From Streptomyces tendae (GTDB taxonomy: Bacteria; Actinomycetota; Actinomycetes; Streptomycetales; Streptomycetaceae): 64,000 nt of DNA. The DNA lies in contig NZ_BMUY01000004.1 in the NCBI RefSeq assembly GCF_014650435.1, positions 1 through 64,000 of the forward strand. The letters run 5' to 3'. The position numbers were made by a program, and so were the translations under genes. The notes beneath the pieces are model-generated. The model made no database searches. It saw nothing but the letters and a program-made list of their open reading frames with translations, and was not told where the DNA came from. This document shows positions 1 to 64,000 of the stretch, in pieces; the first letter of the stretch is position 1, and each line of letters opens with the position of its first letter.

Positions 1-471
1 CGGCCAGGGCCCGCCCGAACGCCCTGCCCGAACGCGTGCTCCGGGCCCCGGCCGCACGCTCTCCGCCCCCCTCCGCCACCCCACACCCCACGCGGCCTTC
101 ACCCCCGCACCCCCCACCCCCCACCCCCCAGCCCCGCAGCAGGCCCAGACCCCGGCAGCAGGCCCAAACCCCGGGGCCGGCCCAAACCCCGGGGCAGACG
201 CAGCCGGCGACACCGACCGGCCACATCCACACCGGCCCCACCCACACCCACACCCACACCCACACCCACACCCACCAGCACACCACCAGCCACCCAGCCG
301 GCATGCCCGCCGCGAACAGGACCCCGCGCACACAGACCCCGCGATACCACCCAACCGCAAAGCAAAGGACCGCACCCGCGGCGGGCGAGCAGCCTCCGGC
401 TCGGCCGGGGCACAGACCTGCAGACTCCCACGCATCCCCCTCCCCCAACGAAACACCGCCCGCTGGGGGGT
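1..471. repeat. Non-coding repeat-rich stretch
   Basis: No convincing gene is seen here. At 241-276 there are five perfect copies of the hexamer CCCACA followed by a degenerate sixth. At about 136-194 a unit of the form GGCAGCAGGCCCAAACCCCGG is repeated three times with small changes. The open frames across the stretch translate to Pro/Arg/Thr-His low-complexity peptides, which is what C-rich simple repeats give, so they are not treated as genes. Confidence 0.6.
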
Positions 472-567
472 GTGGTGGGCGAGCCCGTCAGTATGCGCAG
501 GTTGACCGACCAAGAAGGGCAGAAGCTCCAGCAGATCGTGCGCCGGGGCAATACCCGTTCGGTTAGA
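472..567 (+). pseudogene. IS630-family transposase N-terminal remnant
   Basis: The translation contains MRRLTDQEGQKLQQIVRRG, which I recognise as the conserved N-terminal helix of Streptomyces IS630-type transposases. After about 30 residues the similarity stops and the frame turns into Arg/Ser-rich non-coding-like sequence, so nothing of the DDE catalytic core remains. It is a scar of an insertion or deletion at the edge of the decayed region upstream of racP. The identification rests on remembered family sequence, not on a search. Confidence 0.6.
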
Positions 568-695
568 CGGACACGGAGTTCGTCGCCTCGGTCCAGGTCG
601 TCCGCTCATCCGGACGCCGAGTTGCCGCAGGAGCCGGGGAGGCCGCCCACCGCCAGGATCCGGACTACCCCGGTCGGGCAGCTCGGGTGAGGACT

Positions 696-742
696 GATGC
701 GGGGGCGCTGCCCCACTTCTTGTGGGGCAGCGCCCCCGCATC
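696..742. terminator. 21-bp perfect stem-loop
   Basis: Positions 696-716 and 722-742 are exact reverse complements, leaving a five-base TTCTT loop. No T-run follows, as is common for Streptomyces terminators. It lies between the IS630 remnant and a short coding-like tail (GHVDGELAKLLQGE, ending in TAG at 782-784) just before racP. It could be a terminator or a mobile-element end. Confidence 0.6.
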
Positions 743-790
743 GGACACGTCGACGGCGAACTGGCCAAGCTCCTGCAGGGTGAATAGCCG

Positions 791-1225
791 ATGCCCCGTG
801 CCTCCGAGCACAGATCGCCGGCGGCCCAGCGACACGCCGACACCGTCCGGTTCGTGCTCTTCGAAACCCGGCCGGCCGGTCTGACCTTTGTCCAGCTGGT
901 CAGATCCAGCGAACTCTCCCCTCACCAGACTCGCGCGGGGCTTGCCTGCCTGCGGGACATCATCACCGAACGCGGCTGGCCGCCGCTGATCTGGACGAAG
1001 AAGGACGGCTACAAGTTCTGCGCCGACCCCGCCCAACTCCAGGCATACGAGATCGCGATCATCCGGGGCAAGCTCACCTAGATCCGCCGGTTCATCACCG
1101 GAGCCGTCGCCCCGCACGCGGCCCTCCGGCCCAAAGGCCGGTGGATCAAACACCTCAACACCCAGCTCAACTCGGTCGAGTCGACACTCGACGTCATCGC
1201 CGACTACACCGACGCCGACGCCTGA
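791..1225 (+). pseudogene. racP: RacP-like winged-helix protein interrupted by in-frame TAG
   Basis: The first 96 codons encode a RacP-type protein with the typical blocks QRHADTVRFVLFETRPAGLT, HQTRAGL and WPPLIWTKKDGYKFCADP. RacP proteins are small, Streptomyces-specific, often linked to integrated or conjugative elements, and have a winged-helix look; their role is not established. A TAG at 1079-1081 stops the frame after KLT. The same frame then continues without a shift through IRRFITGAVAPHAALRPKG and KHLNTQLNSVESTLDVIAD to TGA at 1223-1225, which matches the usual C-terminus. The damage is therefore a single codon change (homologues, from memory, have Glu or a similar residue there). It is either a recent pseudogene or an amber-readthrough gene. 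Confidence 0.75.
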
Positions 1226-1284
1226 TCGGCGGGCCCGGCCGCTTCGCGGCCGACGCCCGCCCCCCGTCTTTGAGGGAGGCAACG

Positions 1285-2139
1285 ATGCCGCGCAGGCGCT
1301 GCTACCCCTCTGACATTTGGGACGACGAATGGGCGCTGATCGAACCGCTGCTGCCGGTCCCGGCCTGTGAGACCCCGGCCGGCGGCCGTCCGGAGAAGCA
1401 CCCCCGCCGGGAGATCGTGGACGCCATCCGCTACGTCGTGGATACGGGCTGCAAGTGGAGGGCCCTGCCCAAGGACTTCCCGCCCTGGCGCACGTGTTAC
1501 GGGTTCATGGCCCGCTGGGCCGCCTGCGGCGTCATCGGGCAGATCCGTGACCAGCTCCGCAAGCGGATCCGCCGCGAGATGGGCAAGGCGCCCGGAGCAG
1601 TCGCCACCGTCATCGACTCGCAGTCGGTCAAGGCCGCCGAGACCGTCGGCAAGGACTCCCGCGGCTACGACGCCGGCAAGAAGATCAACGGCCGCAAGCG
1701 ACACCTGGTCGTGGACACCAAGGGCCTGCCGCTGTTCGTCATGGTCACCCCGGCCGACATGACCGACCGCAACGCGGCCAAGGAAGTGCTGTTCCGGCTG
1801 CGGCTGATGCACCCCGAGATCACCATCGTCTGGGCCGACTCCGCTTATGCCGGACAGCTCGTCGACTGGGCGAAGACCTTCCTGGGCCTGACGATCAAGA
1901 CCGTCAGCCGGCCGAAGAACGTCCCCGGGTTCGTCGTCCTCCCCCGGCGATGGGTCGTCGAACGTTCGCATGCGTGGGTCATGCATGCCCGCAGACACGC
2001 GCGCGACTACGAACGGCTCGTCCAACACTCGGAATCGCTCATCACCTGGGCCGCAATCACCTTGATGACCAGGCGCATCACCCGCCGAAGCTCTCGCAGG
2101 AGCGGACAGCCGGCCTCCCGAGAGGCCCACCGCGACTGA
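1285..2139 (+). CDS. IS5-family transposase
   Basis: A 284-residue DDE transposase of the IS5 family, intact from start to stop. The N-terminal insertion-element domain begins SDIWDDEWALIEPLLP. The catalytic residues are visible as Asp111 (in IDSQSV), Asp185 (in WADSAYAG) and Glu226 (in VERSHAW). The start at 1285 is supported by GGGAGG a few bases upstream; an upstream extension would run back into the end of the RacP reading frame. I looked for terminal inverted repeats in 1226-1284 and 2140-2200 and found only a short hairpin on each side, so element boundaries are not defined. It begins 60 bp after the RacP remnant, which suggests insertion next to an already compact gene. Confidence 0.85.
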   Translation: MPRRRCYPSDIWDDEWALIEPLLPVPACETPAGGRPEKHPRREIVDAIRYVVDTGCKWRALPKDFPPWRTCYGFMARWAACGVIGQIRDQLRKRIRREMGKAPGAVATVIDSQSVKAAETVGKDSRGYDAGKKINGRKRHLVVDTKGLPLFVMVTPADMTDRNAAKEVLFRLRLMHPEITIVWADSAYAGQLVDWAKTFLGLTIKTVSRPKNVPGFVVLPRRWVVERSHAWVMHARRHARDYERLVQHSESLITWAAITLMTRRITRRSSRRSGQPASREAHRD

Positions 2140-2364
2140 TCCGATCGGCACTGACGGTCAGCAGTGCCATCGAGAAGTCACCGGGCCCCCAAGTCAGCCC
2201 AATTTTCGCACCACCACGACGACTTCATCAGCGCAATCGGCAACATCGAGACCGGTGTCCTGTTGCCCAGAAAACCCAGGTCGCGCTGCCGGACGGCATA
2301 GCCGGAGTCGTCCTGCGTCCACCAGGCCGGCACGCTCTGCTCGACGGGTCTGTAGTGTGCGGCA

Positions 2365-2928
2365 ATGACAGGAAGCGAGCGGCTCGCGGAGCAGTTGGAC
2401 TGGTACTGGCGCAAGAACCTGCGGCCACGGTTGGACGGTCTTACCGACGAGGAGTACTTCTGGGAGCCGGTGCGCGGCTGCTGGAGCATCCGCCCACGTG
2501 GCACGGCCGCCGCACCGATGTCGGCGGGTTCAGGGGAGTGGACGATGGACTTCGCGTCCCCTGCCCCGGAGCCGGCGCCGGTGACCACGATTGCCTGGCG
2601 GCTGGCGCACATCATCTTCTCGTGCCTGGCCTATCGGGTCGAATGGTACTTCGACGGCCAGGACTTCGACGCCGAGGCATTCGCCTACGCGGGGACCGCT
2701 GACGAGGCGCTGAAACAGCTCGATGAGATGTACGAGAGATGGAACGCGGGGGTCCGCGAACTCTCGGACGCCGACCTGGAGAATCCGCCCGCGATGGGTC
2801 CCGAGCCGTATCCCATGGAGAACAGGGTCCTGCACGTCAACAGGGAGCTGATCCACCACGGCGCCGAAATTTCCCTGCTGCGCGACCTCTACCGCTGGCA
2901 GGACGGAGCCGCACCGCACCGAATATGA
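2365..2928 (+). CDS. DinB-superfamily (DUF664-like) protein
   Basis: A 187-residue protein with the helical-bundle signature of the DinB/YfiT-like superfamily. It has an N-terminal EQLDWYWRKNLRPRLDGLTDEEYFWEPV segment (helix plus conserved WxP turn), a middle helix TTIAWRLAHIIFSCLAYR with a metal-ligand-type His, and a C-terminal HVNRELIHHGAEISLLRDLY with paired His. Members are often metal-dependent thiol-using enzymes or of unknown substrate. The exact reaction cannot be read here. No operon partner is evident; 2140-2364 upstream holds only a possible coding remnant on the minus strand that I cannot identify. Start ATG chosen because the family normally begins about ten residues before the first helix. 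Confidence 0.8.
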   Translation: MTGSERLAEQLDWYWRKNLRPRLDGLTDEEYFWEPVRGCWSIRPRGTAAAPMSAGSGEWTMDFASPAPEPAPVTTIAWRLAHIIFSCLAYRVEWYFDGQDFDAEAFAYAGTADEALKQLDEMYERWNAGVRELSDADLENPPAMGPEPYPMENRVLHVNRELIHHGAEISLLRDLYRWQDGAAPHRI

Positions 2929-3238
2929 GCCGGGTGCGGTGCCAAGCAGCAGTCGACCAGCCGCCCCCGCCACCCAAACCCCGCCGTTCGAATTCTGAGC
3001 TGGGTAAACGCCCAAACGCCGCAGCTGGTCATGTCATGCCCAGCTCAGAAATAGCACTCAGCTGTTCTTTATAGTCTGACTTCGTGTGACAGGTCGGTGT
3101 AGCTGGCGGACGTTCATGAGCCGTGGAAGAGGGAGGACGGTCCGGAAGACATCAGCCAGCACACTGGGGAGAACCCGACCATGGGACCTCTGGTTAGTCG
3201 GATGGTTCGCCAGACGTGTCGTTCTTAGCGTTGCCTTC

Positions 3239-4438
3239 ATGTCGATCACGCTGAGCCGAATCAGCCGTGGGACAGTGACCGTGCTCGCTGTCGCCCTCAT
3301 GGCGTTATTCGTTCCGGCAGGATCCAGAGCGGCGGCCTCCGATCGCCTGGCCCAACTGCAGTTTGATGTCGACGCCCTGCGGGACGAGGGCACCACAGGC
3401 GTATAGGTAAGACTGGAGACACCCCATGGAGTGTGGGCCGTCCGTAGCGGGGGCAGTAATCTCAGCACCGGCCAGCCTGTGCCGACGAACGGCTACCTGC
3501 GGATCGGCAGCACCACGAAGACGTTCGTCGCGACCGTACTGCTCCAGCTCGCCGGCGAAGGCCGCCTGTCGCTGGACGACACGGTGGACTCGTGGCTGCC
3601 CGGCCTGGTCCACGGCCACGGCAATGACGGGCACCGGGTCATGCTGCGCCAGTTGCTCCAGCACACCAGCGGGCTGCCCGACTACATCGGCGACGTCGTC
3701 CCTGATCTCAGCGCGGCCGGGTACCGCACGAACCGCTGGACCACCTACACGTCCCTACAGCGTGTGGCCCTCGCGATGAAGCACCAGCCGTCCTTCGCAC
3801 CCGGTGTCGGCTGGGAGTACTCCAACACCAACTACGTTCTTCTGGGCATGGTCATCAAGGCTGTCACGGGCCATTCATGGGAGTACGAGGTCCGGGCCAG
3901 GATTCTTCGTCCGCTGCGGCTCACCCGCACTCTCGCACCTGGCAACTGGCCGTTTCTCCCCGGCCCTCATGCCCGCAACTACCAGCAGTTCGAGCCAGGT
4001 GGTGCCATGACCGATACCACGGCCGCCTACCTGCCCTTCGACGCCGATGCCGACGGGTCGATGATCAGTACGGCTGCGGACATCAACAGGTTCTTCACAG
4101 CACTGGTGCAAGGCAGGCTTCTGGCCCCCGCCCAACTGACTGAGATGCAACGCACCGTCGGAGTCCCCGCCGACCGCGGTTTTCCACCGGACACGCGCGA
4201 CGGGCTGGGCCTGTTCTGGACACCGCTGTCCTGCGGCGGCGGGTACTGGGGGCACAGCGGCGACGGATTCGGATACCTGGTGTGGCCTGCCACGACTCCG
4301 GACGGCCGGACCACTGTCACAGTCTCCTTGCACAGCCGACCAGGCGATGAAGGCACCGCCACTCGGCAGATCCAAGACGTTACGGCTTTTGTCGACCGCG
4401 CACTGTGCTCCGCTCATCGCTCTCCGACGTCCACGTGA
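3239..4438 (+). pseudogene. Serine hydrolase (beta-lactamase/D-Ala-D-Ala carboxypeptidase family) with in-frame TAG
   Basis: The product would be a secreted penicillin-binding-type hydrolase of about 398 residues. A signal peptide (MSITLSRISRGTVTVLAVALM followed by an AxA-like site) is followed by DRLAQLQFDVDALRDEGTTGV, then TAG at 3404-3406. The same frame carries on as VRLETPHGVWAV with no base gained or lost. Downstream the class-C-like motifs are intact: SxxK in GSTTKTF, YxN in EYSNTNY and HxG in GHSGDGFGY. A rare TTA leucine codon sits in the signal peptide (3305-3307), so even an intact copy would depend on the bldA tRNA. The stop lies where relatives (from memory) have Gln, consistent with CAG to TAG. 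An internal start at 3431 would give a cytoplasmic protein without its signal peptide. Confidence 0.75.
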
Positions 4439-4645
4439 ACAGCACTCGCCCAACCGCACTGAGCGAAGTCACTGCAACAAACCCTCACAGCGAGCCCTGT
4501 CCGCCGGCCAAGCCAAACAGCTGCACTTCGAACGATGCCCCGAACGTAACCGCTCGTACGAGGATTCCGGGGACGTGAACTCGGCCTCCGTCTGGTCCTG
4601 TGCTCCGACCAAAGAGGCACTGACCAGTACGAAGGCCGTGGGGGA

Positions 4646-6091
4646 ATGACTCTGCCGCATCACGATGTCCGGCGGGAAGTGTTGGCGGTGGCGTCACACT
4701 TCCGGGACGACTTCTTCGACTGCCTGCCCGCGCGCGGGGACACCTTGTTCGAGCTGACGGACGCCCTGCTGTGTGCGGACGGGCCGGTGAAGACACCGGT
4801 CGACCTCACGCTGACTGCCGAGCACCGGCGCGGACACGGTGCGATGTATGAAGCATTGAACCGCGGAGACGTCGATGTGTCACGGCTACGGCGGGTGCTG
4901 GCCGGGCTGCCGCAGCCCGAGGCCGCCGACGGGCGCCTGGTCCTGGCCGTGGACGTCACCCACTGGCTGCGGCCGGGCGCGCCGACCAGCTCGGACCGTT
5001 TGTTCTGTCACGTCTATGGTCGCAGCGGACGCTCGTCGGACCAGTTCGTGCCCGGCTGGCCCTACTCCGTCGTCGCCGCGCTGGAGTTCGGCCGGACCTC
5101 ATGGTGCCAGATCCTGGACGCGCTGCGGCTGGGGCCGGCAGACGACGTCGCCGAAGTCACCGCCGTCCAGGTCCGCCGAGTCGTCACCGACCTCATTGAG
5201 ATGGGCCGCTGGAAGCCGGGTGACCGCGACATCCTGATCGTCTTCGATGCCGGGTACGACGCTCCGCGCATGACCCATCTCCTGACCGGACTGCCGGTGG
5301 AGATTCTGGGACGGATGCGCACAGACCGTGTGATGCGCAAGCCCGTTCCGGTCCCATGGATCTCTCCACCGCAGGGTGGACGCCCGTCGAAACATGGCAG
5401 GGAGTTTCGCTTCGCCAAGCCGGACTCATGGGGCGATCCCGACGCGGAGACCGTGCAGGTCACCGACCGCTACGGCACCGCTCGCGTGATGGCCTGGGAC
5501 CGCATTCACCCCCGGTTGACCACCCGCTCGGCTTGGATCGACCACACCGGCGACCTCCCTGTCATCGAGGGCACGTTGATCCGTCTGGAGGTCGACCGTC
5601 TGCCCGGCGGCCACGATCCGCTGCCGGTCTGGCTGTGGTCGTCGGTGACCGGTCTGTCGGGTGGAGACGTCGATCTGCGCTGGCAGGCGTTCTTGCGCAG
5701 GTTCGATCTTGAACACACCTTTCGAAGGATCAAGCAGACCCTCGGCTGGACCCGCCCGAAACTCCGCACGCCCGCAGCGGCGGACCGATGGACCTGGCTG
5801 ATCATCGCCGCACAGACCCAGCTCCGCCTAGCCCGGCCCCTTGTCGCCGATCTCCGTCGTCCGTGGCAGAAGCCAGCCGAGCCAGGCCGGCTCACCCCGG
5901 CACGGGTTCGCCGGGAGTTCAGAAACCTCCGCCCCAACTTGCCCTGTCCGGCCCGTGCGCCGAAACCCAACCGGCCCGGCCCCGGGCGCTCGTCCGGCTC
6001 GAAGAACCGGCGCCCCGCCACCCGCTACGACGTGGGCAAAACGACCAGACGCCCCGCCACCATCATCGAACGTGACCAGGCCAGACCATAA
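4646..6091 (+). CDS. IS4/IS701-like DDE transposase (NF041680-type)
   Basis: A complete 481-residue transposase. The DDE triad of the Tn5/IS4-like fold can be placed: Asp103 in LVLAVDVTHW, Asp201 in ILIVFDAGYD and Glu356 in FDLEHTFRRIKQTLGW, the last being the characteristic E-x6-K-type signature. The C-terminal 60 residues are a basic, proline-rich tail. The start follows GGGGGA closely. No terminal inverted repeat could be found in 4439-4645 or 6092-6300, so the ends of the element remain undefined. It separates the broken serine hydrolase from the broken zinc-ribbon gene. Confidence 0.85.
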   Translation: MTLPHHDVRREVLAVASHFRDDFFDCLPARGDTLFELTDALLCADGPVKTPVDLTLTAEHRRGHGAMYEALNRGDVDVSRLRRVLAGLPQPEAADGRLVLAVDVTHWLRPGAPTSSDRLFCHVYGRSGRSSDQFVPGWPYSVVAALEFGRTSWCQILDALRLGPADDVAEVTAVQVRRVVTDLIEMGRWKPGDRDILIVFDAGYDAPRMTHLLTGLPVEILGRMRTDRVMRKPVPVPWISPPQGGRPSKHGREFRFAKPDSWGDPDAETVQVTDRYGTARVMAWDRIHPRLTTRSAWIDHTGDLPVIEGTLIRLEVDRLPGGHDPLPVWLWSSVTGLSGGDVDLRWQAFLRRFDLEHTFRRIKQTLGWTRPKLRTPAAADRWTWLIIAAQTQLRLARPLVADLRRPWQKPAEPGRLTPARVRREFRNLRPNLPCPARAPKPNRPGPGRSSGSKNRRPATRYDVGKTTRRPATIIERDQARP

Positions 6092-6356
6092 AGAACAAGC
6101 TCAGGATTCTCCGGCCACGGGCCGGACGAGCCCCGGGCGGACCAACAGGCGCCAGGGCCAACGGCGTTGTGGCCCCTACCTCCTTCATGCCCATGAAATC
6201 GTCGCAGGAGAGTCACACGGGCTGCGCACAGCCTTGCGAAAGTCCCGTTAGCGTGACTGGCTGCTCGATCCCCGAGGGAATTCCGCTTATACGCAGCCAG
6301 GCCGTGGCCCGGGTGAGCCGACGGTGCAGTGGAACAGGAAGACCGGTAGACCGCAG

Positions 6357-7216
6357 ATGGATTACTGCTCCTCATGTCGTCGGCACCTCAACGGCGCCCT
6401 GGTGTGCCCCGGATGCGGCGCCTACGCCCCGGACATCGACCCGCACGTCGGCGGGAACACCGGCGACACGGGTGACACAGGCGACAGCGGTGACTCCGCG
6501 GGCGCGAGACCGTCCGCCGCCTGGCCCTCACCCGTCGTCATCCCGCCCTCGCCCCCGTATCCGCGCCCGGCATTCGTGCCGACATCGGTGCCACTGACGG
6601 ACCGCCCGCGCAGCAATCGGGGCGGGCGGCCCGCCGCCGCCAGGTGGCCAGATGGAAGAAGAACAAGCGCCGCGCAGTCGTCGCCAGTGCAGTCGCGATC
6701 GTCGGCGGCGGACTGACCATCGCCTCCGTGGACCGGCACTCCGACCACCGGGCCCAGGCCACCACCGCCCCGGCCGACCGGCCCCCCTCCGCCTCACCGG
6801 AGCAGCCCCCCGGGCAGGAGCCACCGACCACCGCCGCACCGACCGCCCCCGAGAGCGCACAGGGCCCGACGCCCGCCTCCGGCCCGTCGCAGCCGCAGCC
6901 GCGCCCGTCGACGGACAGTGTCAAGCCGCAGCAGCCCGCCGAGCCCCGGCACCGTTCGACGACGACAGCCTCGTCACAGAGCAACGACACCACCCCCTCC
7001 GGGACCACCCAGGGCCCGACGACCGCACGGACCCGGCCGGACACATCCGCCCCGGCCTCCGGTGACACGCCGCCCGAAGGCACCGACCCCACGACGCGGC
7101 CGTCGCCCGTCACCACCGCGCCGGGCGACGGCACCGACGAGGACACACCCGGGACACCACCCGCGGCAGACCCGTCATCGCCGCAGCTCTGCCTGCTGGT
7201 GGTATGCCTCGGCTGA
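6357..7216 (+). pseudogene. SCO2400-like zinc-ribbon/proline-rich membrane protein, frameshifted
   Basis: The 5' part encodes a zinc ribbon, MDYCSSCRRHLNGALVCPGC followed by GAYAPDI, with two CxxC pairs. The 3' part, in a different frame, encodes RAARRRQVARWKKNKRRAVV, a single membrane span (ASAVAIVGGGLTIASV) and a long Pro/Thr/Ser-rich extracellular tail ending SPQLCLLVVCLG. Intact Streptomyces members of this family have both parts in one chain, so I infer one frameshift between about 6560 and 6620. Function in the family is unknown; the layout implies a cytoplasmic Zn domain with a disordered wall-spanning tail. Confidence 0.65.
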
Positions 7217-7958
7217 CCCAGGCGTCCCAGCCGTGGACGGGGGGCGGCACCCACCCCGCACAGCGAACTGCCAGCGGGCGGCTGTCCCCGTGGCGGTCGG
7301 CCTCGTCGCCGTCGCGCACCGCGAGGAGGATGTGCCGGCCGGTGAGCCGGTGCAGGTCCTGCATGAACGGCAGCGCGGCGGCGGTTCAAACCCCAGTTAC
7401 TCGGCGTGAACACTCACCCCGACCGGCCGCACCGACCGACTGCCCATTCCACACCCGCTGCGTTCTCCCCCAAGACGGCTCCGCCCCGGCCTCGCCCGCA
7501 CGATCAGGCCCGCCCACGAGGTCCAGCGGCCGACCTCCCTCCTCCAGGCGGTCGAGCATCCCTCGTTCAGGAGCGTGGTGGCGCGCTCACGTTTCACGGG
7601 AGACCTCGGCCGGCCGCTCCGCGTCAGCCGCGTACTGCGGTCAGGCACTCGTCGGGTTGTTGCGCGGTCCGAGCAGCCGCCAGACGACAACCAGGTGATG
7701 CCGGAGCCGCGGAACGCGGAAGATCGAGGTCGCCGTGGCGTGGCTGATCTTGGTGGCCGCGTGTGCCTGCGTCGCGCCGCCAGGGTGGCCGTGTCACATG
7801 TGCCACGGCCGTAGCCGGAGTTGACATCGATGGCCCGGCGGCCTCCGATGTGGCGGGGAACGGACAGTGCGCAATGCCTCCCAGGCAGGGTGCCCGGACG
7901 GAAGCATGCCGGACGACGTGCCCGGACCGGCGGGCAGGGAGCGCGTTCCCCGGCCGGC
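7217..7958. other. Gene-poor stretch with a possible IclR remnant
   Basis: No intact gene is convincing over these 740 bp. On the minus strand, about 7300-7383 reads LPFMQDLHRLTGRHILLAVR followed by DGDEA, which resembles the start of an IclR effector domain (family consensus LxxLxxxTGExxxLxVxDGxE), but it is cut on both sides by stops and frame changes. The rest translates to Arg/Pro/Ser-rich peptides in every frame. Confidence 0.35.
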
Positions 7959-9203
7959 TCAGGGCAACTCCGCCGGGGACGCGCCGGAGTCCTCGGACTT
8001 CGATGCCCCGTTGTGAGGGGTTGCGACATCACGGGGGCGGGCACCGGCGGCCGGCGCCAGGAAGACGGCGATGACGACGAAGGCGAGTACCACCGTCATC
8101 GCTGGACGCAGCCCGTAGTGGTCGCCCAGGAACCCGAGAGCGGGCGGCCCGACCAGGAAAGCGATGTACCCGATCGTGGCCACGAGACTGACGCGGGCGG
8201 TCTGGTCAGGGCCGGAGCCGGCCGCCGCCGACAGTGCCACCGGGAAACCCAGAGACGCCCCCAGACCCCAGAACAGCACGGCCGCCGACGCCACGACGAC
8301 GTTGTCGGAGAAGATGACCAGGACCAGGCCCATCGCACCGGAGACGGCACTCGCGCGCATCACGGTGACCCTGCCGAACCGCTCCAGGAAGAACTCTCCG
8401 CCGAAACGTCCCACGGTCATCGCCGCGGCGAATCCCACGTAAACGAGCGAGCCCGCGGTGGCACCCAGGCCGTGGCCGTCGACCATGAGCAGGGGCAGCC
8501 AGTCGTTCGCGGCGCCCTCGGCGAGGGCCATGGCCAGGATGATGGCCCCGATCAGCAGGAGCCTGCGGTCCTTCCACACCGCGGGAGCCGGATGCCGCCC
8601 CGCGCCGGGGTCCTGGGGCACGCCCCGGGCACCGACGCCCGAGGGGACGCCGCCCAGGGCGTAGGGCAGGACTCCCGCGGCGACCACCGCGGCGGCGGCC
8701 AGATGCCAGTGGACGGGAAACGCCGCAGCCGTGGCGGCCATGCCGAACAGACCACCGATGACCGTGCCGAGGCTGAAGCCGCCGTGCAGCAGGGGCAGGA
8801 CCGCCTTGCCGGCGATGCGCTCCACGTCGGCACCGTCCACGTTCAGGGCCACCTCGCCCGCACCCATACCGGCGCCGAACAGACACAGTCCCAGCGCGAC
8901 CAGAGGTGGCGACGGCACGGTGGCACCGGCTGCGACGACGAGCATGCTCACGGGTATCAGAAACGCGCCGAGTCCGATGACCGGCCTGGTGCCGAACCTG
9001 GCCACGAGACGGCTGGAACTCAGCAGGCCGCTCATGGAACCGACGGACAGGCCGAAGAGGACCAGCCCCATCTGGCTGGTGGACACGCCCAGTTGATCGC
9101 GGATGTCGGGGGTGCGCGTGATCCACGACGACATCGCGATGCCCGGCAGGAAGAAGAACAGGAACAGGGCGCCACGACGTCGGCGCACGGTGCGATCTGT
9201 CAA
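7959..9203 (-). CDS. MFS transporter (YbjJ/sugar- or drug-efflux-like)
   Basis: About 414 residues with 12 predicted membrane helices, for example FLFFFLPGIAMSSW, LVLFGLSVGSMSGLL, LLIGAIILAMALAEGAANDW and MGLVLVIFSDNVVVASAAVLF. The helix 2-3 loop (SSRLVARFGTRPVIG) is the MFS motif-A position. The overall pattern is closest to the YbjJ-like group, whose substrates are poorly known. TTG at 9203 is preferred as start because GGAG lies seven bases upstream; an ATG at 9278 is possible but would cover the divergent operator. It is divergent from the TetR gene at 9338 with a palindrome between, so it is probably the regulated target of that repressor. Confidence 0.8.
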   Translation of the reverse strand: MTDRTVRRRRGALFLFFFLPGIAMSSWITRTPDIRDQLGVSTSQMGLVLFGLSVGSMSGLLSSSRLVARFGTRPVIGLGAFLIPVSMLVVAAGATVPSPPLVALGLCLFGAGMGAGEVALNVDGADVERIAGKAVLPLLHGGFSLGTVIGGLFGMAATAAAFPVHWHLAAAAVVAAGVLPYALGGVPSGVGARGVPQDPGAGRHPAPAVWKDRRLLLIGAIILAMALAEGAANDWLPLLMVDGHGLGATAGSLVYVGFAAAMTVGRFGGEFFLERFGRVTVMRASAVSGAMGLVLVIFSDNVVVASAAVLFWGLGASLGFPVALSAAAGSGPDQTARVSLVATIGYIAFLVGPPALGFLGDHYGLRPAMTVVLAFVVIAVFLAPAAGARPRDVATPHNGASKSEDSGASPAELP

Positions 9204-9271
9204 GGAGAGGCTCCGCTGAAGTACAGAAAGGGGTGGCCCGGACACTGCAGGCACGGACCTCGGCCCGAGCA

Positions 9272-9285
9272 TGTACAAATGTACA
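9272..9285. promoter_or_regulatory. TetR-type operator TGTACAAATGTACA
   Basis: A perfect inverted repeat, TGTAC-AAAT-GTACA, in the 134-bp divergent gap between the MFS gene and the TetR-family gene. Position and symmetry fit a repressor site controlling both promoters. Confidence 0.55.
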
Positions 9286-9337
9286 CACTAGGATGGTGCC
9301 GAAGAAGAGAAGAGAAGGAAGAGAGGCGGCCTCAGTC

Positions 9338-9925
9338 ATGGCAGGCGGTTCCCGCGGGCCCAACGACCCGCAGCGGCGCGAGCGGATCCTCGACGCGGCA
9401 CTCGACGTCATCGCCGAGCACGGCGCCATCAAGGTGACGTTCCGCAGGATCGCCGAGGCCGCGGAGGTGCCACTCGGCTCCCTCACCTACTACTTCGACG
9501 ACATGCAGGATCTGCTCACCTCGGCGTTCACCCGCCTCGCCGAGTCCGTCTCGTCACGCTACGGAGCTCTTCTGGCGGCAGCGCGAACGCCCGAGGAGGC
9601 ACGGGAGGCCGTGGTCGAGATCATCTGCGGCAAGGTCTGGGGCACCGAACGCAATCTCCTGCTGAGTTACGAGCTGTACGCCTTCGCCGCACGAAACCCC
9701 GAAGTACGCGAAGTCATGTGGTCCTGGATGCGGGCCAGCCGCGAGTCACTGGCCCGGCACTTCGACCCGCTTACGGCCCGTGCCCTGGACGCCCTGGTCG
9801 AAGGCTTCTCCATCCACAACTCCGTCGATCCCCGGTCCACCGACCGCGCGGAGGTGGCAGCCGTCGTCGACGCCATCGCGAATCGTCGCGCCCACGGGGA
9901 CGGCGGGAGCGCCCCGGCCGGGTGA
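9338..9925 (+). CDS. TetR-family transcriptional regulator
   Basis: A 195-residue regulator. The HTH lies in residues about 10-55 (RRERILDAALDVIAEHGAIK through VTFRRIAEAAEVPLGSLTYYF), the classic TetR helix-turn-helix followed by FDDMQDLL. The remainder is an alpha-helical ligand domain. The start at 9338 has a purine-rich GAGAGG upstream; an ATG at 9293 is an alternative. It probably represses the divergent MFS gene through the site at 9272. The 3' end directly abuts a truncated ABC permease on the other strand, suggesting a deletion junction near 9926. Confidence 0.85.
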   Translation: MAGGSRGPNDPQRRERILDAALDVIAEHGAIKVTFRRIAEAAEVPLGSLTYYFDDMQDLLTSAFTRLAESVSSRYGALLAAARTPEEAREAVVEIICGKVWGTERNLLLSYELYAFAARNPEVREVMWSWMRASRESLARHFDPLTARALDALVEGFSIHNSVDPRSTDRAEVAAVVDAIANRRAHGDGGSAPAG

Positions 9926-9929
9926 GGTG

Positions 9930-10198
9930 AACGTGGCCGCGAACATCATGAACCCTGCGATGAGCGTGACCGCGTTCAGCGCGCCGGTGATCTGAGTGAG
10001 GTGGTTGCCGGGCGGGGAGAGCACCTCGCCGGTCGCCCGGAGCCGGAAGGGGGCGGGCTGATCGGGAATGGCCACATAGGCGAGGGCGATCCACACCGGG
10101 ATGTACACGACCACCAGTAGCATCGCGAACCGGTTGCGGGCGTGTCCGATCAGCGCGTACCGCGATGCCGTGGCGAACAGGGACAGGTGCCGCCTCAC
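9930..10198 (-). pseudogene. ABC transporter permease, truncated N-terminal fragment
   Basis: About 90 residues of an ABC-2-like permease: RRHLSLFATASRYALIGHAR, two membrane spans (FAMLLVVVYIPVWIALAYVA and NAVTLIAGFMMFAAT), then loss of similarity where the TetR gene ends. It starts with GTG at 10198, overlapping the stop of the upstream ATPase as GTGA, so the two were once translationally coupled. Most of the membrane domain is gone. Confidence 0.6.
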
Positions 10199-10808
10199 GC
10201 CGCGGCCTCCGTAGGCCGTTCCTTGATGTGCAGGCGCCCGCCCTCCAGGCGCCAGAGCTGGTCCAGCCGGTCGATGTCGTACGCGAGGTGCGAGACGACC
10301 AGCACCGAACGCCCGGCGTCGCGCAGCCTGGTCGCCAGTTCCCAGAAGCGCAGGTAGGTCTCCCAGTCGAAGCCCTGGTAGGGCTCGTCCAGCAGGAGTA
10401 CGTCCGGTCGTGCATGAGGGCCAGGGTCAGGTTGAGCTTCTGCCGCGAGCCGCCGCTGAGCCGACCCGCGCGCTGGTCGAGGTACTCGGTGAAGGCCAGT
10501 GTCTCCATCACCTCCTCGGCCCGTTCGAGCCCGGTGAGGCCGAACGCGCTCCGGAAGAAGTCGAGATGCTGGCGGACGGTGAAGGAGTCGTCCAGCACCA
10601 TGGTCTGCGGACAGTAGCCGAACCTGCCGCTGTGGTGCACGGCCCCCCGGTCCAGACGGAGTTCACCGGAGAGGATCTTCAGCAGGGTCGTCTTGCCCGC
10701 ACCGTTCTCGCCGCCGATCCCGGCCAGGGTGCCGGGCTTCAGCCGGAGGCCGACGCCCCGCAGGACGGCATGCTGCCGGTAGGAATGGTGCGCATCATGG
10801 ACGTCCAT
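10195..10808 (-). pseudogene. ABC transporter ATP-binding protein, frameshifted
   Basis: The ATPase has Walker A (GGENGAGKTTLLKILSGE), the signature LSGGSRQKLN and, in a second frame, Walker B with its following loop (VLLLDEPYQGFDWETYLR) and the switch region VSHLAYD. The two halves are joined only if one base is restored near 10401-10411, inside the Walker B strand. The gene therefore looks dead, in line with the truncated permease after it, unless this is a sequencing error. It probably exported a lipid or drug. Confidence 0.7.
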
Positions 10809-11153
10809 CGCTTCGCTCCGTCGTACCTGGCCTGCGGTCCGCGGAACCGCTCCGCGCGTGCCCAACGAGTCGGCCGGGCGAGGGAAACGGCAGCCGGGAG
10901 AGCGGCCTCCTGCGGTGTCAACCTGGCGCCTGCCCGTCACGCGTGCGACGGGAAGCCTGCCCGAAACCGCCTCGGTCGCAGTGGCGGCGGCTACCGTGAC
11001 CGGGCTCCCGGAGGGGCGTACCCCTCGCGCCTCGTCCCGCTCCGGTGCCCGACGCAGTGTGACCAGCCCTCCCGTGCCGGTGCGGGGGCGGGGCCCGGCC
11101 ACGTGCGGGCGCGGGGCAGCAGGGGCCCGTGCCCGCGCCCGCACACCCGCTCA
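10809..11153. other. Intergenic, no gene seen
   Basis: About 345 bp between the dead ABC ATPase and the acyltransferase gene. An open minus-strand frame spans it but is Arg/Pro/Gly-rich with no recognisable fold, and the ATPase start at 10808 fits its family. No clear promoter or hairpin was identified. Confidence 0.5.
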
Positions 11154-12521
11154 TCATCGCCGCACGCTCTCCTCCAGCTCTCGCACGGCCTGTTCCCACA
11201 GCTCCGGCAGCAGCTCGCCCAGCGGCAGGGCGCGGTCCGCGACGAAGGACACCTCCGCCCAGTCGCCGAAGAACGACAGCCCCACTCCGCAGAGGTGTCC
11301 CGGCACGAGGAGCGGCAGCAGGGCCGTCCCCGTCACCCGGGTCTCCCCCAGGCTCCCCTTTTCGGCGAGCGGCATGGAGGTGGCCATGACGTTGGTGACG
11401 CGGGGGGACAGCATTCTGCGCAGGTACCACGCGGTGGGACGGTCCGGCATGTAGCGGACCAGGTCCTGAACGGCCTGTCGCCAGGTGTCGCCCCGCAGCT
11501 TCTGGGTCACTGCCATGATCCGGTCGAGCCGTCGCAGCGGCGCCTCCTCGTCCGGGGAACCGTCCGGGCGGCCCGGGGTGGGTCCAACCGGCAGGTCGAC
11601 CGGAAGGGCGAAGCAGCGGTTGCCCCAGGTCTGCTCCTCGTCGGCCCGCCGCGCGTCGACGGGCAGCACGGCCGTCACCCGGGGCAGTGGCACGCCGGAG
11701 CGGGCCGCCCACACCGACAACGCCCCGGCCAGCGCGGCGAGATGGGCGTCGTGGGCCGAGCCACCGCGTCCGGCGCCGATCAGCCGCAGGGTGTCCACGG
11801 GGACGCGCCCCCGCCACAGCCGCCGCTCACCGGCAGGGGCGAAGGCCGGGTCCGGGCGGTGTCCGCGTACGGCGAAGGTGCGCGCCAGGAACCTCGTGGC
11901 CAGCGCGGCTGCCGCGCCGAACCGCCGGGGCACGCCGACCACGCCGCTCCCGCCCGGCAGTGGACGCGCTGATGGCTCCCCGTCGCCCAGCATCGCGCGG
12001 AACGTCATGGCGGCGGCCGAGCCGTCCTGGCAGGCGTGGAGGAAGCGGTAGCAGAGGGCGTACGCGTCGGGTTCGTGGCCGTGGATCAGCCAGACCCCCC
12101 AGTAGGCGCCGGGCGCGAACGGGGCGTTGAGCGCGCTGTGCAGGGCGGTGTCCCAGTCGTCGGGTCCGTCGGCCACCACCTCGTACACGTGCCGGTCGAC
12201 GGGGAAGTCCTCGGACGGCTGCCACCCGGGCCGCCTGCCTCCCGTCACCCGGCTGGTGAGCAGCGGCAGTTCACCGAGCCGGAACGCCACGTACGCGCGC
12301 AGATCGGCCAGGCTCGGGGGCGGGCCGCTGAGATACGCGACGCCGCCCGCGTCCCAGCGGACGTCGGGGCGGCGGCGCTCCAGGTCGAGGAACGCGCGGT
12401 CGACCGCGTGGGTGGGATGACGGGGCGGTGGGACGGAACGCTTCGGCAGGTCGGACCCCGTAGAGGGGGCCGCCGGCGCGGTGGGCGGGTCGGACACGGT
12501 GGACTGCTCGGAGTCGGGCAT
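11154..12521 (-). CDS. WS/DGAT-type (condensation-fold) O-acyltransferase
   Basis: A 455-residue member of the wax ester synthase/diacylglycerol acyltransferase superfamily. The HHxxxDG active-site motif appears as LHACQDGSAAA, keeping the second His (His162) with Asp166-Gly167 but having Leu for the first His. Other family blocks are GNRCFALPVDLPVG in the middle and RVTNVMATSMPLAEKGSLGE plus LCGVGLSFFGDWAEVSFVAD near the C-terminus. These enzymes transfer a fatty acyl group from CoA (or ACP) to an alcohol, usually at the membrane surface. ATG at 12521 has GGGAG ten bases upstream. It is divergent from the thioester reductase and PUFA synthase genes, so it is a good candidate for esterifying their product; this is inference from position. 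Confidence 0.75.
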   Translation of the reverse strand: MPDSEQSTVSDPPTAPAAPSTGSDLPKRSVPPPRHPTHAVDRAFLDLERRRPDVRWDAGGVAYLSGPPPSLADLRAYVAFRLGELPLLTSRVTGGRRPGWQPSEDFPVDRHVYEVVADGPDDWDTALHSALNAPFAPGAYWGVWLIHGHEPDAYALCYRFLHACQDGSAAAMTFRAMLGDGEPSARPLPGGSGVVGVPRRFGAAAALATRFLARTFAVRGHRPDPAFAPAGERRLWRGRVPVDTLRLIGAGRGGSAHDAHLAALAGALSVWAARSGVPLPRVTAVLPVDARRADEEQTWGNRCFALPVDLPVGPTPGRPDGSPDEEAPLRRLDRIMAVTQKLRGDTWRQAVQDLVRYMPDRPTAWYLRRMLSPRVTNVMATSMPLAEKGSLGETRVTGTALLPLLVPGHLCGVGLSFFGDWAEVSFVADRALPLGELLPELWEQAVRELEESVRR

Positions 12522-13281
12522 GCGGGTGCGGGCTCCCGTTCGGGCCGAGGCGGTCGCGATGACCACCGGTGGTGGGACAGAGGTACGGCGACGCGCGAAG
12601 GGCGGGGACTCCGGCGGCCGGGCGCCCCATCCGTCCGAGCCGGTCGCGCTGCCGGGACCGGCGGCTCACCAGGATGACCGGCGGCCGGGACAGCGTCGGC
12701 CGGCTGCGGCGGCCCGTCCCGGCTCCGCGGGCGGGTACCGGACGGTTCCGCGACGGTCGCCGCCCACCGGCTGTCCGCACCTCGCGGCCTCGCTTTCCCG
12801 TGCCGCGGCGGGGTCCCGGTGCCCGGCGAGCGCGGCCGTGTCCCGGGTCGCGGCCCGCGAGGGTGTCATCCTGGGGTGCCGCGACGAGTTCCCCCGAAAG
12901 AGGGACCGGACCGAGCGGCGTACGCCGGCGCCACCCACGGTCGAGCGAGATCCTCCGTTCGGGTGGCCAGGGCGGATCGATGGGTGTGTTCCGCCCGTCG
13001 TCTGCCATCGTGTGGAAGGCGCCGGAGATCACCGGGGTTCGAAGGCCCGGTGAGCGCCGTCCGGGACGAGCGTCGGGAGAGCCGGGGGGGGAGCGGCAGC
13101 ACGGATCGGCGGGACGATTCGGACCGTGCGCGGTGCGATCGCCGACGACGACCCGCGCCGCGGGACGGTCGACGCCGTGCCGCTCCTGTCCGCTTCCGGT
13201 CCGCCGCACCGCCGGTGCTCCGCCGCCGCACGCCCCGCATGGCAGGGGACCGCCCTTCTCACCGCTCTGGGAGCCACGCTC
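12522..13281. promoter_or_regulatory. Divergent control region of the lipid cluster
   Basis: A 760-bp gap between the divergent acyltransferase and thioester reductase genes. I see no credible gene; long open frames here are Arg/Pro/Gly-rich shadows of high GC. A candidate operator, CACCGGG-N9-CCCGGTG, lies at 13030-13052. The length suggests complex control, but no sigma consensus stands out. Confidence 0.4.
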
Positions 13282-14490
13282 GTGCACGTCGCACTCACCG
13301 GCGCCACCGGATTCCTCGGACTGCGCCTGTTACGTCGTCTGCTCGACACGCACGCGTGGGTGACGGTCCTGGCCCACGCCGGTTCGGGCGACGCGCTGCA
13401 CCGCATCACCCGTTCCCTCGAACTGACGGGTGCGCCGAGCGCGTTCCTCGCACGACTGCCAAAGCGGCTGAGGGTGGTGGAGACCGATCTGGCGCTGCCC
13501 CGGCTGGGCCTGTCCGCACGGGCGTTCCGAGAGCTGGCCGACAGCCTCGGCGCGATCTGGCACAGCGCGGGAAGCATCCATCTGGAAGGGGACCTTCCCG
13601 AGCTGCGACGGACCAATGTCGAAGGCACCCGCCACGTCCTGGAATTGGCGGCCGCCGGGCGCGCGGAACCGGTGGTGCGCCATGTGAGCACCGCGTTCGT
13701 GGCCGGGGCGCGGCGCACCGGGGTGGCGTACGAGGACGAACTGGACGACGGCGCCGGTTTCGAGAACGCCTACGAACAGTCCAAGTACGAGGCGGAGCTG
13801 CTGGTTCACGCCTGGTCCCGCGAGCACGGGCGACCGGTCTTGGTGCTGCGGCCGAGCATTCTCGTCACGGATGTGCCCCCGCACCCGGAGCTGCCTTCGC
13901 ACCCCCTGCAGGTGGTCGAGCGCATCCTGCGCGACGCGCGACAGGTCACCGTCGCCGCACCACCGACCGCCCCGGGCACGGCCACCGGGGCTCCGGACGG
14001 TCCTTCCCGCGGCGCTCCCGGGTCGCCGGGCCCCGGGGCTCGGCCCCGGGTACGGGCGGTGGGGCACCCGCACGGGCGGCTGAACCTGTTACCGGTGGAG
14101 CACGCGGCCGACGTCATGGTCCGCCTGGCCGAACTGCCGTCCTCACATGGGGTCGACACGTACCACGTCGTCCATGACCGCGATGTCCCCGTGCCCACCG
14201 TCGTCGCCCTGCTGGAACGGCTCGTTCCCCTCTCGATCGACCTGGTCGACGCCAAGCCGGAGGACCCTTCGGCGTTGGAGACCATGATCGATTTCTACCC
14301 GGGCATCACGGCCTACCTCACCCACCGGCGGAGGTTCGACGACACCCGGGTGAGGACCCTGCTCGGTCCGGCGGCGGTCTGCGCTCCGGTCGGTCTCGAT
14401 CGGCTGTGGTCCGGACTGGCCCCGAGGAGCGGGGCGCTCCCCCGGCCCCCGCACACCCCACCCGCTCCTGCGCCCGCACCGTGCGCCTGA
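13282..14490 (+). CDS. Stand-alone thioester reductase (extended SDR, NAD_binding_4)
   Basis: A 402-residue protein with the fold of thioester-reductase (R) domains from NRPS/PKS and carboxylic acid reductases. It has VALTGATGFLGLRLLRRLLD (NAD(P)-binding GxxGxxG), WHSAGSIHLEGDLPELRRTN, HVSTAFVAG, catalytic YEQSK (Tyr164, Lys168) and LRPSILVTD. It would reduce a carrier-bound or CoA acyl thioester to an aldehyde or alcohol. GTG at 13282 has GGGAG upstream; longer starts back to 13126 add an unlikely Arg/Pro-rich tail. Two rare TTA codons (13330-13332, residue 17; 14089-14091, residue 270) make translation depend on bldA tRNA. It lies 69 bp before the PfaD-like gene on the same strand. R domains usually sit at the end of a megasynthase, so a free one beside a PUFA synthase is notable. 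Confidence 0.8.
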   Translation: MHVALTGATGFLGLRLLRRLLDTHAWVTVLAHAGSGDALHRITRSLELTGAPSAFLARLPKRLRVVETDLALPRLGLSARAFRELADSLGAIWHSAGSIHLEGDLPELRRTNVEGTRHVLELAAAGRAEPVVRHVSTAFVAGARRTGVAYEDELDDGAGFENAYEQSKYEAELLVHAWSREHGRPVLVLRPSILVTDVPPHPELPSHPLQVVERILRDARQVTVAAPPTAPGTATGAPDGPSRGAPGSPGPGARPRVRAVGHPHGRLNLLPVEHAADVMVRLAELPSSHGVDTYHVVHDRDVPVPTVVALLERLVPLSIDLVDAKPEDPSALETMIDFYPGITAYLTHRRRFDDTRVRTLLGPAAVCAPVGLDRLWSGLAPRSGALPRPPHTPPAPAPAPCA

Positions 14491-14559
14491 GCTTCCCGTA
14501 CGTCGCAGACGGCGTACGACCGACCAGCAGCAACCGTGTCCCGTCCCGTTGGAGCTTCC

Positions 14560-16143
14560 GTGTCCGTTCTCGCCGCTCCCCGCGCCCTTGCCGTGCGTCC
14601 GCCGGTCTTCTCCCCCGAGGGGATCACCGACCGTGTCCGGCTGATCCGGGAACCCGTGCACGTCGTCAGCGGGCCGGACGGCCGGGAGCTGGGCCTCGCG
14701 ACCGGGGCACCGCCTGCCGGTCCGGTGCTGGGCACGCTGCCGCCGCTGTACCCCGAGTGGCTCGGCGGCCGGACCTTCTGCGAGGCGCACGGCGTCCGCT
14801 TCCCCTATGTGGCGGGGGAGATGGCGAACGGCATCGCGACCACCGGCATGGTCGCGGCGATGGCGCGGGCGGAGATGATCGGCTTCTTCGGTGCGGGCGG
14901 CCTGCCCCTCCCGGAGGTGGAGCGGGCTGTGCACTCCCTGGCGCAGGAGCTGGCGTCCCGCACGAACTGGGGAGTCAATCTCATCCACTCACCGGCCGAG
15001 CCGGAGCTGGAGTGGCGGGTCGCGGAGCTTCTGCTGCGGTGCGGTGTCCCCCGGATCTCGGTGTCGGCGTTCATGGAGCTGACCCCTGCGGTCGTCCTGT
15101 GCTCGGCGCGGGGCCTGCGCCGGGGTGCGGACGGCGGCGTCGTCCGGCGTACGCGGCTGCTCGCGAAGCTCTCCCGTCCCGAGGTGGCCGAGAGGTTCCT
15201 CTCCCCGGCCCCGACCGCTCTGCTGGACCTCCTTGTCGCGCGGGGCAGCCTGACCCGCGAGGAGGCGGCCCTGGCGGCCCTGGTGCCGGTGGCCGAGGAC
15301 ATCACCGTCGAGGCGGACAGCGGCGGGCACACCGACAACCGGCCGTTGTCGGTCCTGCTGCCGCGGATCGCCGCCCTGCGCGACACGGTCTGCCGGCGGT
15401 TCGGGTACCGGCGGCCGGTCCGCCTCGGCGCGGCCGGGGGCCTCGGCACCCCGGACGCGGTGGCCGCCGCCTTCGCTCTCGGCGCGTCCTACGTCGTCAC
15501 CGGTTCGGTGAACCAGACGGCGGTCGAGGCCGGTCTGTCCGACGAGGCCAAGGCGATGCTGTGCGACGCGGACGTCGCCGATGTCGCCATGGCGCCGTCG
15601 GCCGACATGTTCGAGCTGGGCGTGAAGCTGCAAGTGCTGTCGCGGGGCACGATGTTCGCCCGGCGGGCCGGCCGCCTGTACACGGCCTACCGTGACCACG
15701 GCTCGCTGGAGGAGATCCCGCAGGCGCTGCGTACCGCGATCGAACGCGACGTGCTGGGCGCCCCGTTCGAAGAGATCTGGCAGCACACGCGTGCCTTCTG
15801 GGAGGAGCGCGATCCGGCGGAAACCGTCCGTGCGGAGGCCGACCCCCGGCACCGCATGGCCCTGGTGTTCCGCTGGTACCTGGGCAGTTCCAGCCGGTGG
15901 GCGATCACCGGGGAGAGCGCGCGGCGGGCCGACTACCAGATCTGGTGCGGACCGGCGATGGGCGCGTTCAACCGGTGGGCGGCCGGCACCTTCCTGGCAA
16001 AACCGCCCCACCGGTCCGTGACGCAGATCGCCCTCAACCTGCTGGAAGGGGCCGCGACACTCACCCGCGCCCATCAACTGCGCACGTACGGCGTTCCGTT
16101 GCCTTCCGAGGCGTTCACCTACACGCCGCGTGAGCTGGCATGA
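14560..16143 (+). CDS. pfaD: PfaD-type trans enoyl reductase (FMN, nitropropane dioxygenase-like)
   Basis: About 527 residues. The TIM-barrel FMN enzyme is recognisable from VAGEMANGIATTGMVAAMAR, GFFGAGGLPLPEVERAV, NWGVNLIHSP, EADSGGHTDNRPLSVLLPRI, the phosphate-binding GAAGGLGTPDAVAAAFALGA and VVTGSVNQTAVEAGLS. The C-terminal MALVFRWYLGSSSRWAI and DYQIWCGPAMGAFNRW blocks are specific to PfaD/PUFA enoyl reductases. PfaD acts in trans on ACP-bound enoyl chains of PUFA synthases. GTG at 14560 has GGAG five bases upstream; GTG at 14536 is an in-frame alternative. Its stop overlaps the next start (ATGA at 16140), so it is coupled to the PfaA-like gene. It is the myxobacterial Pfa1 equivalent by order and content. 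Confidence 0.9.
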   Translation: MSVLAAPRALAVRPPVFSPEGITDRVRLIREPVHVVSGPDGRELGLATGAPPAGPVLGTLPPLYPEWLGGRTFCEAHGVRFPYVAGEMANGIATTGMVAAMARAEMIGFFGAGGLPLPEVERAVHSLAQELASRTNWGVNLIHSPAEPELEWRVAELLLRCGVPRISVSAFMELTPAVVLCSARGLRRGADGGVVRRTRLLAKLSRPEVAERFLSPAPTALLDLLVARGSLTREEAALAALVPVAEDITVEADSGGHTDNRPLSVLLPRIAALRDTVCRRFGYRRPVRLGAAGGLGTPDAVAAAFALGASYVVTGSVNQTAVEAGLSDEAKAMLCDADVADVAMAPSADMFELGVKLQVLSRGTMFARRAGRLYTAYRDHGSLEEIPQALRTAIERDVLGAPFEEIWQHTRAFWEERDPAETVRAEADPRHRMALVFRWYLGSSSRWAITGESARRADYQIWCGPAMGAFNRWAAGTFLAKPPHRSVTQIALNLLEGAATLTRAHQLRTYGVPLPSEAFTYTPRELA

Positions 16144-19100
16144 GCGGCCCCGCCGCGGCACCGTCCGCCGTCGCCCGACCCCGAGGAGAGACCATGTCCG
16201 GCTCCACCCCCCGCCAGGTCCCCATCGCCGTGGTCGGCGTCGGGGCGCTGGTTCCGGGCGCCACGGACGCAGCCGGCTACTGGCGGGTCGTGACCGGCGG
16301 CCGCGACCTGATCACCGAGGTCCCCGCCTCCCGCTGGCGGGTGGAGGACCACTACGATCCGGACCCGTCCGCCCCCGACAAGACGTACGCCCGCCGGGGC
16401 GCCTTCCTTCCCGAGGTGGACTTCGACCCGATGGCCTACGGGGTGCCTCCCGCCAATCTGCCGGCCACGGACACCTCCCAGCTGCTCGCCCTCATGGTCG
16501 CCGACCAGGTGCTGAGGGACGCCGGCGGGACGTCCGGGATCGACCGGGACCGGACCGGCGTTGTCCTCGGGGCGGCCGCCCTCGAACTGCTGCCGCACAT
16601 GTACGGGCGTTCCCAGCGCCCCACGTGGCTGGCGGGGCTGCGGGAGAGCGGGCTCGACGAGGCCGAGGCGCAGGCTGTGTGCGACCGCATCGCCGCCCGC
16701 TTCGAGCCGTGGCGCGAGTCGACCTTCCCGGGGCTGCTGGGCAACGTCGTCGCGGGACGGATCGCCAACCGGTTCGATCTGCACGGCGTCAACCACACCA
16801 CCGACGCCGCCTGTGCCAGCTCGCTGGCCGCCCTGTCGACGGCGGTCGGAGAACTGTCCCTGCGCCGGGCGGACCTGGTCATCAGCGGCGGCGTGGACAC
16901 CGGGAACGACATCGGCATGTTCCTCTGCTTCTCCAAGACGCCCGCGCTCTCCCCCAGCGGCGACTGCCGCCCGTTCGCGGAGGCGGCGGACGGCACGATG
17001 CTCGGTGAGGCGGTCGTGATGTACGCCCTGAAGCGTTTGTCCGACGCAGAGCGCGACGGCGACCGGATCCACGCCGTGATCAGGGGCATCGGCACCTCGT
17101 CGGACGGCCGGAGCACAGCGATCTACGCCCCGCTGCCCGAGGGCCAGGAACGGGCCCTGCGACGCGCGTACGAGGAGGCCGGCTACCCGCCGGAGACCGT
17201 GGAGCTGGTCGAGGCGCACGGCACCGGCACGAAGGCCGGGGACACCGCGGAACTGGCCGCGCTCAACGCGGTGTTCGGCGCCTCGGGACGTCCTGACGGC
17301 CAGTGGTGCGCCATCGGCTCGGTGAAGTCGCAGATCGGGCACACCAAGTGCGCGGCGGGTGCGGCGGGGCTGCTCAAGGCAGTGATGGCCCTCCACCACA
17401 AGGTCCTCCCACCCACAGTCAAGGTCGAACGGCCGAACCCGGCAGCCGCCGCCCCTGACGGCCCGTTCTACGTGAACACGGAGGCCCGGCCGTGGGTGCG
17501 GCCGGCCGGTCACCCGCGCCGGGCAGCGGTGTCGAGTTTCGGCTTCGGCGGCAGCAACTTCCACGTCACCCTGGAGGAATACACGCCGCCGACCGTGCCC
17601 ACCCCCTCGTCGGGCACGCAGGCGGACACCCCTGCGCACCCCGCGCCGAAGAACACGGGCCGCCCTGCCCTGCGCCACCGCACGGCGTCGAGCGAGCTGG
17701 TTCTGTTCGCCGCCGCTTCGCCGTCCGCCCTGAAGGAACAACTACCCGAGGACGGACGGCCGCTGACCGAGCTGGCGAGGGAGAGCCACGCCGCGTTCTC
17801 GCCCACCGCCCGGGTGCGGCTGGCCGTCGTTGCCACCGACACCGATGACCTGCGGAGGAAGTACGCGCAGGCGCTCGCGCACATCCGGCGGCGCCCCGAG
17901 GCGTCGTTCTCGGCCCCTTCCGGAATCCGGTACGCGCACGGAGAGTCCGCGCCCGGCCGCATCGGCTTCCTGTTCCCCGGGCAGGGCTCCCAGTACGTCG
18001 GGATGGGGGCCGGGCTCGCGATGCTGGCCCCGGCCGCGCAGGCCGTGTGGGACCGGCTGGGCTCCACCCGCTTCGACGGAAGGCCGCTGCACCGGGCCGT
18101 GTTCCCGCCGCCCGCCTTCACCGAGGAGGAGCGCGCCGCCCGAGCGGCCCTGCTGAACGCCACCGAGTGGGCTCAGCCGGCGCTGGCGGTGCACGCGCTC
18201 GCGCTGCTGGCGGTGGTGCGGGAACTGGGGCTGCGGCCGGACTGCGTGGCCGGCCACAGTTTCGGCGAACTGGTGGCGCTGCACTGCGCGGGCGCCCTGG
18301 ACGCGGAGTCGCTGGTCGGGCTGGCGCGTCGCCGCGGCGAGCTGATGCGGGAGGCGGCGGCCACCCCGGGCGCGATGCTGGCGGTGGCGGCGGACCGCGA
18401 ACGCGTGGCGCAGGTACTGGCCGGCGGTGGCTTCGAAGACATCTGGCCCGCCAACCACAACTCGCCCCGTCAGACGGTGCTCTCAGGTTCGGTGGCGGCG
18501 GTCGAAAGGGCGCGGAGCGCCTTCTCGGCCGCGGGGATCGCCTCCCGCGGACTGTCCGCGTCGACCGCCTTCCACAGCCCGCTGGTCGCCCCGGCCGTCG
18601 AGCCGCTCGCCGCCCACCTGCGCACGGTGACGTTCTCGGAACCCCGCATCGAGGTCTACGGCAACACGGACGCGGCGCCCTACCCCTCCTGCCCGGACGC
18701 GGTGCGCCGCCGGGTCGCCGGTCATCTCGCCTCGCCGGTCCTCTTCCAGGACCAGATCGAGGCGATGTACGCGGCGGGGGTGCGGACCTTCGTGGAGGTC
18801 GGCGCGGGCGCCACGCTCACGGGCCTGGTCGGGCAGATCCTCGCCGACCGTGAGCATACGGCCGTGCCCCTCGACCGGCCGGCCGGGGCGGGCGTCGACA
18901 CCTTCCACGCCGCGCTCGGTGAACTCGCCGTACTGGGCGTTCCCCTCGACCTCGTCCCCCTCTGGACCCCCTACGCATCGCCCGGAACACCAGCGAAGGA
19001 GCGCGAGCCCCGAATGACCGTGAAGATCAGTGGAGCCAACTACGGTCAGCTCCCGCCCTCCGGAACCCCACACGTCGAACCGACGCACGCTGCGGAGTAC

Positions 19101-22100
19101 GGGCCGCGCGCCGACGCCGTACCGGCTGTCGCCGTCCCCGCACCGGCGGTCGCTCTGCCCTCGCAGCCCCCCGGCAACGTGCCACTGCCACCGGTATACG
19201 TGCCGGCTGCCGCGTCCTCGCAGCAGGGGTTCGGGCCGTCGCACCCGGCGGAGGCGCCGGCTGACGCCTGCCCGGTCATCGGCGACGATCGGCAGCTGGC
19301 CGTCGAGAGCATCCACCGGCAGACGGCCGATACCCACCTCGCCTGTCAACGTCTGCTGACGGACAGCCATATGGCCTTCCTGAGGATGACCGAGACGACC
19401 CTGGCCGCGCTGCTCGGTGCGCCGGTCCCGGATGCGGTCCCGGACGTGACGGCGCCCGCTGCGCTGCCGCTCCCCCGCTCCGGCGGCCCGCTCGACGTAC
19501 CGGCCGCCGCGGCGCCCCCGGTGACGGCGCCGGCTCCCGCGGCGGTCGTCGGGGCCGCGACGCCGTATCCCGTGCCGGAGGCGAGCGCCCCTGCGGCGAG
19601 CCACGCGGTGCGCCCCTCGGTATCGGAGCCGGCACCGCCGACCGAAGCACCGGCACGGGATGCGTCGGCGCCGGACCGATCGGTGTCGGAGCCTGCTCCC
19701 TCGGAGCTGTCTTCCTCCGAGCTGTCTTCCTCCGAGCTGGAGGAGTTGCTCCTGTCGGTGGTGGCCGACCTCACCGGCTATCCGACCGCCATGCTGCACG
19801 TGGACATGGATCTGGAGGCTGACCTGGGCGTCGACTCCATCAAGCGTGTCGAGATTCTGTCGGCCGTGCGCCGCCGGGTGGGCGACGTGGCGGTCGGGGA
19901 CGCCGGACGGCTCGGCAAGCTCCGTACCCTGCGCGAGATCACCGCGGCACTCGCCTCCGGCGCCCCAACCGCCGGGTCCGCGCCGGAGCCGGACGTCCCC
20001 GGCGTGCCCGCGCCCCGCGCGGACGCGTTCGAGCCCTCCCCGGCAAAGGCTCGCGAGGCCGCCCCGTTCTCCACGACCGTCGATGTCCCGGCCGTACGGG
20101 GCGACGGATCCGGGGGGTCCGACGGTGACGCGGGGGCGGACGGGTGGACGCCCTTGACCCGGCTGGTGCCGCGCATGGTGGAGTCCCCGGCGTCCGGGCT
20201 GGCCACGGCGGGGCTGCTGGACGGGCCGGTCGTGGTGAGCGGCGAGGACGTCACGGGGTGCCCGGTCGTCGGCCTCGTGGCCCGGAAGCTGGCGGAGCGC
20301 GGTGTGGACGCCACCGCTGTGGCGGAGGTACCCGAAGGGGCGCGCGGCGTCATCCACCTCGGCGGCCTGTCCGCGAGCGGCACACCGAACGAGGCCCGGG
20401 AGGTCCACCGCTCGGCGCTCCGCGCGGCGCGCGCGCTGGCACCGCGGGCGGCCGAGGGCGGCGGCCTGTTCGTCACCGTCCAGGACACCGGCGGCGACTT
20501 CGGGCTCGGCGGACACGCGCCCGGCCGTGCGTGGCTGGGCGGGACGGCCGGACTGGCGAGGACCGCCGCGAAGGAGTGGCCGGACGTCCAGGTGAGGGTG
20601 CTCGACTGCGAGCGGGGCGGGCGGGACGACGAAGAGGTCGCCGACGCGATCGTGTGCGAACTACTCGAAGGCGGAGCCGACACGGAGGTCGGCCTTCGTG
20701 CGGACGGCACCCGCGCCCTGCTGCGGATGGTGCCCGCCCCGCTCACACCCGGCGGCGCCCCGCGCATCGGCGAGAACTCCGTGATCGTGGCCACCGGCGG
20801 TGCCCGCGGGGTGACCGCCGCCGCGCTGCTCGACCTGGCCAGGACCCACCGGCCGCGGATCGTCCTGCTCGGACGGACCCAGGCCGCCGCCGAGCCCGCC
20901 GGCCTGGCATCGGCCACCGACGAAAGGGCCCTAACCCGACTGCTCGCGGAGCGGGCCCGGGATGATGCGGAGGGGTCCTCGCCCGCCCGGATCGCGGAGG
21001 AGGCCCGGAGGATTCTCGCCGCCCGCGAAGTACGGGCGACGCTGGCCGGGCTGGAGGCCGCCGGTTCGCCCGCCCGGTACGTCAGGGTGGATGTCCGGGA
21101 CGCCGACGCCCTCACCGCGGCGCTGCGCGAGGTGCGCGCGACGTGGGGGCCGGTGACCGGCATCGTGCACGGGGCGGGCGTGCTCGCCGACAAGCGGATC
21201 GCGGACAAGACCGACGAGCAGGCAGAGCCGGTCATGGCCACGAAGGTGGACGGTCTGCGGGCGCTGCTGACGGCGACGGCGGACGATCCGCTGGACACGA
21301 TTCTGCTGTTCTCCTCGGTGGCCGCCGTGTTCGGCAACGCGGGTCAGAGCGACTACGCCATGGCCAACGAGGTCCTCCAGCAGGTCGCGTCGGCCGAGCA
21401 GGCTCGCCGCCCCGACTGCCTGGTGCGCTGCGTGGCCTGGGGCCCCTGGCAGGGCGGCATGGTCACCCCGGTCCTGGCCGCGCACTTCGGCCGGGCCGGG
21501 GTGCCGCTCATCCCCCCGGCCCAGGGGGCCGCGGCCTGCACCGCCGAACTGGACGGTGCGGCCGGCGAGGCCCGTGTCGTGCTGACGGCGGGCGACGGGC
21601 CGGCCGCCGCGGACGAGCGGTTGCGCGCACAGGTGCTGGTCAGCTCGGACACCCTGCCGCAGTTGGCCGACCACGCACCCGCCGGTGTCCCGGTGCTGCC
21701 CGTGGCGCTGGTCCTGAACTGGTTCGCGGGCGCCGCGGCGGCCTGGCTGCCGACCGAGGGGCCGCTCGTCCTGCGTGATCTGCGGGTGTACCGGAAGTAC
21801 GACCTGCCGGAGCTGGAAGGCGGGGGCCACCGGCTCACCGTGCTCGGCAGCCGGGGCGCGCCCGGCTCCCCGGACGGGCTGGAGGCGGAGCTGCGGGGCG
21901 AGGAGGGCCCGGCGCATTTCCGTGCCGTCGTGGACACCGGCGACGGTGCACCCGACCGGTCCTCCTGGGACACCCCGGCGGACCTGAAGCCGCTCGACGT
22001 GGCCGCGCCGTACCACGGGGGCGTCCTCTTCCACGGCCCCCGGTTCCACGCCCTGCGCGAAGTGCGCGGTGTGTCGGAGCACGGGGCGGAGGCGACGGTC

Positions 22101-22403
22101 GCGGGCCTGCGGTCCCTGGGCTGGCCGGGCGGGCGCGGCCCGCTGGATCCGGCCGCCGTGGACGGCGCGCTGCAACTCGCGCTGCTCTGGGGCGAGAAGG
22201 TGCTCGGGTCGGCGACCCTGCCGATGGCCGTCGCGGAGTGCAGGGTGTACCGGCGGGGCCCGGTGGACGACGCCGTGCGCTGTGTGGTGCGGGGACGCAA
22301 GGTCCACGACACCGGGGCACGCTGCGACGCCGCGCTGATCGGACCCGGCGGGTCCGTCCTGCTGGAGCTGACCGGCGTCGAACTCGTCAGCCGCCCCTCC
22401 TGA
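16140..22403 (+). CDS. pfaA: PfaA-like PUFA synthase subunit: KS-AT-ACP-KR-DH
   Basis: A 2087-residue megasynthase. Domains in order: KS, residues about 10-475, with Cys225 (TDAACASSL), His360 (EAHGTGT) and His401 (GHTKCAAG); AT, about 600-905, with Ser707 in GHSFGE; a conserved helix 1054-1090 (QTADTHLACQRLLTDSH); a single ACP, about 1195-1275, with phosphopantetheine Ser1233 in LGVDSIK; KR, about 1370-1810, with TGGARG (1552-1557), Ser1726 and Tyr1739; and a PKS-like double-hotdog DH, about 1830-2087, with His1845 in the HxxxGxxxxP motif and Asp2008. Canonical PfaA proteins have several tandem ACPs, so one is unusual. Long Ala/Pro linkers flank the ACP. The gene overlaps pfaD by ATGA, and pfaC follows after 47 bp. 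No PPTase gene is in the window. Product chain length and unsaturation cannot be predicted. Confidence 0.9.
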   Translation: MSGPAAAPSAVARPRGETMSGSTPRQVPIAVVGVGALVPGATDAAGYWRVVTGGRDLITEVPASRWRVEDHYDPDPSAPDKTYARRGAFLPEVDFDPMAYGVPPANLPATDTSQLLALMVADQVLRDAGGTSGIDRDRTGVVLGAAALELLPHMYGRSQRPTWLAGLRESGLDEAEAQAVCDRIAARFEPWRESTFPGLLGNVVAGRIANRFDLHGVNHTTDAACASSLAALSTAVGELSLRRADLVISGGVDTGNDIGMFLCFSKTPALSPSGDCRPFAEAADGTMLGEAVVMYALKRLSDAERDGDRIHAVIRGIGTSSDGRSTAIYAPLPEGQERALRRAYEEAGYPPETVELVEAHGTGTKAGDTAELAALNAVFGASGRPDGQWCAIGSVKSQIGHTKCAAGAAGLLKAVMALHHKVLPPTVKVERPNPAAAAPDGPFYVNTEARPWVRPAGHPRRAAVSSFGFGGSNFHVTLEEYTPPTVPTPSSGTQADTPAHPAPKNTGRPALRHRTASSELVLFAAASPSALKEQLPEDGRPLTELARESHAAFSPTARVRLAVVATDTDDLRRKYAQALAHIRRRPEASFSAPSGIRYAHGESAPGRIGFLFPGQGSQYVGMGAGLAMLAPAAQAVWDRLGSTRFDGRPLHRAVFPPPAFTEEERAARAALLNATEWAQPALAVHALALLAVVRELGLRPDCVAGHSFGELVALHCAGALDAESLVGLARRRGELMREAAATPGAMLAVAADRERVAQVLAGGGFEDIWPANHNSPRQTVLSGSVAAVERARSAFSAAGIASRGLSASTAFHSPLVAPAVEPLAAHLRTVTFSEPRIEVYGNTDAAPYPSCPDAVRRRVAGHLASPVLFQDQIEAMYAAGVRTFVEVGAGATLTGLVGQILADREHTAVPLDRPAGAGVDTFHAALGELAVLGVPLDLVPLWTPYASPGTPAKEREPRMTVKISGANYGQLPPSGTPHVEPTHAAEYGPRADAVPAVAVPAPAVALPSQPPGNVPLPPVYVPAAASSQQGFGPSHPAEAPADACPVIGDDRQLAVESIHRQTADTHLACQRLLTDSHMAFLRMTETTLAALLGAPVPDAVPDVTAPAALPLPRSGGPLDVPAAAAPPVTAPAPAAVVGAATPYPVPEASAPAASHAVRPSVSEPAPPTEAPARDASAPDRSVSEPAPSELSSSELSSSELEELLLSVVADLTGYPTAMLHVDMDLEADLGVDSIKRVEILSAVRRRVGDVAVGDAGRLGKLRTLREITAALASGAPTAGSAPEPDVPGVPAPRADAFEPSPAKAREAAPFSTTVDVPAVRGDGSGGSDGDAGADGWTPLTRLVPRMVESPASGLATAGLLDGPVVVSGEDVTGCPVVGLVARKLAERGVDATAVAEVPEGARGVIHLGGLSASGTPNEAREVHRSALRAARALAPRAAEGGGLFVTVQDTGGDFGLGGHAPGRAWLGGTAGLARTAAKEWPDVQVRVLDCERGGRDDEEVADAIVCELLEGGADTEVGLRADGTRALLRMVPAPLTPGGAPRIGENSVIVATGGARGVTAAALLDLARTHRPRIVLLGRTQAAAEPAGLASATDERALTRLLAERARDDAEGSSPARIAEEARRILAAREVRATLAGLEAAGSPARYVRVDVRDADALTAALREVRATWGPVTGIVHGAGVLADKRIADKTDEQAEPVMATKVDGLRALLTATADDPLDTILLFSSVAAVFGNAGQSDYAMANEVLQQVASAEQARRPDCLVRCVAWGPWQGGMVTPVLAAHFGRAGVPLIPPAQGAAACTAELDGAAGEARVVLTAGDGPAAADERLRAQVLVSSDTLPQLADHAPAGVPVLPVALVLNWFAGAAAAWLPTEGPLVLRDLRVYRKYDLPELEGGGHRLTVLGSRGAPGSPDGLEAELRGEEGPAHFRAVVDTGDGAPDRSSWDTPADLKPLDVAAPYHGGVLFHGPRFHALREVRGVSEHGAEATVAGLRSLGWPGGRGPLDPAAVDGALQLALLWGEKVLGSATLPMAVAECRVYRRGPVDDAVRCVVRGRKVHDTGARCDAALIGPGGSVLLELTGVELVSRPS

Positions 22404-22450
22404 CCGGGCGCTCTCCCTCCTGTCCGAACCCGCCGTGAAGTGAGACCCGC

Positions 22451-25400
22451 ATGCGTTTCGAACCGATCGCCATCGTCGGCCGGGGCTGTGTCCTGCCCGG
22501 CGCACTGGACCCGGACGGGTTCTGGGAGAACGTCGCCGCCGGGCGCACGAGTCTGACGGCGGCCCCGGAAGGCCGGTGGCGGCTGCCGCGCCACCGGGTC
22601 ATGGGCACGGTGGACGACCACCTCGACCGCACCTGGACCGACATCGGGGGGTACGTCGAGGGGTTCGAATCCGTCTTCGACCCGGAAGGCTTCCTCGTCC
22701 CCCCGGAGCGGATCGCGACGCTGGACCCGCTCTTCCACTGGGTGCTCCACGGGGTACGGCAGGCGCTCACGGAGGCGGGCCGCACCGCACCGCTGGGGCG
22801 CGGCGGGCTGATCCTGGGCAACCTGTCGTACCCCACCCCCACCGGGGCGGCCTTCGCCGAACACGTCTGGCTGTCGGCGCAGCGCCCGGAGCTCCGCGAC
22901 GCGCTGCTGACGGGTGGTCACCACCCCCGCCCCGATGCCCGCAACCGCTTCTCCTCCGGTCTCCCGGCCCTGCTCGCGGCCCGCGCGCTCGGGCTCGGGG
23001 CCGGGGCGTGGTCCCTCGACGCGGCCTGCGCCTCCTCGCTGTACGCGATCAAGCTGGCGTGCGACCGCCTGCACGACGGCACGGCCGACCTGATGGTGGC
23101 CGGTGCGGTCAGCCGGCCCGACCCTCTCTACCTGCACGTGGGGTTCTGCGGGCTGTCCGCGACGAGCCGTACGGGGCGCAGCCGCCCCTTCGACCGGGAC
23201 GCCGACGGGCTGGTGCACGGTGAGGGCGCCGGGTTCGTCGCCCTGGCGCGGCTCTCCGACGCCCGCGCGGCGGGGCTCCCCGTGTTCGGCGTGATCCGCG
23301 GGGTGGGGCTGTCCAACGACGGGCGGGGGTCCGGTCTGATCAGCCCGTCCGAGGAGGGCCAGGTGCGGGCGATGCGCCTGGCGTACGAGGTGGCGGGCGT
23401 CGCTCCCGAGTCGGTGTCGCTCGTCGAGTGCCATGCGACGGGAACCCCGGTCGGCGACGCGGTGGAGGCACGGGGCATGGCCCGGGTCTTCGGGGCCGCC
23501 GACGACGTGCCGATCGGTTCGGCGAAGTCGAACGTCGGGCATCTGCTGGCCTCGGCGGGCGTGGTGGGGCTGCTGAAGGTGCTGGGTGCGATGCGCTCCG
23601 GGGTGCGCCCGGCGACACTCGGCGCGCGTCGGCCGCTGGACGCCCTGTCGGGCACGCCGTTGCGCGTCCTGGACACGGCGGAGCAGTGGGCGGGACCCCG
23701 CAGGGCGGCGGTCAGCGCGTTCGGGTTCGGCGGGACCAACGCCCACCTGCTCCTCGACGACCCGGACGACGCTCCCCCGCCCTCCGGGCCCCGGCCGGTG
23801 TACGGACCGCGGCCCAGCACGCGGCGGACCGCACCGGCGGACCGGGCACCGCAGGACCCGGTGCCGGGACCCGACGCGCCGGACACCCCGGCCGCGGCGG
23901 CCGACAGCGGTCCGCCGGGCGACCGTATGCCCGGGGCGTGCGCGGTACCCGTGGCGATCGTCGCCATCGGGGCGCGGGTCGGAGAGGGAACGTCGGTCGA
24001 GGACCTCCGCCGGGCGGTGCTGGGCGGTGGACGGCGCGGCCCGGTCGCGGAGATCGCCGTGCAGCTGACGGGCCTGTGCTTCCCCCCGCTGGCCCTGGAG
24101 CGGACCGTACGCCATCAGCTCCTGGTGCTGGAGGCCGCCCGCGAAGCCGCCCTGACGGTGAACCTGCCCCGGGAGCGGACCATGGTGGTCATCGGTACCG
24201 GCGTGGACCCGGAGGTGGCCCGGGCGGGCGCGCGCTGGCGGATTCCCCACTGGCTGGAGGAGTCGGGTGTGCCCGTTACGGCGGCGTGGACGGACCTCGC
24301 CCGCAACGCCTTCACCCAACCCATGACGGCGGAGGGGGTGGTGGGCAGCATGCCGAACCTGGCGGCGAACCGCATCAGCACCCAACTGGACCTGGCGGGA
24401 CCGAGTTTCACGGTGTCCGCCGAGGAGGCGTCCGGGCTGGTGGCGCTGGAGGCCGCGGCCCGCGCCCTGCGGTCGGGGGAGGTCGACGCCGCGCTCGTCG
24501 GCGCCACCGACCTGTCCTGCGAAGCGGTCCACCGGGCCGCCGTGCGGGAGTCCGCTCCCGGCGTGGAGCCCGGTGACGCGGCGGTCGTCCTGGTCCTCAA
24601 GCTGCTGGACGCCGCCCGCCGGGACGGGGACACCGTCGTCGCCATACTGGACGAGGAAGCCGGCGACGAACCCGACATGGTCATCGGCGACGGCCCGGAC
24701 GCGGGATTCGATCCGGCGTCCGCCTTCGGGCGTGCCCATGCGGCATCCGGGCTGGTGTCCGTCGCCGTCGCGGCGCTCTCGCTCCAGCACCGCGCGGTCC
24801 CCCGCCCCGACGCGCCCGCCGACACGGCGGCCGTCGCCCACACCGCGCGGGTCGTCGCCGTACCGGCGGAGGGGCCGGCCACGAGCGTCCGGCTGCGCGC
24901 CGGGGACCCCCGGCCGTGGCTGCCGGGGCCCGCCCCGCGCCTGCGCGTCTTCTCCGGGGCGGACCGCGCTCAGGTGCTGGCCGCACTGGAGGCCGGGACC
25001 GAGTCCTCGGCGGGCCCGGCGCGGCTGGCTCTCGTGGCGGACGGCGGCACCGCCTGGGCGGAGCGCCGCGAAGCGGCCCGTCGCTGGCTGGCTCAGGGCG
25101 GGGCCCGCCCGGCGGATGTCCTGTACCGGGACGCGCCGGTCGGCGGCGAGACCGCCTTCGTGTACACCAACGGCTCGGCCGCGTACCCCGGGATGGGCCA
25201 CGCGCTGACGCTGGCGTACCCGTCGCTGGGCGAGAGCGTCCGTGCGGGGCACCGGGCGATCGGGACGCGGCTGCGCTCCGGGAGGGGGCCCGGCGTGCTC
25301 GACCAGATCTGGTCCGTCGCCGAACTGGCGGTCTTCCACACCGTGTTCAGCCGTGAGGTGCTGGGCCTGCGGCCGGACGCCGCGATCGGCTACTCCTCGG

Positions 25401-28400
25401 GCGAGTCGACGGCACTGGTCGCGCTGGGCGCGTGGCCGGACGCCTCGGGGCTGTACGAGGCGACGCGGGAGAGCGGGCTGTTCACCACGGAGCTCACGGG
25501 TGAGCTGCGGGCGGTGCGGCGCTACTGGCGGCAGCGCGGCATCGACGGCGACCGCTGGTCGAGCTATCTGGTCGCCGCGCCGCTGGAGGCCGTCCGCGCG
25601 GAGCTCGCCGGGGAGCGGGCGGTCCATCTGATGGCGGTGAACGCGCCGGGGGTCTGCGTCGTCGGCGGCGAGTCCGAGGCATGCGCGGCCGTGGTCACCC
25701 GGCTGGGCGTGGACCGGGCGATCGAGCTGGACTACGACATGGCCGCCCACGCCCCGGAGTTGGCGGAGGTCCGCGAGGTGTGGCGGGAGGCCCACCGCCG
25801 CCCCACGGTCGATGTGCCGGGGGTCCGGTTCTACAGTGCGGCCACCGGCCGGGCGTACCGTCCGACGACCGAGCGGGCCGCGGAAGCGCTCACCGCTCAG
25901 GGACTGGGCACGATCGACTTCGCGGCGACGATCGAGCGGGCGTGGGCGGACGGTGTCCGCGTCTTCGTGGAGCACGGGCCCCGGAAGCTGTGCACCGGCT
26001 GGATCAAGCGGGTACTCGGGGACCGGGAGCATGTGGCCGTCGCGCTGGACGCCCCGGACGACGCCGGGCTGCGGAATCTGTGCCTGGCCGTCGGCGAACT
26101 CGTGGTGGCCGGGGTGCCGGTGCGGGCCGACGCGTTGACCGCCCGGCTCGCCGAGGCCGCTACCGGTCTCCCAGCCCCCGGCCCCACCGTCACCGTTGCC
26201 GTACCCCCCACGCCCTGCCTGCCGCCCCTGGAGCGCGCCGTGACCGTTCTGCCCCGGGCCCCCGAGCTGGCACCGGTGCCGGCCGAGCGGCCCGCTCCCG
26301 CGGAACGGCCCGGTGCCCCGGTTGCCGCCGTATCCGCCGCCGCGGTGGGGCCGGTGGCCCGGTTGTCCGACCCGGCGTCCCCGGCGTTGGGGTCGCCGGA
26401 GGTCGCGGGCACGGTCGTCCGGCAGAGCCGGCGGGCCGCCCTGGTGCACGAGGAGATCATGGCCGCGCACGCGGAAGCCCACCGGCGGTTCCTGGAGGTG
26501 TCCGCGCTGGCCGTCACGGCGCTGACGGCGGGCGGCAGGTCGGACGCCGGACGCGCGGCGGTCTCCCTGCCCGCGGGAGGCGTTGTCCCCGTACCGCCGT
26601 CCGCCGCCCTCCCCGTACCACCGCCGTGCGCCCCGCCCGACCCCGTGCGGCCACGGGGCCCGGTATCAGCCCCGCGCCCCGGCACGGCTCCGGCTCCGGT
26701 CCCTGTCCCTGTCCCTGTCCCTGGGGCGAAGCCGGTGTTCGACCGGGCCCAGTTGGAGCACCTCGCCTCCGGGGAGATCTCCGCGCTGTTCGGTCCGCGC
26801 TTCGCCGAGCAGGACCGGTACGCGGTGCAGACCCGGATGCCGGGACCACCCATGCTCTTCGCCGACCGGGTCACCGCCATCGACGCGGTGCCCGCGGCGC
26901 TCGTCCTGCCCGGGCCGGTCCGCACGGACGGGCGGATCTGGACGGAGACCGACGTCCTGACCGACAGCTGGTACCTGGACGCGACGGGACGCATGCCGGC
27001 CGGCGTGCTGATCGAGGCGGGACAGGCCGATCTGCTGCTGCTCAGCTGGCTGGGGGCGGACCTGCTCAACCGGGGCGAGCGCGCCTACCGCCTGCTCGGC
27101 TGCGAGGTGACGTTCCACGGCGGCCCGCCCCGCCCCGGCGACACCTTGTGCTTCGAGATCCATGTGGACGGCCACGCGGAGGCGGGCGGGGTCCGGCTGG
27201 CCTTCTTCCACTACGACTGCTACGTGGACGGTGAGTTGCGGCTCAGCGTCCGCGAGGGCCAAGCCGGCTTCTTCACCCCCGCCGAACTGGCCGCCGGCGG
27301 CGGGGTGCGCTGGGACCCGGCCGAGCACCCTCCCGGCGACGACCTTCCGTTCGACCCTCCGGCCGTACGCTGCGAGCGGACCAGCTTCGGCACGGACCGG
27401 GTGCGGGCCCTGGCGCAGGGGTCGCCCGCGGAGTGCTTCGGGCCGGGCTGGGAGGCGACGGCAGCCCATGTGCGGACACCCCTGCTCGACGGGGAGCGGC
27501 TGCGCCTGCTGGACGAGGTCACCGTGTTCGACCCGGTCGGCGGGCCGTGGGGCCGGGGGTATCTGCGCGCCGAGACGGCGGTGTCCCCGGACGACTGGTT
27601 CTTCACCGGCCACTTCAAGAACGACCCCTGCATGCCTGGCACCCTGATGCTCCAGGGCGGTCTCCAGGCCATGGCCTTCTATCTGACGGCCTCGGGCCAC
27701 ACCGTCGACCGGGACGGCTGGCGTTTCGAACCGGTCGACACCCAGCCGTCCCGGGCCAAGTGCCGGGGCCAGGCGACCCCGGAGTCCCGGAGGATCGTCT
27801 ACGAGGTGTTCGTCCGGGGCGTCTCGGCCGGGCCGGTGCCGACGCTCCACGCCGATGTCCTCGGGTCGGTGGACGGCAGGAAGGCGTTCCTGGGGCGCGG
27901 CATGGCACTCCGGCTGGTGCCCGACTGGCCGCTGTCGCAGTGGCGGGTCTCGGGGCCGCCCGCCGTGCAGGAGGACGGTGCGCCGGTGCCGCTGCCCCGG
28001 CTCGGCGGACTGTCCGGGCACCGGGAGGAAAAGGCGGTGGCCGTCGCCGCCGACGGGTTCCGCTTCGACTACGCGTCGTTGCTGGCATGCGCCTGGGGCA
28101 GGCCCAGCGAGGCGTTCGGCACCATGTACGAGCCCTTCGACGGCACCCGCAGGGTCGCCAGGCTCCCCGGGCCGCCCTACCACTTCATGAGCCGGATCGT
28201 CTCGGTGGACGGCGTCCAGGGCGGCATGCGGGAGGGCAGCGTCGTCGTCGCCGAGTACGACGTACCGGAACGGGCGTGGTACTTCGAGCAGAACCCGTCC
28301 CGGCGCATGCCGCTCTCGGTCCTCATGGAGGTCGCGCTGCAGCCCTGCGGGTGGCTGGCCTCGTACGTCGGCAGCGCGACAACCAGCGAGCAGGACCTGC

Positions 28401-29185
28401 TGTTTCGCAACCTGGACGGAGCGAAGACGGTCACCGGCGAGGTCACCGCCGGGACGCGCACGATCCGCACCCGGTCCGACCTGACCCGTGTCTCGCGCAG
28501 CGGAGACATGATCATCGAGTCGTTCCGGGTGGTGTGCACGGCCGACGACGCGCCCCTCGCCGAACTCACCACGGTCTTCGGCTACTTCCCCCGGTCGGCG
28601 TTCGACGACCAGCAAGGGCTGCCGGTCCCGGCCGAGGAGCGCGCCCGCCTCGACGAGCCCTGCGACCGAGTGGTCGACCTGACCACCCGGCCCGCCCGCT
28701 ACTGCGCCGGGGAGCCGCGCCTGCCGGGCCGCATGCTGCTGATGCTGGACCGGGTCACGGGCTCCTGGCCGGAGGGCGGAAGCGCGGGGCTCGGCCGACT
28801 GCGGTCGGAGAAGGACGTGCGCCCGGATGCCTGGTTCTTCCGGGCCCACTTCTTCCAGGACCCGGTGCAGCCCGGCTCACTGGGGGTCGAGGCCATGTGC
28901 CAGCTGCTCCAGTACCACCTGATCGAAGGCGGCGCGGCGGACGGGATCGTCCACCCCCGATTCGAGCCGGTGCTGCCCGGCCGGGAGACGGTGTGGACGT
29001 ACCGGGGCCAGATCACCCCCGCCAACCGGCTGATCCGGGTGGACATGGACATCGTGGAGACCGGTACGGACGCACGCGGGCCCTATGCCGTCGCGGACGC
29101 GACGCTGTGGGGCGACGACACGTGCATCTACCGGGTGCGGGGGCTGGGGATGCGGGTGGTGTCGGGCCCCCCGCCCGTACGGTGA
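22451..29185 (+). CDS. pfaC: PfaC-like PUFA synthase subunit: KS-CLF-AT-DH-DH
   Basis: A 2244-residue megasynthase. KS, about 1-430, has Cys193 (SLDAACASSL), His328 (ECHATGT) and His364 (NVGHLLASAG). CLF, about 500-800, is KS-like with the cysteine replaced (FTVSAEEASG, Glu659 at that position). An acyltransferase, about 895-1220, has Ser982 in GYSSGES. A helical segment near 1330 (HEEIMAAHAEAHRRFLEV) precedes two FabA-type DH units built from four hotdogs: WYLDATGRMPAGVLIEAG, WFFTGHFKNDPCMPG (His1721), WYFEQNPSRRMPLSVLMEVA and WFFRAHFFQDPVQPG (His2133). The KS-CLF-AT-DH-DH order matches myxobacterial Pfa3 minus its C-terminal AGPAT domain. The missing acyl-release activity could be supplied by the thioester reductase and the WS/DGAT protein nearby (inference). 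Confidence 0.9.
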   Translation: MRFEPIAIVGRGCVLPGALDPDGFWENVAAGRTSLTAAPEGRWRLPRHRVMGTVDDHLDRTWTDIGGYVEGFESVFDPEGFLVPPERIATLDPLFHWVLHGVRQALTEAGRTAPLGRGGLILGNLSYPTPTGAAFAEHVWLSAQRPELRDALLTGGHHPRPDARNRFSSGLPALLAARALGLGAGAWSLDAACASSLYAIKLACDRLHDGTADLMVAGAVSRPDPLYLHVGFCGLSATSRTGRSRPFDRDADGLVHGEGAGFVALARLSDARAAGLPVFGVIRGVGLSNDGRGSGLISPSEEGQVRAMRLAYEVAGVAPESVSLVECHATGTPVGDAVEARGMARVFGAADDVPIGSAKSNVGHLLASAGVVGLLKVLGAMRSGVRPATLGARRPLDALSGTPLRVLDTAEQWAGPRRAAVSAFGFGGTNAHLLLDDPDDAPPPSGPRPVYGPRPSTRRTAPADRAPQDPVPGPDAPDTPAAAADSGPPGDRMPGACAVPVAIVAIGARVGEGTSVEDLRRAVLGGGRRGPVAEIAVQLTGLCFPPLALERTVRHQLLVLEAAREAALTVNLPRERTMVVIGTGVDPEVARAGARWRIPHWLEESGVPVTAAWTDLARNAFTQPMTAEGVVGSMPNLAANRISTQLDLAGPSFTVSAEEASGLVALEAAARALRSGEVDAALVGATDLSCEAVHRAAVRESAPGVEPGDAAVVLVLKLLDAARRDGDTVVAILDEEAGDEPDMVIGDGPDAGFDPASAFGRAHAASGLVSVAVAALSLQHRAVPRPDAPADTAAVAHTARVVAVPAEGPATSVRLRAGDPRPWLPGPAPRLRVFSGADRAQVLAALEAGTESSAGPARLALVADGGTAWAERREAARRWLAQGGARPADVLYRDAPVGGETAFVYTNGSAAYPGMGHALTLAYPSLGESVRAGHRAIGTRLRSGRGPGVLDQIWSVAELAVFHTVFSREVLGLRPDAAIGYSSGESTALVALGAWPDASGLYEATRESGLFTTELTGELRAVRRYWRQRGIDGDRWSSYLVAAPLEAVRAELAGERAVHLMAVNAPGVCVVGGESEACAAVVTRLGVDRAIELDYDMAAHAPELAEVREVWREAHRRPTVDVPGVRFYSAATGRAYRPTTERAAEALTAQGLGTIDFAATIERAWADGVRVFVEHGPRKLCTGWIKRVLGDREHVAVALDAPDDAGLRNLCLAVGELVVAGVPVRADALTARLAEAATGLPAPGPTVTVAVPPTPCLPPLERAVTVLPRAPELAPVPAERPAPAERPGAPVAAVSAAAVGPVARLSDPASPALGSPEVAGTVVRQSRRAALVHEEIMAAHAEAHRRFLEVSALAVTALTAGGRSDAGRAAVSLPAGGVVPVPPSAALPVPPPCAPPDPVRPRGPVSAPRPGTAPAPVPVPVPVPGAKPVFDRAQLEHLASGEISALFGPRFAEQDRYAVQTRMPGPPMLFADRVTAIDAVPAALVLPGPVRTDGRIWTETDVLTDSWYLDATGRMPAGVLIEAGQADLLLLSWLGADLLNRGERAYRLLGCEVTFHGGPPRPGDTLCFEIHVDGHAEAGGVRLAFFHYDCYVDGELRLSVREGQAGFFTPAELAAGGGVRWDPAEHPPGDDLPFDPPAVRCERTSFGTDRVRALAQGSPAECFGPGWEATAAHVRTPLLDGERLRLLDEVTVFDPVGGPWGRGYLRAETAVSPDDWFFTGHFKNDPCMPGTLMLQGGLQAMAFYLTASGHTVDRDGWRFEPVDTQPSRAKCRGQATPESRRIVYEVFVRGVSAGPVPTLHADVLGSVDGRKAFLGRGMALRLVPDWPLSQWRVSGPPAVQEDGAPVPLPRLGGLSGHREEKAVAVAADGFRFDYASLLACAWGRPSEAFGTMYEPFDGTRRVARLPGPPYHFMSRIVSVDGVQGGMREGSVVVAEYDVPERAWYFEQNPSRRMPLSVLMEVALQPCGWLASYVGSATTSEQDLLFRNLDGAKTVTGEVTAGTRTIRTRSDLTRVSRSGDMIIESFRVVCTADDAPLAELTTVFGYFPRSAFDDQQGLPVPAEERARLDEPCDRVVDLTTRPARYCAGEPRLPGRMLLMLDRVTGSWPEGGSAGLGRLRSEKDVRPDAWFFRAHFFQDPVQPGSLGVEAMCQLLQYHLIEGGAADGIVHPRFEPVLPGRETVWTYRGQITPANRLIRVDMDIVETGTDARGPYAVADATLWGDDTCIYRVRGLGMRVVSGPPPVR

Positions 29186-29281
29186 TCTGCTCGGTCCTCG
29201 GGGGTCGAAGCTCTGATGGCTGTTCAGCTCTCCGCTTCGTCCTCGGCGAGGATGCGGTAGACGGTGGCGACTGGCCTTCGG

Positions 29282-30586
29282 TCATTCGCGCTGTCTGCGA
29301 GCGCGCAGGGCGGCCCATTGGCGTAGGCGCTCGGTGATCTGGACTTCGTAGCCGTTGCGGGTGGGCTCGTAGTACGTCTCGCGGTCCATGCCGTCGGGGA
29401 AGTAGTCGGCGCCGGAGAAGCCGTCGGTGGTGTCGGGGTCGTACTGGTAGTCCTTGCCGTAGCCGAGATCCTTCATCAGCCGGGTCGGGGCGTTGAGGAT
29501 GTGGGCGGGCGGCAGGAGTGAGCCGGTGCGCCGGGCGGCTCGGTTGGCGGCGTTGAAGCCGCGATGGACGGCGATGGACTTGGGGGCGGTGGCGAGGTAG
29601 ACGACTGCCTGGGCGATCGCCAGCTCGCCTTCGGGGGTGCCGAGCCGCTCGTACACGTCCCAGGCGGCGAGCGCCTGCTGAACGGCGTGCGGGTCGGCGA
29701 CGCCGATGTCCTCGTTCGCGAACCGAACCAGTCGGCGGGCGACGAACAGGGGGTCCTCGCCGCCGTCGAGCATGCGGGCGAGCCAGTACAGGGCCGCGTC
29801 CGGGTCGGAGCCGCGCATCGACTTGTGGAGCGCGGAGATCAGGTTGTAGTGGCCCTCCTGCGCCTTGTCGTACAGCGGGGCGCGCTGCTGGATGTGGTGG
29901 ACGAGCGCGGCGGGGTCCAGGGTGGCCCCGGTGTCGGGGAGGGCCAGGAGCTGTTCGGCCATGTTGAGGAGGTAGCGGCCGTCGCCGTCGGCCATGGCGA
30001 TCAGGGCGCGTCGGGCGGCGTCGTCCAGGGGCAGGCGGTGGCCGGTGAGGTGTTCGGCGCGGTCGAGGAGGGTGGACAGGGCGGCCTCGTCGAGGCGCTT
30101 GAGGACGAGGACCTGGGCGCGGGAGAGGAGGGAGCCGTTGAGTTCGAAGCTCGGGTTCTCCGTGGTGGCGCCGATCAGGGTGATGGTGCCGTCCTCGACG
30201 TAGGGGAGGAAGCTGTCCTGCTGGGCCCGGTTGAAGCGGTGGATCTCGTCGACGAACAGCAGGGTGCCCTGGCCGATGCCGCGACGGCGTTGCGCCGCGG
30301 CGAAGACCTTGCGCAGGTCGGCCACGCCGGAGAAAGTGGCCGACACCGGTTCGAAGGCCAGGTTGCCGGCGTGGGCGAGGAGCCGGGCGATGGTGGTCTT
30401 CCCGACGCCGGGCGGGCCCCACAGGATGGCGGAGCTGAGGCGCTGCTGGGCGACCATGCGGCCCAGCGGTGCGTCCGGGGCCAGGAGGTGGTCCTGCCCG
30501 ATGACCTCGTCCAGCCGGGTGGGGCGCAGGCGGTCGGCGAGTGGCCGGGCGGGCTCCTCGTCGAAGAGCGGCAGGGTCGGTTCCAT
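29282..30586 (-). CDS. rarA: RarA/MgsA replication-associated recombination ATPase
   Basis: A 434-residue AAA+ clamp-loader-like ATPase, full length for the family. Walker A is GPPGVGKTTIARLLAH, Walker B is LLFVDEIHRFNRAQQDSFLP, sensor 1 is LIGATTENPSFELN, and the C-terminal MgsA tetramerisation region contains SMRGSDPDAALYWLARMLDG and KDLGYGKDYQYDPD. RarA acts at stalled forks with SSB and the replisome. It is a conserved housekeeping gene and marks the right border of the lipid cluster. The 96-bp gap to pfaC contains a 17-codon minus-strand tail (VATVYRILAEDEAES) reminiscent of a resolvase HTH end. Confidence 0.93.
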   Translation of the reverse strand: MEPTLPLFDEEPARPLADRLRPTRLDEVIGQDHLLAPDAPLGRMVAQQRLSSAILWGPPGVGKTTIARLLAHAGNLAFEPVSATFSGVADLRKVFAAAQRRRGIGQGTLLFVDEIHRFNRAQQDSFLPYVEDGTITLIGATTENPSFELNGSLLSRAQVLVLKRLDEAALSTLLDRAEHLTGHRLPLDDAARRALIAMADGDGRYLLNMAEQLLALPDTGATLDPAALVHHIQQRAPLYDKAQEGHYNLISALHKSMRGSDPDAALYWLARMLDGGEDPLFVARRLVRFANEDIGVADPHAVQQALAAWDVYERLGTPEGELAIAQAVVYLATAPKSIAVHRGFNAANRAARRTGSLLPPAHILNAPTRLMKDLGYGKDYQYDPDTTDGFSGADYFPDGMDRETYYEPTRNGYEVQITERLRQWAALRARRQRE

Positions 30587-30675
30587 GGATCTCTCGGTCG
30601 GTGGCGAGCGTGGGGAGCTTTGTACGGGGCGTTGGCAGGTGTCGGATCAGCCACTGCTGGGCGCGCTGGGGGTGC

Positions 30676-31044
30676 TCATCGGAGCCTTGGGCGATCGCGT
30701 CGTGGCAACCCTTCGACGACCAGGTCGTAGGAGTCCTCGACCACGTCGGTGATGAGGCGCTTGGTGATACCGGGTCCCGGCCCGAGCGTCATCCAGTGGC
30801 GTTTGTCGAGGTAGCGGCCCGGTGTGATCGCGGCGTGGGCGTGCGCGAGGGCACGGGCGTGTTCGGGTTCGCACTTGACCGTGATGATCTGCTCGTCCGG
30901 GTCGTCTGTGACGATCAGGAACACCTTGCCCGCGACCTTGTACACGTCGAGCCGGGGGGTGAAGGGGCGTGAGTGGCTGACATCGGGAAGGGCGAGGGCC
31001 GCCGTACGGGCGGCGTCCTGGAGCCGGTCGCCGGCCGCGCTCAC
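30676..31044 (-). CDS. MmcQ/YjbR-family protein (copy 2)
   Basis: A 122-residue MmcQ/YjbR-like protein with the family core LDVYKVAGKVFLIVTDDPDE, ITVKCEPEHARALAHAH, ITPGRYLDKRHWMTL and the closing VEDSYDLVVEGLP. The fold resembles a CyaY/MmcQ DNA-binding-like alpha/beta domain, and no enzymatic role is known. GTG at 31044 overlaps the stop of the preceding paralogue (GTGA), so the pair is translationally coupled. Confidence 0.85.
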   Translation of the reverse strand: MSAAGDRLQDAARTAALALPDVSHSRPFTPRLDVYKVAGKVFLIVTDDPDEQIITVKCEPEHARALAHAHAAITPGRYLDKRHWMTLGPGPGITKRLITDVVEDSYDLVVEGLPRRDRPRLR

Positions 31045-31427
31045 CGGGATGCCCGCGTGCCGCCGGCGTAGGTGTGCGGGTCGACGGGCTGCCTGGCTCT
31101 GGGCAGGTGGGCGACGACGAGCCGGTAGGACTCGGTGACGAGCTCTTGGACGAGGGATTCGTCCACGCCGTCCCCGTGCTCCAGGGTGATCCAGTGCTTC
31201 TTGTTCATGTGGTAGCCGGGGGTGATGTGGCTGTTGTGTTCTCGCAGGGCGAGCGCCTCGCCGGGGTCCGACTTGAGGATCACGACGGGGCGTCCGGGGA
31301 CGTCGGTCATCAGCATGAACACTTTGCCGCGCACCTTGAAGACCTCCCAGTCGTCCCCGAAGGGGTGCCCCAGCTCGGCTCCGGGGAGCTCCCGCGCGCA
31401 GTCGGCTGCGGTCTTGTGCAGGGTCAT
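31041..31427 (-). CDS. MmcQ/YjbR-family protein (copy 1)
   Basis: A 128-residue paralogue of the next gene: ELGHPFGDDWEVFKVRGKVF, MLMTDVPGRPVVILKSDPGE, HITPGYHMNKKHWITLEHG and VTESYRLVVAHLP. AAGGAGG lies about ten bases before the ATG. First gene of a two-gene operon and divergent from an AraC regulator, which may control it. The C-terminal tail QPVDPHTYAGGTRASR is not part of the domain. Confidence 0.87.
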   Translation of the reverse strand: MTLHKTAADCARELPGAELGHPFGDDWEVFKVRGKVFMLMTDVPGRPVVILKSDPGEALALREHNSHITPGYHMNKKHWITLEHGDGVDESLVQELVTESYRLVVAHLPRARQPVDPHTYAGGTRASR

Positions 31428-31559
31428 GGGGCGTTGTCCTCCTTGAAGTGGTGGCGGGCTTCGGCGCTGAAGACCGCAGAGTGTGCGCTCCCGCAGGTGC
31501 GGCGGCACAGTCCATCCTTGCCCGGAAACCGCCGAAAACGGACGGTAGGCTGCGGACAC

Positions 31560-32495
31560 ATGATGGTCGACAAACGACATCCGGCTCTCCATGGCCACGC
31601 CGGACCGGCCGAGGTCCCCTTGTACGGTTTCCAGCCCCCGGTCGGCACACCCTTCGGGCTGGAGGTGAACACCGTGGAGGACTTCTTCGCCCAGCACGAC
31701 GACTGGCCGTGGAGCCCGCCCCGTCCGGGCCGCGCGACCTTCCACTACCTCATCGGGGTCACCGAGGGCGAGCTGCTCCACGACGTCGACCACCTCACGC
31801 GGACCGTCGCCCCCGGCCAGTGGCTGTGGGTACGGCCCGGACACACGCAGTGCTGGCATCCGCCCGGCACCGCTCGGGGCCCGTTCATCCTGTTCGAACC
31901 GGGCGTCCTGACACCTGGCACCGCCCGCCTGCTGGCGCCGCTCACCGCGCACGAGGCCTCCGCCGTGCTGAGCCCGCACCCCGACGACGCCGTCTGGCTC
32001 CGGCAGACGGCACTTCAGCTTCTCGACGAACACCGCGCGCTCGGGCGCCGCCCCCTCGATGTCCACCACGCCCTGCGGCGCGGCCTGCTCGAAGCGCTGC
32101 TGCTGCGCCTGGCCAACGCCCCCGGCATCACGCCCACGGTCACGGCGACGGCCGGCCCAGGCCGTGGTGACACCTACGGCAGCTTCGCGGACGCCCTGGA
32201 GCTGCACTTCCGCGAACTCCACCGGGCCGCAGACTACGCCGAGCTGCTCGGCTGCTCGGTCCGCACCCTCAGCCGCGCCGCCCGGGACGCGACCGGCAAA
32301 GGGGTGCGTGACCTCATCGACGAGCGGCGACTACTCGAAGCGCGGCGCCTGCTGGGGCATGCCCGGTGGGAGGCCCGGGCTGTGGCCGCTCATCTCGGTT
32401 TCTCCGATCCCGCGAACTTCGGCCGCTTCTTCCGCGACCGCACCGGTCTCACCCCGGCCGCGTTCGCGGCCCACGACGCCACCACCCGTCCATGA
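31560..32495 (+). CDS. AraC-family transcriptional regulator
   Basis: 311 residues. An N-terminal cupin-like sensor (VEDFFAQHDDWPWSPPRPGR; WLWVRPGHTQCWHPPG) is followed by an AraC double HTH in the last 100 residues: YAELLGCSVRTLSRAARDAT, then KGVRDLIDERRLLEARRLLG and the second HTH VAAHLGFSDPANFGRFFRDR. The start is one of two consecutive ATGs (31560 or 31563). It is divergent from the MmcQ pair with a 132-bp gap. The ligand is unknown; the cupin suggests a small molecule. Confidence 0.88.
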   Translation: MMVDKRHPALHGHAGPAEVPLYGFQPPVGTPFGLEVNTVEDFFAQHDDWPWSPPRPGRATFHYLIGVTEGELLHDVDHLTRTVAPGQWLWVRPGHTQCWHPPGTARGPFILFEPGVLTPGTARLLAPLTAHEASAVLSPHPDDAVWLRQTALQLLDEHRALGRRPLDVHHALRRGLLEALLLRLANAPGITPTVTATAGPGRGDTYGSFADALELHFRELHRAADYAELLGCSVRTLSRAARDATGKGVRDLIDERRLLEARRLLGHARWEARAVAAHLGFSDPANFGRFFRDRTGLTPAAFAAHDATTRP

Positions 32496-32586
32496 GCGGA
32501 GTGCGCCCCCGAGTACTCGCTTCGCTCACTCGTCCAGCTGGACCGGACCGTCCTGTTGCCCGCGATCAGTCACTTTCGCGTGGAGG

Positions 32587-33249
32587 TCAGTGGTTGCGTG
32601 GGGTGACAAGGCCGGATTCGTAGGCGAGGACTACGAGTTGGGCCCGGTCGCGGGTGCGGAGTTTGGTCATGGCCCGGTTGATGTGCGTCTTCGCGGTCAG
32701 CGGACTGATCACCATGTGGTCGGCGACCTCGTCGTTGGACAGGCCCTGCGCGACCAGGGCGACCGCCTCGCGTTCGCGACGGGTCAACTCGTCGAGCCCG
32801 GTGGCCTTGCTGGTCGGGAGCGGCCGGGTGACGTACCGGTCGATGAGCCTGCGGGTGATCGACGGGGCGAGCAGGGCGTCGCCCCGCGCGGCGACCCGTA
32901 CGGCGTGAAGGAGGTCCTCCGGCACGATGTCCTTGACGAGGAATCCCGCGGCGCCGGCGCGCAGCGCGTCCAGGACGTACTCCTCCATACCGTAGTTGCT
33001 CAGGATGACCACGTGCACCTGAGCCAGAGCCGGGTCGGCGGCGATGCGACGGGTCGCCTCGATACCGTCGACGAGCGGCATCCGGATGTCGATGAGCGCG
33101 ACGTCGGGCAGATGCTCCTTGATGAGTACCAGGCCCGCGCTGCCGTCGCCGGCCTCGGCCACCACCTCGATGTCGTCCTCGAGATCGAGCAGCGCGCGGA
33201 AACCGCTTCGGATGAGCGGCTGGTCATCGACCAGTAGGACACGGATCAC
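32587..33249 (-). CDS. NarL/FixJ-family response regulator
   Basis: 220 residues. The receiver domain has VLLVDDQPLIRSGFRALLD, phospho-acceptor Asp in DVALIDIRMPLVDG, the switch Ser/Asn in VVILSNYGMEEYV and Lys in FLVKDIVPEDLL. The LuxR HTH is LTRREREAVALVAQGLSNDE and TAKTHINRAMTKLRTRDRAQ. GTG at 33249 overlaps the kinase stop (GTGA), so kinase and regulator are coupled and form a pair. The receiver reads YGMEEYVLDALRAGAAGF at helix 4 to 5, usual for actinobacterial NarL regulators. A likely target is the facing membrane-protein gene at 34607. Confidence 0.92.
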   Translation of the reverse strand: MIRVLLVDDQPLIRSGFRALLDLEDDIEVVAEAGDGSAGLVLIKEHLPDVALIDIRMPLVDGIEATRRIAADPALAQVHVVILSNYGMEEYVLDALRAGAAGFLVKDIVPEDLLHAVRVAARGDALLAPSITRRLIDRYVTRPLPTSKATGLDELTRREREAVALVAQGLSNDEVADHMVISPLTAKTHINRAMTKLRTRDRAQLVVLAYESGLVTPRNH

Positions 33250-34373
33250 GATGTCTGCTCCACGGGGAGTTCGGCCTGGACGGTGAAGCCGCCCTCGCTG
33301 CGCGGTTCGGCACACAGCCGTCCGCCCAGGGCGGTGACGCGCTCACGCATCCCGAGGAGCCCGATGCCGGGTGTCGGTGCGGTGTCCGCAGCGGCCTCGC
33401 CGTCGTCGTCGACGCGCAGCGCGAGAGAGGCCGGACGGTACTCGATCCGGACGAAGGCGGTCGTGGCGTCCGCATGGCGGGCGATGTTGGTCAGCGCCTC
33501 CTGGACGATCCGGTAGGCGGTCCGGCCCACCGTGACCGGCACGCCGTACGGCCGTCCTTCGATCGTCAGGACCGTCTTCAGGCCGGTCGTCTGGAACCGT
33601 TTGACCAGCTCCGGTACGGCATCGAGCGCGCGCGGCTGGATCGTGCCGTCGTCCCGAAGCGCTCCCAGCGTCGCGCGGAGCTCCTGGGTCGCCTCGCGGC
33701 CCGCCTCCTGGATCGCGAGCAGCGTCTCCGGCACCTGTTCGCCGCGTCTACGGGCGATGTGGACGGCGACCTCGGACTGCACCTTGATAACCGATATCTG
33801 GTGAGTGAGCGCGTCGTGCAGCTCCCGTGCGATGTGTAGCCGTTCCTCATCCGCACGGCGCCGTGCGGTCTCCTCCCTGGTGCGTTCGGCCTCCTCAGCC
33901 CGCCGCTCGGCTTGCCGCAGCGCCTCCCCGGCGGCAAAGGCCGCGATCAACCAGGCCACTTCCAGGACGCTACGGGCCTGGGTGAGCGCTTCTCTCCCGG
34001 TCCCGTCGCGAAAGAGCAGAGCCGTGACGTGCAGAACGAGCAGCAGGGTCACGGACGCCGTCACGGCGAGGGCGCCGTGCCCGGCCCGCACCGCGGCGTA
34101 CACCGCGACCAAGTACGCGACGGAGAGCACATCGAACCCGGCCGCCAGGTAGCCCACCGCGCACAGTCCGGTCACGGTCAGAACCAGGACCGGAGCCCGT
34201 CGGCGCGCTGCGAGCGCAAGACCGCCGGCCGTGAGCACGACGGAGCCGAACAGGCCCGCGCCCCCGCCGGGGTGTGCCTGTGACACACCGGTGCCCAGCA
34301 GCAGCGCCGCAACGGCGACGGCGATCGTCCAGTCGCCGGCCCAGGCCGGAACGCCGAGCCGTCGTATGTCCAT
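33246..34373 (-). CDS. Two-component sensor histidine kinase (HisKA_3, NarL-type)
   Basis: 375 residues. The N-terminal half has about five membrane helices (TIAVAVAALLLGTGVS, FGSVVLTAGGLALAA, VLVLTVTGLCAVGYLAAG, VAYLVAVYAAVRAG, VTASVTLLLVLHVTALL) with no extracellular domain, so it senses at or in the membrane. The dimerisation/phospho-acceptor helix is HIARELHDALTHQISVIKVQ (His in RELHD). The ATPase has AYRIVQEALTNIARHADATT and the G-box GIGLLGMRERVTALGG. Transcribed ahead of and coupled to its response regulator. Confidence 0.92.
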   Translation of the reverse strand: MDIRRLGVPAWAGDWTIAVAVAALLLGTGVSQAHPGGGAGLFGSVVLTAGGLALAARRRAPVLVLTVTGLCAVGYLAAGFDVLSVAYLVAVYAAVRAGHGALAVTASVTLLLVLHVTALLFRDGTGREALTQARSVLEVAWLIAAFAAGEALRQAERRAEEAERTREETARRRADEERLHIARELHDALTHQISVIKVQSEVAVHIARRRGEQVPETLLAIQEAGREATQELRATLGALRDDGTIQPRALDAVPELVKRFQTTGLKTVLTIEGRPYGVPVTVGRTAYRIVQEALTNIARHADATTAFVRIEYRPASLALRVDDDGEAAADTAPTPGIGLLGMRERVTALGGRLCAEPRSEGGFTVQAELPVEQTS

Positions 34374-34431
34374 GCGCGCACCCTAGACCGGGCGGCCCCG
34401 CGCCCGAGTCCCGCCCGCGGACGAGACGGCT

Positions 34432-34490
34432 GCTACCGCAACCGCGGTAGCCGTGCGGCGGCTGCGGCATCCGCGGTAGTCGACTGCCGC
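34432..34490. promoter_or_regulatory. Paired inverted repeats upstream of the two-component operon
   Basis: The divergent gap between the kinase gene and the small membrane-protein gene carries GCTACCGC-AACC-GCGGTAGC at 34432-34451 and the near-palindrome GCGGTAGTCGACTGCCGC at 34473-34490. Both share the half-site GCGGTAG. Two similar sites spaced about four helical turns apart fit binding by a dimeric NarL-type regulator. Confidence 0.55.
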
Positions 34491-34606
34491 AGCGGCGGAA
34501 GCACGAAGTGTCCGCGCCTGGTGGACGACCAGTGGTGTGTCCGCCGCGCATGCTCAAGTCACTGCGAAGGCACGGAGATTGCCTGCGCACGAAGGAGGAG
34601 AGCAGC

Positions 34607-35002
34607 ATGAACGCATCACAAGCCCTGGCGGTCGCCGCCGAGGGCGGCATCATCGGAGACGGGCGGACCGGGGCCAACCTGGCCCTCGGAGTCGGGCTGA
34701 TCGGCCTGGCCATCGGCTGCGCGGCTCTGCTGCGCATCACCGGCCGGATCAGCATCGGCAACGCACGCACCGGCGGCCTGTCGGCGATGGGGGCAGGGGT
34801 GGCGGGCATGGTCCTCGCGGTGCTGCATCTGGCCACCTCCAGCGGCGGACCCGGCACCGGCAACGGGCTCGTCGGAGCCATCGCCGCCGTCCCGCTCGGG
34901 CTGGTCACGGTGGTGGTCGGCCGCCGGGCACTGGCTCTCTCCCGCCACACCGGCCCGGCGACGGAGCACAGCGCTCACGAGCGCACGGCCGAGCCTCACT
35001 GA
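34607..35002 (+). CDS. Small DUF6223-like membrane protein
   Basis: 131 residues with three predicted membrane helices (LALGVGLIGLAIGCAALLR, AMGAGVAGMVLAVLHLAT, GLVGAIAAVPLGLVTVVVG) and a conserved-looking RISIGNARTGGLSAMGAG loop. The layout resembles DUF6223 proteins. ATG at 34607 has a strong GAAGGAGGAG upstream. It faces the NarL two-component operon across the paired inverted repeats, so it is probably the output or partner of that system. Confidence 0.7.
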   Translation: MNASQALAVAAEGGIIGDGRTGANLALGVGLIGLAIGCAALLRITGRISIGNARTGGLSAMGAGVAGMVLAVLHLATSSGGPGTGNGLVGAIAAVPLGLVTVVVGRRALALSRHTGPATEHSAHERTAEPH

Positions 35003-35456
35003 ACCCGTCCGCTCCGCGTTCCAGCACGGCCTCTGCGGCCACGGCTCACGTGCCTCACAGGGTCGAGCAAAGGCGTGCCAGCGAGTTGTTGCACTTTCTG
35101 TCGCTACAGGGAATGAGCGCCCAGCAGCGGGTCCATGTCGTCCAGTACAACGAAGATGTCTGGCAACGGGTCTACCAGCTCAACGCTGAACAGTTCAATG
35201 ACCCGCCGGCCTCCGATATGACTGCCCGTTGCACCACAGCGCCAGCCCCTTCCCGGGCTCACGGGACCCACAGGACTGACGCGGGACGTATGTCTGAAGC
35301 GGCCTCGGCCGACGCCAGAGGACGAGCCGTCGGGCACCGCCCCGGTCCGGACGACGCGGATCACCGATGCCCCCGGCCGGGGCCGACCTGCTCCCTGCTG
35401 CTCGCGGACCGCGCCGGGGAGCGTGAGCGTTTGGCGACACCGACCGAGGTGGGCTG
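35003..35456. other. Intergenic with unidentified coding-like remnant
   Basis: About 450 bp. From 35085 to 35215 the plus strand reads LLHFLSLQGMSAQQRVHVVQ then YNEDVWQRVYQLNAEQFN, which looks like a decayed helical protein segment but matches nothing I know; it has no start and frays into Ser/Thr/Arg-rich sequence. The rest holds nothing I can support. Confidence 0.35.
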
Positions 35457-36167
35457 TCAAGGCTGTTGTGGCCCCCGCGGACTGCCGAGCGCGTGGGCCC
35501 AGGCCAGCAGTTCGGGGGCGTCCAATGCCGGTAACCAGCTGTCGGCCAGGGTGGCGCCGTCGCCCTGCGGCCGGGGGCCGACGCCCAGGACCCGCAGGCT
35601 TGCGCGGCGGGCCGCGTCCACACCGGTCAGGGAGTCCTCCACCGCCAGCGCCCTGTGCGGGGGGACACCGCAGAGCCGGGCCGCCACGGCGTACACGTCG
35701 GGATGCGGTTTGGGGCGCACGCGGTCCCCGGGGTCGGGGACGACGAGGTGCTGGAAGTGCGCGAGCAGCCCGGCCCGTTCCAGGCTGCCTTCGACCACCA
35801 CCCTCGGGCAGTTGCTGGCCACCGCCAGCGGCAGGCGGTCGGAGAGCAACCGTACGAGCCGGACCGCACCCGGCATCGTCACCGGTTCGTCGGTGACGAG
35901 TGCCAGGAAGTGGTCGAGAAGCGCGGCTGTCAGGTCCTCGGCCAGTTCGGGTTTGTGCGCGGACTGCGCCATGAGCCGGCCGCAGTCCTCGTAGTGCAGG
36001 CCGAGGGCCCGCTCCGCGAACCCGGGCGGTGGCTGAAGGCCGTGCTCCTGGAAGGCCCGGTTGCGAGCCTCCTGCCAGTGGCGTTCGCTGTCCATCAGGG
36101 TGCCGTCGCAGTCGAAGACGACGGCTTCGGGCGACCAGTCGAGCAGAGTGTGGTCCGAGGTGGTCAC
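35457..36167 (-). CDS. HAD-superfamily phosphatase (beta-phosphoglucomutase-like)
   Basis: 236 residues. HAD motif I is VVFDCDGTLMDSE, motif II is LAVASNCPR, motif III is Lys in RPKPHPDVY, and motif IV is LAVEDSLTGVDAA. The helical cap after motif I (RHWQEARNRAFQEHGLQPPP) marks subclass I, like sugar-phosphate phosphatases and phosphoglycolate phosphatase. GTG at 36167 has GGAGG upstream; ATG at 36194 is an alternative. A TTA codon at 35532-35534 (plus-strand TAA; SWLPAL) suggests bldA dependence and developmental or late expression. No operon partner. Confidence 0.85.
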   Translation of the reverse strand: MTTSDHTLLDWSPEAVVFDCDGTLMDSERHWQEARNRAFQEHGLQPPPGFAERALGLHYEDCGRLMAQSAHKPELAEDLTAALLDHFLALVTDEPVTMPGAVRLVRLLSDRLPLAVASNCPRVVVEGSLERAGLLAHFQHLVVPDPGDRVRPKPHPDVYAVAARLCGVPPHRALAVEDSLTGVDAARRASLRVLGVGPRPQGDGATLADSWLPALDAPELLAWAHALGSPRGPQQP

Positions 36168-36554
36168 TAGGGCCTCCCATGCTTTCGCATGCATGTGGCA
36201 TTCCCGTCTCCACAGGAAGCGGAAAGATAGTTTCCGCTACGTTATTTCCGTCCGGGCAAATCGGGCAATAACCCTTTTCAGTGACTCGACGAGCGCCAGA
36301 AACAGGGGTATGCCTGTGCGCCGACGGGCGCGGTGCCGCCATCGAGAGCGTTAACACCACATGCCCGCCCGTCAGTTGACAGGCGCGACCGACGGTCCGA
36401 GGCCGGAGCGTCGCGCTTCCTCTACCACTCGCACGCGTTCATCTTCGAAAGAACTGTGTAATTGCCGCCCGAAAGTGCCCGTCTGGGCTCCGGGCGTACG
36501 CTGGCGCACTAAATTCGTGGCCCGACATCAAAACAGACGAGGGCGGACGGAACG
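36168..36554. promoter_or_regulatory. Control region between HAD and ScbR-like genes
   Basis: A 387-bp divergent gap without a gene. It contains the inverted repeat AGCGGAAA-GATAG-TTTCCGCT at 36218-36238 and a relatively AT-rich stretch to about 36290, suitable for promoters. I do not find a textbook butyrolactone-receptor (ARE) box. Confidence 0.45.
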
Positions 36555-37154
36555 TTGCAGGAACGGGCGAAGGTAACCCGCAGATCACTGCTGGAAGCGG
36601 CGGCCCAACTGTTCGCCGAGCAGGGATACGCGGCCACCAGCGTCAACGACATAAGCGCGAGGTCGGGCCGGACCAGCGGCGCGATCTACTTCCACTACAC
36701 CAGCAAGGAAGGAATCGCCGTCGCCGTCGTCGAGGACCGGTTCGCTACCTGGTCCCAGCTCGCAGCAAGCTATGGAGACGAGACCGTACCCCCGCTCGAA
36801 CGGCTCGTGGCCCTCAGCTACGACATCGCCCACGCTCTCACCCGTGACCCAGTGACCCGTGCCGGTGCCCGTCTGTGGGTCGAGCGCACCGTCATCAAAG
36901 CTCCCATCCCCGACCCCTTCGCGCTCTGGACCGCCGCCACCACACGGCTGCTCGCCCAGGCCCGACTGGCAGGGCACGTCAACGAGGGGATCCGCCCCGC
37001 CCGCGCGGCCCGCACCCTGGTACCCGCGTTCTTCGGCCTGTGCACTCTCACCGAGGCACTTGAGGACACGACCGCCCTCGACAACCGCCTCACCGACTGG
37101 TGGCACCTGACCCTCCTCTCCCTCCGGCCGCAACCGTCGCCCGGAAACCGTTAG
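36555..37154 (+). CDS. ScbR-like TetR-family autoregulator receptor
   Basis: 199 residues. The HTH (QERAKVTRRSLLEAAAQLFA, EQGYAATSVNDISARSGRTS, GAIYFHYTSKEGIAVAVVED) matches the gamma-butyrolactone receptor subgroup of TetR, as do the effector-domain blocks ARLWVERT, PDPFALWTAATTRLLAQA (with the ligand-pocket Trp) and the closing WWHLTLL. Such receptors bind small signalling lactones and release antibiotic or regulator promoters. No AfsA-type synthase is in the window, so the ligand may be made elsewhere. TTG or GTG at the very start (TTGCAGGAACGG) gives LQERAK. It is followed by a truncated MFS gene that may once have been its target. Confidence 0.75.
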   Translation: MQERAKVTRRSLLEAAAQLFAEQGYAATSVNDISARSGRTSGAIYFHYTSKEGIAVAVVEDRFATWSQLAASYGDETVPPLERLVALSYDIAHALTRDPVTRAGARLWVERTVIKAPIPDPFALWTAATTRLLAQARLAGHVNEGIRPARAARTLVPAFFGLCTLTEALEDTTALDNRLTDWWHLTLLSLRPQPSPGNR

Positions 37155-37238
37155 ACGTCACTGCCCAGCAGGTGCGGTCTCCGGCCATAGGCCCAGAGAA
37201 GAGCGACACGATCGACTCCAAGGGCGCGTGCCGTCTCC

Positions 37239-38165
37239 AGCGTCCTGGTCGCCACCACGCTCGGCGGCGTCGCCGGGCCCAACCTCGCAGCCCCCGCCGG
37301 CACCCTCGCCGAACACCTCGGCATCCCCCACCTCGCCGGGCTCTTCGTCATCTCCGGCGCCGCGTACGCGCTGGCCGCGCTCGTCCTCGCCCTCTGGCTG
37401 CGCCCCGACCCGCTGCTCCTGGCCCGCGCCCTTGCCCAGACCAAGGAGGCCGACGCCGCGACCGACCCGGCCACCGCCGATGACGCCGACAGCAGCCAGG
37501 GCCGCGGAGGAGTGGTCCTGGGTGCGCTGGTCATGATCCTCACTCGGCTCGTCATGGTCGCGATCATGACGATGACCCCGGTCCACATGCACGACCACGG
37601 CCACTCCACCGCCGCATCCGGCCTCGTCATCGGCATCCACATCGGTGCCATGTACCTGCCCTCGCCACTGACCGGATGGCTCGTCGACCGCTACGGCCGG
37701 ATGAAGATCGCCGCAGCCTCCGGCATCACCCTGCTGGCCGCCGGAATCCTCGCCGCCGCGGCGCCCGGCGACTCGGTCTTCCTCCTTGCTCTCGCGCTCG
37801 CCCTGCTGGGTCTCGGCTGGAACTTCGGCCTCGTCTCGGGCACCGCGATCATCACCGACACCGTCCCGTTGGCTACGCGCGCCAAGACGCAGGGCGTGGT
37901 CGACGTCTCCATCGCCATCGCCGGCGCCACCGGCGGCATGGCCTCCGGCATCATGGTCACCGCCACCAGCTACCCCGCCCTCGCCCTCGCCGGCGGAGCG
38001 CTCTCCCTCGCCCTCCTGCCCGCCTGGTGCCACATGATCGGACACCACTACCTCGGCCGTGTACCGAATGCCGCTGACGCGCCTGTGTACGCACTGCGGA
38101 TCGCCACCGGTGCCCGCCCTACCCGAGCAGGCGCCCCCTGGCATCCGGACGACACAGAAGGCTGA
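37239..38165 (+). pseudogene. MFS transporter lacking its N-terminus
   Basis: One open frame from about 37239 encodes VLVATTLGGVAGPNLAAPAG, then helices such as LGALVMILTRLVMVAIMTMT, SGLVIGIHIGAMYLPSPLTG, the MFS loop WLVDRYGRMKIAAASG and two more helix pairs, ending with a Pro/Arg-rich tail. The family normally has three to four more helices (about 120 residues) before this point, and no start codon with a ribosome site exists upstream in frame, so the 5' end has been lost at the junction with the TetR gene. Confidence 0.65.
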
Positions 38166-38278
38166 CGGCCCGCCTCACCTCGGGTCCTGGACCCGTCCTT
38201 TCTGGGCCCCGTTGCCAGGCCCTACTGACCAAGGCGGGGTTGGAACCGAGTACGCCGCCGAGAACTGCCGGCCGCACC

Positions 38279-38731
38279 TCAGTGGCCGCGACCGCCTCGG
38301 GGCCGGACGAGCAGCAGAGAAAGCGTGGCGAGCGCGGCGACGGCCTGGGCGACGGCGGTGGCTTCCTTCTGGCCGTACCAGACCGGCTCGTACATGTCCG
38401 GGATCGGCCCCAGTTCGCCGACGTCCACGTAGCGGTACACGAGCAGCAGCGCGAGTCCGCCGACCGCCACCAACGCGGCGAAGAGGTCCCCTGGGAGGCG
38501 GCGCCAGACGAGGACGAGCAGGGCGGCCAGTGCCGCGAGGGCCGCCTCGAGGCGGAAGAGGGTGCCCTGGCCGACGACGCTCGACGCGATGGCGTCGTAC
38601 CGGTCGGCGAGGTGCGCGTGCAGATACGCGTCCACGGCGAGACCGGCCGCGGCGAGCACTCGCACGGCACCCCGTACGACCCGGCCGGCGCCGCCTCGGC
38701 GCGAGGGCGGAGCGGTGGACTGTGACGACAT
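38279..38731 (-). CDS. Four-helix membrane protein of unknown function
   Basis: 150 residues with four membrane helices: VRGAVRVLAAAGLAVDAYLH, LFRLEAALAALAALLVLVW, LFAALVAVGGLALLLVYRYV and a final AVAQAVAALATLSLLLV. An acidic/aromatic external loop reads GELGPIPDMYEPVWYGQKEA. The pattern of His/Asp at the end of helix 1 (DAYLHAHLADRYD) is conserved in actinobacterial relatives I remember, but no function is known. ATG has GGAGA upstream. It is the last of three same-strand envelope genes with a cupredoxin and a COG4315-type lipoprotein, suggesting a common redox or metal role. Confidence 0.75.
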   Translation of the reverse strand: MSSQSTAPPSRRGGAGRVVRGAVRVLAAAGLAVDAYLHAHLADRYDAIASSVVGQGTLFRLEAALAALAALLVLVWRRLPGDLFAALVAVGGLALLLVYRYVDVGELGPIPDMYEPVWYGQKEATAVAQAVAALATLSLLLVRPRGGRGH

Positions 38732-38772
38732 GGCAGGTCTCCGTTCTCGGGGCCGGGGGCCACCGGCCGGGG

Positions 38773-39174
38773 TCACTCGACGGTGAGCGTGCCCTTCATG
38801 AACGGGTGGATCGTGCAGGTGTAGGGGAAGCCGCCCGCCGTGGACGGCGCCGTGAAGGTGGCGCTCTTGCCGGGGGCGATGTCTCCGGTGTCGAAGGAAC
38901 CGCCCTTGGACGCCGTCAGGGTGTGCGTGGTCGAGTCCTTGTTGACGACGGTGACCTTCGCCCCGGGAGAGACGGTCAGGGAGGCGGGCTCGAACTTGAA
39001 GTCCTTGATCGTGACCTGTGTCCCACCGCTCGCGGACGATCGGGTGGCGGACTCGGTCGCGCCGTCGCCGCCACCGCCTCCCCCGTCGGAACATCCGACG
39101 AGGGTGGTCAGGGCGAGCGCGCAGACGGCGGCCGCGGCGAGCCGGGCGGCACCGGTGAGGAACGGGAACGGCAT
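38773..39174 (-). CDS. Cupredoxin-fold lipoprotein
   Basis: 133 residues. A lipoprotein signal (LAAAAVCALALTTLVGC) with lipobox Cys is followed by a Gly-rich spacer and a small cupredoxin: VTIKDFKFEPASLTVSPGAK, VTVVNKDSTTHTLTASKGG, then FPYTCTIHPFMKGTLTVE. The copper ligands His (THTL), Cys (YTCTIH), His (IHPFM) and Met are all present, as in plastocyanin/amicyanin-type blue copper proteins. It should carry electrons or copper at the outer face of the membrane, next to the tetraspan protein and upstream lipoprotein. Confidence 0.88.
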   Translation of the reverse strand: MPFPFLTGAARLAAAAVCALALTTLVGCSDGGGGGGDGATESATRSSASGGTQVTIKDFKFEPASLTVSPGAKVTVVNKDSTTHTLTASKGGSFDTGDIAPGKSATFTAPSTAGGFPYTCTIHPFMKGTLTVE

Positions 39175-39212
39175 GGGGTCTCCGAGCGCTGGTGGGCCGG
39201 TCCGGCCTGAGG

Positions 39213-39767
39213 TCAGTAGCCGCCGTCGCCGGTCTTGGGCTTGGTGGTGATCTTGTCGCCGTCGGGGTCGACGACGAACCACTTGGCGCCGAAGGCGTCG
39301 ACGTCCTGCCCGTTGGTGTCACCGGGCTTCTGGTCGTCGGCGAACCGGTACAGCGGGTGCCCGTTGTACGTCACCTGCTCGGAGCCGTCGTCCCGCTTGA
39401 TGGTCTTGAGCAGGTCCTTCTTCACTCCCTTGCCCGCGGTCGGGGTCGCCTTGACCGTGAACGGCGGCCACGCCTTGGCGCAGTCGCCGTCGCACTTCGA
39501 CTTGTCCTTCGAGTCCTTCTCGAAGAGGTAGAGGGTCCGGCCCTTCTCGTCGACGAGCGACTTGCCGTAGGTGCCGTCCTTGACGTCGACCGCGGGGGCG
39601 CTCGACGAGGTCGCGGCCGGGACGACGTCGGTGTCCGGCACGTCCGCGGCGTTGCGGGTCTCCGTACCGCCGGCGCTGCCTGAGCCACCGTCGTCCGAAC
39701 ACCCTGCCGCCGCGCCGGCGACCAGCAGGGCCGCGGCCAGCGCGGTGGCTGTCCTGATGCGTTTCAT
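39213..39767 (-). CDS. COG4315-type secreted lipoprotein with two YxFxxD-like repeats
   Basis: 184 residues. Lipobox in AALLVAGAAAGC, a Thr/Ser spacer, then two repeats of the 'secreted repeat of unknown function' (DUF305-unrelated, COG4315). The first is GRTLYLFEKDSKDKSKCDGD with CAKAWPPF; the second is HPLYRFADDQKPGDTNGQDV with AKWFVVDPDG. A disulfide-type Cys pair (KCDGDC) lies in repeat 1. GGAG precedes the ATG. It is the first gene of the three-gene envelope run; the family often accompanies electron-transfer proteins. Confidence 0.85.
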   Translation of the reverse strand: MKRIRTATALAAALLVAGAAAGCSDDGGSGSAGGTETRNAADVPDTDVVPAATSSSAPAVDVKDGTYGKSLVDEKGRTLYLFEKDSKDKSKCDGDCAKAWPPFTVKATPTAGKGVKKDLLKTIKRDDGSEQVTYNGHPLYRFADDQKPGDTNGQDVDAFGAKWFVVDPDGDKITTKPKTGDGGY

Positions 39768-39954
39768 GAGGGTCTCCTCGACCGTCGGGCCGCCTCGCGG
39801 GGCAGCACGCGGCCCCGCTTCGGGGCCACCGGACTCAGTGCACCCCAGGACTCGCGAACCGACCAACGCACCGCGTCTGTTCGGAGTGCGGCCGACCGCG
39901 CACGGTGCCGCCGGCACGCTTCGGAGCGGTCGGGTCCGGGTTCGGAGCCCGCGC

Positions 39955-40815
39955 TCAGCTCATGTCGGGAGCGTGCAGCAGCAGTTCCGTCACCCCGATG
40001 GCGGCCACCACGATGGCCGTGCGGAACAGCCACCGGCTGCGGGCTCCCGACCGCACGGCCGTGCCCGCCACGGCGGCGACCACGGCCGCCCCCGCCAGCA
40101 CCTGGTCCATGACTCCGGTCGCGCCGGGCGGTCCCACGACGAGCACTCCCACGGCGGCCGACATCACGACCGGCACCAGCCGGCGGCAGGCCGGCCGGCG
40201 CAGCCGCTGCGGCAGCCCGCGCACCCCCGTGGCCAGGTCGTCCTCGATGTCCGGCAGCACGTTCGCCAGGTGGGCACCCACGCCCAGCAGGGCCCCGGCG
40301 GTCGTGGCCCACCATGCGGGCCAGGCCGACAGGGGCGGGCCGAGGGTGACGAAGGCCGGCAGGGCGGCGAAGCCCACCGCGTACGGCAGCGGCGAGAGGA
40401 CCGTCCGCTTCAGCCGCAGGTTGTACGCCCAGCCGGCGGCAACCCCCACCAGGTGGACCGTTCCCGCGGCGAGCCCGCAGAGCAGGGACAGGGGTACGCA
40501 CAGGGCCAGGGCAGTGCCCGCCGCGGCGGCGGCAGCGGCCCGCGGAAGCTCCCCGGTGCCCACCGGCTTGTCACCGCGTCGGCAGGCCGTGTCGCGCCGC
40601 GCGTCGACGGCGTCGTTGCACCAGCCGATCGAGAGTTGGCCGGCCAGTACGGCGAGCGCCACGGCCACCGACCCGGCCGGTCCGCGGCCGGCTCCGACCG
40701 CCAGGACCGCCACGAAGACGGTGACGGCGACCGTCGGTTCCGGATGGCAGGCGCGCAGCAGCGCCACGACTCTGCCGGACGAGCGCGGGAGAACCCCGGA
40801 CGGGTGGAGTGACAC
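39955..40815 (-). CDS. UbiA-family membrane prenyltransferase
   Basis: 286 residues and about eight membrane helices. Both Asp-rich prenyl-diphosphate motifs of UbiA enzymes are present: NDAVDARRDTACRRGDKP (NDxxDxxxD) and LPDIEDDLATG (DxxxD type). These enzymes attach an isoprenoid chain to an aromatic or other acceptor inside the membrane. GTG at 40815 begins SLHPSG. It is divergent from the type III PKS with only 36 bp between, so shared control is likely and the PKS product is a plausible acceptor; that link is inference. Confidence 0.85.
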   Translation of the reverse strand: MSLHPSGVLPRSSGRVVALLRACHPEPTVAVTVFVAVLAVGAGRGPAGSVAVALAVLAGQLSIGWCNDAVDARRDTACRRGDKPVGTGELPRAAAAAAAGTALALCVPLSLLCGLAAGTVHLVGVAAGWAYNLRLKRTVLSPLPYAVGFAALPAFVTLGPPLSAWPAWWATTAGALLGVGAHLANVLPDIEDDLATGVRGLPQRLRRPACRRLVPVVMSAAVGVLVVGPPGATGVMDQVLAGAAVVAAVAGTAVRSGARSRWLFRTAIVVAAIGVTELLLHAPDMS

Positions 40816-40851
40816 GTACGCACGGTAGTGGGACCGGCGGCCGAGGAAGGC

Positions 40852-42027
40852 ATGAACGACATGCGTGTCCCCGTGCTAGTCGAGCATGCTCCCTCGCCGT
40901 CCGCTCCCGCTTCCCCCGCGCGGCGCGCGTCGCCACCGTCCGCGGCGGGCCCCCGCATCGCCGCCGTGCGGTGCGCGCTGCCCCCGCACCGGTACGCCCA
41001 GCACGAGCTCACCGGGCCCATCGGCGACCTGTGCCTGTCCCCCGGGGCGGACCGCGCCCTGCTGCACCGTGTGCACGCGTCCGCGGGGGTGGGTACGCGT
41101 CACCTCGCGCTGCCGATCGAGCGGTACGCCCGGCTCGGTGACTTCGGGCGCAGCAACGACGCCTGGCTCGAGACGGGTCTCGAACTGGGCGAGGAGGCCC
41201 TCTCGGGCGCGCTGCGCGAGGCGGCGCTGGCACCGGACGACGTCGACCTGCTGGTGTTCGCCTCGATCACGGGCGTGGCCGCGCCGTCGCTCGACGCCCG
41301 GCTGGCGGGGCGCATGGGGCTGCGGCCCGACGTCAAGCGGCTTCCGCTGTTCGGGCTCGGCTGTGTCGCGGGGGCCGCCGGTCTCGCCCGGGTGCACGAC
41401 CACCTCCGCGGGCATCCCGACGACACCGCGGTGCTGCTCACCGTGGAGCTGTGCTCGCTCACGCTCCAGCGCGGTGACTCCTCGCGCGCCAACCTCGTCG
41501 CCGGGGCGCTCTTCGGCGACGGCGCCGCCGCACTCGTCGCCCGCGGCGGCAACACCGACGGCGGCAGCAGCGGCGCGGTCGCACCCGCGGCCGGTCCCCG
41601 CGTGGTCGCCACGCGCAGTCACCTGTACCCGGGTACCGAGCGGCTTCTCGGGTGGGAGATCGGCGCCGCCGGCTTCCGCGTCGTGATCGACGCCGGTGTC
41701 CCGGACATCGTCCGGGGCCACTTCGGCCGGCATCTGCGCGCGTTCCTGGCCGAGCACGAGCTGACCGTCGACGACATCGGAACCTGGATCTGCCACCCCG
41801 GCGGCCCGCGGATCCTGTCGGCGGTGAGCGAGACCCTCGGCCTGTCCGAGGACGCCCTGGACTGTTCACGGCGCTCCCTGGCGGCGGTGGGGAACATGTC
41901 GTCCGTGTCCGTGCTGCACATCCTGGAGGGCATCCGGGCACGCCGTGCGCCGGAGCCCGGCACCTGGGGTCTGCTCCTGGCGATGGGCCCCGGATTCTGC
42001 TCCGAACTCGTCCTGCTGCGCTGGTGA
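40852..42027 (+). CDS. Type III polyketide synthase (alkylresorcinol/pyrone-type)
   Basis: 391 residues, chalcone-synthase fold. Catalytic Cys171 sits in LFGLGCVAGAAGLARVHDHL; the catalytic His is in WICHPGGPRILSAV and the Asn in GNMSSVSVLHILEG. The acyl-CoA starter region and LLTVELCSLTLQRGD block fit bacterial SrsA-like enzymes that extend fatty acyl starters to alkylresorcinols or pyrones, and less well RppA. ATG at 40852 follows GAGGAAGG; ATG at 40861 is an alternative. It is 9 bp before the methyltransferase gene. Type III PKS, ICMT methyltransferase and flavoenzyme is the composition of the srsABC phenolic-lipid operon of S. griseus. Confidence 0.88.
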   Translation: MNDMRVPVLVEHAPSPSAPASPARRASPPSAAGPRIAAVRCALPPHRYAQHELTGPIGDLCLSPGADRALLHRVHASAGVGTRHLALPIERYARLGDFGRSNDAWLETGLELGEEALSGALREAALAPDDVDLLVFASITGVAAPSLDARLAGRMGLRPDVKRLPLFGLGCVAGAAGLARVHDHLRGHPDDTAVLLTVELCSLTLQRGDSSRANLVAGALFGDGAAALVARGGNTDGGSSGAVAPAAGPRVVATRSHLYPGTERLLGWEIGAAGFRVVIDAGVPDIVRGHFGRHLRAFLAEHELTVDDIGTWICHPGGPRILSAVSETLGLSEDALDCSRRSLAAVGNMSSVSVLHILEGIRARRAPEPGTWGLLLAMGPGFCSELVLLRW

Positions 42028-42036
42028 GGTGCTCTC

Positions 42037-42549
42037 ATGTGGTACGCGCTTCTCGTCCTCGCCGTCGCCGCCGAACGCGTGGCCGAACTCGTCGTCGCCC
42101 GCCGCAACGCGGCGTGGACGCTCGCCCGCGCCGGAGTGGAGCACGGCCGTGGCCACTACCCCGTGATGGTGGCCCTGCACACCGGCCTGCTCGCGTGCTG
42201 TCTGCTCGAACCCCTGCTCGCCGACCGCCCGTTCCTGCCCGCCCTGGGGTGGCCCATGCTGGCCCTCGCGCTCCTGGCGCAGGCCCTGCGCTGGTGGTGC
42301 ATCGCGACGCTCGGGCCCTACTGGAACACTCGGGTGATCGTCGTTCCGGGAGCGCGTCTGATCGGCGCCGGGCCTTACCGTTTCCTTCGCCACCCCAACT
42401 ACGTCGCGGTGGTGGTGGAGGTGGCCGCCCTGCCCCTGGTGCACTCGGCGTGGCAGACCGCGGCCGCTTTCACCGCGGCCAACGCGATGCTGCTCACCGT
42501 CCGCCTGCGCTGTGAGAACACGGCCCTCGCCCAAGTGGCGCCCGCGTGA
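42037..42549 (+). CDS. ICMT-family integral membrane methyltransferase
   Basis: 170 residues with four to five helices. The SAM-binding C-terminal part is typical of isoprenylcysteine carboxyl methyltransferase relatives: RVIVVPGARLIGAGPYRFLR HPNYVAVVVEVAALPL read in two blocks, with the RHPxY motif. In type III PKS operons such proteins O-methylate resorcinols (SrsB). The stop overlaps the next start as GTGA, so it is coupled with the flavoenzyme. Confidence 0.85.
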   Translation: MWYALLVLAVAAERVAELVVARRNAAWTLARAGVEHGRGHYPVMVALHTGLLACCLLEPLLADRPFLPALGWPMLALALLAQALRWWCIATLGPYWNTRVIVVPGARLIGAGPYRFLRHPNYVAVVVEVAALPLVHSAWQTAAAFTAANAMLLTVRLRCENTALAQVAPA

Positions 42550-43577
42550 GCGCCCGCCACGACCTGGTGATCGTCGGGGGCGGGCCCGCCGGTCTCGCCA
42601 CCGCCCTGCACGCGGCGCGCGCCGGTCTCGACACGGTCGTCGTCGAGCCCCGCCCGGCGCCGGTAGACAAGGCGTGCGGCGAGGGGCTGATGCCCGGCGC
42701 GGTCCGCTCGCTCGCCGCGCTCGGCCTGGTAGTCCCCGGCGTCCCCGTCAGCGGCATCCGTTACGTCCAGGGCGCCCGCGGGGTCCAGGCCGCGTTCCGC
42801 CACGGCCCCGGCATGGGTGTCCGCCGCACCGACCTGCACGGCGTGCTGCACCGTGCCGTGCTGGCGGCCGGGGTTCCGGTGCTGCCGCTGCGCGTGGCAG
42901 AGGTGCGGCAGGACGGTGCGGGCGTGAGCGTGCCCGGCACGGGGCTGCGCTCCCGGTGGCTGGTCGCGGCGGACGGCCTGCACTCACGTGTGCGGCGCTC
43001 CCTCGGCCTGGATACGCCAACCCGTGGCGCACCCCGCTACGGGCTGCGCCGGCACTACGCGGTGGCACCCTGGTCGCCGTACGTCGAAGTGCACTGGGGC
43101 AGCGACGCGGAGGCATACGTCACCCCGATCGGCCCCCGGCTCGTCGGGATCGCCGTGCTGACCACCCGGCGCGCCTCCTTCACCACCCACCTGGAGGGCT
43201 TTCCCGGTCTGGCGGCCCGTCTGCCGCCGGACCGGGCGGTCACCTCGGTGCGGGGCGCCGGGCCCCTGCGGCAGCGCGCCCGCACCCGGGCCCACGGCAG
43301 GATCCTGTTCGTCGGCGACGCCGCCGGATACGTCGACGCCCTGACCGGTGAGGGCGTCGCTCTCGCCCTCGTCGGCGCCGAAGCCCTGGTCGCCAACCTG
43401 CGCCGGGGCACACCCGGCCGCTACGAGACCGACTGGCTCAGGGCGACCCGCAGACACCGGCTGCTGACCGAACTCCTGTTGCGAGCCCGTCTGCAGCCCT
43501 CGCTCGCCCCCCGCATCATGCCCACCGCCGCTCGTCTGCCCCGCGTGTTCTCGGCCGCGGTGAACGCGCTGGCCTGA
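42546..43577 (+). CDS. FAD-dependent oxidoreductase (geranylgeranyl-reductase/hydroxylase-like)
   Basis: 343 residues. FAD-binding DLVIVGGGPAGLATALHAAR (GxGxxG), an active-site-type KACGEGLMPGAVRSL, the DG motif LVAADGLHSRVRRSLG and the GD motif ILFVGDAAGYVDALTGEGVA. This is the family of SrsC-type hydroxylases and of geranylgeranyl reductases. In context it would hydroxylate the methylated resorcinol, giving a quinone after oxidation, or reduce a prenyl chain. It is the last gene of the operon; stop at 43575-43577. Confidence 0.85.
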   Translation: MSARHDLVIVGGGPAGLATALHAARAGLDTVVVEPRPAPVDKACGEGLMPGAVRSLAALGLVVPGVPVSGIRYVQGARGVQAAFRHGPGMGVRRTDLHGVLHRAVLAAGVPVLPLRVAEVRQDGAGVSVPGTGLRSRWLVAADGLHSRVRRSLGLDTPTRGAPRYGLRRHYAVAPWSPYVEVHWGSDAEAYVTPIGPRLVGIAVLTTRRASFTTHLEGFPGLAARLPPDRAVTSVRGAGPLRQRARTRAHGRILFVGDAAGYVDALTGEGVALALVGAEALVANLRRGTPGRYETDWLRATRRHRLLTELLLRARLQPSLAPRIMPTAARLPRVFSAAVNALA

Positions 43578-43644
43578 GCCCTACCGGCCCCGCGCGGCCC
43601 GGGCCCCGACGGTTCGGCGTCCGGGCTAGGGCGGCAGGCAGAGC

Positions 43645-43713
43645 TCAGGACGAGGCCCTGGAGACGAGGACGACTCGGGCGCCGCGCACGGCGGGCGTTT
43701 CCACCACCCTCAT
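43645..43713 (-). CDS. Possible 22-residue peptide with strong ribosome site
   Basis: Reads MRVVETPAVRGARVVLVSRA plus SS. The ATG is preceded by AAGGAGGTGAGTTG, a near-perfect Shine-Dalgarno at good spacing, which is why it is listed. It lies 74 bp after the stop of the Cys-rich regulator on the same strand. The peptide is basic and Val-rich and matches no leader or RiPP precursor I know. A longer in-frame start (MICLLAETEGG...) exists at 43752. Confidence 0.35.
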   Translation of the reverse strand: MRVVETPAVRGARVVLVSRASS

Positions 43714-43787
43714 CAACTCACCTCCTTCAGTCTCCGCGAGCAGACAGATCATCACTTCGACGCGAACCTCAGCACCCGTCGCGAGGG

Positions 43788-44495
43788 CTACGGGCCGCCC
43801 CGGTGCGGTCGTCGGGCGGCCGTGGCTTCGGGCTCCTGCTCGGGCGGGTCGACGACCACGCAGCAGCGGCCGGGGCGGGGGGCGAGCACCGCACGGCCGG
43901 GCTGGTGTCCGCCGGCCTCGAGCACGCCCCGTACCAGGTGCAGGTTCAGCCAGCACACCAGTTCCGTGTGCTCGCGAGCGAGCCGGTGGAAGGGGCAGTT
44001 GCGCAGGTCGATGCTGCCTCCGGCCGTCGTCGCGGGCTCGTAGCCGCAGCCGCGCAGCGCCGCCGTCAGGTCCTCGCCACCGGCCGACCTGCCCGCCGCG
44101 TGCGCGGCGGCGGCCACGGCCTCCCGCACCGCTCCGGAGTCGTCCGCGGCGACGGCCTCGGCCAGCACCCCGGCGAGCAGACCGTAGTCGCGGGGCGGCA
44201 CACTGACCGACAGCTCCTGGTCCGTCCGCGCGTAGCGCTTGGCCGGCCGGCCGGCTCCCGGGCCGCCGCGCCCGGCGGCCCGCGCGTAGCCGACGGTCAG
44301 CAGGCCCGCCTCGGCCAGTTTGTCCAGGTGATAGGCCGCGAGCGTGCGGCTGATCCCGGCCGCGTTCGCGGCGTCCTCCCGGCTGACGGCCTCGTCGCAG
44401 GTCCGCACGTAGTCGTACAGCCGACGCCGCACCGGATCGTCCAGGCTGCTCAGTCCACCGATGGCGTCCCTGTCACGGTCCTCGTTCGTACCCAC
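43788..44495 (-). CDS. Cys-rich winged-HTH regulator (ArsR/SufR-like)
   Basis: 235 residues. The N-terminal wHTH reads LDDPVRRRLYDYVRTCDEAV then REDAANAAGISRTLAAYHLD and KLAEAGLLTVGYARAAGRGG. The C-terminal half has Cys in LRGCGYEP, NCPFHRLAREHTELVCWLN and PGRCCVVVDPP, a pattern like the metal or Fe-S binding end of SufR-type repressors. GTG at 44495 has almost no ribosome site; a TACATT box ending six bases before it would place transcription start at the codon, so a leaderless message is likely. It faces the pterin operon across an inverted repeat and is its probable regulator. Confidence 0.75.
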   Translation of the reverse strand: MGTNEDRDRDAIGGLSSLDDPVRRRLYDYVRTCDEAVSREDAANAAGISRTLAAYHLDKLAEAGLLTVGYARAAGRGGPGAGRPAKRYARTDQELSVSVPPRDYGLLAGVLAEAVAADDSGAVREAVAAAAHAAGRSAGGEDLTAALRGCGYEPATTAGGSIDLRNCPFHRLAREHTELVCWLNLHLVRGVLEAGGHQPGRAVLAPRPGRCCVVVDPPEQEPEATAARRPHRGGP

Positions 44496-44515
44496 ATTCC
44501 CAATGTAACACCAAT

Positions 44516-44532
44516 GAGATTTGACAAATCTC
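44516..44532. promoter_or_regulatory. Operator palindrome GAGATTT-GAC-AAATCTC with embedded TTGACA
   Basis: A perfect 7-bp inverted repeat around GAC in the 120-bp gap between the regulator and folE. It contains TTGACA (44521-44526), a good -35 element for the pterin operon, and is AT-rich in otherwise GC-rich DNA. Binding of the adjacent HTH protein here would control both directions. Confidence 0.6.
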
Positions 44533-44615
44533 CGGCGCGGTGGCCAGCCTGTAAAAACAACAGAAGTTGGCGATACACGGAGGGCCGTGCTCATGTCACA
44601 GGAGGGTCCGTGGAT

Positions 44616-45230
44616 ATGACTGCCACAGCCGCACTGCAGGTGATCGAGGACGTCACGGGGCCCGACGAGGTCACCGGGCCCGACCTGGAGGCCGCCGAGC
44701 GGGCCGCCCGGGAGTTCCTGCAGGCGCTCGGGGTCGTGGTGGACAGCGAGGGGACCCGGGACACGCCCGGCCGGATGGCGCGCGGCTACGCCGAACTGCT
44801 CAACGCGCGCCCCTTCCGGATGACCACGTTCCCCAACGACGAGGGCTACGACGAGCTCGTCCTGGCCCGCGACATCCCCCTGCGGTCGGTCTGCCAGCAC
44901 CACATGCTGCCCTTCGTGGGGGTGGCACACGTCGGCTACCTGCCCGGCGCGCGGATCCTCGGGCTGTCGAAGCTGGCCCGGGTGGTGGAGCACTACGCCT
45001 GCCGGCCCCAGGTGCAGGAACGGCTGACCAAGCAGGTCGCCGACCACCTCGCCGAGCAGTTGCGGCCCCGGGGCGTCGGGGTCGTCGTCGAAGCCGAGCA
45101 CACCTGCATGACGCTGCGCGGAGTGCGGGCCACCGGATCGAGAACCGTCACCTCCACCCTGCTCGGAACGCTGCGCGACGACGCGGCGTCCCGCCAGGAG
45201 TTCCTCGCCCTCACCGGCGTCCAGCGGTAG
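44616..45230 (+). CDS. folE: GTP cyclohydrolase I
   Basis: 204 residues, the normal size. It converts GTP to 7,8-dihydroneopterin triphosphate. Zinc ligands are Cys93 and His96 in SVCQHHMLPFVGVAHVGYLPG and Cys164 in EHTCMTLRGVRATGSRT; the GTP loop LGLSKLARVVEHYACRPQVQ is intact. ATG at 44616 has AGGAGGG nine bases upstream. It is first in a four-gene operon with an FAD reductase, a FolP2-type protein and a RibD-type reductase, but folB and folK are absent, so this is probably not the main folate operon but a dedicated pterin pathway. Confidence 0.92.
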   Translation: MTATAALQVIEDVTGPDEVTGPDLEAAERAAREFLQALGVVVDSEGTRDTPGRMARGYAELLNARPFRMTTFPNDEGYDELVLARDIPLRSVCQHHMLPFVGVAHVGYLPGARILGLSKLARVVEHYACRPQVQERLTKQVADHLAEQLRPRGVGVVVEAEHTCMTLRGVRATGSRTVTSTLLGTLRDDAASRQEFLALTGVQR

Positions 45231-45264
45231 CGGAGCAAACGCACCAGGCCATTGGGAGGCAGTC

Positions 45265-46512
45265 ATGAGCACATCGCAGCACCCGCCCCGGCGGATCCTG
45301 ATCGTGGGCGCCGGGCTGGCCGGCGCGTCGGCCGCCGCCGCCCTGCGCGAGCAGGGGTTCGACGGTGACATCACGGTGTTCGGAGAACAGTCCCACGACC
45401 CGTACGAACTTCCGCCGCTGTCCAAGGACGTCCTGCTGGGCCGGCGGGACGAACCGGACTGGGTCCGCGGAGCCGGCTACTGGGACGACCACGGCATCTC
45501 CCTGCGCCGTGACACCGCCGTCACCGCGCTCGAACCGGCCGACCACGAGATCGTCGACGCCGACGGCACGGCCCACGGATACGACCGGCTGCTGCTGGCG
45601 ACCGGGTCCCGCCCCCGGGTCCCGCCCGGCTTCGAGGCTCCCGGGGTGCACACGCTGCGCACCCTCGACGACGCCCTGGTCCTGCGCGAGAAGCTGACCG
45701 ACGGAGCCCGCGTGGTGATCGTCGGCGCCGGATGGATCGGCTGCGAGGTCGCTTCGGCGGCCCGCGCCCGCGGCGCCCGGGTGACCATGGTCGACCCCGT
45801 GCCGCTGCCGCTGCGGCACGTCCTCGGCGACCAGGTCGGAGCGGTCTTCCGCGACCTGCACGCCGACCACGGCGTCGTCCTGCGCCTGGGCGTCGGGGCG
45901 ACCGGCACCGAGGTCCGCCCCGACGGCCGGACGGTCCTCCTGGACGACGGCAGCGAACTGCCCGCCGACGTGGTGGTCGTCGGCGTCGGCGCCGTGCCCC
46001 GCATCGAACTCGCCGAAGCCGCCGGTCTGGACCTCGCGGCGGGCGCGGTCGCCACCGACGCCGCGCTGCGCACCTCCGCCCCCGACGTCTACGCGGCCGG
46101 CGACATCGCCGCCCACGACCACCCGCGCCACGAGGGGCGCGTACGCGTCGAGCACTGGTCCAACGCCAAGGAGCAGGGCACCCACGTGGCGGGCAACCTC
46201 CTCGGCGGCCACGACGCCTACGGCGCCGACCCGTACTTCTTCTCCGACCAGTACGACCTCGGCTGCGAGTACCGCGGCCTCGCCGACCCCGCCCGCGACG
46301 AACTGGTCCTGCGCGGCGACCCGGCCACCCGCGAGTTCCTCGCCTTCTGGCTGCGCGACGGGCGGATCGCCGCCGCCCTCAACGTCAACTCCTGGGACCA
46401 CTGCGACGCACTCACCGCCCTGGTCGGCACCCGCGCACGGGTCTCCGCCCAGCAGCTCACCGAGGCGGACCTCGACGCGCTCGCCACCGGCGACGCACCG
46501 CCCCGGCCATGA
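45265..46512 (+). CDS. FAD/NAD(P)-dependent ferredoxin-reductase-type oxidoreductase
   Basis: 415 residues. Two dinucleotide folds, ILIVGAGLAGASAAAALREQ (FAD) and VVIVGAGWIGCEVASAARAR (NAD(P)H), the FAD-contact motif VYAAGDIAAHDHP and a Reductase_C domain with VEHWSNAKEQGTHVAGNLLG. This is the class that reduces ferredoxins of P450 or Rieske systems; no ferredoxin gene is in the operon. TTGGGAGGC lies before the ATG. In this context it could supply electrons for a pterin-linked reaction; the substrate is unknown. Confidence 0.88.
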   Translation: MSTSQHPPRRILIVGAGLAGASAAAALREQGFDGDITVFGEQSHDPYELPPLSKDVLLGRRDEPDWVRGAGYWDDHGISLRRDTAVTALEPADHEIVDADGTAHGYDRLLLATGSRPRVPPGFEAPGVHTLRTLDDALVLREKLTDGARVVIVGAGWIGCEVASAARARGARVTMVDPVPLPLRHVLGDQVGAVFRDLHADHGVVLRLGVGATGTEVRPDGRTVLLDDGSELPADVVVVGVGAVPRIELAEAAGLDLAAGAVATDAALRTSAPDVYAAGDIAAHDHPRHEGRVRVEHWSNAKEQGTHVAGNLLGGHDAYGADPYFFSDQYDLGCEYRGLADPARDELVLRGDPATREFLAFWLRDGRIAAALNVNSWDHCDALTALVGTRARVSAQQLTEADLDALATGDAPPRP

Positions 46513-46550
46513 GCGCCCTCGACCGGCCGACGACAGGAGCCGCACACACC

Positions 46551-47426
46551 ATGCCCACCACAGCAGTCGACCTGGAGTTCCGGGGCCACCGCGTAGTCGA
46601 CGACCGGCCCCTGGTGATGGCGATCGTCAATCGCACACCGGACTCCTTCTACGACCGGGGTGCCACCTTCGCCGCCGAGGCGGCCCGGTCCGCCATCGCC
46701 CGGGCCGTCGCCGAGGGCGCGGACATGATCGACCTCGGCGGCGTCACGGCCAGTCCGGGAGCGGAGGTCACGGCCGCCGAAGAAGCCGCCCGCGTCGTTC
46801 CGCTGGTGGAATGGGCCCGCGACCGCTACCCCGACCTGCTGATCAGTATCGACACCTGGCGCCACGAAGTCGGCGACGCGGCCTGCCGGGCCGGAGCGGA
46901 CATCCTCAACGACGCCTGGGCCGCCGCCGACCCGAAGCTCATCGAGGTGGCCGCCGACCACGGGGCCGGCTACGTGTGCACGCACACCGGCGGCCGAACG
47001 CCCCGCGCCGACCCCTTCCGGCCCGACTACCCCGACGTGCTGGCAGCCGTACGCACCTCCGTCGTCGAGCTGGCGGAGCGGGCCGAAGCCGCCGGCGTGC
47101 CCCGCGGCGGCATCCTCATCGACGCCACCGGCTACGGCAAGAACACCGCCGACCACCTCCTCCTGCTCCGCAACCTCCGCGAGTTCACCCGGACCGGGTG
47201 GCCGGTCCTGATGGCGCTGTCCAACAAGTCGTTCGTGGGCGAGATGCTGGACGTGGAACTGGAGGACCGGCTGGCCGGCACCCTCGCGGCGACCGCGATC
47301 GCCGCCAGGGACGGCGCCGCCGTCTTCCGGGCCCACCAGGTCCGGCCCACCCGGCACGTCGTCGAGATGGCCGCGGGCATCAACGGCAGCCGTCCTCCTG
47401 CCCGTACGAGTACCTGGATCGCCTGA
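46551..47426 (+). CDS. folP: FolP2-type dihydropteroate synthase homologue
   Basis: 291 residues, TIM-barrel pterin-binding fold: MAIVNRTPDSFYDRGATF (pterin site), MIDLGGVTASPGAEVTAAEE, ISIDTWRHEVGDAACRAGAD, ILNDAWAAADPKL, VCTHTGGRTPRADPFRPDY and ALSNKSFVGEMLDVELEDRL. The loop that in true DHPS reads GGESTRPG is GGVTASPG, and VNRTPDSFYD replaces VNVTPDSFSD; both are FolP2 features, and mycobacterial FolP2 is considered not to act as a normal DHPS. So binding of a pterin is likely, condensation with pABA is not certain. ATG at 46551 has AGGAG 11 bases upstream; ATG at 46509 overlapping the previous stop (ATGA) is a good alternative. Confidence 0.85.
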   Translation: MPTTAVDLEFRGHRVVDDRPLVMAIVNRTPDSFYDRGATFAAEAARSAIARAVAEGADMIDLGGVTASPGAEVTAAEEAARVVPLVEWARDRYPDLLISIDTWRHEVGDAACRAGADILNDAWAAADPKLIEVAADHGAGYVCTHTGGRTPRADPFRPDYPDVLAAVRTSVVELAERAEAAGVPRGGILIDATGYGKNTADHLLLLRNLREFTRTGWPVLMALSNKSFVGEMLDVELEDRLAGTLAATAIAARDGAAVFRAHQVRPTRHVVEMAAGINGSRPPARTSTWIA

Positions 47427-48169
47427 TGCACCTGATCTGGCCCGCCGAACACGCCCGTCCCATCGACGACGACGAACTGGAACGCCTCTACACCTACCCG
47501 GACCGTGAGCGCTGGCTCGCCGTCAACTTCGTCGCCAGCGCCGACGGGGCCGTGGAAGTCGGCGGCCTGGCCAGGCCGCTGTCGACCCCGCCCGACCGCA
47601 AGGTGCTGCGGCTCGGCAGCGACCTCGCCGACGTCCTGCTGATCGGCGCCACCACGGCCATGGTCGAGGGCTTTCGCGGCGTCCACCCCGACCGGCAGAC
47701 CCTCGACCGCCGGCGCCGCCACGGCTTGGCCGACGTCCCGCCGACGGCCGTGGTGAGCACGGGCCGATCACTGCCCCCCGACGCCCCGGTCATCACCCGG
47801 GCGCGCGTCCCGACCACCGTCCTCACCTGCGCTTCGGTACCCGAGCCCACGCGTCGGGCCTGGCAGGAGGCCGGGGCGGACGTCGTCGTCGCGGGCGAGG
47901 ACACCGTCGACCTGGCCGCGGCGGTCGCCGCACTCACCCGGCGGGGGCTGCGGCGCATCGACTGCGAAGGCGGGCCGCACCTGTTCGGAGCACTGACCGC
48001 CGCCGGCCTGGTCGACGAACTCCGTCTGACCGTCTCCCCGTTGCTGACCGCGGGCCCGGCCGGCCGAATCGCCACCGGGCCACCCGCCCCGCCCACCGGC
48101 CTGCGCCTGGCCACCGCACTCGCCGAGGACGACACCCTGCTGCTGCGCTACCTCACGCCCTCGCGCTGA
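47426..48169 (+). CDS. RibD-C/dihydrofolate-reductase-family pyrimidine reductase
   Basis: 247 residues, RibD C-terminal-type reductase: WLAVNFVASADGAVEVGGLA, VLLIGATTAMVEGFRG, the NADPH-binding RRIDCEGGPHLFGALTAAGL (EGG motif) and VDELRLTVSPLL. Such enzymes reduce 5-amino-6-ribosylamino-pyrimidinone in riboflavin synthesis or act as DHFR substitutes on pterins. The start overlaps the folP stop (TGATG), so the two are coupled. There is no deaminase domain and no other rib gene near, so with folE and FolP2 it may reduce a pterin intermediate. Confidence 0.87.
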   Translation: MHLIWPAEHARPIDDDELERLYTYPDRERWLAVNFVASADGAVEVGGLARPLSTPPDRKVLRLGSDLADVLLIGATTAMVEGFRGVHPDRQTLDRRRRHGLADVPPTAVVSTGRSLPPDAPVITRARVPTTVLTCASVPEPTRRAWQEAGADVVVAGEDTVDLAAAVAALTRRGLRRIDCEGGPHLFGALTAAGLVDELRLTVSPLLTAGPAGRIATGPPAPPTGLRLATALAEDDTLLLRYLTPSR

Positions 48170-48296
48170 ACAGGCACGGCCCACGGGCCCGGTTCGCAGA
48201 ACATGAGACGGGCTCAGGGGCCGAGCGGGTCAGCGTGCCGGCACCTCGTCGCGGAAGTACGGCGGGTAGTCGTCCGCGCCCTTGCCGGTGATCTCG

Positions 48297-48961
48297 GTCG
48301 CTGTGGCTGCAGATGAGCACCGCGACGGTGTACGCGCACCGCTTCGACGCCCCCAACGACGAGGCCACCGGTGTGACCGGCGGTACCGAACCGGGCGTGC
48401 CGGACTACTGGGCGTACAGCGTCGAGATCGCCAAAGCCTGGGAGCAGGGCTCAGCGGCAGGCGGAGACGCCGGCCACGCGCAAGGTCGCTCTGCGCTCGG
48501 CCATGGTGATGAGCCCCGACCCCGGCGGGGTCTTCGCCGTCCTGCTGGGACTGGCCCGCCTGGGTCTCGGCGGCCCGGTCGCCGGTGGCGCACAGTACGT
48601 GTCGTGGATCCACGAACACGACTTCGTGCGCGCGGTGGAGTTTCTGCTCGACCGGGGAGACATCGCGGGACCGGTGAACCTGGCGGCTCCCCATCCCCTG
48701 CCACAGCGCGCGTTCATGCGCACCCTGCGCTCCCCGTGGGGTGTACCGGTGGGTCTCCCCGCGACCAAGTGGATGGCCGAGGTCGGCGCGTTCGCTCTGC
48801 GTACCGACACCGAACTGCTGCTGAAGAGCCGCCGTGTCGTCCCAGGCAGATTGGACCAGGCAGGCTTCGACTTCCAGTACACACAGTGGCCGCAGGCCGC
48901 GGATGAGCTGGTGCGCCGGGTACGCAAACGGGTCGGACGCGGTCCCGCGGCACGCCGTTGA
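48297..48961 (+). pseudogene. TIGR01777/SDR39U1 epimerase, 5'-truncated and frameshifted
   Basis: The first part reads LQMSTATVYAHRFDAPNDEA and continues to EIAKAWEQ; one frame over, from about 48446, it resumes as AETPATRKVALRSAMVMSPD, GGPVAGGAQYVSWIHEHDFV, GPVNLAAPHPLPQRAFMRTL and the DUF1731 end QAADELVRRVRKRVGR. This is the order in sugar-nucleotide-epimerase-like TIGR01777 proteins, whose first 100-120 residues (NAD-binding) are missing here. One frameshift near 48440-48450 plus the 5' deletion make it a pseudogene. Confidence 0.75.
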
Positions 48962-49184
48962 TCGTCCTCTTCATCCCCTGAAGCCTTCACGGCTGAGGAA
49001 GTGTCGCCGTAGTCCATGTGCACCACCTTCCCGTCGCGTGACCAACTCGGGCTTGACGACGCACGTAGCCTCCACCCGGCCATTACCTCTGGCGTAATCG
49101 ACCACGCTCCCCTGCTGCGGCAGCGTGACACATGTCAACGAGATCCCGACGAGGGTTCCGGCACCCAAGGCGCGAGGAGCAACC

Positions 49185-49628
49185 ATGTCCATCAAGTCCG
49201 CTGACCTCACCACGAGTTCCGTCACCGACACCACCCGCCACGTCGTCCAGGAGTTCCTCGCCGCCCGGATGGCCGGGGACGTCGAGCGGCTCGTCGCGCT
49301 CTTCGCGGACGACGTCGACTGGCTGCTCGCCGAGAACCCCGCCGTCCCGTGGATCCGGCCGCGCTCCACCGGAGCCGAATGCGCTGCCCAGTTCACGGAG
49401 CTGGCCGAGCACACGGTGGCCGAGGATGCGCGGGCCTCCGTCGACACGTTCCTCGTCGACGGCACCGACGCCGTCCTGACGGGATACCTCTCGGGGACCG
49501 TGCGCGCGACGGGGAAGTCCTTCGAGGGCCCCTTCGCGCTGCGCCTCACCGTCGAGGAGGGCCGGATCACCCGGCATCACCTCTACGAGAACAGCGTGTC
49601 GATCGCCGACGCGTGCACCCCTTCCTGA
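49185..49628 (+). CDS. SnoaL-like (NTF2-fold) protein
   Basis: 147 residues. VVQEFLAARMAGDVERLVAL, FADDVDWLLAENPAVPWIRP, then VDTFLVDGTDAVLTGYLSGT and FEGPFALRLTVEEGRITRHH form the helix-plus-sheet cone of the SnoaL/NTF2 superfamily (DUF4440-like). Such proteins are small cyclases, isomerases or ligand binders; no catalytic set can be assigned. GCGAGGAG precedes the ATG. Monocistronic as far as visible. Confidence 0.82.
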   Translation: MSIKSADLTTSSVTDTTRHVVQEFLAARMAGDVERLVALFADDVDWLLAENPAVPWIRPRSTGAECAAQFTELAEHTVAEDARASVDTFLVDGTDAVLTGYLSGTVRATGKSFEGPFALRLTVEEGRITRHHLYENSVSIADACTPS

Positions 49629-49801
49629 GTCCCGAGCCCTTCGCCTGGTCCGCCACCGCACCAGTGTGCGGGGGACGGCCGACCGATGCGCAGAATCCAG
49701 GACGTCGACGCCTGTCACGTGAATCTTGCGTGTCTGCACTGACGGGTTGAGAGCACATGGAAGAGTCACTGTTCCATGTTGACCGTGAGGAGGGCAGAGA
49801 C

Positions 49802-51505
49802 ATGCCAAAACAAGGCCCCTCGGCACCTGATGGACCCGCTCCTGCGGATGGGCCGGCACCTCGGTCCACCTGGTTGGACTCGCTGGCCGCCGCGGCGTAC
49901 CTGGCGGACGAACATGGCGTCATCACCGCCGTCAATGCGAAGGCCGAACAGCTTCTCGACCGCCCCGCCGCAGAGCTTCTCGGACACGACGCGCATGAAA
50001 CACTGCATCGAGACGCCCGTGGCCAACCCGAACCGAGAAGCGAGTGCCCGATTCGGCAGGCCACCTTGGCCAGCCGTACGGCGCAAGGCGGAGAGCTCTG
50101 GTTCGAGCGGGGCGACGGCTCAGTTACGCCTGTGGCCTGGCTGGTCACCGGATACGACGACGGCAACCGACGGGGCATGCTGGCGCTCTTCCACCCGTTG
50201 GCCGACACGCAGCCCGGCGCGGTTCAGGAACCGCTGTCCAAGCTGAAGCGCCTGGCGCTGTTCGCGGAGCTGACCACCCATCTGACCTCGACGATGGACG
50301 TGGAAGAGGTCCTGAACCGGCTGGTACGTCTGCTGGTGCCGCGGCTGGCGGACTGGGCGGTCGTCGACCTGATCACCGAGACGGGCGAGGTCTGGCGTCG
50401 TGCGGTCGTCCATGTCGAGGACGGCGATCTGAGGAACCAGGAAGACCTCGTCGGCCCCATGCCCGCAGTTCCTCAAGAGTCCCAGCTCCCGCTCTCGCGT
50501 GCGCTGAGGGGCGCCTCGTCCGCCCTGGCGGGCCCCGAGATCTACCAGGGGGAGCCGGACTCGGGAATCGCCGTTGAACAGCGTCGGCTGTTTGCCGCCA
50601 CAGGGATCCAATCCGCCATCATCGGCCCGGTCCGCGGCCTCCGAGACGTGCTGGGCGCTCTGACTCTGGGCCGCTCCGAGGGCTCGCGCCCTTTCACCAC
50701 CGCCGATCTGCCACTGCTGGAAGAGATCACGCGGCGGGCCGGACTCGCCCTGGACAACGCCCGTCTCTACCAGAGACAGCGGAAGGTGTCGGAGACGATG
50801 CAACGTCACCTCCTGCCGCATCTGCCACGTGTGCCCGAACTACAGATGACAGCCCGCTACATGCCGGCACCGGACGCTTCCCAGGTCGGCGGCGACTGGT
50901 ACGACGCGTTCGTCCTGCCCGACGGCGCAACCGCATTGGTCATCGGAGACGTGGTCGGACATGATCTTGACGCAGCGGCCGACATGGCCCAGCTGCGAAA
51001 CATGCTGCGCGCCTACGCCTTCTCCCAGCAGAAACCGCCCAGCAAGATCGTCGAATGGCTGGACCAAGCCACCATGCAAATGTCCGGGCCCGCCATGGCC
51101 ACCCTCGTCCTGGCCAGGCTCACGCACGTCGCATCCCTCGGCTGGGAGCTGACCTGGACCAACGCGGGCCACCCGCCACCCCTGCTCATCACCCGCGAGG
51201 GAGTGCCCCAGTACCTCACCGACGCACACGGGATACTCCTCGGGACAGGACTGCGGGAGCCACGCCCGGACGTATCGCTGCTCCTGCCACCGGGGGCCAC
51301 ACTACTGCTGTATACCGACGGCCTCATCGAAGAGCCCGGCGCATCACTCGACGACGGACTCGACAGGCTGAGCCGCCACGCCGCTGCCCTCTCACACCAG
51401 TCCCTGGACACCTTCACAGACAAGCTACTCGCCCGTGCCCGCCCGGCAGCCAACGAGGACGACATTGCCCTTCTCGCCCTGCGCACCCAGGGTCGTGGAA
51501 AGTGA
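49802..51505 (+). CDS. PAS-GAF-SpoIIE (PP2C) phosphatase
   Basis: 567 residues. PAS, about 15-115 (AAYLADEHGVITAVNAKAEQ, LLGHDAHETLH); GAF, about 150-320 (STMDVEEVLNRLVRLLVPRL, ADWAVVDLITETGEVWRRAV, GVLGALTLGR-type end); a coiled linker QRQRKVSETMQRHLLPHLPR; then the PPM phosphatase with metal motifs GGDWYDAFVL, VIGDVVGHDLDAAADMAQLR and LLLYTDGLIEEPGA. Such proteins dephosphorylate anti-anti-sigma factors and release stress sigma factors. No RsbW/RsbV partner adjoins it. ATG at 49802 has GAGGAGGG seven bases before; ATG at 49757 would add 15 residues. Confidence 0.9.
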   Translation: MPKQGPSAPDGPAPADGPAPRSTWLDSLAAAAYLADEHGVITAVNAKAEQLLDRPAAELLGHDAHETLHRDARGQPEPRSECPIRQATLASRTAQGGELWFERGDGSVTPVAWLVTGYDDGNRRGMLALFHPLADTQPGAVQEPLSKLKRLALFAELTTHLTSTMDVEEVLNRLVRLLVPRLADWAVVDLITETGEVWRRAVVHVEDGDLRNQEDLVGPMPAVPQESQLPLSRALRGASSALAGPEIYQGEPDSGIAVEQRRLFAATGIQSAIIGPVRGLRDVLGALTLGRSEGSRPFTTADLPLLEEITRRAGLALDNARLYQRQRKVSETMQRHLLPHLPRVPELQMTARYMPAPDASQVGGDWYDAFVLPDGATALVIGDVVGHDLDAAADMAQLRNMLRAYAFSQQKPPSKIVEWLDQATMQMSGPAMATLVLARLTHVASLGWELTWTNAGHPPPLLITREGVPQYLTDAHGILLGTGLREPRPDVSLLLPPGATLLLYTDGLIEEPGASLDDGLDRLSRHAAALSHQSLDTFTDKLLARARPAANEDDIALLALRTQGRGK

Positions 51506-51524
51506 TCGACGAGTAGAAAGGGGC

Positions 51525-51800
51525 CTGGGCTCCGGGCGCGAGAACGCTGACCGCGAGGCCGTCCGGCTGTTCCTCGCCGACGGCGTGACCGACGTCGAGA
51601 GCCGCACTCGCACTCTGCTGACCTGCATCGACGAGCTGGTCTCGGCCGCCTGGTGGACGGTGGCGAAGTACAGCGAGTGGTAGCACTCAGCGGACTCGGC
51701 GGCCCCGACGGCGTACTCGACCGCGTGGGAGCGCTGGCGCACTCTCGTGAACCGGGCGCGGCGGGCGCTCTCGTAGGCGGCCAGGGCTGTAGTGGTGCTG
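51525..51800 (+). pseudogene. Unidentified helical protein fragment with two in-frame TAG codons
   Basis: One frame reads ENADREAVRLFLADGVTDVE and RTLLTCIDELVSAAWWTVAK YSEW, then TAG (51681-51683), HSADSAAPTAYSTAWERWRT LVNRARRALS, TAG (51774-51776), AARAVVVLDPRP. Codon third positions stay G/C-rich through both stops, as in real coding DNA, at least as far as the second one. No start or family could be assigned. It is most likely the 3' end of a decayed gene left after the phosphatase. Confidence 0.45.
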
Positions 51801-51862
51801 GATCCGCGGCCAGTTCGACCCGAGTCCCCGCCGTGGGCGGGTGGCGGCTCCGGCCCGCACGG

Positions 51863-52804
51863 CTACGTGGCATCCTTTTCACGAGCAGCGGTCGCAGCGT
51901 AGTCGGTCGGGGTCCTGCCGTAGTACTGGCGGAAGGCGCGTGCGAAGTGGCCGCTGTCGGCGAACTGCCAGCGGGCGGCTATCTCCGTGACGGTCATGCG
52001 CCGGTGCGGTGCGACGAGCGCGCGGCATGCCTCCTCGAGGCGGCGGCGCCGGATGTAGGTGCTCAGCGGTCGGCCTTCCCTGGCGAAGGCCCGTTGGAGG
52101 GTACGCGGGGAGACGTTCAACTCCCGGGCGAGAGCCGAGGGGGACAGGGCGGGATCGGTGAGCCGGCGGTCGGCCAGGTCCCGCGCGGCTTGGGCCAGGG
52201 CCGACGACAACAGGGGTTCCACGTCGTCCAGGCCGCCCCCGGCGGCGGCCCGGGCCAACTCGGCCAGGGTGCCGCGGGCGGCGTCGACCCCGGCCGGCGC
52301 GAGGCGGTCCAGCACCCGGCCCACCATCGCGGCGTGCGCCGTCAGCAGCCGAATCTCGGCGGTGTCGGCCGGTCCGGAGGCAGACCCGCCTCGTGCGGAC
52401 TGGACCTCTGCGGCGGGCAGGACGAGTACCTGCACGACGGTGTGTGGCGCCGCGGCGAAGGAGGACAGCCTTCCCCTCTGTACCACCAGGTGGCCGGCCG
52501 GTGCCGTGTGCTCGGCTCCTCCCGGTTCCTCGAACCGCCAGGTCCCCCGGTGGACGATCCACAGGCGTACGTGATCGTCGGCTCCGACCCGTCGGCCCGC
52601 CGTCCGCAGGGCGGCCGCGGTCTCGAAGCGGTTGAACATCATGTCCCGCACCCGGAACCCGCGGGACCGCGCCGAGAAGCCGGACACGGTCGTCCGGCGG
52701 AAGGGTGCCAGTGCGAAGGTCTCGCCCATCCGGCTCCGCCACTGGTGCGCGAAGTCGCTGAAGGCGTTGGCGCCGCTCACGTCTGCCGAGAAAGTGCCGC
52801 TCAT
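51863..52804 (-). CDS. AraC-family regulator (AraC-binding-like N-terminus)
   Basis: 313 residues. The N-terminal AraC_binding_2-type half has RVRDMMFNRFETAAALRTAG, VRLWIVHRGTWRFEEPGG and HLVVQRGRLSSFA; the C-terminal double HTH is LSPSALARELNVSPRTLQRA, YIRRRRLEEACRALVAPHRR and the second HTH IAARWQFADSGHFARAFRQY YGRTPTDY. It is divergent from an SDR gene (140 bp apart), a frequent arrangement in which the AraC protein activates the neighbour. Confidence 0.9.
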   Translation of the reverse strand: MSGTFSADVSGANAFSDFAHQWRSRMGETFALAPFRRTTVSGFSARSRGFRVRDMMFNRFETAAALRTAGRRVGADDHVRLWIVHRGTWRFEEPGGAEHTAPAGHLVVQRGRLSSFAAAPHTVVQVLVLPAAEVQSARGGSASGPADTAEIRLLTAHAAMVGRVLDRLAPAGVDAARGTLAELARAAAGGGLDDVEPLLSSALAQAARDLADRRLTDPALSPSALARELNVSPRTLQRAFAREGRPLSTYIRRRRLEEACRALVAPHRRMTVTEIAARWQFADSGHFARAFRQYYGRTPTDYAATAAREKDAT

Positions 52805-52944
52805 CGTTGTCGCGAATCTCCCGTTCGGGCTGACGCGCCGGTCCGAGGCGCCGAGACCACACGCTTCCTACCGTTGTTCCGGCATGCATCGAAGATCCGA
52901 CATCCGCGGTCCGGAAGTCGATACAAGGATAACGAGGTGGGGAA

Positions 52945-53670
52945 TTGAGCACGCTCGCGATCGTGGGCGCAGGCCCGCAACTGGGGCGCGCGATCGGCCG
53001 GCGGTTCGCCGCCGAGGGGATCGACGTGGCGCTGATCGCCCGCAGCCGTACGACGCTGCAGGCGGTGGCCGACGACCTGTCCGGCATGGGCGTGCGGGCC
53101 GAGGCGTTTCCCGCCGACGTGACCGACCGTCCCGCTCTGCACGCGGCGCTCACCGCCGCCGAGGAGCGGCTGGGACCGATCGACATACTCGAGTACTCGC
53201 CCGCGCCGTCCCCGGCCGACCTGCGCCGGGCGCCGCTGGTCGAGGCCACGAAGGTCACCGTCGACTCGGTTCTGACGCAGCTGGACCTCTATCTGCTCGG
53301 GGGCGTGGCGGCGGTGCAGCACGTCCTGCCCGGCATGCTTGAGCGCGGCACGGGGACGATCCTGATCAGCAGCGGGGCGGGGTCGGGGCCGGTGATCGCC
53401 CCGCACGTGGCAAACGTCCAGATCGCCACGGGCGGGATGCGCAACTGGATCCTCAACCTGCATGCGGCGCTGTCCGGCACCGGCGTCTACGCCGCGCACG
53501 TGGCGATCGCCGCCTTCATCGGCCAAGGGGGCCACGACTCCCAGCCGCAGACGATCGCCGACGCGTACTGGCGGCTGCACACCGGACGGACCGAAGCCGA
53601 GCTGGTCATCCAGGATCTGCCGGACGACTACCTGGAACGGGGTTTGGCGGACAAGTTCGTCGAGCCCTGA
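52945..53670 (+). CDS. SDR-fold protein without the classical YxxxK pair
   Basis: 241 residues. The NAD(P)-binding turn is AIVGAGPQLGRAIGRRFAAE, followed by ADVTDRPALHAALTAAEERL and an SSGAGSG block at the catalytic Ser position. Where Tyr-x-x-x-Lys should follow, the sequence is HVANVQIATGGMRNWILNLH, so both catalytic residues are replaced. Relatives of this kind exist in actinobacteria and may be non-catalytic or use other residues. TTG at 52945 follows GGTGGGGA. A 20-bp hairpin follows the stop. Confidence 0.82.
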   Translation: MSTLAIVGAGPQLGRAIGRRFAAEGIDVALIARSRTTLQAVADDLSGMGVRAEAFPADVTDRPALHAALTAAEERLGPIDILEYSPAPSPADLRRAPLVEATKVTVDSVLTQLDLYLLGGVAAVQHVLPGMLERGTGTILISSGAGSGPVIAPHVANVQIATGGMRNWILNLHAALSGTGVYAAHVAIAAFIGQGGHDSQPQTIADAYWRLHTGRTEAELVIQDLPDDYLERGLADKFVEP

Positions 53671-53713
53671 TTCGCCGGCGGCTGCACGGCCGGGCCGGGT
53701 GTAGGGCGGTGTG

Positions 53714-53759
53714 CCGTTCCGGCCGTCCACGGCGGCAGTGCCGTGGACGGCCGGAACGG
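53714..53759. terminator. 20-bp perfect stem-loop after the SDR gene
   Basis: 53714-53733 and 53740-53759 are exact reverse complements with a GGCAGT loop, 43 bp after the SDR stop. Very stable and well placed as a factor-independent Streptomyces terminator. Confidence 0.85.
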
Positions 53760-54382
53760 TGACGAGGGACCGGCCCGTGGGCGTTCCCGCCGACGGGCGC
53801 CGGTCTGCTGCCCGGCGCAGGCGTGATTCACGGCCCCGCGGCCCGGGAGATCGCCGGACTCGCCCTGCGCAGCGCCGTCACGGCCGCGGTGCGGGGTGCG
53901 CCGCCGACCTGCGGGGCCAGGGGCGCAGCAGTTGGACCCCGAAGCGGTACAGCCTCGACAACTTCGGCAACGGCCTGGTCCGGTTCATCACCCTGGTGGT
54001 GAAGCGGCCCGTCGTCGTCGAGCAGATTTCGTCGGAGGGGCTGTTCAGCGGCCGGAGCAGGGCACGCGCGGAGTCCGTGTAGCGCATGCCGGTCTTCTCC
54101 CCGAGACCGAACACCTGCGCCAGGCGTGACCACGCCGGCCTGTCTGGTGGCTGCTGTGCGGGAGGCGGCGACTCAGCGGCTGGAGAACTCCTCCAAGTGG
54201 GGCGACCCGCGGGCCTACCCCGCGACCTGAGGCCGACCCGCTCTCGTCCCCGGGTGGGACCCGCCGAGGGCGTAGTACTGCGTATTCAGTACCCCGCAGT
54301 GTCGGCAGCGGGACGACGACAGGACACTGCCCTCTTCAGCAGTCTGGAGGCACCTTCGAGACCCGGATGCGGAGACCTCCCC
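53760..54382. other. Intergenic with coding-like scraps
   Basis: No intact gene. Around 53785-53890 the plus strand reads WAFPPTGAGLLPGAGVIHGP AAREIAGLALRSAV, and around 54010-54110 the minus strand reads FGLGEKTGMRYTDSARALLR PL; both look like protein debris but I cannot name their families. GGAGACCTCC at 54371-54380 is the ribosome site of the MMPL gene. Confidence 0.4.
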
Positions 54383-56596
54383 GTGGCTGCTTTTCTGTAT
54401 CGAATGGGCCGTTTGGCCTTCAGGCGACGCTGGACCGTTGCCCTTGTCTGGGCCGCCGTACTGGCCGCCGTAGGACTTGCCGGCATGACCGCGCCGGAGG
54501 CGGAGGAGGAACCCTTCGCCATGCCGGGGATCGAGTCGCAGGAAGCCTTCGACCTGATGGAGGAGCGGTTCCCCGGCGCCGCCGCCGACGGCGCGACCGC
54601 CCGCGTCGTCTTCGTCTCGCCGAACGGCGAGAAGGTCACCGCCACCGAGAACAAGGAGGCCGTCGAGGCCGCGATAGCCGAACTCGGGGACGGCACCCAG
54701 GTCGAGAGCACCGTCGACCCGTACGAGTCCGGCGCGGTCAGCGAGGACGGCCTCACCGCGTACACGACCGTGACCTACAAGGTCGACGCCGCCGGCCTCA
54801 CCGACGCCAGCCGCAGCCACCTGGAAGAATCGCTCGAGCACGCCCGTGACTCCGGGCTCACCGTCGAGGCGGGCGGCGACGCCATGGAGGACATGGGCGG
54901 ACCCAGCGGCACCGCCGAGGCAATCGGCATCTCCGTCGCCGCCGTCGTCCTGCTGATCACCTTCGGCTCACTGGCCGCCGCCGGACTCCCGCTGCTCACC
55001 GCGCTCATCGGCGTCGGCATCAGCCTGTTCGCCATCACGGCCCTGGCCGGTCCGCTGGGCCTGGCCGACACCACCAGCACCGTGGCCATCATGCTCGGCC
55101 TGGCCGTCGGCATCGACTACGCCCTGTTCATCGTCTCCCGCTACCGCGAGGAGCGCGCCAAGGGGCGGACTGCCCAGGAGGCCGTCGCCCTCGCCACCGG
55201 CACCGCGGGCTCCGCCGTGGTCTTCGCCGGGCTCACCGTCGTCATCGCGCTCGCCGGTCTCTCCGTCGTCGGCATCCCGATGCTGACGGAGATGGGCCTG
55301 GGCGCGGCGGGCGCGGTCGTCGTCGGCGTCCTCATCGCGCTCACCCTGGTCCCGGCCTTCCTCGGCTTCTGGCCCAATGCCATCCTGACCCGCAAGGACC
55401 GCAAGGCCCGGCGAGCGGGCGGTACGCCGCGGGAGACGCGCAAGGTCAACGGCGGCACCCGCTGGGCGAGCTTCGTACTGCGCCGCCCGCTGCCCGTGCT
55501 GCTCGCGGCCGTCGCGGGCCTCGGCGCCCTGGCGCTGCCGATGACCGACCTTCAGCTCGGTATGCCCGGCGACGAGGCCAAGTCCACGGAGACCACCCAG
55601 CGGCGGGCCTACGACGCGCTCGCCGAGGGCTTCGGGCCCGGCTTCAACGGACCGTTGACCGTGGTCGTGGACGCCAAGGACGCCGACGACCCGAAGGCCG
55701 CGGCCGGGACCGTCTCCGAGCGGATCGGCGGCACCGAGGGCGTGGTGTCGGTGTCCCCGGCCCAGTTCAACGAATCCGGCGACACGGCCGTCTTCTCCGT
55801 CGTCCCCACCACCGCGCCGACCGGCCAGGAGACCAAGGACCTGGTCAACACCATCCGCGGCGACCGGCCCGGCATCGAGTCCGAGGCCGGGGCGACCTTC
55901 GAGGTCACCGGGACCACCGCGATGAACATCGACGTCTCCGAGAAGGTGCAGTCCGCGCTGGTGCCGTACCTGCTCGTGGTGGTCGGGCTTGCCGTGATCC
56001 TGCTGCTGGTGGTCTTCCGCTCGATCCTGGTTCCGCTGAAGGCGGCCGCCGGCTTCCTGCTCTCGGTGCTCGCCTCGCTCGGCGCGGTGGTCGTGGTCTT
56101 CCAGCAGGGCCACGGCGCCGATCTGCTGGGGGTGGAGACCACCGGTCCCATCATGAGCCTGATGCCGATCTTCCTGGTGGGCATCGTCTTCGGCCTCGCG
56201 ATGGACTACGAGGTCTTCCTGGTCTCGCGGATGCGCGAGGCGTACGTCCACGGTGAGCGGCCGGCCCAGGCCGTGACCTCCGGGTTCCAGCACAGCGCCC
56301 GGGTCGTCGTGGCCGCCGCGCTGATCATGATCGCGGTGTTCTCCGGGTTCATCGGGGACAGCGACGCCATGATCAAGATGATCGGCTTCGGCCTCGCCTC
56401 GGCCGTCCTGCTCGACGCCTTCGTGGTCCGGATGGCGATCGTCCCGGCCGTCCTCGCCCTGCTCGGCGAGCGGGCCTGGTGGCTGCCGAAGTGGCTGGAC
56501 CGGATCCTGCCCCGGGTCGACGTGGAGGGCGAGGCCCTGACCCGCCCGGCCGAGCCCGAGGCGGAACCGGCCGAGAAGGACCTCGCCCGCGCCTGA
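54383..56596 (+). CDS. MMPL-family RND transporter
   Basis: 737 residues with the two-fold MMPL layout: helix 1 (WTVALVWAAVLAAVGLAG), an external domain to about 170, five helices including AVVLLITFGSLAAAGLPLLT and the central TSTVAIMLGLAVGIDYALFI VSRYREE (GxxxDY motif), a cytoplasmic loop, then a second half with PYLLVVVGLAVILLLVVFRS and GIVFGLAMDYEVFLVSRMRE. MMPL proteins export lipids or drugs using the proton gradient. GTG at 54383 has a GGAG upstream. It is followed by its probable two-component system after 95 bp, suggesting regulated export of an envelope-active compound or lipid. Confidence 0.9.
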   Translation: MAAFLYRMGRLAFRRRWTVALVWAAVLAAVGLAGMTAPEAEEEPFAMPGIESQEAFDLMEERFPGAAADGATARVVFVSPNGEKVTATENKEAVEAAIAELGDGTQVESTVDPYESGAVSEDGLTAYTTVTYKVDAAGLTDASRSHLEESLEHARDSGLTVEAGGDAMEDMGGPSGTAEAIGISVAAVVLLITFGSLAAAGLPLLTALIGVGISLFAITALAGPLGLADTTSTVAIMLGLAVGIDYALFIVSRYREERAKGRTAQEAVALATGTAGSAVVFAGLTVVIALAGLSVVGIPMLTEMGLGAAGAVVVGVLIALTLVPAFLGFWPNAILTRKDRKARRAGGTPRETRKVNGGTRWASFVLRRPLPVLLAAVAGLGALALPMTDLQLGMPGDEAKSTETTQRRAYDALAEGFGPGFNGPLTVVVDAKDADDPKAAAGTVSERIGGTEGVVSVSPAQFNESGDTAVFSVVPTTAPTGQETKDLVNTIRGDRPGIESEAGATFEVTGTTAMNIDVSEKVQSALVPYLLVVVGLAVILLLVVFRSILVPLKAAAGFLLSVLASLGAVVVVFQQGHGADLLGVETTGPIMSLMPIFLVGIVFGLAMDYEVFLVSRMREAYVHGERPAQAVTSGFQHSARVVVAAALIMIAVFSGFIGDSDAMIKMIGFGLASAVLLDAFVVRMAIVPAVLALLGERAWWLPKWLDRILPRVDVEGEALTRPAEPEAEPAEKDLARA

Positions 56597-56691
56597 CCGG
56601 ATGCGCGGAAGCCGCCCGAGGTCGCCCCAGCGATCCGGGCGGCTTCGCATCGTCCACCATGGATGCCAGCCCCTCACCGAGAGAGCCCACC

Positions 56692-57936
56692 ATGAACAGC
56701 AGCCTGGAGCGCTACACCGAGCGCGTGGAGCAGTACGCGTCGCGCTTCTCGCGCTTCCCCCGCTTCCTGGAAGTGACGATGGTGCTGGCCCTCATCGGCT
56801 GCGCCTTCTTCGGCACCCAGCTCAGCCTCCCCGGCGTCGACCGCCCGGACACGGGGAAGTCGCTGGAGGTCCTGCTCGGCCTGTCCTGCTTCGTCCTGCT
56901 GAAGTACCGCACCCACACCCGCACGGTCGTGGTCGTGGTCGCCGGGGTCACCATCGCCGCGATCGCGCGGGGGTACCTGCTCACCCCGATGCTGCTGGCC
57001 CCGCTGCTCGCCGCGATGTACTGGCTGGCCGTCCTGTGCGACCGCCGGACCGTTCGCCTGTACGCGCTCGTCGTCACGGTGGCCCTGCTGACGGTGAACC
57101 TGTTCTCCGACGGCATGCGTGACCTTTCCCCGGTCCTGACCGTGGTCGGCCCGGTGTTCTGGATGGCCCTGCCGCTCGTCGGCGGCAGCCTGGCCCGGCT
57201 GCGCGGCGACTACCTGGAAGCGGTCAAGGCGCGGGCCGAGCACGCCGAACGCACCCGGGAGGAGGAGGCCCGGCTGCGGGTCACCGAGGAACGTATGCGC
57301 ATCGCCCGCGAGTTGCACGACGTTGTGGCCCACCACCTGGCCCTCGCCAACGCCCAGGCCGGCACCGCCGCCCACCTCTCGCGCAGCAGCCCCGAGCAGA
57401 GCCGGAAGATCCTCGACGACCTCACCGGCACCACCTCCGCGGCGCTGCGCGAGCTCAAGGCCACCCTGGGCCTGCTGCGCCAGGACGACCGGCCCGAGGG
57501 CGAGGGCCTGGACCCGGCGCCGGGACTCGCCCGCCTTCCCGAGCTGATCGACTCCTACCGCTCGGCGGGCCTGGAAGTCGTCGTCCACCAGGAGGGCGTG
57601 CGCCGCCCGCTGACGCCGGGCGTGGATCTGACCGCGTACCGGATCGTGCAGGAAGCCCTCACCAACGTCGCCAAGCATGCCCCCGAACGCGCCGCCCATA
57701 TCGGCTTCACCTACGCCGACTCCCGGCTGCTCATCACCGTCAGCAATGACGGCCCGGCCACCGCCACCGCCGTCAACGGGACGTCCGGCGGTTTCGGGTT
57801 GCGGGGCATGCGGGAGCGCGCCCAGTCCATCGGCGGCGACCTGTGCGCGGGGCCCCGCCCCGAGGGCGGTTTCGAGGTCACCACCGCGCTGCCGCTGCAA
57901 GCGTCCGCCGCCGTCGTCGAAGGAGAGTCCCCATGA
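56692..57936 (+). CDS. Two-component sensor histidine kinase (HisKA_3)
   Basis: 414 residues. An N-terminal amphipathic segment (YTERVEQYASRFSRFPRF) and about five helices (MVLALIGCAFFGTQL, VLLGLSCFVLLKYR, TVVVVVAGVTIAAIARGYLL, LLAPLLAAMYWLAVLC, LYALVVTVALLTVNLF) precede the phospho-acceptor helix MRIARELHDVVAHHLALANA and the ATPase (AYRIVQEALTNVAKHAPERA; GFGLRGMRERAQSIGG). It overlaps the response regulator by ATGA. Located after an MMPL exporter, as in self-protection or envelope-stress modules. Confidence 0.92.
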   Translation: MNSSLERYTERVEQYASRFSRFPRFLEVTMVLALIGCAFFGTQLSLPGVDRPDTGKSLEVLLGLSCFVLLKYRTHTRTVVVVVAGVTIAAIARGYLLTPMLLAPLLAAMYWLAVLCDRRTVRLYALVVTVALLTVNLFSDGMRDLSPVLTVVGPVFWMALPLVGGSLARLRGDYLEAVKARAEHAERTREEEARLRVTEERMRIARELHDVVAHHLALANAQAGTAAHLSRSSPEQSRKILDDLTGTTSAALRELKATLGLLRQDDRPEGEGLDPAPGLARLPELIDSYRSAGLEVVVHQEGVRRPLTPGVDLTAYRIVQEALTNVAKHAPERAAHIGFTYADSRLLITVSNDGPATATAVNGTSGGFGLRGMRERAQSIGGDLCAGPRPEGGFEVTTALPLQASAAVVEGESP

Positions 57937-58661
57937 CCGTGAAGGTGCTGCTCGCCGACGACCAGGCCCTGCTGCGGGCCACGTTCCGCATCCTGATCGA
58001 CTCCTGCCCGGACATGGAGGTCGTCGGGGAGGCGTCCAACGGAGCGGAAGCGCTGGAGCTGGCCCGAACCCACCACCCGGACGTGGTGCTCATGGACATC
58101 CGCATGCCCGGGACGGACGGCCTGTCCGGCACCGCGGGGATCTGCGCCGATCCAGAGCTGGCGAGCACCCGGGTGCTGATCCTGACCACCTTCGAGACCG
58201 AGGACTACGTCGCTCAGGCGCTGCGGGCCGGGGCCAGCGGCTTCCTCGGCAAGGACGTCACCGCGGACGCCCTGCTGGTCGGCATTCGTACGGTGGCCTC
58301 CGGGGAGGCGCTGCTCTCCCCCGGCGCCACCCGCACCCTGATCACCCGCTTCCTCACCTCCCCGGCCCCCGGCACCGACCTGGCACCCCCGGAACGGCTG
58401 GCCGACCTCACCGGACGGGAACGGGAAGTGATGGCGCTGGCGGCCGAAGGCAAGTCCAACGCGGAGATCGCCGAGCTGCTGGTGGTCAGCCCGCTGACGG
58501 TACGGACGCACATCCACCGCGCGATGACGAAACTCAACGCCCGCGACCGGGCACAGCTCGTCGTCATCGCATACCAGACGGGCCTGGTGCAGGCGGGAGG
58601 GGACAACGGGGCCCCGCCGAGGCACAGGGGCTCCAGTGCACCTGACGGGATTCCTGGCTGA
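57933..58661 (+). CDS. NarL/FixJ-family response regulator
   Basis: 242 residues. Receiver: VLLADDQALLRATFRILIDS, phospho-Asp in DVVLMDIRMPGTDG, Thr in LILTTFETEDYV and Lys in GFLGKDVTADALL. HTH: LTGREREVMALAAEGKSNAE and TVRTHIHRAMTKLNARDRAQ. Start chosen at ATG 57933, which overlaps the kinase stop and has GGAGAG upstream. Probably controls the MMPL gene; a specific site was not identified. Confidence 0.92.
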   Translation: MTVKVLLADDQALLRATFRILIDSCPDMEVVGEASNGAEALELARTHHPDVVLMDIRMPGTDGLSGTAGICADPELASTRVLILTTFETEDYVAQALRAGASGFLGKDVTADALLVGIRTVASGEALLSPGATRTLITRFLTSPAPGTDLAPPERLADLTGREREVMALAAEGKSNAEIAELLVVSPLTVRTHIHRAMTKLNARDRAQLVVIAYQTGLVQAGGDNGAPPRHRGSSAPDGIPG

Positions 58662-59006
58662 CGGCGCGTCGGTACCGGACCGTTGCAGGTCAGAAGACTG
58701 TTGACGGTGGTGTGCGGGTCCGCAACCGTCCGACGTGCTCAACGTCAGCGACACCGTGGCCCGAGGCGACGCCGTCGCCCTCCCCCTCGCGGTTGTCCCG
58801 GCGCTCATGGTCGGCCATGTCGCCGCCCGCCAGGAGTGCCGGACGGCTGATGGCTCCCCCGCCTCTGTGAGGACGTATCAGTCCATCGCGTCACGCATGA
58901 CCAGCAAGCTCCGGCGGTCTCCGACCCTTCCTGCCCCCGCTGCAGCCTCGCGCGCCGGGGTTCGGCGGCCCGCACGGCCGGGCGTGACACCGTCCGCTTC
59001 GGCCCT
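58662..59006. other. Intergenic, unidentified coding-like scrap
   Basis: About 345 bp without an intact gene. The plus strand at 58735-58850 reads LNVSDTVARGDAVALPLAVV PALMVGHVAARQE, which could be debris of a membrane or metabolic protein, but there is no start, no family match I can name and no continuation. Confidence 0.35.
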
Positions 59007-59624
59007 TTACAGCGGAGCATCCGTCTGCGCGCGTGCGGGGGTGGAGAAGGCGGCGAACGCAGCGTCCAGCAGGTCGCCGAGGTCTTCTTGGCCGCCGCTC
59101 GCGCTCCACTGCCCGAGGGCGATCCACAGGCATTCGAGTGCCGCTGCGGCGCGCACGTGGGCGATGACCGGTGACCGGTCGGCCGGGGAGGCCGTCTCCT
59201 GCAGCCGGGCGACGATCTTGGGTCGCCATTCGGACTGCTTCTCGCGGAGCCGTGCGCACAGGGCCGGGGTCTGGTCGACGAGGTCGAGGATCGTCGCGAG
59301 GTGCTGGACATCGCGTACGAGGAAGGTCGCGGCTGATTCCAGGGCGTTGCGCAGCCTGCTCCAGTCGTCCTCGTTGGCTCGGTCGGCGTCGAGCGCGTCG
59401 GCAATGGCGTCACCGAGGGGGTCGAAGACGAACAGGACCACATCCTCCTTGGTGCCGAAGTAGCGCAGGAAGGTGCTCCGCGACACTCCAGCCGCCTCGG
59501 CGAGGTCGGCGAAGGTGACCTGGTTGAAGCCGGTGAGGCAGAACCGGTCGAACGCCACGCGGGCCAGCTCTGCCCGTACCGCGTGACGGCCGATCTGACG
59601 GGTACCGCCGGGTGCTGCACTCAT
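59007..59624 (-). CDS. TetR-family transcriptional regulator
   Basis: 205 residues. HTH in the first 60: VRAELARVAFDRFCLTGFNQ, VTFADLAEAAGVSRSTFLRY, FGTKEDVVLFVFDPL. The C-terminal domain (ALESAATFLVRDVQHLATIL; RAAAALECLWIALGQWSASG) is of the MftR-like/TetR_C_17-type acyl or small-ligand class. ATG at 59624 is chosen over 59648. Divergent from an enoyl-CoA hydratase gene, which it probably represses through the repeats at 59662. Confidence 0.88.
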   Translation of the reverse strand: MSAAPGGTRQIGRHAVRAELARVAFDRFCLTGFNQVTFADLAEAAGVSRSTFLRYFGTKEDVVLFVFDPLGDAIADALDADRANEDDWSRLRNALESAATFLVRDVQHLATILDLVDQTPALCARLREKQSEWRPKIVARLQETASPADRSPVIAHVRAAAALECLWIALGQWSASGGQEDLGDLLDAAFAAFSTPARAQTDAPL

Positions 59625-59661
59625 GGAGCCGAGTGTACTCCGCCACACTCAGTCGCTTTTC

Positions 59662-59688
59662 TGATACTCGATCCATAACCTGATACTC
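59662..59688. promoter_or_regulatory. Direct repeats TGATACTC in the TetR/hydratase gap
   Basis: TGATACTC occurs at 59662-59669 and 59681-59688, 19 bp apart, in an AT-richer part of the 151-bp divergent gap. CACTCAGT and CTCAGTGT lie on either side. A candidate regulator site or promoter core. Confidence 0.45.
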
Positions 59689-59775
59689 AGTGTCATTCAT
59701 GACGCCGGGAGTCGCTACTCCTGCCCGCCGCGGCACAGCCATACCCCCGGCCCTCATACGAAGTGGAGCCATCCC

Positions 59776-60636
59776 ATGAGCTACGACGACCTCTCCGCCC
59801 TGACGATCGACGTTTTGGACGGCGTCGCGACGGTGACCGTCGATCACCCGCCGCTCAATCTGATGGACGCGGTCCTGCTGCCGTCCCTGCGAGCCTTCGT
59901 CGCGCGGGTGCGTGACGACGCCGACGTCCGCGTCATCGTCTTCGAGAGCGCCGACCCGGAGTTCTTCATCGCGCACGGCGACATGGCCTACCTCACCGAC
60001 CCGGACGCGTTGCCCGCAGCCACCAGCGCCGCGATCGCGGCCGCACCGGACACGCCCCTCCCCGAAGGCCTGAACATCCTCCAGGCACTGAGCGAGGAGG
60101 TCCGCTCGCTCCCCCAGGTCACCATCGGCAAGCTAGCGGGCTTCGCGCGCGGCGCGGGCAACGAGTTCTTCATGTACCTGGACATGCGCTTCGCAGCGAT
60201 CGGCAAGTCGGGGCAGGGGCAGCCGGAGTCCTTGATGGGGATCCTCCCCGGAGGCGGCGGCACGGTGAACATGACGCGCCTGACGGGCCGAGCCCGCGCA
60301 CTGGAGCTCATCCTCGGCGCCGAACTCGTGGGCGCGGAACTCGCGGAACGCTACGGCCTGATCAACCGTGCGCTGCCCGCCGAGGAACTCGACGCGTTCG
60401 TCAGCACCCTGGCCCGGCGGATCGCCGGCCTGCGACCGGAGGTCGTCTCCATCACCAAGGCCGCGGTCGACGCGATCGCTCCTCCGATTCCCCACGCGGC
60501 ATACGCCGTGGAGAACGAGGGCTTGTACGCGGCGTTCGGCAACGACGTCACCGAACTCGCCCACAAACTGCTCGCCGCCGGCATCCAGACCCGTGAGGGC
60601 GAACGGAACCACGAGCGCATCGCCAACAGCATCTGA
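59776..60636 (+). CDS. Enoyl-CoA hydratase/isomerase (crotonase) family protein
   Basis: 286 residues. Crotonase fold: VATVTVDHPPLNLMDAVLLP, VIVFESADPEFFIAHGDM, KLAGFARGAGNEFFMYLDMR (first catalytic Glu after the oxyanion-hole GAG) and GQPESLMGILPGGGGTVNMT (second Glu), then the Rossmann-like end helix VVSITKAAVDAI. Both acids are present, so hydratase activity is feasible, though the AGxGxE region is slightly divergent. GGAGC precedes the ATG. Divergent TetR regulator. Confidence 0.88.
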   Translation: MSYDDLSALTIDVLDGVATVTVDHPPLNLMDAVLLPSLRAFVARVRDDADVRVIVFESADPEFFIAHGDMAYLTDPDALPAATSAAIAAAPDTPLPEGLNILQALSEEVRSLPQVTIGKLAGFARGAGNEFFMYLDMRFAAIGKSGQGQPESLMGILPGGGGTVNMTRLTGRARALELILGAELVGAELAERYGLINRALPAEELDAFVSTLARRIAGLRPEVVSITKAAVDAIAPPIPHAAYAVENEGLYAAFGNDVTELAHKLLAAGIQTREGERNHERIANSI

Positions 60637-61094
60637 CACCCGAGCTCTCGCCGTCGGTGCGCAGCCGCCTGACAAGCCATTCAACGAACCGGGCCGCGTT
60701 GAGCGCCCCACGCGGAACGGGCCGGTGACCTGCTGCTTGGCCTCGGCGGCGTCACCGGCCCGAGTCATACGCGGTCGCCGGCCTACTCGCTGCGAAGCGG
60801 CCGGTGCCGAGGGCGACCAGCCGACATGAGGCCGGTCCGTACCCAGATGGCCTTTCCATCTGGGCCGGCTGAGGACGGCGCTGAACAGGGGTCGGGCGGA
60901 GCGCCCTCGTATTCGACAACGAGGCAGGCAGCCGGCGCCCGACCCCCGGGCAGGGAACGCCGGACCACCACCGGCGATGCCCTTCAGCAGCCATGGGACG
61001 TATACCAATGGCCGAGCCCAGAAGGTCGGCCATCGCAGACTGCCGGCCCGCGACGAGTAGGCTGATCGTTCGACATCGGACCAGGGAGGTCGAC
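60637..61094. other. Intergenic before the MarR gene
   Basis: About 460 bp with no supported gene. It contains a 9-bp perfect inverted repeat CCCAGATGG-CCTTT-CCATCTGGG at 60842-60864, possibly a terminator or regulator site, and Arg/Pro-rich open frames only. Confidence 0.45.
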
Positions 61095-61520
61095 GTGGAC
61101 TATGGCGACAAGCTCTTCTGGCTCGCGGTTGTGATTCAACGCAAGTACGCACAGATCTGCGCCGAGTTCGATCTGACCCCCTCGCAGGCCACGCTGCTCT
61201 GCGCAGTCAGGAACGAGCCGCGACAGATGGCCGACCTCGCCGCGTCGTTGGGTATGACCAAGAACGCATTGAGCCAGCTGGTCGATCGCACCGCGCGGCG
61301 TGAGCTGGTCGGCCGGGCAAGCTCGGCGCAGGACCGACGGGTCGTCATGCTCAGTGCGACCCCCACGGGGAAGGTGCTGGGTGAGGCCGTTTACGCCGAA
61401 ATCGCCAAGCGCCTGCCCGAGATCGCGAGGAACCTCGACGCCGACGACCAGCGCGACTTCGCACGCTTGGCCACCGCCGTCGTGGACACCTCGGACCTCT
61501 CTCCGCCCACCTCGGCCTGA
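61095..61520 (+). CDS. MarR-family transcriptional regulator
   Basis: 141 residues. The wHTH is FDLTPSQATLLCAVRNEPRQ, MADLAASLGMTKNALSQLVD, RTARRELVGRASSAQDRRVV, MLSATPTGKVLGEAV, a textbook MarR layout with the wing SSAQDRR. GTG at 61095 has GGGAGG five bases upstream; longer starts run into Arg-rich non-coding sequence. It precedes the NmrA gene on the same strand by 98 bp, and that gap holds a 15-bp palindrome over a good promoter, so it very likely represses that gene. Confidence 0.9.
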   Translation: MDYGDKLFWLAVVIQRKYAQICAEFDLTPSQATLLCAVRNEPRQMADLAASLGMTKNALSQLVDRTARRELVGRASSAQDRRVVMLSATPTGKVLGEAVYAEIAKRLPEIARNLDADDQRDFARLATAVVDTSDLSPPTSA

Positions 61521-61555
61521 CCCGTCACGCCGTGAGGTCCCGATGCATCCATGCC

Positions 61556-61600
61556 TTGACGCAGTTCATGTCGTGAACTAATTTCGTTCACGACATGAAC
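61556..61600 (+). promoter_or_regulatory. Promoter TTGACG-N17-TAATTT with 15-bp operator repeat
   Basis: -35 TTGACG at 61556-61561 and -10 TAATTT at 61579-61584 are 17 bp apart. A perfect inverted repeat flanks the -10: GTTCATGTCGTGAAC at 61564-61578 and its reverse complement at 61586-61600. Binding would block the promoter of the NmrA gene, whose start lies about 28 bp after the expected transcription start. Confidence 0.8.
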
Positions 61601-61618
61601 CAGTGAAGGGTGGCAGCG

Positions 61619-62509
61619 ATGAGCACACAGAAGACCGGCACGATCGCAGTCTTCGGCGCGACGGGGCAGCAGGGCGGGGCGGTGGTCGATGCGCTGCTGG
61701 ACCACAAGGCGCGGGTGCGGGCACTGGTCCGCGACCCGCAGTCCGGCCGGGCTCTGGCCCTGGCCGCCCGCGGCGTCGAGCTGGCGGCCGTCCGGGCCGA
61801 CGACCCGGCGTCGCTGGCGACCGCGCTGGCGGCGGTCGAGGGGTTCTACTTCATGACCCCGGAGGCGAACAGCCTCGAAGAGGTCGAGGCGGAGATCCGC
61901 ATCGGTACCGCACTCGTCGACGCGGCGGCCGGGGCGGGCGTCCCGCACGTCGTGTTCAACTCGGTCTTCGGAGCGGACCGGGAGTCGGGTGTGCCGCACC
62001 ACGACTCGAAGCACGCGATCGAGGAGCACCTGAGGAAGTCCGGCCTCAGGGCCTCGATGGTTCGCGCGACCGCGTTCATGGAGAACTTCACGAACGTGAT
62101 GGCACCGAGCCTGGAGCAGGGAGAGATCGTGCTGAGGCTGCCGCTGCCGGAGGACGTCCCCCTGAAGATGATCTCGGTCAGGGACATCGGCCGGGTCGCC
62201 GCCGCGCTCCTGCTCGACACCGCGCAGGCTCCCGGCGGAGCCGTCGAGCTCGTCGGCGACGAGCTGACGGGCCCCCAGATCGCCGCGGCGTTCGGCGCGC
62301 GCAGCGGGCTCCCGGCACGATACGAGGTCCTCCCGTTGAGCGTGCTCCCCACCGACCTCGACAGGGTGATGTTCCGCGAGTTCGCGAAGGCGGCCGAACA
62401 CCCCTCGGGCCCGTCGGTGGTGCGCTCGATCGAGCCGGCCACCCTGGATCTGGCCGAGTGGATCCGGGCTTCCGGCTGGACCGCGCCGACCAACGTGGCT
62501 GGTTCCTGA
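61619..62509 (+). CDS. NmrA-like/NAD(P)-binding atypical SDR
   Basis: 296 residues. TIAVFGATGQQGGAVVDALL is the NAD(P) turn; EGFYFMTPEANSLEEVEAEI, GVPHVVFNSVFGAD, KHAIEEHLRKSGLRASMVRA TAFMENFTNVMAP and DIGRVAAALLLD follow the NmrA/HSCARG pattern. Members sense NADP state or act as quinone/azo-type reductases. It is controlled by the promoter-operator above and probably by the MarR protein; typical MarR-NmrA pairs respond to electrophiles or phenolics. Stop at 62507-62509. Confidence 0.87.
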   Translation: MSTQKTGTIAVFGATGQQGGAVVDALLDHKARVRALVRDPQSGRALALAARGVELAAVRADDPASLATALAAVEGFYFMTPEANSLEEVEAEIRIGTALVDAAAGAGVPHVVFNSVFGADRESGVPHHDSKHAIEEHLRKSGLRASMVRATAFMENFTNVMAPSLEQGEIVLRLPLPEDVPLKMISVRDIGRVAAALLLDTAQAPGGAVELVGDELTGPQIAAAFGARSGLPARYEVLPLSVLPTDLDRVMFREFAKAAEHPSGPSVVRSIEPATLDLAEWIRASGWTAPTNVAGS

Positions 62510-62580
62510 GCCCCGGCCGCGACGCACGCCCCGCGATCGTGCCCACGCTCTCGGCGCTCTGGGCGCGGCAACGCATCCGC

Positions 62581-62703
62581 CAACGGTTGTGGACCAACGG
62601 CGTGCTCGTGGCGGCGCGAGGGATCCACCAGAGCTTCGGTTTCACCCCCGCCGACGTGGAGCGCCACCACAGCTACGGCCATGACCTCGTCGGCCAGAAC
62701 TGA
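62581..62703 (+). pseudogene. GNAT acetyltransferase C-terminal remnant
   Basis: QRLWTNGVLVAARGIHQSFG FTPADVERHHSYGHDLVGQN followed by TGA. This is the closing strand-helix of GNAT enzymes, in particular of the MarR-GNAT fusion type (consensus LWTNxxLxxARxIYxxxGFxLxxExxHxSFGxDLVGQ). Nothing of the acetyl-CoA loop remains. A relic of a deletion after the NmrA gene. Confidence 0.65.
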
Positions 62704-63091
62704 ACCCTCGGCCTGCACCCCGACACGCCGGACTCTTCCGCGCGCCGCACAGGGCCCAGGAGAGCCGCCCGTGAACCGGCCGGCTCTGCCGGAGACGCCG
62801 CCACCGACCCGCCGCGACCCCGACGGCGGTCTCCCGCTGCACGGCCGGCGTTTCGACGACCCTGTCACGCTTGTCGACTCCGTCGACAACACCGCCCAGG
62901 GCCTGATCGACCTCTTCACCGAGCACGGCCGGTGAGCCCGTGACCGACGCGCCGCCTGGGCCTGCGCCGGGCAGGTCAAGCGCGTCCGACTTGCCATCAC
63001 CGCAAGGTTCCGTGCCAAGCGCGAAGCTCCTGGCAAGACTGCCGGCCCAGGCGTCTCGCCACTGCTCCGCTCTCCTCAGGATGAGAAGCAC
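62704..63091. other. Intergenic with a possible short coding remnant
   Basis: Between 62772 and 62935 a short plus-strand frame from GTG reads VNRPALPETPPPTRRDPDGG then DDPVTLVDSVDNTAQGLIDL FTEHGR. It has no clear family and a weak start (GGAGAGCC). Nothing else is visible to 63091. Confidence 0.35.
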
Positions 63092-63501
63092 ATGATCACT
63101 GCACAACGACCGCCGTGCCGCGCCCTCCGCACCACGCACCCGGTGGCAACCGTCGTCCTCGCCTTCCTGCTCATCCTGGCCACCGCGGCCTGTTCCACGC
63201 CGACGACACGTCAGGACGTTCCCGCCCACGCCGCCGCCACACAGGACGATCCCCGCTTCGAGGGCACCTTCCGTCACGAGTTCGCCGAGGTCGACGCGTC
63301 CGCATGCACTACGTGACGGGCGGCAGGGGCACACCGGTCGTGTTGATCCACGGCTGGCCGCAGACCTGGTACGGCTGGTGGGCGATCATGCCGGAACTCG
63401 CCGAACACCAACGGCGCCGGGGGCGTCCGGGCCTTCAGAAGTTCATGCAGGAAATGGCGGAGGGGCTGGCCCGCCGCGCCGAGGAGTTCCGCGGCGACTG
63501 A
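63092..63501 (+). pseudogene. Secreted alpha/beta hydrolase (epoxide-hydrolase-like), broken
   Basis: The first frame gives a lipoprotein-type signal (VATVVLAFLLILATAAC) and FEGTFRHEFAEVDAS, then stops. One base missing near 63298 moves the expected continuation to another frame: RMHYVTGGRGTPVVLIHGWP QTWYGWWAIMPELAEH, the oxyanion HGWPQ of epoxide hydrolases. This jumps directly to a C-terminal tail (LQKFMQEMAEGLARRAEEFR), lacking about 200 residues including the nucleophile. So both a frameshift and a large internal deletion. Confidence 0.7.
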
Positions 63502-63532
63502 GCGAAGCCTGGGCCGCCGGGCCCGCCGGGGC

Positions 63533-64000
63533 TCAGCCCACCGGCTTCGCGCCCTCCTCCGCTCGCCGCTGCGCCGGTGTCCTGGAGCGAGCGAGCCCCT
63601 CCTGCTCGTCCGGACACAGGCACTCGATCAGGTAGTCGCCCGTGTCCGGGGCACGGGTCACTCCGTGGGTCTCGCTGCCGAAGCCGGGGAAGCGGCGGTC
63701 GAAGGCTTCCAGGGCGCCGAGATAGCGCAGGAGGGGCCCGTTCTCCTCTCCCACGCTCTCGCCCGGCATGAGGACCGGGATGCCGGGCGGCGTCACCGTG
63801 ACCATCGCCGCGGCGACCCGGCCCGGTGCGTCCGCCAGGCGGATGCGTTCCGTGCCGCCACGGATCAGCCGCTGGTAACAGAGCTGGGGCGGGGCCACCG
63901 GCTCCGGGAGTCGTCGAAAGGCAGTGTCGAGCAGCTCGACCAGGCGGGTCTCGCGCAGGTGGTCGTGCATCTCCTGGCAGAGGTCGCGCAGACTCCGCCC
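63533..64000 (-). CDS. Orn/Lys/Arg decarboxylase, C-terminal part (runs off the window)
   Basis: The minus strand is open to the right edge and ends at 63533. About 155 residues are visible: LCQEMHDHLRETRLVELLDT, VAPPQLCYQRLIRGGTERIR, VTVTPPGIPVLMPGESVGEE and the closing DTGDYLIECLCPDEQEG. This is the C-terminal domain of PLP-dependent ornithine/lysine/arginine decarboxylases; PPGIPxLxPGE is diagnostic. The wing and PLP domains lie beyond 64000. Apparently intact in what is seen. Confidence 0.85.
   Translation of the reverse strand, partial: GRSLRDLCQEMHDHLRETRLVELLDTAFRRLPEPVAPPQLCYQRLIRGGTERIRLADAPGRVAAAMVTVTPPGIPVLMPGESVGEENGPLLRYLGALEAFDRRFPGFGSETHGVTRAPDTGDYLIECLCPDEQEGLARSRTPAQRRAEEGAKPVG

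Follow-up and report, generated by a model that had tools for sequence, protein, structure and literature searches.

A PUFA-type secondary lipid synthase locus of Streptomyces tendae with a linked thioester reductase and a WS/DGAT homologue: a probable source of ester lipids

In the mycobacterial PDIM pathway, a polyketide-type alcohol is esterified by PapA5 and exported by the MMPL protein MmpL7; the alcohol of heterocyst glycolipids is glycosylated. The cyanobacterial hgl synthase, a PUFA-type enzyme with a fused KS-CLF-AT protein, yields alkyl chains, e.g., hexacosanediol, and is listed as Type F without DH/I domains (PMC3098273); a thioester reductase (TR) is encoded alongside, HglB being an ACP-TR protein (PMC8064123). 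The zeamine secondary lipid synthase of Serratia and Dickeya is PUFA-like and contains a recruited TR domain, there in a larger set with an aminotransferase, and yields a polyamino alcohol linked to a peptide-polyketide (PMC13291983). In Streptomyces, the closest described system is the "eicosapentaenoic acid" (EPA) cluster SCO0124-0129 of S. coelicolor A3(2), assigned to Type L (Shulse and Allen, 2011), with pfaD at the 5' end and pfaB and pfaC fused (PMC3098273); PMC5932044 describes proteins of high similarity to SCO0126-0127 in the relative S. rubrogriseus, one of 2,074 aa (KS/AT/ACP/KR/DH) and, beside it, one of 2,240 aa (KS/AT).

Here, we analysed a window, i.e., the whole stretch of 64,000 nucleotides of Streptomyces tendae DNA. 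All five genes reported by the first-pass annotation, encoding the WS/DGAT homologue (WSD), TR, PfaD, PfaA, and PfaC, are present on the strands assigned to them (Table 1). The start of TR is probably at 13282, because conservation begins there; the upstream start 13126 was rejected, since the alignment of relatives does not extend to it. The long frame 12819-14177 and other overlapping long frames, not picked by the codon-score caller, were rejected as genes. The ABC transporter next to WSD is present as remains: its ATPase is split between two frames into segments that overlap (10374-10940, 10198-10407), and the permease ends after 91 of 291 residues. No dedicated aldehyde reductase was recognised among the window genes adjoining the cluster.

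Table 1. Coordinates of the features of the locus in the window.
Feature	Position	Strand	Remarks
ABC transporter remains	9926..10940	-	transporter accompanies cluster in relatives
WS/DGAT homologue (WSD)	11154..12566	-	alternative start 12521; HxxxDG intact (RFLHACQDG)
WSD-TR intergenic span, ~0.7 kb, divergent genes	12567..13281	.	presumed two-way promoter region
Stand-alone thioester reductase (TR), extended SDR	13282..14490	+	motifs TGATGFLG, HVSTAFV, YEQSK
PfaD-family enoyl reductase	14536..16143	+	start 14536 or 14593, uncertain
PfaA-like synthase, KS-AT-ACP-KR-DH	16140..22403	+	start 16140 or 16194, uncertain
PfaA KS	about 16221-17426	+	
PfaA AT	about 17967-18938	+	
PfaA ACP, single	about 19746-19949	+	
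PfaA KR	about 20784-21452	+	
PfaA DH, PKS-type	about 21612-22388	+	
PfaB/PfaC fusion (PfaC), KS-CLF-AT-DH	22451..29185	+	
PfaC KS	about 22460-23623	+	
PfaC CLF			VSAEEASGL where KS would have Cys motif
PfaC PfaB-type AT match	about 25361-26026	+	GYSSG, AAH
PfaC FabA-like hot-dog motifs, four	within about 26843-29137	+	His motif in 2/4

The synthase proteins are assigned by profile matches. PfaD scores 688 bits against TIGR02814 (cut-off 449), and PfaA 1184 bits against TIGR02813 (cut-off 1010), the Pfam domains agreeing with KS-MAT-ACP-KR; KS, CLF, and FabA-like DH/I domains are found in PfaC. Tandem ACPs are described in PMC3098273 as typical of PUFA synthases, not obligatory; the window PfaA has a single ACP match in Pfam, and at most one ACP motif per protein is seen across 64 scanned PfaA sequences, many of them partial.

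The TR protein scores 160.8 bits against PF07993 (NAD_binding_4; cut-off 20.1) and 141.4 bits against TIGR01746, the latter below the cut-off of 213.35. It carries the NAD(P)-binding GxxGxxG and the S/T-Y-K triad motifs, and its closest solved structure by sequence is MxaA (4u7w); a PP-binding match is absent in Pfam, hence, no ACP is fused to it. In the TR tree, which omits three partial or duplicate rows (L041, L045, L172), the 64 rows labelled pfa, including L091 and L094, whose contigs end before any PfaD, form a single clade with support 98 that spans Streptomyces, Pseudonocardiaceae, and Frankiaceae, and also holds two Nocardia rows without PfaD. Outside this clade falls the TR at the end of a same-type PfaD-PfaA operon in genome G048.

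By the published descriptions, the window and the orphan "EPA" cluster of S. coelicolor share their architecture in the domain order of PfaA, the 5' position of pfaD among the pfa genes, and the fused pfaBC; the printed order for Type L pfaBC is, however, KS-CLF-DH2-AT, whereas in the window it is KS-CLF-AT-DH2, with AT before the DH units. The portions of these descriptions examined mention neither a TR nor a WS/DGAT in the S. coelicolor cluster. The literature searched yielded no paper on SCO0123, which we take to be a WS/DGAT homologue. The hgl synthase is similar to the window in its type, in the fused KS-CLF-AT, and in having a TR encoded alongside, and differs in the ACP borne by HglB and in the lack of DH/I domains; as TR precedes glycosylation there, it would precede acylation here. 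The zeamine synthase also combines a PUFA-like enzyme with a recruited TR, and differs from the window in the larger enzyme set and the product. The PDIM pathway finds a parallel in an MMPL gene that comes after PfaA in two loci (L123/L138); it has another type of synthase, and WS/DGATs are closer to WSD in fold than PapA5 is. The first-pass annotation knew of no pathway with this combination; a TR with a PUFA-type synthase is in fact known from HglB and zeamine, while TR and WS/DGAT together with pfa genes are not reported in the literature searched, which also gave nothing relevant on TR in connection with wax esters, with PUFA-type genes, or with Streptomyces.

The first-pass annotation would have been contradicted by flanking genes that leave the pfa genes in relatives. 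A pattern-based contig scan, which misses relatives, so that the counts refer to the loci returned, gave 57 TR-relative loci of named genomes, with genes called by the codon-score caller and not taken from annotation; of these, L131 (39%) and L132 (31%) match only remotely, and L124 and L125, whose TR and WSD the caller had merged, were added to the count manually. TR is very firmly linked: PfaD follows it in 48 of the 57 loci, in 44 directly and in 4 with WSD between or fused; in the other nine, the locus stops at a contig edge (4) or has no PfaD (5). WSD adjoins TR in 32 of the 44 loci with a resolvable upstream side, and no WSD is near TR in 12. We also searched 394 class genomes, sharing one locus with the first sample (G133, the same as L121). 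Here, all 12 other TR matches at E<1e-110 lie immediately upstream of PfaD, 11 on the same contig and one split over contig ends, while none of eight weaker matches has PfaD on its contig. At three loci that have no PfaD (L129, L134, L146), TR and WSD lie close together next to other KS genes.

Ten Frankiaceae genomes of the sample have a TR-PfaD-PfaA cluster; for the code f18, the family label rests on a TR identical to that of Parafrankia soli (L122, L168). WSD is absent from the Frankiaceae-type loci examined (11 loci in 10 genomes), although matches to WSD occur at other places in the Parafrankia genome of L122; PfaC was not seen in the stretches examined around TR in these loci, nor in L063. 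A constant presence of WSD is rejected by the Frankiaceae-type loci and the 12 resolvable clusters, and esterification by a cluster enzyme is therefore not universal.

The assignment of WSD itself draws on motif and predicted fold. Its scores are under the curated cut-offs, with 20.5 bits against PF03007 (23.6) and 97 bits against TIGR02946 (310); however, 25 of the 26 aligned WSDs, that of the window included, match PF03007 at E<=0.001, and the cut-off of this family is passed by the WSDs of relatives in S. violaceorubidus, Actinophytocola, Saccharothrix, and Allokutzneria, those tested remaining under TIGR02946. The second His of the HHxxxDG motif is the required one. H, D, and G of HxxxDG are invariant across the 26 aligned members; the first His, present in many relatives, is replaced by Leu in the window WSD, and a homologue outside the alignment (L130) has no HxxxDG pattern. 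The predicted model (mean pLDDT 80.4) is closest to solved WS/DGATs, 6chj_A (Z 30.6, rmsd 3.7, 342 aligned) and 7nxg (Z 29.2), followed by AzeD, a dehydratase (Z 27.5), condensation domains (Z 26.5), and PapA5 (Z 23.6); Foldseek and VIA-align also return condensation and BAHD-like families of the same fold, and WSD may work by the mechanism of one of these. The WSD profile gives no match at E<=0.01 among the sequences of solved structures. The wax ester synthases of Acinetobacter and Marinobacter share with it the predicted fold and HxxxDG, but only 16-19% identity in structural alignments, and belong to storage metabolism, whereas WSD is synthase-linked; from these storage-lipid enzymes, WSD has diverged.

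TR and WSD form one open frame of 784 residues in a pair of Allokutzneria genomes, with both PF07993 and PF03007 above cut-off, which suggests direct hand-over between the two enzymes. Pairwise distances, compared without regard to the species tree, correlate with r 0.95 both for TR against PfaD (n=59) and for TR against WSD (n=29), with none of 2000 shuffles as high in either case; seven duplicate or partial rows and rows without PfaD are omitted, and from the WSD set also L102 and four Pseudonocardiaceae rows. A single clade of Streptomyces and Pseudonocardiaceae WSDs is rejected by the AU test (p-AU 1.1e-5), which was picked after the quick WSD tree, itself omitting rows of <=380 residues (L102, L109), had been viewed. 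Due to this rejection, the sequences suggest that WSD was recruited separately, more than once, in the two groups.

We consider it moderately probable that the locus encodes a PUFA-type secondary lipid synthase with reductive release by TR and, in most members, esterification by WS/DGAT, leading to a wax-ester-like lipid. The iterative synthase (PfaA/PfaBC/PfaD) would build a long-chain acyl-ACP, which, when finished, would be released by the stand-alone TR as an aldehyde or alcohol at the expense of NAD(P)H; the WS/DGAT-family acyltransferase of most members would then couple the alcohol to an acyl group, and the resulting neutral lipid would probably be exported, e.g., by the ABC or MMPL transporter found in relatives. 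Reductive release of the chain by TR is likely, and acylation of the released alcohol by WSD reasonably likely; we infer the ester end product and its export.

If the flanking genes were accidental neighbours serving another pathway, WSD might be expected to be missing at times, as in the 12 clusters above, and TR too, as in the examined flanks of G060, which has a PfaD-PfaA-PfaC cluster of the same type. However, conservation, co-inheritance, and the TR-WSD fusion make this very improbable: chance is largely refuted by the linkage in the 394 class genomes and 57 loci, by the TR clade, and by the distance correlations. A search of the whole genome with PF03007, at an E limit that the divergent window WSD itself does not reach, finds only two other places, and, because the arrangement in addition recurs in dozens of genomes, the neighbourhood is not due to chance. 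It is also quite unlikely that the chain leaves by transfer or hydrolysis at the PfaB-type AT of PfaC, as a (polyunsaturated) fatty acid, with TR and WSD acting on other substrates or later. The AT retains Ser and His in four of five aligned PfaC; its GYSSG (Tyr next to Ser) and His motif are as in PfaB proteins with terminal acyltransferase or hydrolase activity (PMC12895367), which render the first-pass statement that known PUFA synthases release their products by thioesterase or internal AGPAT incomplete; moreover, the S. coelicolor cluster has been named EPA in print. On the other hand, PUFA production by S. coelicolor is not demonstrated according to PMC3098273; the link between TR and PfaD holds across Streptomyces, Pseudonocardiaceae, and Frankiaceae; and Saccharothrix algeriensis, where the PfaC protein itself was examined, has lost the AT domain and still keeps TR and WSD in the cluster.

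Unlikely, if less so, is reductive release only, TR producing a long-chain alcohol or aldehyde and WSD acylating another acceptor (a chain hydroxyl, sugar, or diol) or acting like other members of its fold. Such a role agrees with the divergence of WSD and with the fold shared with AzeD, condensation domains, and PapA5; a second WSD in four loci (L084, L091, L094, L170) hints at two acylations, and an FMO-type oxygenase, found in 13 of the 57 loci, could introduce hydroxyls. Still, WS/DGATs head the fold list of the predicted model, and the fusion suggests that TR passes its product directly to WSD. Reductive release followed by esterification, as first proposed for this locus, is the best-supported reading, firm in the linkage of TR and partial in that of WSD, and ester lipids, not free fatty acids, are the probable products of the cluster.

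The conserved TR, the frequent WS/DGAT, and their fusion predict a chemical class other than that implied by the long-used EPA label, or by that of an "omega-3 fatty acid" cluster, long given to this type in Streptomyces. A more speculative and rather doubtful extension is that wax esters or long-chain alcohols coat differentiated cells, so that the pathway would be the equivalent, widespread among actinobacteria, of heterocyst-glycolipid synthesis, the S. coelicolor "EPA" cluster then making no EPA. If so, the coated cells would be the spores of Streptomyces and the nitrogen-fixing vesicles of Frankiaceae, with wax esters where WS/DGAT was recruited. The locus also suggests that PUFA-type synthases of differentiating bacteria generally pair reductive release with a subsequent capping of the alcohol, by a sugar in cyanobacteria and an acyl group here.

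The window opens contig C4 of an 8.9-Mb genome and holds five core genes, all open in this strain (see table): a WS/DGAT-family O-acyltransferase homologue (WSD), a stand-alone thioester reductase (TR), and the PUFA-type synthase genes PfaD, PfaA, and PfaC. The cluster has a GC content of 71–77%, and the named relative closest to it at this locus is S. hyderabadensis (97% DNA identity over 13.4 kb). If the longest frames are taken, PfaD runs 4 bases into PfaA, and fewer than 50 bases separate TR from PfaD and PfaA from PfaC; the codon-score caller starts both PfaD and PfaA about 55 bases further downstream. Under either set of starts, TR and the synthase genes probably form one operon. PfaD, PfaA, and TR score above the curated thresholds of TIGR02814, TIGR02813, and PF07993, respectively; WSD falls under those of PF03007 and TIGR02946, and TR under that of TIGR01746. 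PfaA has the domains KS-AT-ACP-KR-DH with a single ACP, and PfaC has KS-CLF-AT followed by four FabA-like motifs, two of which keep the His.

Core genes of the cluster and genes at the left contig edge
Gene	Coordinates	Strand	Remark
WSD	11154-12566	-	core gene
TR	13282-14490	+	core gene
PfaD	14536-16143	+	core gene, longest frame
PfaA	16140-22403	+	core gene, longest frame
PfaC	22451-29185	+	core gene
Transposase-like gene (our reading)	1285-2139		left contig edge
Beta-lactamase-family gene	3431-4438		left contig edge
DDE_5 transposase	4646-6091		left contig edge

A scan with six aligned TRs yields 57 loci in named genomes. PfaD directly follows TR in 44 of these; in four (L123–L126) WSD lies between TR and PfaD or is fused to TR, with PfaD next; four stop less than 1 kb from TR (L091, L094, L128, L130); and five have no PfaD (L117, L119, L129, L131, L132). 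The first-pass annotation had joined both flanking genes to the pfa genes in one pathway. As a linkage, this holds for TR (48/57 loci continue to PfaD), and only in part for WSD, which stands beside TR in 32 of the 48 TR–PfaD loci, is not resolvable in four, and is absent from 12 (L096, L103, L105, L106, L108, L110, L116, L118, L120, L121, L122, and L127, with L110 counted on only 1.9 kb of upstream sequence). At L118, a divergently oriented methyltransferase gene occupies the WSD position.

In a genus sample of 150 genomes that includes the window's own, 36 have TIGR02814 matches above the cut-off, and 37 such places besides the window were fetched and inspected. Seven are window-type (PfaD identity at least 62%), with TR directly upstream of PfaD in five (L040, L041, L042, L045, L060). 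The window-type PfaD–PfaA operon of L063 (genome G048) is closed by a TR of a different clade; this operon also has a separate DH-like gene. No TR is seen in the fetched flanks of L055, whose upstream side carries a P450 and a monooxygenase-like gene. L040 and L042 have an adjacent WSD; in the genomes of L041 and L045 it sits on another contig, at the contig end or close to it. WSD is not found in the fetched stretches of L055, L060, and L063; more distant WSDs occur elsewhere in the genomes of the latter two. In the stretches fetched for the 30 other pfaD loci, WSD is never seen, and the sole TR-like match (33%) is in L075.

In the class sample of 394 genomes (PfaD at E ≤ 1e-80, TR at E ≤ 1e-30), PfaD is matched in 46 and TR in 21. 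Leaving the window aside, 12 TR matches have E-values below 1e-110, each located just upstream of PfaD; the two genes share a contig in 11 cases and stand at two contig ends in one (G403). No PfaD match is seen on the contigs of the eight weaker TR matches. Family code f18 contributes ten of the 12 strong matches; we take it by sequence to be Frankiaceae, because the TR of L168 is the same as that of Parafrankia soli L122; f18 loci have TR–PfaD–PfaA and no WSD in the fetched stretch. Most PfaD-bearing genomes of the class sample are without a TR of the pfa-cluster kind, since other PfaD types exist.

The 64 pfa-labelled TR rows (L091 and L094 so labelled by kinship only) fall within one clade of 66 rows with support 98. 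The other two rows are Nocardia L117 and L119, without PfaD; there, TR stands next to a KS-AT protein of more distant type and a gene we read as P450-like. With the species tree uncontrolled, TR distances strongly correlate with those of PfaD (r = 0.95, n = 59), of PfaA KS-AT (r = 0.98, n = 55), and, within Streptomyces, of WSD (r = 0.95, n = 29), with 0/2000 shuffles as high in each case. The WSD tree, a quick one with weak deepest branches (53), has a Streptomyces clade (32 rows, support 100), a Pseudonocardiaceae group (four rows, support 75), and second copies (four rows, support 100), the groups being named from gene layout. In joint tests chosen after tree inspection, a single clade is rejected for Streptomyces with Pseudonocardiaceae WSDs (p-AU 1.1e-5) and, less strongly, for Streptomyces with second-copy WSDs (p 0.025). 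Hence, judging from these sequences, one acyltransferase family seems to have been recruited into TR–pfa clusters at least twice. The second WSD stands beside and convergent with the first in L084, L091, L094, and L170, and may mean two acylations.

Actinophytocola L123 and Saccharothrix L126 share the gene order TR–WSD–PfaD–PfaA, with an MMPL transporter gene after PfaA in L123/L138. At two Allokutzneria loci, L124 and L125, the reading frame of TR continues stop-free into WSD, followed by PfaD, giving products of 784 residues each as read from the conserved TR start. Both PF07993 and PF03007 are above cut-off in these fusions (residues 6–208 and 392–534, respectively, in the first of the two). 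Since the fusion is common to two genomes, it is unlikely to come from a sequencing slip.

The window TR has the motifs TGATGFLG, HVSTAFV, and YEQSK; in the pattern scan, the Y–K pattern is present in 67/70 TR rows and all three patterns in 53/70, with some of the misses arising where the gene caller had trimmed the start. All 26 aligned WSDs, distant ones included, keep the H, D, and G of HxxxDG; the pattern is absent from the L130 homologue, which is outside this alignment. The AlphaFold2 model of WSD (pLDDT 80.4, pTM 0.82) matches 6chj_A (Z 30.6, rmsd 3.7, 342 aligned) and 7nxg (Z 29.2), and lower AzeD (27.5), condensation domains (26.5), and PapA5 (23.6).

Given these features, TR would release the acyl-ACP reductively, and WSD, where present, would O-acylate the released alcohol. 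The chain might instead leave through the AT of PfaC, which keeps GYSSG and AAH motifs, like terminal-acyltransferase PfaB proteins; according to PMC12895367, some PfaB proteins are terminal acyltransferases, and others are reported to hydrolyse. However, PfaC of Saccharothrix algeriensis has no AT, yet TR and WSD are kept, and the only significant AT-like match in the 20-kb stretch falls within the neighbouring PfaA; coming from a single genome, this is thin support for the AT being dispensable in the presence of TR.

Reductive release followed by capping of the alcohol is also the logic of heterocyst glycolipids, although the cap there is a sugar, and here would be an acyl group. HglB combines ACP and TR (PMC8064123), and the zeamine synthase has a TR (PMC13291983). 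The Streptomyces clade V of the latter paper works with PKS and NRPS genes, whereas none are recognised among the window genes next to the cluster. According to PMC3098273, S. coelicolor, whose pfa genes have pfaD at the 5' end and a fused pfaBC, is not known to produce PUFA. The S. rubrogriseus EPA proteins are given as 2,074 aa (KS/AT/ACP/KR/DH) and 2,240 aa (KS/AT), highly similar to SCO0126–0127 (PMC5932044), and transcription of the EPA cluster appears timed with sporulation, peaking at 60 h (PMC2374992). No literature joining TR, WS/DGAT, and pfa genes was found, with preprints and most subscription papers outside the scope.

Of the 57 named-genome loci, 21 have an ABC permease gene and 13 an FMO-type monooxygenase gene, the latter between the ATPase and WSD. 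In the window strain, within 9926–11026, a frameshift splits the ABC ATPase over two frames, and the permease is truncated (91/291 residues). The FMO-type gene is missing from the window, with a clean join at 11026, where homology to L040 and L076 stops; the genes of the left contig edge lie a few kb from the point at which homology over the cluster is lost.

TR is also found near WSD without pfa genes, beside KS genes in L129, L134, and L146 and without KS in L133. L129 and L134 have single KS genes and genes we read as MMPL-like; a large type I PKS lies near TR and WSD in L146. Another locus of the window's own genome, L135 (C5:402000-421900), has two TR homologues, a divergent WS/DGAT, and a KS, together with genes whose first residues we read as KSIII-like, small ACP-like, and alpha-keto acid dehydrogenase subunit-like. 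Reductive release by TR, then O-acylation where WSD is present, is the most economical account, its chemistry inferred from the observed linkage and motifs and the predicted fold; L129, L133, L134, and L146 possibly represent a wider class of ester lipid clusters.
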